This document shows, in pieces, positions 1-21,320 of a DNA stretch of 21,320 nucleotides. Below the pieces are notes generated by a model. The model made no database searches and was not told the origin of the DNA. It saw only the letters and a program-made list of their open reading frames with translations. A program made the translations under genes and the position numbers. Each line of letters begins with the position of its first letter. The stretch's first letter is position 1. The DNA is from Baffinella frigidus. Its lineage: Eukaryota > Cryptophyceae > Cryptomonadales > Baffinellaceae. The stretch spans positions 93,250 through 114,569 of the forward strand of contig MU646840.1 in assembly GCA_026770585.1 (NCBI GenBank). Reading direction: 5' to 3'.

Positions 1-48
<48 letters not shown>
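1..48. repeat. poly-G tract at window start
   Basis: Forty-eight consecutive G, followed within a few bases by a C run. It may be a true homopolymer or a sequencing/assembly edge artefact; a tract this long at a contig end is suspicious. Confidence 0.9.
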
Positions 49-49
<1 letters not shown>

Positions 50-87
50 CAGAACCGGTGCACCCCCCCCCCAGCGTGGTGTGTACT

Positions 88-730
88 AGTTGAAGTAGGG
101 TTGATGAAGTGTACGTGTACGAGTTGAAGTAGGGTTGCTGAAGTTTGTTCGGGGTTGTTTGTGGTCGTGTGGCATGTTTTTCCTGTCTCTATTTGTGTGT
201 TTGTGTGTGTGTGTGTTGCGTGCGTGTGTGTGTGTGTGCGTGTGTGTGTGTCCAGTTCGGAGCCATCAAAAAGAGTGTTGGTTCAGGGTGTAGGGCCTGT
301 CCTTCTCCGCGTGTCGGGTAGGGTGATCTTATCGAGTGTCTTCTTCTCATTCTCCTCGTTTATTCGTGACAAGTACCACAGATTTCCAGAATACACACAC
401 AGAATGGTGAAACACACACACAATGGTGTTGCAGGGCGAGGAGAGCGAGCGGTTGACTGGAGAGGGTTCTAACAGATACCCGATGGTAATGCAGGGCTTG
501 TTCTGATTAGTACAAAAGGCTTGTAGCATGTACGCGATGTTGACGTTGAAACAGGGCGGGGGGTGGCGGCGACATGTTTCTCACAAGTACAAAAAGTCTC
601 AAAAAGTACAAAAAGTCTCAAAAGGCGACATGTTTCTCACAAGTGCAAAACAACCTCTAGAAAAAACACACGAGGTTGAAACACACACACGATTTTTCTG
701 CTGGGCGGGGAGGGCGGGCAGGGGCAGAGA
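88..730 (+). repeat. intron sequence: duplicated segments, GT microsatellite, early exon-A acceptor copies
   Basis: No convincing coding exon here. Visible are two copies of a GTTGAAGTAGGGTTG segment (about 91 and 123), a GT-rich microsatellite (about 195-252), and a repeated ACATGTTTCTCACAAGT block (570 and 627) around a tandem CAAAAAGTCT unit. Several GCAGGG-type segments (431, 490, 554) resemble the acceptor region of exon A. They look like decayed upstream copies of that junction. Confidence 0.6.
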
Positions 731-1145
731 AAGAGCGACGCGGTCTTGGAGGAGGAGGAAGAGCCTACCGTAGGGTCTATGTCTTAACGCTTATAGGTTC
801 GTCACGAAATCCCTCCGAAATCCGCTGTGTGGATGTTTTCGTTTCTATACAAGAGGTTTCTTTACAAGTTTTTTTTCTGACAAATTGTGACAAACACAGG
901 ATGTTTTTGCAGGGGGGTGGGGGCAGGCTGGGGCTGAGAAAGAGCAATGCCATCCTGCAAGAGGAGGGGGGGGAGGAACCAGATTTGTTTCATTTCCATA
1001 AACGAGGTTTCTTTTCCTTAGGTTTCTTTTTTCACAGGGGTTTTCTGACAAATGCTGGATGTTGCGTTCGGTGCAGGGCGGGGAGGGCGGGCTGGGGCGG
1101 AGCAAGAGCGATGCGATCTTGGAGGAGGAGGAGGAACCCGACTTG
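726..1145 (+). repeat. three acceptor-side partial copies of exon A
   Basis: Copies at about 726-770, 909-981 and 1077-1145 repeat the G-rich acceptor region and the first codons of exon A (RKSDAVLEEEEE, RKSNAIL and SKSDAILEEEEEP in the matching frame). Each then diverges into unrelated intron sequence before the VLLELQG part. None has the exon's 3' end or donor, so they read as truncated upstream copies and not exons. Confidence 0.75.
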
Positions 1146-1227
1146 TTTCATTTCTATACACGAGGTTCAATTTCTTCAGGTGTTTTTTAATTGGGATTTT
1201 CTGACGAATAGATGGATGGTGCTGCAG

Positions 1228-1347
1228 GGGGGGGAGGGCGGGCAGGGGGGGATAAAGAGCGACGCGATCTTGGAGGAGGAGGAGGAGCCGGATGTGCTGT
1301 TGGAGCTGCAGGGCATCAATGGGAAGGCGTCCCAGAAGCTCGAGAAG
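1228..1347 (+). CDS. CFAP70: CFAP70 exon A (acidic linker), copy 1
   Basis: Acceptor GCTGCAG ends at 1227 and the donor GTAGCG follows 1347. The 40 codons, phase 0 at both ends, read a Gly-rich start, then KSDAILEEEEEPDVLLELQG and ...GKASQKLEK. The acidic run sits where CFAP70 has a Glu-rich linker before the first conserved helix. A second full copy of the coding part follows at 1510-1632, so which one is spliced is undecided. An internal GGCAG at 1241-1245 is an alternative acceptor. Confidence 0.7.
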
Positions 1348-4300
1348 GTAGCGCGGGGTTCATTCACATCCGTGGGCCACGGAAACCATGTCACAATGGA
1401 ATCATAACACAATGGGGTTGGGGGTTGTTGATTGGGGGTAGGGGTTGGGGGGTTGGGGGTTGGGGGTAGGGGGGTGGGGGGTTAGAGTCTAGCGCTGCCC
1501 CAGCGCTAGTACGATGCTGTATGTGGCCTTCGGAGAAAGAGCGATGCGATCCTGGAGGAGGAGGAGGAGGAACCGGATGTGCTGTTGGAGCTGCAGGGCA
1601 TCAACGGGAAGGCCTCCCAGAAGCTCGAGAAGGTGTTGTACAATTCGGGTTGGCTTGGATTTTGGGTCGGGTCGGGCAATTCCAAATCCCAGATTTTTTT
1701 GTTAGGTGACTGGCTGAAATGAAGTTTTATGCTATCTTGTGCATGAGATTGATGACAAGATATCTTGTCTTTGCATCCCCTACCCATAAGATGACACAAA
1801 ACGACACAAAGCGCATTTTCGTCAGATTTCCGCCCGATCCGACCCTGAAAAAATCCAAGCCAACCCGAATTCTACAATAATCCCTAAACCCTGAACCCTG
1901 AACCCTGAACCTCTGAACCCTACACCCTAAACCTCGCAACCTGTTCGATGCATTTCATGCGCATAAACCCCAAACCCAATAATTCATATGCTAGAGGGGC
2001 CTATTGAAAACCGATGTGCTTTCAAAAGTGGGCATTTGTGTAGTAACTTTCGTTGATTGGTCACGTAACTCTGCATATATTGCACAGTCACGAGGTTGGA
2101 ACACCCTATCCTGGTACAAATATTCAAAAACCCAAATGTAAATAGGATCCTCCAGCATTCTCGAGTGGGCAGCCTCGAAATGTGTATCATGGCAAAGCCA
2201 GCGTGACTCACACAGAGCTGGGAGGATTTTTTTCGGAAAGGGTTTCACGCTGAGACACTTTCTTGGAGCCGGCTCTAACTATTTCTTTGCAAGTCAAGGA
2301 TTCAGGCGAATGTCCCACAGCTAACACCAAAACCCTAAACCCCACACCATGAGCCCCGCACCATACATCCCACACCCCACACCCTAAAACCCGCAACCGA
2401 AACCCCACACCCGAAACCCCACAGCCTTAACCTTAAACCTCACACACTAAAACCAACTCCCTAAACCCTAAACCCCACACCCCAAGCCCTTAAACCCAAA
2501 CTCTAAACCCTCAGCCCTAAACCCTGAACCCTGAACCCTAAACCCGGAACCTCAAACCCTCAAACCTAAACCCAATAAACTCTAAACCCTTAACCCTAAA
2601 CCCTAAACGCTAAACCCTAAACCCTAAACCCTAAACCCTAAACTCAATAAACCCTAAACCCTACGCCCTCAATCCCATCAAGAGGGGCGGCGGATAGACA
2701 TCCCACAACATGAACCCCGCACCATACACCCCGCACCATACACCCCACACCCCAAACCCCACACCCTAAAACCCACACCAGAAACCCCACAGCCTTAACC
2801 CTAAACACCACACACTAAAACCAACCCCCTAAACCCTAAACCCCACACCCTCAACCCTTAATCCCAAACCCAAGAAACCCGGAACCCCAAACCCTGAACC
2901 CTGCCAAACCCAAGAAACCCGGAACCCCAAACCCTAAACCCGAAACGATGCCCCGCGAGCAGGAGGGTCGGCGGCTAGACATCGCGCTCGAGCACCGGGC
3001 GGTCATGCGCAAGCGGGCGGTACACCCTACACCCTACACCCCACACCCCACACTCCACACCCTACACTCCACACACTAAACCCTAAACCCCAGACTGTAA
3101 ACCGTAAACTTGAAACCCGAAACCCTACACCATACACCCTTCGCTCCAACCCCCAAACCCTAAACCCCAGATCGTAAACCGTAAACCCTAATCCCCAGAC
3201 CCCAAACTCCAAACCCCAAAGCCCCAAACCCCAAACCCCAACCCCCAACCCCCAAACCCCACACCCCAAACCCCACACCCCACGCCCTACACCCCACACC
3301 CCAAAACCTCAAACCCTACCCTAGACCCTAAAACCCGACACAATAAAAAATAAAAAATAATATAAAAGTAAACAATAAACAATAGACAATAAACACTAAA
3401 CCGCAAACCGCAAACCCCCAGGTCGACGGGCTGCGGAAGCTCCTGAGTGAAGGCAAGCTCGAGATCGAGATCTCGCGCACGCTGCGCAGCGGCGAGCCGT
3501 AAGTTGCCCGCCCCTTTGAAGTGCCTCAGAATCCAAGCAGAATCCAGTGGCCCGCCCCGCGAAAATTGCCCCCTTCTTTGAAAGTTGCCCGCCCCTTTGG
3601 AAGTGGCCCCCTCTTTCACAGTCGCTTTTCCCCGATTTGGAAAAATCGAAGGGTTGCATCCATGCGGCGGGTATGTCTACGCGCAGAAACCCTCACCCAG
3701 TCCAACCAAGTCCCGATCTGTATCACAGCTTTGTTTGCACCTGGGGTGGCGGGAAAGGGGTGACTCCTGGTACACACCGGGGCAACTCGCGCATGGATGC
3801 CCTCCCTCTCCACGCAGTGGACTACGGACCTTTCATCAAAAGTCAACTTACCCTGTGGGTAGTCAACTTATGCAAATTTGGTCACGTTACCGCTAAATCT
3901 AGGGGTCCCGAAACCCTCGAAGCCCACCGTGTGGTTGGGGTGGATTCCCTCCGTGGGAGGGAATCAAACGGATTCCCTCCGTTTGATAGGTACGTATACG
4001 AGAAGAAGTACAGAGGGGTGGCGAAGTCCAACAAACCCCCGATATGCCTCAGGGGTTATTGGAAAGGTGAAGGTGTGTACCTGGAGTGCCCGAAAATGGG
4101 CCACCCCTGGTACAAACTGTTAATGGATTCTGTTTTTTCAACAATGGTTTCTGACCTTTGATAGATACGTGTACACGAAGAAGTACAAAGGGGTGGCCAA
4201 GTTCGACGGCGGGGACCGGGGAGACTTCTGCTTATACGTATCTGCGTTTAGGGTTTAGGGTTATATACGTATCTGTGCGGGTGGGGGTTGATTCAGGGCT

Positions 4301-7300
4301 ACTGCTGCGTGGTCGGCTGATGGACTGGGACCCGGCACGCCACACGTAGGACTACGAACCTTCCATGCAACTGATTCCCTCCTTTTGATAGGTACGTCTA
4401 CGAGAAGAAGTACAAGGGGGTGGCGAAGTTCGACGGCGGGCAGCTCCTCAGCCCCGGGGAGACCGCCACTTCCGCGCGCGTCTCCGTACAGGTTAGGAGC
4501 CTCGACCAAAAGTTGAGAGACAACGCCAAAAGTTGAGAAACACAGCGCAAAGTTGTGGAAAACTCAACTTTTGCTGCTCCTCAACCCCGGGGAGACCTCC
4601 ACTTCCGCGCGCGTCTCTGTACAGGTTATTAGCCTCTCGACCTCAGGAACAAAGATTGAGAAATAACGCCAAAAGTTGAGAAACAACGCCCTAAAATGAG
4701 ATAAACAACGCCAAAGGTTGACGATTTAGTACCAGGACCGTCAATTTGTGCGTCTCTGTATAGGTTATTAGCCTCTCGACCAAAAGATGACAAACAACGC
4801 CAAAAATTGAGGAAAAACGCCAAAAATAAGGAAAAAACAACAAGAGTTGGGAAACCGATGCCCTGGACCCCAACCCCCAAACCCTTATTACCCAACCCAA
4901 CATCCCACACACAGGGCGCACCCGACTTCGCACTCCCGACAGAAGAAGAGCTGGAGGCGACCCCACCCCCCGGTAAACCCCAAATCCCAAACCCAAAACC
5001 CAAAATCCAAAACCCAAAATCCAAAACCCCAAACCCAAAACCCAAAACCACAAACCACAAACCACAAACCCTAAACCGGAACCCCTAAACCCCAAACCCT
5101 AAACCCTCAAACCCAAACCCTAAACCCTAAACTCTAAACCCCAAAACCCACACCCCAAATCCCAAACCTCAAACCCCAGACCCCAAACCCCAAACCCGAA
5201 ACCCGAACCCCGAAACCCTCAGGGGGCGAGCCAGAGGCGGACGAGGGCGAGATATCCCCGTACGTCGCCGCAGGTTAACCCAAACCCCCTACCGACCCTA
5301 CCTTACCTACCCTACCCTACACCCTACCCTAAATCTTAAACCCTCGCCGCAGGTTTAACCTGAACCCTAAAACCCTAAACCCTAAACCCTAAAACATGAA
5401 CCTTAAGCCCTAAATCCTAAACCCTAAACCCTAAACCCTAAACCATAAACCCTAAACCCCAAATCCTGAACCCTCTCTAAACCCTCCCCCCTCCCAAACC
5501 CTAAACCCTCTCTAAACCCCCCCCCACCTAAACCATCCATAAACCCTCAACCTTAAACCATAAACCCTAAAACCTAAAACTCTAAACCATAAACCCTAAA
5601 ACCCAAAACCCTAGACCCTAAAACCCTAAACCCTAAATCCTAAACCCCCAAACCCCTAAAACCCTAAACCCTGAAAGCAGACACGTACATCATGGTCGCG
5701 CTGAGGGTGAAGGATCCGCTGAACCCGAAGCCGAAAACGCCCAAGATGCGGGTACCGCCCCCCCTCTGAACCGTCATATCATAACCATACCATACCATTA
5801 ATCACTGACCTTTAACCATCAACCATGAATCATAAACCATAAACCATAAACCATACACCACAAATCGTAAAATATAATCCATAAACCATGCCACACCATG
5901 CCATACCATGCCATACCATGCCATACACCATACACCATAAACCTTATCATCAACCATACCATACCATTAGCCATGAACCATGAACCATGAACCATGAACC
6001 ATGAACCATGAACCATGAACCATGAACCATGAACCATGAACCATGAACCATACCCGAAAGCCGAAACAGTGAAGTGCCGGCCGGCGGAATAACAGCCTCC
6101 GCCGCAGTTGTATGTGCTGACGTGTGTGCGTGACACTGATGACGTGTGTTCAACACTGCTGACGCGTGTGTCTGACAGTGCTGAAGCGTGTGCGTGACAC
6201 GGCTGACACGGCTGACCCCCTTCACAGATTCCGGAGGTGCGCGACTGGATCTCGACCCTCCCCCCCTCGACACGACCCCCACGCCGCTTGCTGACGCGTG
6301 TCCAACACTCATGACGCGTATGCCTAACACTCCTGACGCGTGTGTCTAGCACGACTGACGCGGGCCTAAAACTGCTGACGCGTGTGCGTGACACGGCTGA
6401 CGTGTGTGCGTGACACTGCTCACGCGTGTGTCTAACACGACTGACGCGTGTTGCTGACGCGTGTGTCTGACACTGGAATAGATTCCGGAACTGCGGGACC
6501 TGATCTCAACGCACTCGCCGCTCGACACGACGCAGTCGCGTGCTGATATGTGTGTCTAACACTGCTGACGTGTGTGTCCAACACCCCTGACGCATGTCTA
6601 ACACTGCTGGCGCGTGTGTCTGGCCCGGCTGACGCGTGCTTAACACGGCTGACGTGTATCTAACACTGCTGACGAATGACACTGCTGGCGCATGTGACAC
6701 CGATTCCGGAGGTACACGACCTGATCTCAACGCACTCACCTCTCGAGACTGACGTGTCTTCAACACTGCTGACGCGTGTGTCTATCCCGCATGAAGCGTG
6801 TCCATCACGGCTGACGTGTGTGTCCAACACTGCTGATACATATGTCTGACACGGCCCAAGCCGCGTGTCTAACCCTGCTGACGCGTGTGTCTCACGTGTC
6901 TGACGTGTGTCTGTACTGCACAGATTCCGGAGGTACGCGACCTGATCTCGACGCACTCACCCCTCGACACGACCCCCAAGCCGCGCGGGGCCGAGACACG
7001 CCTCCGGGAGGACTGCCGGTGCGACCCCAAACCCTCAACCCTGATACCTTAACCTGAAACAGCCCTAAACCCTGAACAATAAACCCTAAACCCTAAACCC
7101 TCAACAACACTCAACGCTAAACACTAAACCCTGAACTCGAAACCCGAAAACCGAAACCCTGAACCCGAGACCCGAAACCCGAAACCCGAAACCCTGAACC
7201 CTCAACACCCCTGAACCCCAAACACCCCCAAACCCTAAACCCTAAACCCTAAACCCTAAACCCTAAACCCTAAACCCTGAACCCTAAGCAACCCTAAGCC

Positions 7301-7389
7301 ATAACCCCTCCGACAGCAACCCTAAGCCCCAACCCCTCTGGCAGGGCGATAGAGGACACGCTCACGGACGAATACCCTCAACCCCAAAT

Positions 7390-7481
<92 letters not shown>

Positions 7482-10400
7482 GCAACCCTAACCCCTAAAC
7501 CCTAAGCAACCCTCGACCCTCAAACCCTAAGCAACCCTAACCCCTAACAGGGCGATAGTGGACACGCTCACGGACGGGTGCCCTCAACGCTAGACACTCC
7601 TCAACCCTAAGCCACCCTAACCCCAGCCCCTGAGCAGCTCTAACACCTATCCCCTAAGCCATACCCCCTACTCCGGCAGGGCGATAGTGGACACGCTCGC
7701 GGATGAGTACCGGGACATGTTCATGCGCGACGATGGCCAGGCTGTCCAGGTCAGTTCATAACCGGGCCAACTAATTTTATAACCGGACCATCTAATTTTC
7801 ATAACTGGGCCAACTAATTTTAGTTAGGCCGCCTAATTGGGGGTTGCGCGTTGGGGGTCGGGGGTGGGGGTTGGGAGTTGGGGCATGGGGGTTTGGGTTG
7901 ACATGTTCATGCGTGACGACGGCCAGGCTGTCCAGGTGAGTTCAGGGTTTAGGGTCCAGCATCTAGCTGTCCAGGTGAGTTCATAACCGGACCAAGTAAT
8001 TTTATAACCGGACCAACTAATCTTCATAACCGGACTAACTGATTTTAGTTAGGCCGCCTAATTGGGGGTTGCGCGTTGTGCGTTGCGCGTTGGGGGTTGG
8101 GGATTGGGGGATGGGGCTTGGGGCTTGGGGCTTGGGGCTTGGGAGTTGGAGCTTGGGGATTGGGGTTGACATGTTCATGCGTGACGATGGCCAGGCTGTC
8201 CAGACGAGTCCATAATTTAGGGTCCAGCATCTAGACTAAAGGGCTACACGAGTCAGGATTTTAGAGTTACAAGAGTTAGGGTTTAGAGTTAGGTTTTACA
8301 GTTACAAACCCCGTGGTGGGGTTGGGGGGTTGGGTGTGGGGTTTAGTTTCGGGTTCGGGCAGCGTGGTTCGGGGTTTAGGAGGGAGGTTCCGTACATCCG
8401 AATCCCCAACCCCGAAACCGCATCCCAGAGCACCCGCACGCCTCAAACCCACATCCTAGAGACTGAATCCTCAACTTGAACGTGAAGGCGTGGTCATTGG
8501 AGGCGTACCAGGATATTTATACTATGACCATACCGTGGATTTTGAAAAACAAGTCACGTTTTTCTTCTCGTAAACAAATTGACACGCAGGGTTGGGCCAA
8601 GGGTTCCGGTTTTACTAGTCAGCGGGTTTTGACCAATTGGGATAACTTCAGGTGGAGTCATCGGAAGACCGGAGGAAGCAGGCGGTGTTTAGCCTCAACT
8701 CCTCTGGGCGCTACTACGAGTTCAAGGAGCGGGTAAAACCCAAAATCCATAACCAAAAACCAAAAACCAAAAAAAAAACGAAACCCAAAACCCAAAACCC
8801 AAAACCCAAAACCCAAAACCCAAAACCCAAAACCCAAAACTCAAAACCAGGTCAAGAACTCGATCCAGCGTCTGGTGCAAGAACGCCTTGTCAAGCTGCA
8901 GACAACTTGCTACGAGGTAGAGCGAGTCTCTCATGAGTTGACACCTTTTTGGCCGAAAACTTTGAAACTTCCAAACTTAATGAGTCAACTCGTGCAGTGA
9001 ACATCGATGTTTACTACACGATCCGTCCGTTTGAAAGAACTCCTGGTACGAAGGTTGACTGAAAGAGTTCGAAAGTTTCGAAGTTTTCGAGAGCTCGATG
9101 CAGCGTCTAGAGCAAGAACGTCTCATCAGGCTGCAGACAACATGCTGCGAGGTACCCCTCAACCCTCAGCCATAACCAACATGCAACAAGGTGACCCTCA
9201 GCCCTAATCCTCGAACCCACACACCCAACTCCTGGATCCTAAACCCTGAACCCTTACCCCGACCCATGCATTCAAGCTGCAGACAACTTGCTATGAGGTA
9301 CCCCTTAACCCTAACTCTTTGCCCCTCAACCTGAACTCTTCAACGCTGAGCCCTGAACCCCAACCCCGACCCACTCAACCCCACAACCTGAACCTGGATT
9401 CCACACCCTGAACCCTAAACCCTGAACCCTGAACCCTGGGCCATGAACCCCAACCCTTAACCCCTGAACCCCTGAACCCTACCCCCTGAGCCCTACCCCC
9501 TGAACCTTGAACCCTAACCTCCAACCCCCCACCCTGAACCCTGAACCCTGAACCCTGAATTATGGCCCCTAACCCCTACTCCCTGAACGCCACCACACAC
9601 CCCTGAACCCTAACCTCGAACCCCTACACTATGAACTCGACAGACACCCTGCAATCTGAATCCTAACCTCCAACCCCCAACCCCAACCCTAACCCCCAAA
9701 CACCGACCTGGACCCTGGACCCTGAACCCTGAACTCTAACCTCCAAATCCCAATCCCAACCCCAACCCTAACCCCCAAACCCCAAACCCCACACAGGACT
9801 TGGAACTGATCGTGACCAAGTGTCCGGAGACGCACCACCCGCTCACTACGGGGCATGTATACCCCCACCCACCCCCGCGTGTCCGGTATTCGTACTGACC
9901 CCCGTCGTGTCCAGTATTTGTACTGACGCGTCCCCAGTCGTATCCTGAATTTATACTGACGTTTCCCCCGTCATATCCGGTATTTATACTGGCGTGTCCT
10001 CACTCGTGTCCGGCGTTTGTACTGACGCGTCCCCAGTCGTATCCTGAATTTATACTGACGTTTCCCCCGTCATATCCGGTATTTATACTGGCGTGTCCTC
10101 ACTCGTGTCCGGCGTTTGTACTGACGTGTCCGAAATTTTCATAATTTCGGCCCCCATGAATAGTTTTGTCAAGCCACTGTACCAGAACGTGTTGCTTTAC
10201 CAGACGATTCCTGGGGACCGACACTATTAATGTGTACTGACGCGTCTCCTGTCGTGTCCAACATGTGTACTGACGCGTCCGGTATTTGTATTGTCGTGTC
10301 CGGCATTTGTACTGACGCGTCCTCCCTCGTGACCGGTAGGTATACGGGCGTTACGACAAGGGGCCCTGCAAAAAGTGCCGGCAAATCGTCGAGGATGAGG

Positions 10401-13400
10401 TGCGCGCCCTACACCATACACCCTGCACCCTACACCCTACACCCTACACCCTACACCCTAAACCCTCAACCCTACACCCTACACCCTACACCCTGCACCC
10501 TGCACCCTATCCCTTATCTGCCGAAAAAGGTACGTAATCATTTTTTTTAGCAGGAATCAGGTGTAGAGATTTGAATTTAGCGGAGGACGGTTTTCCGGGT
10601 CTCATAAATCAGGAATTTATCGGGTCGTTTAGCACCAATTACTCAATTTGTTCAGCTTAGCGAGCCTGACAAGCTGGTGTTTTTTTCATAATTTTCCATC
10701 AAGAGGCGGCTTAATTAAAAAATGCCAAAGTTGACATTTGAGCCTTTTGACGTCTCAGGACGTCGCAGGCACTTAAGGGATACCCTACACCCTACACCCT
10801 AAACCCTGCCACGTTGCAAACCCGAACCCCAAAACCCCAAACCCCAGGCCCCAATCCCCAAACCCCAAACCCGAAAACCCTAACCCCTGTTTTGCGCAAA
10901 ACAGGGTTTGGAGCGCAAAACAGGGTTTGGAGAACTACTGGACTCGCAAAGCAATCTAATTTTGGAACAAGACAGAATCTGTCCCGCTATCTTAGGCTTC
11001 CGACGCCGAAGATAAGGGTGTACATGCTATTTTAGGCATGCAATGATGCTATCTTACGCCTTTTATGTGGACAGATTCTGGAATGTTCCGAGATGAGATC
11101 ACGGGAGAGGAGATAGCGAGGGGAGGGAGGGAGGGACAGAGAGGCGAGGGCGGGAGAGAGAGAGAGAGAGCAAGCGAGAGAGAGAGACATATAGAAGGAT
11201 AGAGAGGGAGGGAGGGAGGGAGAGAGAGAGAGAAAGAGGGAGNNNNNNNNNNNNNNNNNNNNNNNNNNNNNNNNNNNNNNNNNNNNNNNNNNNNNNNNNN
11301 NNNNNNNNNNNTCACAAGCCTCGCCCTTAAGCCCTCAACCCTGACGCGCTACCCGTAAGCCCTTAACCCTTACACCCTTAACCCTCACACCCTCACACCC
11401 TCACACCCTCACACCCTCACACCCTCACACCCTCACACCCTCACACCCTCACACCCTACACCTTACACCCTACACCCTTTGAACATTAACCCTCATGATA
11501 CCCTTAACAGGGTCTGGCACTGGACCTTCTCGATTCGCAAAGCGACCACGGGAAACGCTTCCTCGCGAACCTCTACGTGCGGGTTCAGGAGGTTCTCAAC
11601 TCGGAACTCCGGAACCTCTTCCAGCCCAAGCAACAGGTACGGGTTGAGGGGTCAACGATGTAGGTCAGGTGCCTTTCAGCGAGGGGTTTAGGGTTCGGGT
11701 TTGGGGGTTTCGAGTTTGGGGTCAGGGTTTAGAGTTTGGGGTGTCGTGAGGGTTTAGGGGTTAACGAGAAAAGTTTTGTATTAGGTTTTAGGGGTTAGGG
11801 GGGTGGAGTGAGTGTTGAGGGTTCAGGAGGTGTTGAACGCGGAACTCCGGAACCTCTTCCAGCCAAAGCAACAGGTGCCTCCAGAGACTCCCTCCCCCAG
11901 ACTCCAAGGGGTGAGGGGTTAGGGGTTAGGGTTGAGGGTTTCTGGGCCCTAGACTGGAGCTTCAGAACATAAGCGGCACCCCCCCCCCTTCCACAAACGT
12001 TACTCCCACCTGTGTAATCTGTGCGTCCACCCTAGACCCCCTAGACCAAAAAGAAAAAGAAAAAAGAAGATGAAAAAAAGGAAAACCCAAACTCGTGTTC
12101 ACGGACACGGAGCGGATCCGTGTACACGAACACGGAGCTGAGTGTACACGGACACGGAGCTGATCCTTCGCGATTGTTTCCGCCCAAAACCAAAGACGAA
12201 AAACCTGGAAAAAGAGAGGAAAATCTGACAAAAAAAATCAAAAACCTGAACAAAAAACATAAAAAGAGGGAAAATAATAATTTTAAAAAACGAAACCCAA
12301 CCCCCAAAACCCGTGACAGATGACGCGCGGGGTGTACACGGACACGGAGCTCAAAAAGATCCTGCGCGATTGGTTCCGCCTCGCGGAGGAGGCCCAGATC
12401 AACCGCGACGTCGCTCTGTGCGAGTCGCACCTCAACCAGGTGAGAAACGCTTACATCATGAGTCGCTTTACATCACCAGTCGCTTTACACGAGCTGCTTT
12501 ACACAGCTTGCGTTCCGTGCTTTACACAGCCGTGTCAGCTATCGAGAGATATTTGTGCGGGAATTGGAGCCGATGGTTGAGATTGGCGCGATTGTTTCCG
12601 CCTGGCGGAAGAGGCGCAGATCAGCCGGGACGTCGCTCTCTGCGAATCGCACCTCAACCAGGTCGCTTTACATAGCCAGGTGCTTTACATAACTATCTAG
12701 TTGCTTTACATAGTCGTGGGAGCGTTTTTGCATAGGCTATGCGCACCAGCGCTTTGCACGGAAATTTGAGCCGATCGTTTAGTGGAGGAGGCCCAGATCA
12801 ACCGCGACGTCCCCCTCTGCGAATCGTACCTCAACCAGGTGTGTGAGTAGCTTTACACAGCCTGTTTTGTAAAGCACAACAAGTCGCTTTACAGATCCTG
12901 CGTTCGGTGCTTTACACTGGGGCATTGGGGGCAATCATCCCTTCTTTTGCTAATTCTCGCCGGACGGGATGGGGGGGGGAGGGTTTCTCGTGCCCACCCT
13001 GCATAGAGAACATCCTTCGCGCAGACCACCCGTGATGTTGCCCTCTGCGAGTCGCACCTGACTCAGGTGTGGCTGAACCCCAAACCCCAGACGCACAGCC
13101 TGTGTCTGAACCCCATACCCCAAACGCACAGCCCATGACACGTTGCGAAGCCTGCGGCGCAAGACCAGTATGTATCAAAACATTTAGGATATATATACAT
13201 TATATATATAGTATAATATATAAACGTGTAGGCTATATATGTACATGACCCAGGAGGGAAGGATGCTGTACAATACGAGTTGCTTTACACAGCCTGATGT
13301 CAGTGCTTTACACAGGAGTGTGAGATTTTTCACGTAGGCGTGTGAACACCACCGGCGTAACCCCTCACCCCGAATCCCGAATCCCTAGTCTCTAAACCCG

Positions 13401-16400
13401 AAACCCTGAACCCGAAACCCTCAACCCTAACCCCCAAACTCCAAACCCTAAAGCCTAAATCCTAACCCCTAAACCCTACCCACCCACAGCGCGTGACCGC
13501 CTCGCCGCACGACGCACAGCTCTGGTACGAGTTCGGCAAGATCGCGCTCCAGAATGGAACATTCGAGAAGGCGCACGACTGTCTTCGGGAGGCGCTCGCC
13601 ATCGACCCGCGGCACGTGCCGGCGCTGCTGACGTACGGCGTCTTTCTATGCCGCCACGACCGCTTCGCAGGTAGTAAAATGGAAGCATGTAGTTGTACAT
13701 CAGATTTAAGGGTTGTAGATCAGTTGTAAGTGGTGTACATGTATTGTAGACGCGGCACGTGAGGGCGCTTGCTGGCATGCAGCGTCTTTCTATGCGGCCA
13801 CGACCGCTTCGCAGGTAGCAAAATACACGCGTGTAGTCGTACATCAGTTGTAAGTGGTGTGCATGTCATGTAGACGTTGGCGTGCGGCGTCTTTCTATGC
13901 GGTCACGTCCGCTTCGTACCCGGGGTCTGTTGACTAATTATTGTTGACTAATCAGGAACCGTTCGCAGATGTTCGCACATGTATGTTGACTAACCATCAA
14001 CTGTTTGTTTGCAGATGCGGACAGCTATTTCCTCGGGGCGAACAACTGCAACCCGGAGTCGGTTGACTAACAGAAACCGTTTGCAGATGACTGTTGACTA
14101 ATCAGAATCAGATGGCCGTTGACCAATCGTGACGGTTGACTGATCATGACGGTTGGCTCGTACGCAGATGCCGAGAGCTGCTTCCTCGGGGCGACGAACT
14201 GCGACCCTTCAAACATCTTCTCGCGCGTGTTGACTTATCAGAAACTGACAGTTGACTTATCAAAAACCGTTCGCAGTTGACTAATCACAAACCGTTGGCA
14301 GATGCCGAGAGCTACTTCCTAGGAGCAACAAACTGCGACCCCTCGAACATCCAGGCGAGCGCGCTGCGCATGCTCTTCTACGATATGGAGTCACGTGACC
14401 TCGACCGCCGCGCTCTGCTCAAGAAGGTCTCATACTCATTTCATGCTATCTTAGGGTGGATTTTATGCGATGGTGAAGCTATGGCGAGACTAAGATAGCA
14501 AATTTGACCCGTGAGATAGGGTGGAGTCGATATGGAGTCACGTGACCTCGATCGCAGCTGCTCAAGAACGTCCAAGCCCGCTTGAAACTGCGTGTAAACG
14601 GCTCACGCCACATCCTCGATTTGGTCCACTTCGAGGGCTAGTGATCCGCACACACTTCTAGTTGTGTCTCAGTCTATTCGGGCTCACCCGTTTGGTGCGC
14701 CCGGGCTCTTTGGAGCGGGAAAGTTGACGGCTTTGTGCAGGATATCCAGCTTGTCAACTTGGGGATAGTCTAATGCCACAAGCTAACGCCAGCATACCCC
14801 TTCGCCTACGGTAGGAACCCCCACTCCTCCTACGACGTTTAAAACAAAAAGGTCTTTAAAAGTCGTAGGAGGGGGGATCCTACCGTAGGCAATCCGTAGG
14901 CTCTGAGTACCTCGCTGGCGTTAGCTTTTCAGATGAAGTCGGTCAACCCGAGTGAGGCTGAGCGAGGCGGCCTCCGATTCAATCTCATCCTGACACTACA
15001 GCGTGAACCCACCGCCAGTGCAACGCCCGCCCTGAAAACGCTCAACCCTACTCCCTAAATCGAGGAGTGTTCCGATTCTCGCCGTGTGTGCATCCACAGC
15101 AGAAAATTCCGCACACACGGGCCACTACAACACATCCTGGTTTTGGGTTTGGGGTTAAAGTCAAATGCTTCGGCCCGTCTAAAGACTGGAACCGCACCGT
15201 TCCAATCCAATACATCCATAGCGAACCCGACTTTTTCACCAGGCCCAGCGCAAACCCTAAACCCTAAACCCTAAACCTTAACCCCCGCAGGTGCTCGACC
15301 TGGAAATCGAGCAAGGGGTCACCCCCCGCTCAGCATACCTCCGCGCTGCCGAGTTCGCCACAGTAACCCCGAAACCCCAAACCCCACACCTCCAACCCCA
15401 AACCGGACATCTACCTAAACTCGATACCCTAGACCCGAGACCCGGAACCCGAAACGCGATGCCCGAAACTGGAAACTCGATGCCCGAACACCGAAACTGG
15501 ATCACCGAAGCCCGGAAGTCGATGTCTGAAACCCGAAACTCGATACCCGACTCGAACCTCAATACCCCAAACCCGAAACTCGATGTGTGAAAACTGAAAT
15601 CCCAAACCTGCCAAACCCCAACACCAACACCAACACCAACACCAACACCAACCCTAACACCAACACCAACACCAACACCAACACCAACCCCAAATCCCAA
15701 ACCCCACACCCCAAACCTCAAACTGCAAACAAGAGTTGAAAGCGCTCTCGCTGGTGAAGCGCTACCAGACACCCGAAACTCGATGCCCGATACCCGAAAA
15801 CTCGACACCCGAAACTCGATGCCCCAAACCCCAAACCCGCAAACAGGAGCTGAAAGCCCTCTCTCTCGTGGAGCGCTGCCAGTCGCAAGAGATTGCCAAA
15901 AACGGCAACTCCCAGGCGCGCCCCGCACCCTAAAACCCGAAATCCGGAACCCGGAATCCGAAACACGAAATCAGGAAACCGGAACCCGAAATCTGGGACC
16001 CGGAACACGAAATCCGGAACCCGGAACCCGGAACCCGGAATCCGGAATCCGGAACCTGAAACCCGAAACAACTTCCACCCCAAACCCCAAACCCCAAACC
16101 CCAAACCCCAAACCCCAAACCCCAAACCCTCAACCCTACGCCCTCTTCTCGAGGAGCTGCGGTTCCTGGCCGCGCGAATGGCCCGCGCGGATCCCCTATG
16201 CCCCAAACCCTAACCCCTAACTCATCCACGCCGGGTCATAAGTTCCTTTTTCACACACACTCGTTCGCGCTAAAAGTGTTGAGATGGCTTATCGTGGTAA
16301 ATATATATTTTTAACTCCGGCGGCAAACAGCTCCAATTCCCAACAGTTTTGGCGTGTTTCTCGGGTAGAATCAACTGTACTTCTAGATCGTGTAGTAAAA

Positions 16401-19400
16401 TAAAAAACGTTCAAATTTCGGCTTCTGACCTGGCGCGGAATGCAGGAAGTGCGGTTGCTAGTCGCGCGAATGGCCCGAACGGATCCCCTACGCCCCAAAC
16501 CCCAACCGAAAAGCGATCGGAAACGTGATCAATTGCTGTCTTTTCGCGTGTTTCCTGGGCAATAATCCAATAATTGGCTTAAGGATTTGTTTACAAGGGT
16601 AGCCTCGTGTGGGAGGTGATCCGTTCTCTTCAAAATGCGGAGATCGTGCCTTGATTGCCTGGTGTATCCCTCAAGCGGCGGACGGGCAAATATTCGCCCC
16701 AACTCGCCCGAGGCAGGTCATAGGGCCCTACCGTAGGGCGTATGCGCCTACTCGCCACTCAAGGGATCACAGGAGCTGCGGTTGCTAGTCGGGCGACCTA
16801 GTCGCTTGAATCATCCGCGCGGATCCCCTGCACCCCAAACCCCAAACCCCAGACCCTAACCCCAACCCACACAACAGGAGCTGCGGTTGCTAGTCGCGCA
16901 CGCACTCCTCACAGACGGGAAGTTTGAACACTGCGACATAAATAGCTCACACTCGATAGCATGAAACCCAACCCTAAGATAGCAAAATGCTATCTTAGGA
17001 GTGGAGTTCCCCTAAGATAGCAAAAGTTGAGGCTCGTAACCTGCAGCTCGACGCCTAAAATGCCGTCTGTGTCATCTTAAGGGTGGAATTACCCCAGGCT
17101 CTAATCCCTAAGCCATCTTCAGGAGCTGCGGTTGCTAGTCGGGCGCGCTCTCCACTGACCTGCATTGACGATGCGGGTGGGTTTCATGCTATCAACCCAT
17201 ATAACAGGAGTTCCCAACCCATATAACAGGAAACCCTAACCCCCAACTCGTATAACAGGAGCTGCGGTTGCTAGTCGGGCGCGCGCTCCTCGCAGACGGG
17301 AAGTTCGAACAGGCGCGCGTCGAGCTCCAGGTTTTGAGCCTCACTCTAGCAAATTTCACCCATAAGATAACACAATAAACACGATTCCACCCATAAGATA
17401 ACGTGGATTGTGTGCTATTTATGTCGCAGACGGGTCGAGCAGGTGACAAATTCCTCCCATAACATAGCACAAGTTCCACCCATAAGATAACACAAACGGT
17501 GTTTTAAGCGTCGGGCTCCAGGTGACGAGCCTCACTCTAGCAAATTCCACCCTTAAGATAACACAATTAACACAAATTCCACCCATAAGATAACACAATA
17601 AACACAAATCCACCCTTAAGATAACGTGGATCGTGTGCTATTTATGTCGCAGACGGGAAGTTCGAACAGGCGCGGGTCGAACTCCAGGTCCACATAGAGG
17701 GCTACCGATCTCCGCATTTTGAGGAGAACGGATCAACTCCCACACGAGGCTTCCCTTGTATACAGATCCTTAGGTCAATTATTGGATTATTGCCCGGGAA
17801 ACACGCCAAAAGACAGGATTTTGAATAACCCGTAAGCGATAAGACCTAGCATCCTACGGTAGGCAACCCGTAGGGACACAGGTGACGAGCCTCACTTGAT
17901 CCACCTGTTTCCACATGAAATTATCTCTTCACCCACCCCTACCACACAGCGGGCTTCGACGGCATTTTCGGGCGCTGAGAGCCCGAGTTTCCGTTACCGT
18001 ATCCGTATGAACCCCCCCATGTCCCTGCGGGTTGCCTACCGTAGGGTCCTGTGACTTATTGCTTAAGGGGTATTCAGAAATCCCTTGGAAGTCCGCTGTG
18101 TGGTAGCTCGCGCGGTCGGGTCGGCTGGATGCTGTGATGTACAGCTCTGTAACACCCACGATTTCGTGGTTTTATGAGTGTGGATAATCCACTTAACTTG
18201 AGCGTTGGGCTGCCTGACGCCGTGGCGGTCGTTGTTAATGCAATACCATCAGAGAGACGTTCTTTGTTTAATACAATACCATCAGAGAGACCTCGACCTT
18301 TGTCAATGCCACCATGGTTGTGTGTGGGTGCCCCTTAACTTCGGTTTGGGGCTGTACGAACGACTGGCGGTGCGCCGCTCTGTAACACCCAGGATTTCTT
18401 GGTGTTCTGGGTATGCATAATCCACTAACCTGCAGTCGGTATGTAATCCACTAACCTATAAATAATCGGTATGGATAATCCACTTACCTGGGTATGGATA
18501 ATCAATGCAGGTCCAGTAACCTGCATTGATGATCTGCAGACCAGGACGCGTTTGCAAACGACAGACGCTGCGCGGGTTTCGTCTGGGGTTGTGGGGGCTA
18601 GGGCGCGGGGGGTTCTCCGTAGCTGTGATGGTCCGGATGGGACACTGAACTTGATGGATGATCTGGAGGATACACTTGAGCGTTGAGTTGCAACTTGAGC
18701 GTGGAGTTCACTTGAGCGTGGAAATAACTTGAGCGTGGGGTTACTGAACTTGATTGGTGAAATTGCAGGAGGCGCTGGCAAACGATAGACGGTGCGCCGC
18801 TCTGTAACACCCAGGATTTCGTGGTGTTATGGGTATGGATCATCCAATCAACCGAATGATGGATAATCCACTGACCTGCATTGATGGGGTTGCAGGATGC
18901 GCTTGCGAACGACCGACGGTGCGCCGCCGCGATGATCTTGATGGGGCACTCCTTCTTCGAGGTGTGCCCTGATAGTGTGTTTCGTGTGGGAAGAGGGTAG
19001 CGGGTAGAGGGAAGAGGGTGGAGGGTGGAGGGTGGAGGGTAGAGGGTAGAGGGTAGAGGGTACACGAGTTATTTCCTCTGGGGTGTAGAGTTTGGGGTGT
19101 AGAGGATGCAGGACGCGCATGCGAACGACCCACGGTCGGTGAGGTAGAGCCGCCGCGATGATCTTGATGGGGCGTTCCTTCTTCGAGGTTCAAATCTATA
19201 AACCCCAAACCCCAAACCCTAAACTCCAATACCCTCTGCAAAAGGCCTAACCCCCAACCCCTCACCCCCCGCGTGGTTCATGAGGAGTGTGTCCTCAACG
19301 CCCTCCCTCTCCTCTGCAACCCCTCTAACCCCTCACCCCAAACCCTTAACCACAAACCCCAAACCCTAAACCCCAAAACCTTAACCATAAACCCTCAACC

Positions 19401-21024
19401 CTAAACCCTAAACCACAAACCCTTAGTTCAGGAGGGGCGGGTGGCCAAAGCCCCCCCCCCGGCTACAAACCCCCTACCCCCCAAACCCCCCAACCTCTGT
19501 GTGGTTCAGGAGGACGGTGCCCCAGACGCCCCCCCCCCACCTAGTCTCCACCCCTAACCCTCACATCGCGTCACCACCTGCGTGGTGCTCTGCAGAGGCA
19601 CTACCCTCTCGCCCTGCCCCAGCCGGGTTGACTTAACCGTTTTCACACCAAAAGTTGACGATGTGCCTGTGCAGGAGGACGGGTGGCCGAAAGCGCGGTG
19701 TGACATCGTGCGGTCTGGACCCTAAACCCGACACCCTCAACCCTAAATCCGACACCCTAAACCCTAAACCCCGACACCCTAAACCCTAAACCAGACACCC
19801 TAAACCCTAAACCCGACACCCTTAACCCTAAACCCCTGGACCCTCAACCCGACACCCTACACCCTAAACCCTAAACCCGACACCCTTAACACCAAACACC
19901 AAACACCAAACACCAAGCCCCAAACCCCACACCCCACACCCGAACACCCGGAACCCGGAACACTCAACCCGACGCCCTAAACACCAAATACTAAATACTA
20001 AATACTAAATACTAAATGCCGCACCATAAATCCGGAAGCAGGTCAGGGACGGCAAAAGAGCCGATCCAGTGGTTCGAACGCGGCCGCGCCAAAATCGTCC
20101 CTACCCACCTCCAGGTCCTACCCCCCCCCCCCGCGGACTGAACACACCACGAGTTGAAAGTGTTTTCGATTTAAAAGTGTATTGTAACAGGGTGTATTGT
20201 AAAAACACCACGGGTTAAAAGTGTGTTGTAAAAAGACCTCGCGGGTGGTTTCCCCCCCGTGTCCAATGTGTACCAGAAGAAGGACACGGGTCCTTCCGTG
20301 TTCGCGTGGCAGTCTTCTGCCAACGAAAGGACGGCACAGGAGCCGATCCAGTGGTTGGAGCGAAGCCGCGCGCCAAAATCGTCCCCACCCACCCACCTCC
20401 AGATCACCCGCCCCTCTTCACCCTGCCCGGAAACTGCTGCGTGGTGCACGTTTCCAGTGAAGCGACCCCCTCTCTCCCGGAAACTGATACGGGGCCCTCC
20501 GCGGAACATTCCAGCCATGTTCGGCACCCCCCCCGAAACCCCCCGGGAAAAGGCTGCCCTTTTTTTCGCAACGACTCCTCCCCCGGAAACTAAGGCGGGT
20601 TTCAGCTGGTGCCCCTAAACCGTAAACCAGGAGCCGAACCAGCCCCTCAACCCGAAACCCGAAAGCAGGAGCCGGACCATGAGCTGTTGCTCTGCCTGCA
20701 CTTGGCCAAGCTCTACCTCTCTACCGGCAAGGTAACCCCTAACCTCTGGCCCCGGCTGCCCCTCACCCGATCTAAACCCGGAACCCAAACCCCGAAACCC
20801 GAAACCCGAAACCCGAAACCCGAAACCATGTCTCACAGTGCACGCTTTCCCGGGTTTAGGCGTATAAAGCGAAGGCTGCTGAAGAAGGCTTCAGTGCGAG
20901 GCTGCCATTTCGCGCTGCAAACCCTATAACCTTTCCCGATTCAACCCGTGAACGCTAATCCCTACGAACCCCTCCCGACGTATTGCAGGCGTATGAAACG
21001 AAGGAGGCGTGCGAGGCTGCCCGT
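1228..21024 (+). CDS. CFAP70: CFAP70/FAP70 homolog, partial gene in about 25 exons
   Basis: This entry spans the whole gene; exons are listed separately. CFAP70 (FAP70, TTC18) is an axonemal TPR protein; in Chlamydomonas it belongs to the C2b projection of the central pair. Landmarks matching the vertebrate protein as I remember it, in the same order, are: the DIALEHRAVMRKR helix (exon B), YKGVAKF...LLSPG (D), DTYIMVALRV (G), RAIVDTLADEYRDMF (I), NSSGRYYEFKE (J), LANLYVRVQEVLNSEL (N), RDVALCESHLNQ (O), then TPRs with WYEFGKIAL, CLREALAIDPRH, LLTYGVFL (P) and ESYFLGATNCDPSN (Q). A second TPR block carries LLVGRALLADGKFEQARVEL (U), ILMGHSFFE (W) and LLLCLHLAKLYLSTGK (Z). Phases match at nearly every junction. 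The start codon, the N-terminal C2-like part and the last TPRs are not in the window. Exon order and phase make this strong; the exon choice in 14427-16140 is weak. Confidence 0.86.
1510..1632 (+). CDS. CFAP70: CFAP70 exon A, copy 2 (duplicate or alternative exon)
   Basis: Repeats the exon A peptide (RKSDAIL, six acidic residues, PDVLLELQGINGKASQKLEK) with an open frame and a donor GTGTTG. Its upstream half is unlike copy 1; the nearest acceptor is the weak GCGCTAG ending at 1509, which gives 41 codons in phase 0. Donor-side identity is high, so this is either the real exon, a mutually exclusive exon, or a recent donor-side copy of 1228-1347. Confidence 0.55.
1636..1877. mobile_element. MITE-like inverted-repeat element
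   Basis: Left arm from 1636 (TTGTACAATTCGGGTTGGC...) and right arm ending at 1877 (...GCCAACCCGAATTCTACAA) are imperfect reverse complements over about 45-55 bp. They enclose AT-richer sequence with GATATCTTGTC-type palindromes. There is no transposase frame, so it would be non-autonomous. It begins three bases after the exon A copy 2 donor GT. Confidence 0.75.
1885..2675 (+). repeat. intron with unique sequence (1985-2320) and degenerate CCCTAAA arrays
   Basis: Short ACCCTGA/ACCCTAA runs at 1890-1980 are followed by about 330 bp of ordinary sequence with no exon I can support. From 2325 there are degenerate heptamers (CCCTAAA, CCCCACA, CCCTGAA), most regular at 2590-2645. These are telomere-like but internal and imperfect. 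Confidence 0.8.
2680..2962 (+). repeat. acceptor-side partial copy of exon B plus telomere-like repeats
   Basis: At 2680-2700, AGAGGGGCGGCGGATAGACA nearly repeats the start of exon B (EGRRLDI) and then breaks off into CCCACA/CCCTAAA heptamers, which run to exon B. Confidence 0.6.
2963..3019 (+). CDS. CFAP70: CFAP70 exon B
   Basis: Nineteen codons, phase 0 to 0, between GCGAGCAG and donor GTACAC, reading EGRRLDIALEHRAVMRKRA. This continues in frame from exon A and into exon C. It corresponds to the conserved helix that begins with a Leu-Glu-x-Arg type motif in vertebrate CFAP70. The frame is open upstream to an ATG at 2948 (MPREQ), so a slightly longer exon with another acceptor is possible. 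Confidence 0.72.
3021..3421 (+). repeat. intron of telomere-like heptamers
   Basis: Intron B-C is mostly ACCCTACACC, CCCTAAA and CCCCAAA variants, then an A-rich AATAAACAATA stretch (3340-3400) before the CCCCCAG acceptor. No coding signal on either strand. Confidence 0.85.
3422..3498 (+). CDS. CFAP70: CFAP70 exon C
   Basis: Acceptor CCCCCAG and a textbook donor GTAAGT bound 77 nt, phase 0 to 2, reading VDGLRKLLSEGKLEIEIS then RTLRSGEP. It directly extends exon B and matches in placement the segment of CFAP70 that follows the first conserved helix. This is the most canonical donor in the gene. Confidence 0.82.
3499..4391 (+). repeat. intron C-D with duplicated donor flank and two acceptor-side copies of exon D
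   Basis: Just after the donor, AAGTTGCCCGCCCCTTTG is repeated (3501 and 3583), a duplication of intron start. Copies of the exon D start with its GATAG acceptor lie at 3990-4035 (YVYEKKYRGVAKSN) and 4165-4225 (YVYTKKYKGVAKFDGG, acceptor changed to GATAGA). Both share the CCTTTTGATAG-like flank of the real exon and then diverge. Long frames in 3547-4161 have no recognisable protein. Confidence 0.72.
4392..4491 (+). CDS. CFAP70: CFAP70 exon D
   Basis: One hundred nt, phase 2 to 0, between TTGATAG and donor GTTAGG. The split codon with exon C gives P, then YVYEKKYKGVAKFDGGQLL, SPGETATSARVSVQ. The YKGVAKF...LLSPG pattern matches the CFAP70 segment with a Gly-Val-Ala strand and a Leu-Leu-x-Pro-Gly turn. 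Partial copies lie on both sides: two exon starts upstream, two exon ends downstream. Confidence 0.85.
4505..4850 (+). repeat. donor-side copies of exon D within AACGCCAAAAGTTGAG repeats
   Basis: Exon D's 3' end plus donor is repeated at about 4575-4623 (CTCCTCAACCCCGGGGAGAC to CTGTACAG, then GTTATTAGCC) and again at about 4750-4763 (CGTCTCTGTATAG, then GTTATTAGCC). Between them lies an irregular tandem repeat built on AACGCCAAAAGTTGAGAAA. Spacing of the three donor ends is 132 and 140 bp. Confidence 0.78.
4915..4972 (+). CDS. CFAP70: CFAP70 exon E
   Basis: Acceptor CACACAG and donor GTAAAC bound 58 nt, phase 0 to 1, reading GAPDFALPTEEELEATPPP. Acidic and Pro-rich, as expected for the low-complexity linker before the DTYIMV segment. 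No family motif of its own; support is phase, splice signals and position. Confidence 0.7.
4979..5222 (+). repeat. intron of AAACCC heptamers
   Basis: CCCAAAA and CCCAAAT heptamers followed by CCCTAAA-type units fill the intron; the reverse complement is G-rich. Confidence 0.85.
5223..5273 (+). CDS. CFAP70: CFAP70 exon F
   Basis: Fifty-one nt, phase 1 to 1, between CCCTCAG and donor GTTAAC, reading G-GEPEADEGEISPYVAA plus the first base of the next codon. It leads straight into exon G, giving SPYVAADTYIMV, which fits the conserved Y-V-x-A-G-T-Y-I-V type junction of CFAP70. Confidence 0.78.
5274..5680 (+). repeat. intron with donor-side copy of exon F and telomere-like array
   Basis: At 5343-5352, CTCGCCGCAG followed by GTTTAACC repeats the last bases and donor of exon F (GTCGCCGCAG, GTTAACC). 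The rest is imperfect CCCTAAA repeat, regular in short blocks near 5370 and 5420. Confidence 0.75.
5681..5751 (+). CDS. CFAP70: CFAP70 exon G
   Basis: Acceptor AAAGCAG and donor GTACCG bound 71 nt, phase 1 to 0. Joined to exon F it reads DTYIMVALRVKDPLNPKPK then TPKMR. Vertebrate CFAP70 has a very similar strand (TYIV-hydrophobic, then Pro/Lys-rich) at this position. Good family evidence. Confidence 0.85.
5968..6052 (+). repeat. AACCATG heptamer tandem array
   Basis: About twelve near-perfect copies of AACCATG, flanked by looser CCATACC/CCATAAA units from 5780. The unit is 7 bp like the CCCTAAA arrays but a different sequence. Confidence 0.9.
6112..6923 (+). repeat. GCTGACGCGTGTGTCTAACAC minisatellite carrying three acceptor-side copies of exon H
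   Basis: An approximately 20-22 bp unit (CTGACGCGTGTGTCTAACAC and variants) fills the intron. Embedded in it are exon H starts at 6228-6289 (IPEVRDW, acceptor CAG kept), 6482-6541 (IPELRDLISTHSPLDTT, acceptor TAG) and 6703-6752 (IPEVHDLISTHSPLE, acceptor AG changed to CG). Starts are 254, 221 and 221 bp apart, counting the real exon. So minisatellite plus exon start was duplicated as a block. Confidence 0.85.
6924..7018 (+). CDS. CFAP70: CFAP70 exon H
   Basis: Ninety-five nt, phase 0 to 2, from acceptor GCACAG to donor GTGCGA, reading IPEVRDLISTHSPLDTTPKP, RGAETRLREDC. It is the most downstream and the only complete one of four related starts. Only it runs through the RGAETRL part in frame to a donor whose phase fits exon I. 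It corresponds to the Pro-rich link before the RAI-DEY motif. Confidence 0.78.
7022..7679 (+). repeat. intron with telomere-like arrays and two acceptor-side copies of exon I
   Basis: CCCTAAA and CCCGAAA units (7060-7280), then about fifteen AACCCTC heptamers (7377-7480). Copies of the exon I start with its GCAG/ACAG acceptor lie at 7345-7377 (AIEDTLTDEYP) and 7551-7582 (AIVDTLTDGCP), each breaking off into repeats. Confidence 0.85.
7680..7749 (+). CDS. CFAP70: CFAP70 exon I
   Basis: Seventy nt, phase 2 to 0, from CGGCAG to donor GTCAGT. With the split Arg codon it reads RAIVDTLADEYRDMFMRDDG, QAVQ. The R-A-I-x(4)-DEY-R-MF pattern is a conserved CFAP70 motif. Flanked upstream by exon-start copies and downstream by exon-end copies. 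Confidence 0.88.
7750..8651 (+). repeat. intron with donor-side copies of exon I and G-rich direct repeats
   Basis: Exon I ends recur at 7900-7936 (DMFMRDDGQAVQ then GTGAGT), 7967-7974 (CTGTCCAG then GTGAGT) and 8168-8203 (same peptide, donor changed to ACGAGT). They alternate with duplicated flank (TTCATAACCGG..CTAATTTT) and G-rich TTGGGG tracts. The stretch 8250-8640 has GTTTAGG repeats, then apparently ordinary intron with no exon I can support. Confidence 0.8.
8652..8732 (+). CDS. CFAP70: CFAP70 exon J
   Basis: Eighty-one nt, phase 0 to 0, from AACTTCAG to donor GTAAAA, reading VESSEDRRKQAVFSLNSSGR, YYEFKER. The NSSG-[RK]-Y-x-x-FKE motif matches one of the most recognisable stretches of CFAP70 (C-S-G-K-Y-x-x-FKE in vertebrates, from memory). 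Confidence 0.9.
8735..8850 (+). repeat. AAAACCC heptamer array (intron J-K)
   Basis: The whole short intron is an A-rich then CCCAAAA-type heptamer array, ending in the CCAG acceptor of exon K. Confidence 0.88.
8851..8916 (+). CDS. CFAP70: CFAP70 exon K
   Basis: Twenty-two codons, phase 0 to 0, from AACCAG to donor GTAGAG, reading VKNSIQRLVQERLVKLQTTC then YE. It continues the FKE(R) helix of exon J as in CFAP70 (K-x-x-[VI]-x-[RK]-[LI]-V-x-E-[RK]). Two donor-side copies lie downstream. Confidence 0.86.
8950..9094. mobile_element. short inverted-repeat (MITE-like) element
   Basis: About 42 bp at 8949-8990 (GGCCGAAAACTTTGAAACTT to AGTCAACT) is an imperfect reverse complement of 9054-9095 (GTTGACTGAAAGAGTTCG to TTTTCGAGAGCT). 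About 60 bp of spacer lies between the arms and there is no coding content. It sits between exon K and the first donor-side copy of that exon. Confidence 0.65.
9091..9297 (+). repeat. two donor-side copies of exon K
   Basis: 9091-9151 repeats most of exon K (SSMQRLEQERLIRLQTTCCE in the exon K frame) with donor GTACCC. 9274-9297 repeats only KLQTTCYE with donor GTACCC. Both lie downstream of the intact exon. Confidence 0.85.
9300..9796 (+). repeat. telomere-like degenerate repeats
   Basis: CCCTGAA, CCCTAAC and CCCCAAC units with no coding exon, ending in CCCACACAG, the acceptor of exon L. Confidence 0.85.
9797..9856 (+). CDS. exon L, Cys/His segment of unknown homology
   Basis: Sixty nt, phase 0 to 0, from CCACACAG to donor GTATAC, reading DLELIVTKCPETHHPLTTGH. 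It fits the frame between exons K and N, but vertebrate CFAP70 has no such segment there as far as I recall. Together with exon M it gives C-x4-HH...C-x2-C spacing, suggestive of metal binding. It may be a lineage-specific insertion or an exon not used in the main transcript. Confidence 0.55.
9880..10339 (+). repeat. 33-bp minisatellite with a 99-bp higher-order repeat
   Basis: Units such as TACTGACGCGTCCCCAGTCG(...) are 33 bp. A three-unit block of 99 bp starting at 9921 is repeated almost exactly from 10020. Units resume at 10230-10335 after a 95-bp interruption (10135-10228) with ordinary sequence. The last unit, GTGACCGGTAG, provides the acceptor of exon M. Confidence 0.88.
10340..10399 (+). 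CDS. exon M, CxxC segment of unknown homology
   Basis: Sixty nt, phase 0 to 0, from CCGGTAG to donor GTGCGC, reading VYGRYDKGPCKKCRQIVEDE. The CKKC knuckle plus the Cys and two His of exon L could form a small zinc site; this is inference. The acceptor lies inside a minisatellite unit, so the start is less certain than the end. Confidence 0.5.
10404..11100 (+). repeat. intron with ACCCTAC heptamers, a 20-bp direct repeat and CTATCTTA-family palindromes
   Basis: ACCCTAC heptamers occupy 10408-10510. About 250 bp of ordinary sequence without an exon follows. GCGCAAAACAGGGTTTGGAG occurs twice in tandem (10892 and 10912). CTATCTTAGGC/GAAGATAAGG inverted motifs lie at 10987-11060. Confidence 0.75.
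11101..11311. other. GA-rich tract and assembly gap (N run 11243-11311)
   Basis: A purine-only GA/GGGA microsatellite at 11105-11242 runs directly into 69 N. True gap length is unknown. Sequence resumes in CCCTCAA-type repeats. Confidence 0.95.
11330..11510 (+). repeat. ACACCCTC octamer array
   Basis: About ten tandem CACACCCT octamers (11385-11455) within CCCTTAA units, ending at the CTTAACAG acceptor of exon N. Confidence 0.88.
11511..11636 (+). CDS. CFAP70: CFAP70 exon N
   Basis: Forty-two codons, phase 0 to 0, donor GTACGG, reading GLALDLLDSQSDHGKRFLAN, LYVRVQEVLNSELRNLFQPK, QQ. The helix with LxxLYVxxxxxxxxxL spacing matches the CFAP70 stretch just before the first TPR (F-x-SELYVFLVDxM in vertebrates, from memory). 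Confidence 0.86.
11637..12319 (+). repeat. intron with one donor-side copy of exon N and three acceptor-side copies of exon O
   Basis: The exon N end recurs at 11820-11874 (VQEVLNAELRNLFQPKQQ then GTGCCT). A G-rich GGGTTTAGG stretch surrounds it (11685-11945). Before exon O, its GTGTACACGGACACGGAGCT start is repeated at 12094-12118, 12120-12140 and 12142-12186; the last extends to CGCGATTGTTTCCGCC. The section 12187-12300 is A-rich with no exon. Confidence 0.85.
12320..12439 (+). CDS. CFAP70: CFAP70 exon O
   Basis: Forty codons, phase 0 to 0, from GTGACAG to donor GTGAGA, reading MTRGVYTDTELKKILRDWFR, LAEEAQINRDVALCESHLNQ. It corresponds to the helical pair with E-x-N-x-(x)-A-x-x-[YH] pattern that opens the TPR region of CFAP70. 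Exon-start copies upstream, exon-end copies downstream. Confidence 0.87.
12440..13170 (+). repeat. three donor-side copies of exon O among GCTTTACACAGC repeats
   Basis: Copies end at 12661 (from 12583, FRLAEEAQISRDVALCESHL in frame), 12838 (from 12783) and 13066 (from about 13018). Each keeps the last codons and a GT donor, but the 5' extent is variable. Between them GCTTTACACAGC motifs recur more than ten times. Confidence 0.88.
13171..13489 (+). repeat. intron with AT-rich tract and telomere-like repeats
   Basis: An alternating TA-rich stretch (13188-13238), two more GCTTTACACAG motifs (13280, 13303), then CCCTAAC/CCCGAAA units up to the CCCACAG acceptor of exon P. No coding signal. Confidence 0.8.
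13490..13670 (+). CDS. CFAP70: CFAP70 exon P (TPR unit)
   Basis: The longest exon, 181 nt, phase 0 to 1, donor GTAGTA. Residues include WYEFGKIALQNGTFEKAHDC, LREALAIDPRHVPALLTYGV, FLCRHDRFA. It has the TPR signature (W-x2-[YF]-G-x2-A/L...G-x-[FY]-x-x-A-x2-C[LF]-x-x-AL-x-[ILV]-[DN]-P), and matches the CFAP70 W-x-x-YGxF...AQECFQKAL unit. Start is set by the phase-0 join to exon O. Confidence 0.92.
13671..14301 (+). repeat. donor-side copies of exon P, then acceptor-side copies of exon Q, in GTTGACTAATCAG repeats
   Basis: Exon P ends recur at 13749-13814 (RHV-like to CGCTTCGCAG, GTAGCA) and 13874-13917 (donor lost, CTTCGTACC). Exon Q starts recur at 14015-14061 (DADSYFLGANNCNPES) and 14168-14219 (DAESCFLGATNCDPSNI), each after a GCAG acceptor. 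Copies are linked by GTTGACTAATCAGAAACCG units. Both halves of the polarity rule are visible in one intron. Confidence 0.9.
14302..14426 (+). CDS. CFAP70: CFAP70 exon Q (TPR unit)
   Basis: 125 nt, phase 1 to 0, acceptor GTTGGCAG, donor GTCTCA. Joined to exon P it reads DAESYFLGATNCDPSNIQAS, ALRMLFYDMESRDLDRRALL, KK. It completes the TPR pair (x-A-E-x-[YF]F-x-x-AT-x-[CD]-P-[ST]-N in CFAP70). The 3' end is less certain because a diverged second copy of this end lies at 14529-14593. Confidence 0.87.
14529..14593 (+). CDS. second copy of exon Q 3' part, possible continuation LLKNVQARLKLR
   Basis: Repeats GATATGGAGTCACGTGACCT of exon Q but has a 3-base shorter GATCGCAG where exon Q has GCGCT. It then continues CTG CTC AAG AAC GTC CAA GCC CGC: LLKNVQARLKLR before GTAAAC. 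Vertebrate CFAP70 has a similar -QLQARM- helix after this TPR. If CGCAG (to 14557) acts as an acceptor, the coding piece is 14558-14593. Otherwise this is a donor-side copy that kept the true continuation while 14427 lost it. Confidence 0.4.
14780..14927. mobile_element. 148-bp MITE with nested inverted repeats
   Basis: Outer ends AAGCTAACGCCAGC (14780-14793) and GCTGGCGTTAGCTT (14914-14927) are perfect 14-bp inverted repeats. Inside, GCCTACGGTAGGA...CTCCTACGAC (14804-14836) pairs with GTCGTAGGAG...TCCTACCGTAGGC (14862-14890). The loop is A/T-rich and the element has no coding capacity. It ends five bases before a splice-acceptor-like AG. Confidence 0.85.
14933..15007 (+). CDS. possible linker exon R
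   Basis: After a good pyrimidine-rich acceptor (GCTTTTCAG) the frame reads MKSVNPSEAERGGLRFNLIL, TLQ. No donor with a phase that fits exon S is visible; a CGTGAACC near 15003 would give phase 1 where S needs phase 0. Position fits the variable region between CFAP70's two TPR blocks. Weak call. Confidence 0.35.
15008..15290 (+). other. intron-like sequence before exon S
   Basis: Mostly ordinary sequence with a short GGTTTTGGGTTTGGGG tract, then three CCCTAAA units and the ACCCCCGCAG acceptor. No coding exon supported. Confidence 0.55.
15291..15362 (+). CDS. CFAP70: CFAP70 exon S (start of second TPR block)
   Basis: Twenty-four codons, phase 0 to 0, acceptor CCCCGCAG, donor GTAACC, reading VLDLEIEQGVTPRSAYLRAA, EFAT. 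Its position and helical pattern fit the stretch before the second TPR block. No strong motif of its own. Confidence 0.62.
15363..15846 (+). repeat. intron with CCGAAACTCGATGCC units, ACACCA array and acceptor-side copy of exon T
   Basis: An irregular tandem repeat of ACCCGAAACTCGATGCCCGA type occupies 15420-15580 and recurs at 15772-15820. A hexameric ACACCA array lies at 15619-15684. At 15733-15770 the exon T start recurs (ELKALSLVKRYQ). Confidence 0.8.
15847..15915 (+). CDS. CFAP70: CFAP70 exon T (donor uncertain)
   Basis: Acceptor AAACAG, then ELKALSLVERCQSQEIAKNG, NSQ in phase 0, helical and in frame after exon S. The frame runs to a stop at 15931. No GT donor with phase 0 is present. 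A GC donor after 15915 (CCCAG, GCGCGC) is the only phase-0 option I see, so the 3' end is tentative. Confidence 0.5.
15930..16140 (+). repeat. CCGGAAC and CCCCAAA heptamer arrays
   Basis: CCCGGAA/CCGAAAT heptamers (15935-16070) change abruptly to CCCCAAA heptamers (16078-16128). The long frames on both strands here are repeat translations. Confidence 0.85.
16151..17258 (+). repeat. five acceptor-side copies of exon U in a mosaic intron
   Basis: Exon U starts (GAGCTGCGGTTGCTAGTC) recur at 16154-16200, 16446-16490, 16773-16828, 16878-16937 and 17123-17155; each but the first has an AG acceptor in front. They extend different distances into the exon; the fourth reaches DGKFE. Between them are a CCTACCGTAGG element, CTATCTTA-family motifs and short CCCCAAA runs. 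Confidence 0.9.
17259..17330 (+). CDS. CFAP70: CFAP70 exon U (TPR helix pair)
   Basis: Twenty-four codons, phase 0 to 0, acceptor TATAACAG, donor GTTTTG, reading ELRLLVGRALLADGKFEQAR then VELQ. It is the only copy with both ends intact. LLV-x-A-x-x-L-x-x-G-x-F-x-x-A-x-x-x-L is a TPR helix A-turn-helix B, and matches the CFAP70 YYLVLAQTHILKKNFAKAEE unit as I remember it. Confidence 0.88.
17331..17706 (+). repeat. donor-side copies of exon U and CCCATAAGATAACACAA repeats
   Basis: Exon U ends recur at about 17424-17442 (altered), 17508-17521 (GGGCTCCAG then GTGACG) and 17651-17687 (DGKFEQARVELQ then GTCCAC). ACCCATAAGATAACACAA units are repeated about eight times, alternating with GAGCCTCACTCTAGCAAATT. 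Confidence 0.85.
17817..18140 (+). repeat. CCTACCGTAGG-family dispersed element
   Basis: CCTACGGTAGGCAACCCGTAGG near 17853 and GGTTGCCTACCGTAGGGTCC near 18028 are inverted relatives flanking about 170 bp. The section 18028-18112 resembles 763-838 (both end AAATCC.../GTCCGCTGTGTGG-like). No exon supported here. Confidence 0.65.
18143..18895 (+). repeat. array of acceptor-side exon W copies with CTCTGTAACACCCAGGATTT units
   Basis: Exon W starts appear at 18354-18376 (fragment), 18545-18574 (DAFANDRRCA) and 18767-18797 (EALANDRRCAAL then stop). CTCTGTAACACCCAGGATTT with GGTATGGATAATCCACTAAC recurs at about 18144, 18378 and 18798. GAACTTGAGCGTGGAGTT units lie at 18673-18760. Confidence 0.85.
18896..18961 (+). 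CDS. CFAP70: CFAP70 exon W (TPR helix pair)
   Basis: Twenty-two codons, phase 0 to 0, acceptor GTTGCAG, donor GTGTGC, reading DALANDRRCAAAMILMGHSF then FE. It follows exon U as helix A of the next TPR (A-x-x-x-[DN]-x-x-x-x-x-x-x-x-x-x-G-H-x-x-[FY] in CFAP70). Of four copies it alone is open from acceptor to donor. Confidence 0.86.
18990..19431 (+). repeat. GGGTAGA heptamers, a broken exon W copy, and telomere-like repeats
   Basis: GGGTAGA/GGGTGGA heptamers at 18996-19060. 19112-19187 repeats exon W from acceptor to donor, but a 14-base insertion after ACGGTCGG and a TAG stop break its frame. From 19199 there are CCCAAAC/CCCTAAA units. Confidence 0.85.
19432..19674 (+). repeat. two or three acceptor-side copies of exon X
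   Basis: GTTCAG followed by GAGGGGCGGGTGGCCAAAGC (19432-19459) and GAGGACGGTGCCCCAGACGC (19510-19531) are starts of exon X that fade into C-rich sequence. A more decayed one is at about 19274-19303. The remainder is C-rich with no gene. Confidence 0.75.
19675..19712 (+). CDS. CFAP70: CFAP70 exon X
   Basis: Thirty-eight nt, phase 0 to 2, acceptor CTGTGCAG, donor GTCTGG, reading EDGWPKARCDIV plus a split Arg codon. It supplies the turn and second helix of the TPR started in exon W (x-x-A-K-x-C-Y-E-x in CFAP70) and joins exon Y in phase. Confidence 0.78.
19718..20041 (+). repeat. intron of CCCTAAACCCGACA units
   Basis: Units alternate CCCTAAA and CCCGACA as a 14-bp dimer of heptamers (19718-19885), then CACCAAA and ATACTAA heptamers (19890-20020). 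Confidence 0.88.
20042..20114 (+). CDS. CFAP70: CFAP70 exon Y
   Basis: Seventy-three nt, phase 2 to 0, acceptor GAAGCAG, donor GTCCTA. With the split codon it reads RSGTAKEPIQWFERGRAKIV, PTHLQ. Phase fits both exon X and exon Z. It lies in a loop region of the TPR block where I cannot point to a vertebrate motif. Confidence 0.72.
20115..20668 (+). repeat. intron with a downstream copy of exon Y and a fragment of exon Z
   Basis: 20323-20402 repeats exon Y (EPIQWLERSRA in frame) with an extra GC and CCCAC that shift the frame; the GT donor is replaced by AT. Before it, 20140-20240 has short duplicated AAAAGTGTATTGTAA motifs. GAGCCGAACCAG at 20631-20642 with CCAG in front is a short exon Z start. 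Confidence 0.75.
20669..20731 (+). CDS. CFAP70: CFAP70 exon Z (TPR helix)
   Basis: Twenty-one codons, phase 0 to 0, acceptor AAAGCAG, donor GTAACC, reading EPDHELLLCLHLAKLYLSTG then K. It matches helix A of the next CFAP70 TPR (D-x-x-x-x-x-L-x-L-[GA]-x-[IL]-YL-x-x-x). Confidence 0.87.
20732..20988 (+). repeat. intron with CCCGAAA heptamers and an acceptor-side copy of exon AA
   Basis: CCCGAAA heptamers at 20785-20826. At 20860-20910, after TTTAG, GCGTATAAAGCGAAGGCTGC to GCGAGGCTGCC is an altered copy of exon AA with internal expansion. Confidence 0.75.
20989..21024 (+). CDS. CFAP70: CFAP70 exon AA (may itself be a partial copy)
   Basis: Twelve codons, phase 0 to 0, acceptor ATTGCAG, possible donor GTGTCT, reading AYETKEACEAAR. 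This would be the turn and helix B after exon Z (E-Y-E-x-A-K-x-x-Y-x-x-A-C in CFAP70). Because starts of the same exon also occur at 20860 and 21167, the real exon may lie beyond the window. This one could then be an upstream copy. Confidence 0.55.
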
Positions 21025-21166
21025 GTGTCTTACAGTATGCCCGTTTCGCACAGCAACCCCTTCCCCGAATCAAACCGTTGACCCTACACACCCTATACAC
21101 CCTACATACCCTGCATACCCTTCATACCCTAGGGTGGATAAACCCTCAACCCTTTCCGGATTGCAG

Positions 21167-21188
21167 GCGTGCGAAGGCAAGGAGAGGT
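21167..21188 (+). repeat. short further copy of the exon AA start
   Basis: ATTGCAG followed by GCGTGCGAAGGCAAGGAGAG, related to the exon AA start and then running into GT repeats. Confidence 0.6.
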
Positions 21189-21200
21189 GTGTGTGTGTGA

Positions 21201-21320
<120 letters not shown>

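Follow-up and report, generated by a model that had tools for sequence, protein, structure and literature searches.

Exon-edge copies of fixed polarity suggest that introns of a CFAP70/FAP70-like gene of Baffinella frigidus grew by tandem duplication across splice junctions

How can an intron become longer and leave the encoded protein unchanged? The lengthening of introns is mostly attributed to transposons and slippage. A stretch of 21,320 nucleotides from Baffinella frigidus (assembly GCA_026770585.1, contig MU646840.1, positions 93,250 to 114,569 of the forward strand; hereafter the window, with positions counted from its first letter) raises the question of whether duplications spanning splice junctions may contribute as well. 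A preliminary description of this DNA had proposed that at least 14 exons have partial copies in their adjoining introns, that copies of exon starts mostly lie upstream and copies of exon ends downstream of the intact exon, and that this pattern reflects stepwise intron growth by tandem duplication.

The window carries a CFAP70/FAP70-like gene on its + strand, which we modelled as 26 exon units, A and B being counted separately, with exon borders placed by reading frame, homologue alignment and AG/GT dinucleotides. These units, all on the + strand, are A (1248..1347; its start is uncertain, at a G run, and it is a near-whole duplicate of B), B (1534..1632; acceptor unclear), B2 (2963..3019; in the spliced frame), C (3422..3498), D (4392..4491), E (4915..4972), F (5223..5273), G (5681..5751), H (6924..7018), I (7680..7749), J (8652..8732), K (8851..8916), L (9797..9856), M (10340..10399), N (11511..11636), O (12320..12439), P (13490..13670; TPR), Q (14302..14426; TPR), R (15291..15362), S (15847..15915; GC donor), U (17259..17330), W (18896..18961), X (19675..19712), Y (20042..20114), Z (20669..20731) and ZZ (20989..21022; its end set by GT). 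A and B (1248-1632) encode nearly identical 33 residues, and a run of N is found at 11243-11311, inside the intron between M and N. The spliced model with B, leaving A out, is an open frame of 661 aa with no stop. The hand-joined protein matches TPR families (TPR_19, E 1.2e-12), and its 28 matches among solved structures include CFAP70/FAP70 chains (9ijj chain k, E 9.8e-27; 7n61 chain 1D, E 8.7e-18), although the hit with the best E-value is an engineered TPR protein and designed TPR proteins make up most of the remaining ones. Judging from these matches, the gene product looks like a CFAP70/FAP70-like ciliary TPR protein. When 7,992 candidates were scored, the homologues named to organism came from the cryptophytes Guillardia theta and Hanusia phi, and the nearest scored proteins, from the sources jgi and ena, were P0001 (68% identity, 85% of the query) and P0002 (74%, 75% of the query). 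Exons L and M (9797-10399) encode a stretch that aligns with P0001 and P0002 and, by the alignment rule applied to the spliced model, with none of the other nine aligned homologues.

We then aligned each exon unit to its two adjoining introns and called any copy scoring at least 30 an echo. This gave 39 echoes, all on the + strand, adjoining 14 of the 26 exon units. Start echoes lie upstream of A (727..765, 936..970), B2 (2682..2702), D (3990..4027, 4166..4213), H (6228..6287, 6482..6531 and 6703..6749, the last with its acceptor lost), I (7345..7376, 7551..7582), Q (14015..14054, 14168..14217), S (15733..15768, acceptor lost), U (16450..16468, 16773..16795, 16878..16930, 17123..17153) and W (18545..18573, 18769..18800), while end echoes lie downstream of D (4573..4624, head to tail), I (7900..7935, and 8168..8203 with its donor lost), K (9272..9297), N (11816..11874), O (12586..12661, 12784..12838), P (13751..13814, and 13878..13916 with its donor lost), Q (14528..14568) and U (17647..17687). 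Three whole-exon echoes, every one downstream, belong to K (9087..9151, acceptor lost), W (19112..19187) and Y (20329..20393, both splice sites lost). The six remaining echoes are inner pieces, five of them upstream, from A (1104..1141, in a 151-bp tandem array), O (12095..12113, 12120..12139, 12142..12184) and W (18357..18378), and one downstream, from O (13019..13059).

The side on which a copy lies follows the exon end that it retains. Start echoes were found 19 times upstream and never downstream, end echoes never upstream and 11 times downstream (Fisher 1.8e-8), such that tabulating side against missing end, as had been proposed, placed all 30 one-ended echoes on the predicted side. This Fisher value overstates the certainty because copies of the same exon, starts and ends alike, do not represent independent events; counted by exon side, nine upstream sides (A, B2, D, H, I, Q, S, U, W) and eight downstream sides (D, I, K, N, O, P, Q, U) obey the polarity and none disobeys it, that is, 17/17. 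Leaving out exon A, with its uncertain start, left 17 start and 11 end echoes. At a laxer score of 24, the list grew to 42 rows, including a single end copy upstream. Using only the 40-nt exon ends as queries at score 30, we found 10 start copies upstream and 10 end copies downstream, with exceptions at K, W and Y, where the copies are whole, and at U, whose two 40-nt ends overlap; score 24 added exceptions at S and ZZ. Upstream of exon ZZ lies an almost complete copy that is split into pieces scoring 27 and 22, below our cut-off.

The matches are also confined to neighbouring sequence. At a score of at least 30, 20 of 52 pairings of an exon with an adjoining intron gave a match, compared with 1 of 650 other pairings and 0 of 52 on the opposite strand, and the single match outside adjoining introns is that of exon B with the 5' flank of its duplicate A. 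These controls confirm that the echoes of neighbouring exon edges at this locus are real and well above chance. The list of echo-bearing exons given earlier needs some amendment, bearing in mind that our exon letters are our own and that those of the preliminary description came without coordinates, such that a one-for-one match is not assured. Its echoes of F and of the start of Z are at chance level (scores 18 and 17) and that of X is marginal (23), given that 1% of control comparisons with the 40-nt queries reach 22. Exon O, named for both sides, does have end copies downstream, and the copies on its upstream side are without the exon's initial 12 nt; Q, named for the upstream side only, has a downstream copy in addition to its upstream ones; and A and B, listed as having echoes, are near-whole copies of each other.

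Polarity of this kind is what junction-spanning tandem duplication should leave behind, since, when an acceptor is duplicated in tandem, the remainder of the exon follows on from the downstream copy alone, and the reverse applies at a donor. The polarity is therefore an outcome of the geometry of duplication, and not a separate law or an independent splicing rule. It nevertheless has discriminating value, by the reasoning that local copies pasted at random would be expected on both sides of an exon.

Self-alignment of the window shows signs of a tandem arrangement at some exons. Copies stand head to tail under all three settings used at A (offset 151), D (133) and H (216-258), under two of the three at O (222) and at I, and under one at P and Q; at the remaining echo-bearing exons, gaps separate the copies, which is a point against tandem duplication. 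Head-to-tail rows of B2, E, F, G and S disappeared once short-period arrays were masked, and that of L rests on a minisatellite; none of these was counted. With short-period arrays masked (27% of the window), the window showed at least 61 direct repeats, all but one of which (60) are spaced less than 1 kb apart, compared with at least four inverted repeats (three spaced less than 1 kb), these counts being lower bounds because the setting missed matches, for example at P and Q, that were seen otherwise. Local direct duplicates cover at least 4,535 of the 13,281 unmasked bases outside exons. The lone direct repeat beyond 1 kb pairs 763-832 with 18034-18103, 17 kb apart and 80% identical. The inverted repeats, of about 61-121 bp, lie at 14770-14924, 16531-16646/17706-17821, 17028-17088/17474-17534 and 17816-17878/18020-18083, and are possibly mobile elements.

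The duplication steps (n=39) comprise two of 22 and 25 bp and others of 105 to 357 bp, with a median of 190 bp, and we claim no peak of preferred size among these 39. In many cases, the copied segment runs past the splice junction. Among 28 one-ended echoes (the two rows of A being dropped, with A and B left out), the alignment crosses the junction into the intron side by at least 5 nt in 19 and by at least 20 nt in 15, and the 20-nt intron flanks, compared without gaps, have a mean identity of 0.42, as against 0.26 at random places. In 9 of the 28, similarity continues into the intron side for no more than 4 nt, an abrupt end that is sharper than expected under tandem duplication and that counts against it. 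The stepwise character of the proposed growth finds indirect support in the several copies beside single exons, and none in their divergence, as identity showed no gradient with distance from the exon (Spearman 0.07, p 0.66).

Splice signals in the model are sparse. Modelled donors (n=25) comprise 24 GT and one GC and share little else except a preference for C at +7 and +8, and modelled acceptors (n=24) show little beyond (C/T)AG and a weak C at -9 and -10. Two branch-like motifs near acceptors, YTRAY (13/24, compared with 0.33 in random intronic stretches) and AAACCC (11/24, compared with 0.23), came from unplanned comparisons and were set aside as too weak. Long degenerate heptamer arrays (AAACCCN), which we take to resemble the TTTAGGG telomere repeat, occur throughout the introns, for example at 2316-3420, 4975-5675, 7060-7550 and 19719-19982. 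On the + strand, AAACCC occurs 212 times and GGGTTT 23 times, and AAACCCN/NGGGTTT cover 1,644 of 18,816 bases outside exons compared with 0 of 2,084 exon bases.

What has become of the copies can be judged by comparing them with their exons, and the counts given here for amino acids, indels and splice dinucleotides leave out A and B. The mean identity of the echoes is 0.897. Exons and echoes differ at 61 amino-acid positions. Among six homologues, the exon residue alone was found in 42 cases, the residue of the echo alone in three, both in seven and neither in nine, and seven of the eight echo indels shift the reading frame. The aligned echo codons (A and B dropped) contain no stop codon. Splice dinucleotides were kept in 26 of 34 cases (acceptors 15/20, donors 11/14), and since an identity of about 0.9 per base predicts a retention of about 80% (about 27/34), the splice sites of the echoes, seen in the preliminary description as decoys that could give alternative isoforms, seem neither kept nor purged beyond chance. 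Altogether, the exon is conserved and its copy decayed.

One aspect of this divergence is less simple. Counting each exon site once, with A and B out, the differences are 48 synonymous, 41 non-synonymous and one stop, giving a synonymous share of 0.533 compared with the 0.386 expected for a neutral echo beside a constrained exon if mutation rates are equal (p 0.005). A parsimony split, for which the laxer list of 42 rows was used (A and B out), assigned 47 synonymous and 37 non-synonymous changes and two stops to the echoes, and six synonymous and five non-synonymous changes to the exons. Part of this synonymous surplus would be accounted for if the echoes were copied at various times while the exon itself was accumulating silent changes. 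Other possible contributors are a higher rate at third positions and a past phase in which the echoes served as exon.

This surplus, together with the 26 of 34 retained dinucleotides and the absence of stops among aligned codons, could be taken to mean that the echoes are working alternative exon ends, selected as alternative splice sites. We consider this quite unlikely, since the retention equals the chance expectation at this identity, nearly all indels shift the frame, the residues of the echoes depart from the homologues by 42 to 3 and different copying times would already give part of the surplus. A history in which whole exons were duplicated in tandem and then decayed, some copies still being alternative exons and the partial echoes being remnants, can point to the three whole copies (K, W and Y), the A/B pair and the split, sub-threshold copy of ZZ. 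Decay of whole copies would, however, leave either end on either side of the exon, whereas every one-ended echo keeps the predicted end, and whole copies are just 3 of the 39 echoes, which leaves this history decidedly unlikely. The contig is rich in repeats and has an N run in one intron, as might be expected if haplotypes or reads had been stacked in tandem during assembly; such stacked sequences would be nearly identical, whereas the echoes are only about 0.90 identical, have indels and have lost splice sites, so that an assembly error appears extremely unlikely.

Introners or other mobile elements might instead have built these introns. Introners are in print as intron makers in many lineages (PMC9860276), the heptamer arrays recur across many introns of the window, and a few sequences are common to different introns or flanks (the direct pair 763-832/18034-18103 and the inverted pairs 16531-16646/17706-17821 and 17028-17088/17474-17534). 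We nevertheless regard this origin as very improbable, as all direct repeats except one are spaced less than 1 kb apart once the arrays are masked and the echoes match the neighbouring exon. The remaining alternative is that the introns were born by tandem duplication of exon segments containing AGGT, the echoes being relics of birth and not of growth. P0001 runs collinear with the model as one protein, uninterrupted, across 20 junctions, from D/E to Y/Z. The ends of P0001 and P0002 look, by eye and from the protein sequences, like unspliced read-through, and if that of P0001 is such, its source would be a relative without those 20 introns, which would fit a gain of introns here if the record is an unspliced ORF. 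Viral contigs searched with P0001 gave eight matching stretches, none of them a relative, in a set that may have excluded the genome of the window itself and those closest to it. Against birth from AGGT segments, introns did not resemble the following exon at their starts, or the preceding exon at their ends, more than in shuffled pairings (p 0.14 and 0.38; 23 introns), and in many echoes the copy continues past the junction into intron sequence, which argues that the intron existed first. A spliced junction is crossed by two echoes, with scores of 45 and 53 (controls at most 23 in 552 pairs); these reach only 7 and 6 nt into the upstream exon, so that acceptor sequence alone can explain both. 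We therefore judge this birth scenario unlikely.

We thus favour, with a probability of about 0.8, the reading that the introns of this gene grew, at least partly, by repeated direct tandem duplications of about 100-350 bp spanning splice junctions. The tandem duplication proposed at the outset is well supported at this locus in that the copies are local, on the same strand, polarised, divergent and partly head to tail, with the echo being the decayed partner; its polarity is not a rule of its own. When the duplicated unit spans an acceptor, a partial copy made of the intron tail and the exon start would come to lie upstream of the intact exon, and when it spans a donor, a partial copy would lie downstream. 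If the outermost sites, namely the first donor and the last acceptor, are then used, the extra unit would be absorbed into the intron and the protein would stay unchanged; survival of the gene would require just this choice of sites. Absorbed copies would then decay, the exon remaining under selection. We infer this order of events, the splicing at outer sites and the harmlessness of the duplications from the pattern of the copies.

The evidence comes from one locus and one gene. Tentatively, and as something possible but short of likely, junction-spanning tandem duplication might be an ordinary engine of intron growth in many genes of the lineage, a ratchet hidden by the use of outer sites, such that introns would preserve, layer upon layer, former versions of the exon edges, of which some might still function as alternative ends of exons. 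Exon-edge copies can be traced to their source and side, which makes the process countable, and the echoes may serve as fossils of the exon. They also raise the question of how splicing picks the right sites with dozens of look-alikes nearby and with donors that share little beyond GT.

How does this compare with known systems? The preliminary description had said that no named account of such a process, as a genome-wide mode of intron growth, was known, and this goes too far, since intron gain by tandem duplication over an intron-exon boundary has been published (PMC4974935). In that potato case, a duplication covering an intron's 3' end together with the beginning of the exon after it, bringing a second acceptor as it would here, made a new intron, with the upstream partial copy staying exonic, whereas here the copy lies inside the intron. 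The locus described here also has echoes beside 14 exon units of one gene, unlike the potato case.

A further model concerns the tandem genomic duplication of exonic segments containing AGGT, and is presented with a tally in a review (PMC3443670) whose references include Hellsten 2011 and Gao and Lynch 2009. In this model, a pair of splice sites arises through tandem duplication and splicing removes the additional copy, as we propose to be the case here; the AGGT model makes a new intron from an exon, however, and the terminal-repeat signature that it predicts was not seen in this gene. Novel intron positions in Drosophila have likewise been ascribed to regional tandem duplication, and there, as here, duplicated exon sequence became intron (PMC2891723). 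Those cases are few, spread across many genes and judged from relatives, whereas ours are dozens of copies in one gene, judged from the window itself. Cryptophyte genomes are described as repetitive in PMC12220804, the portions of which considered here say nothing on exon echoes. Introners resemble the present process in being able to fill many introns and differ in being mobile families across genes (PMC9860276), whereas the copies in this window are mostly local and direct, echoing the edge of the neighbouring exon. Among the literature matches listed, none describes serial junction-spanning duplication that lengthens existing introns. Junction-spanning tandem duplication is thus known as a route to new introns, and its serial use in lengthening introns would be the new element here.
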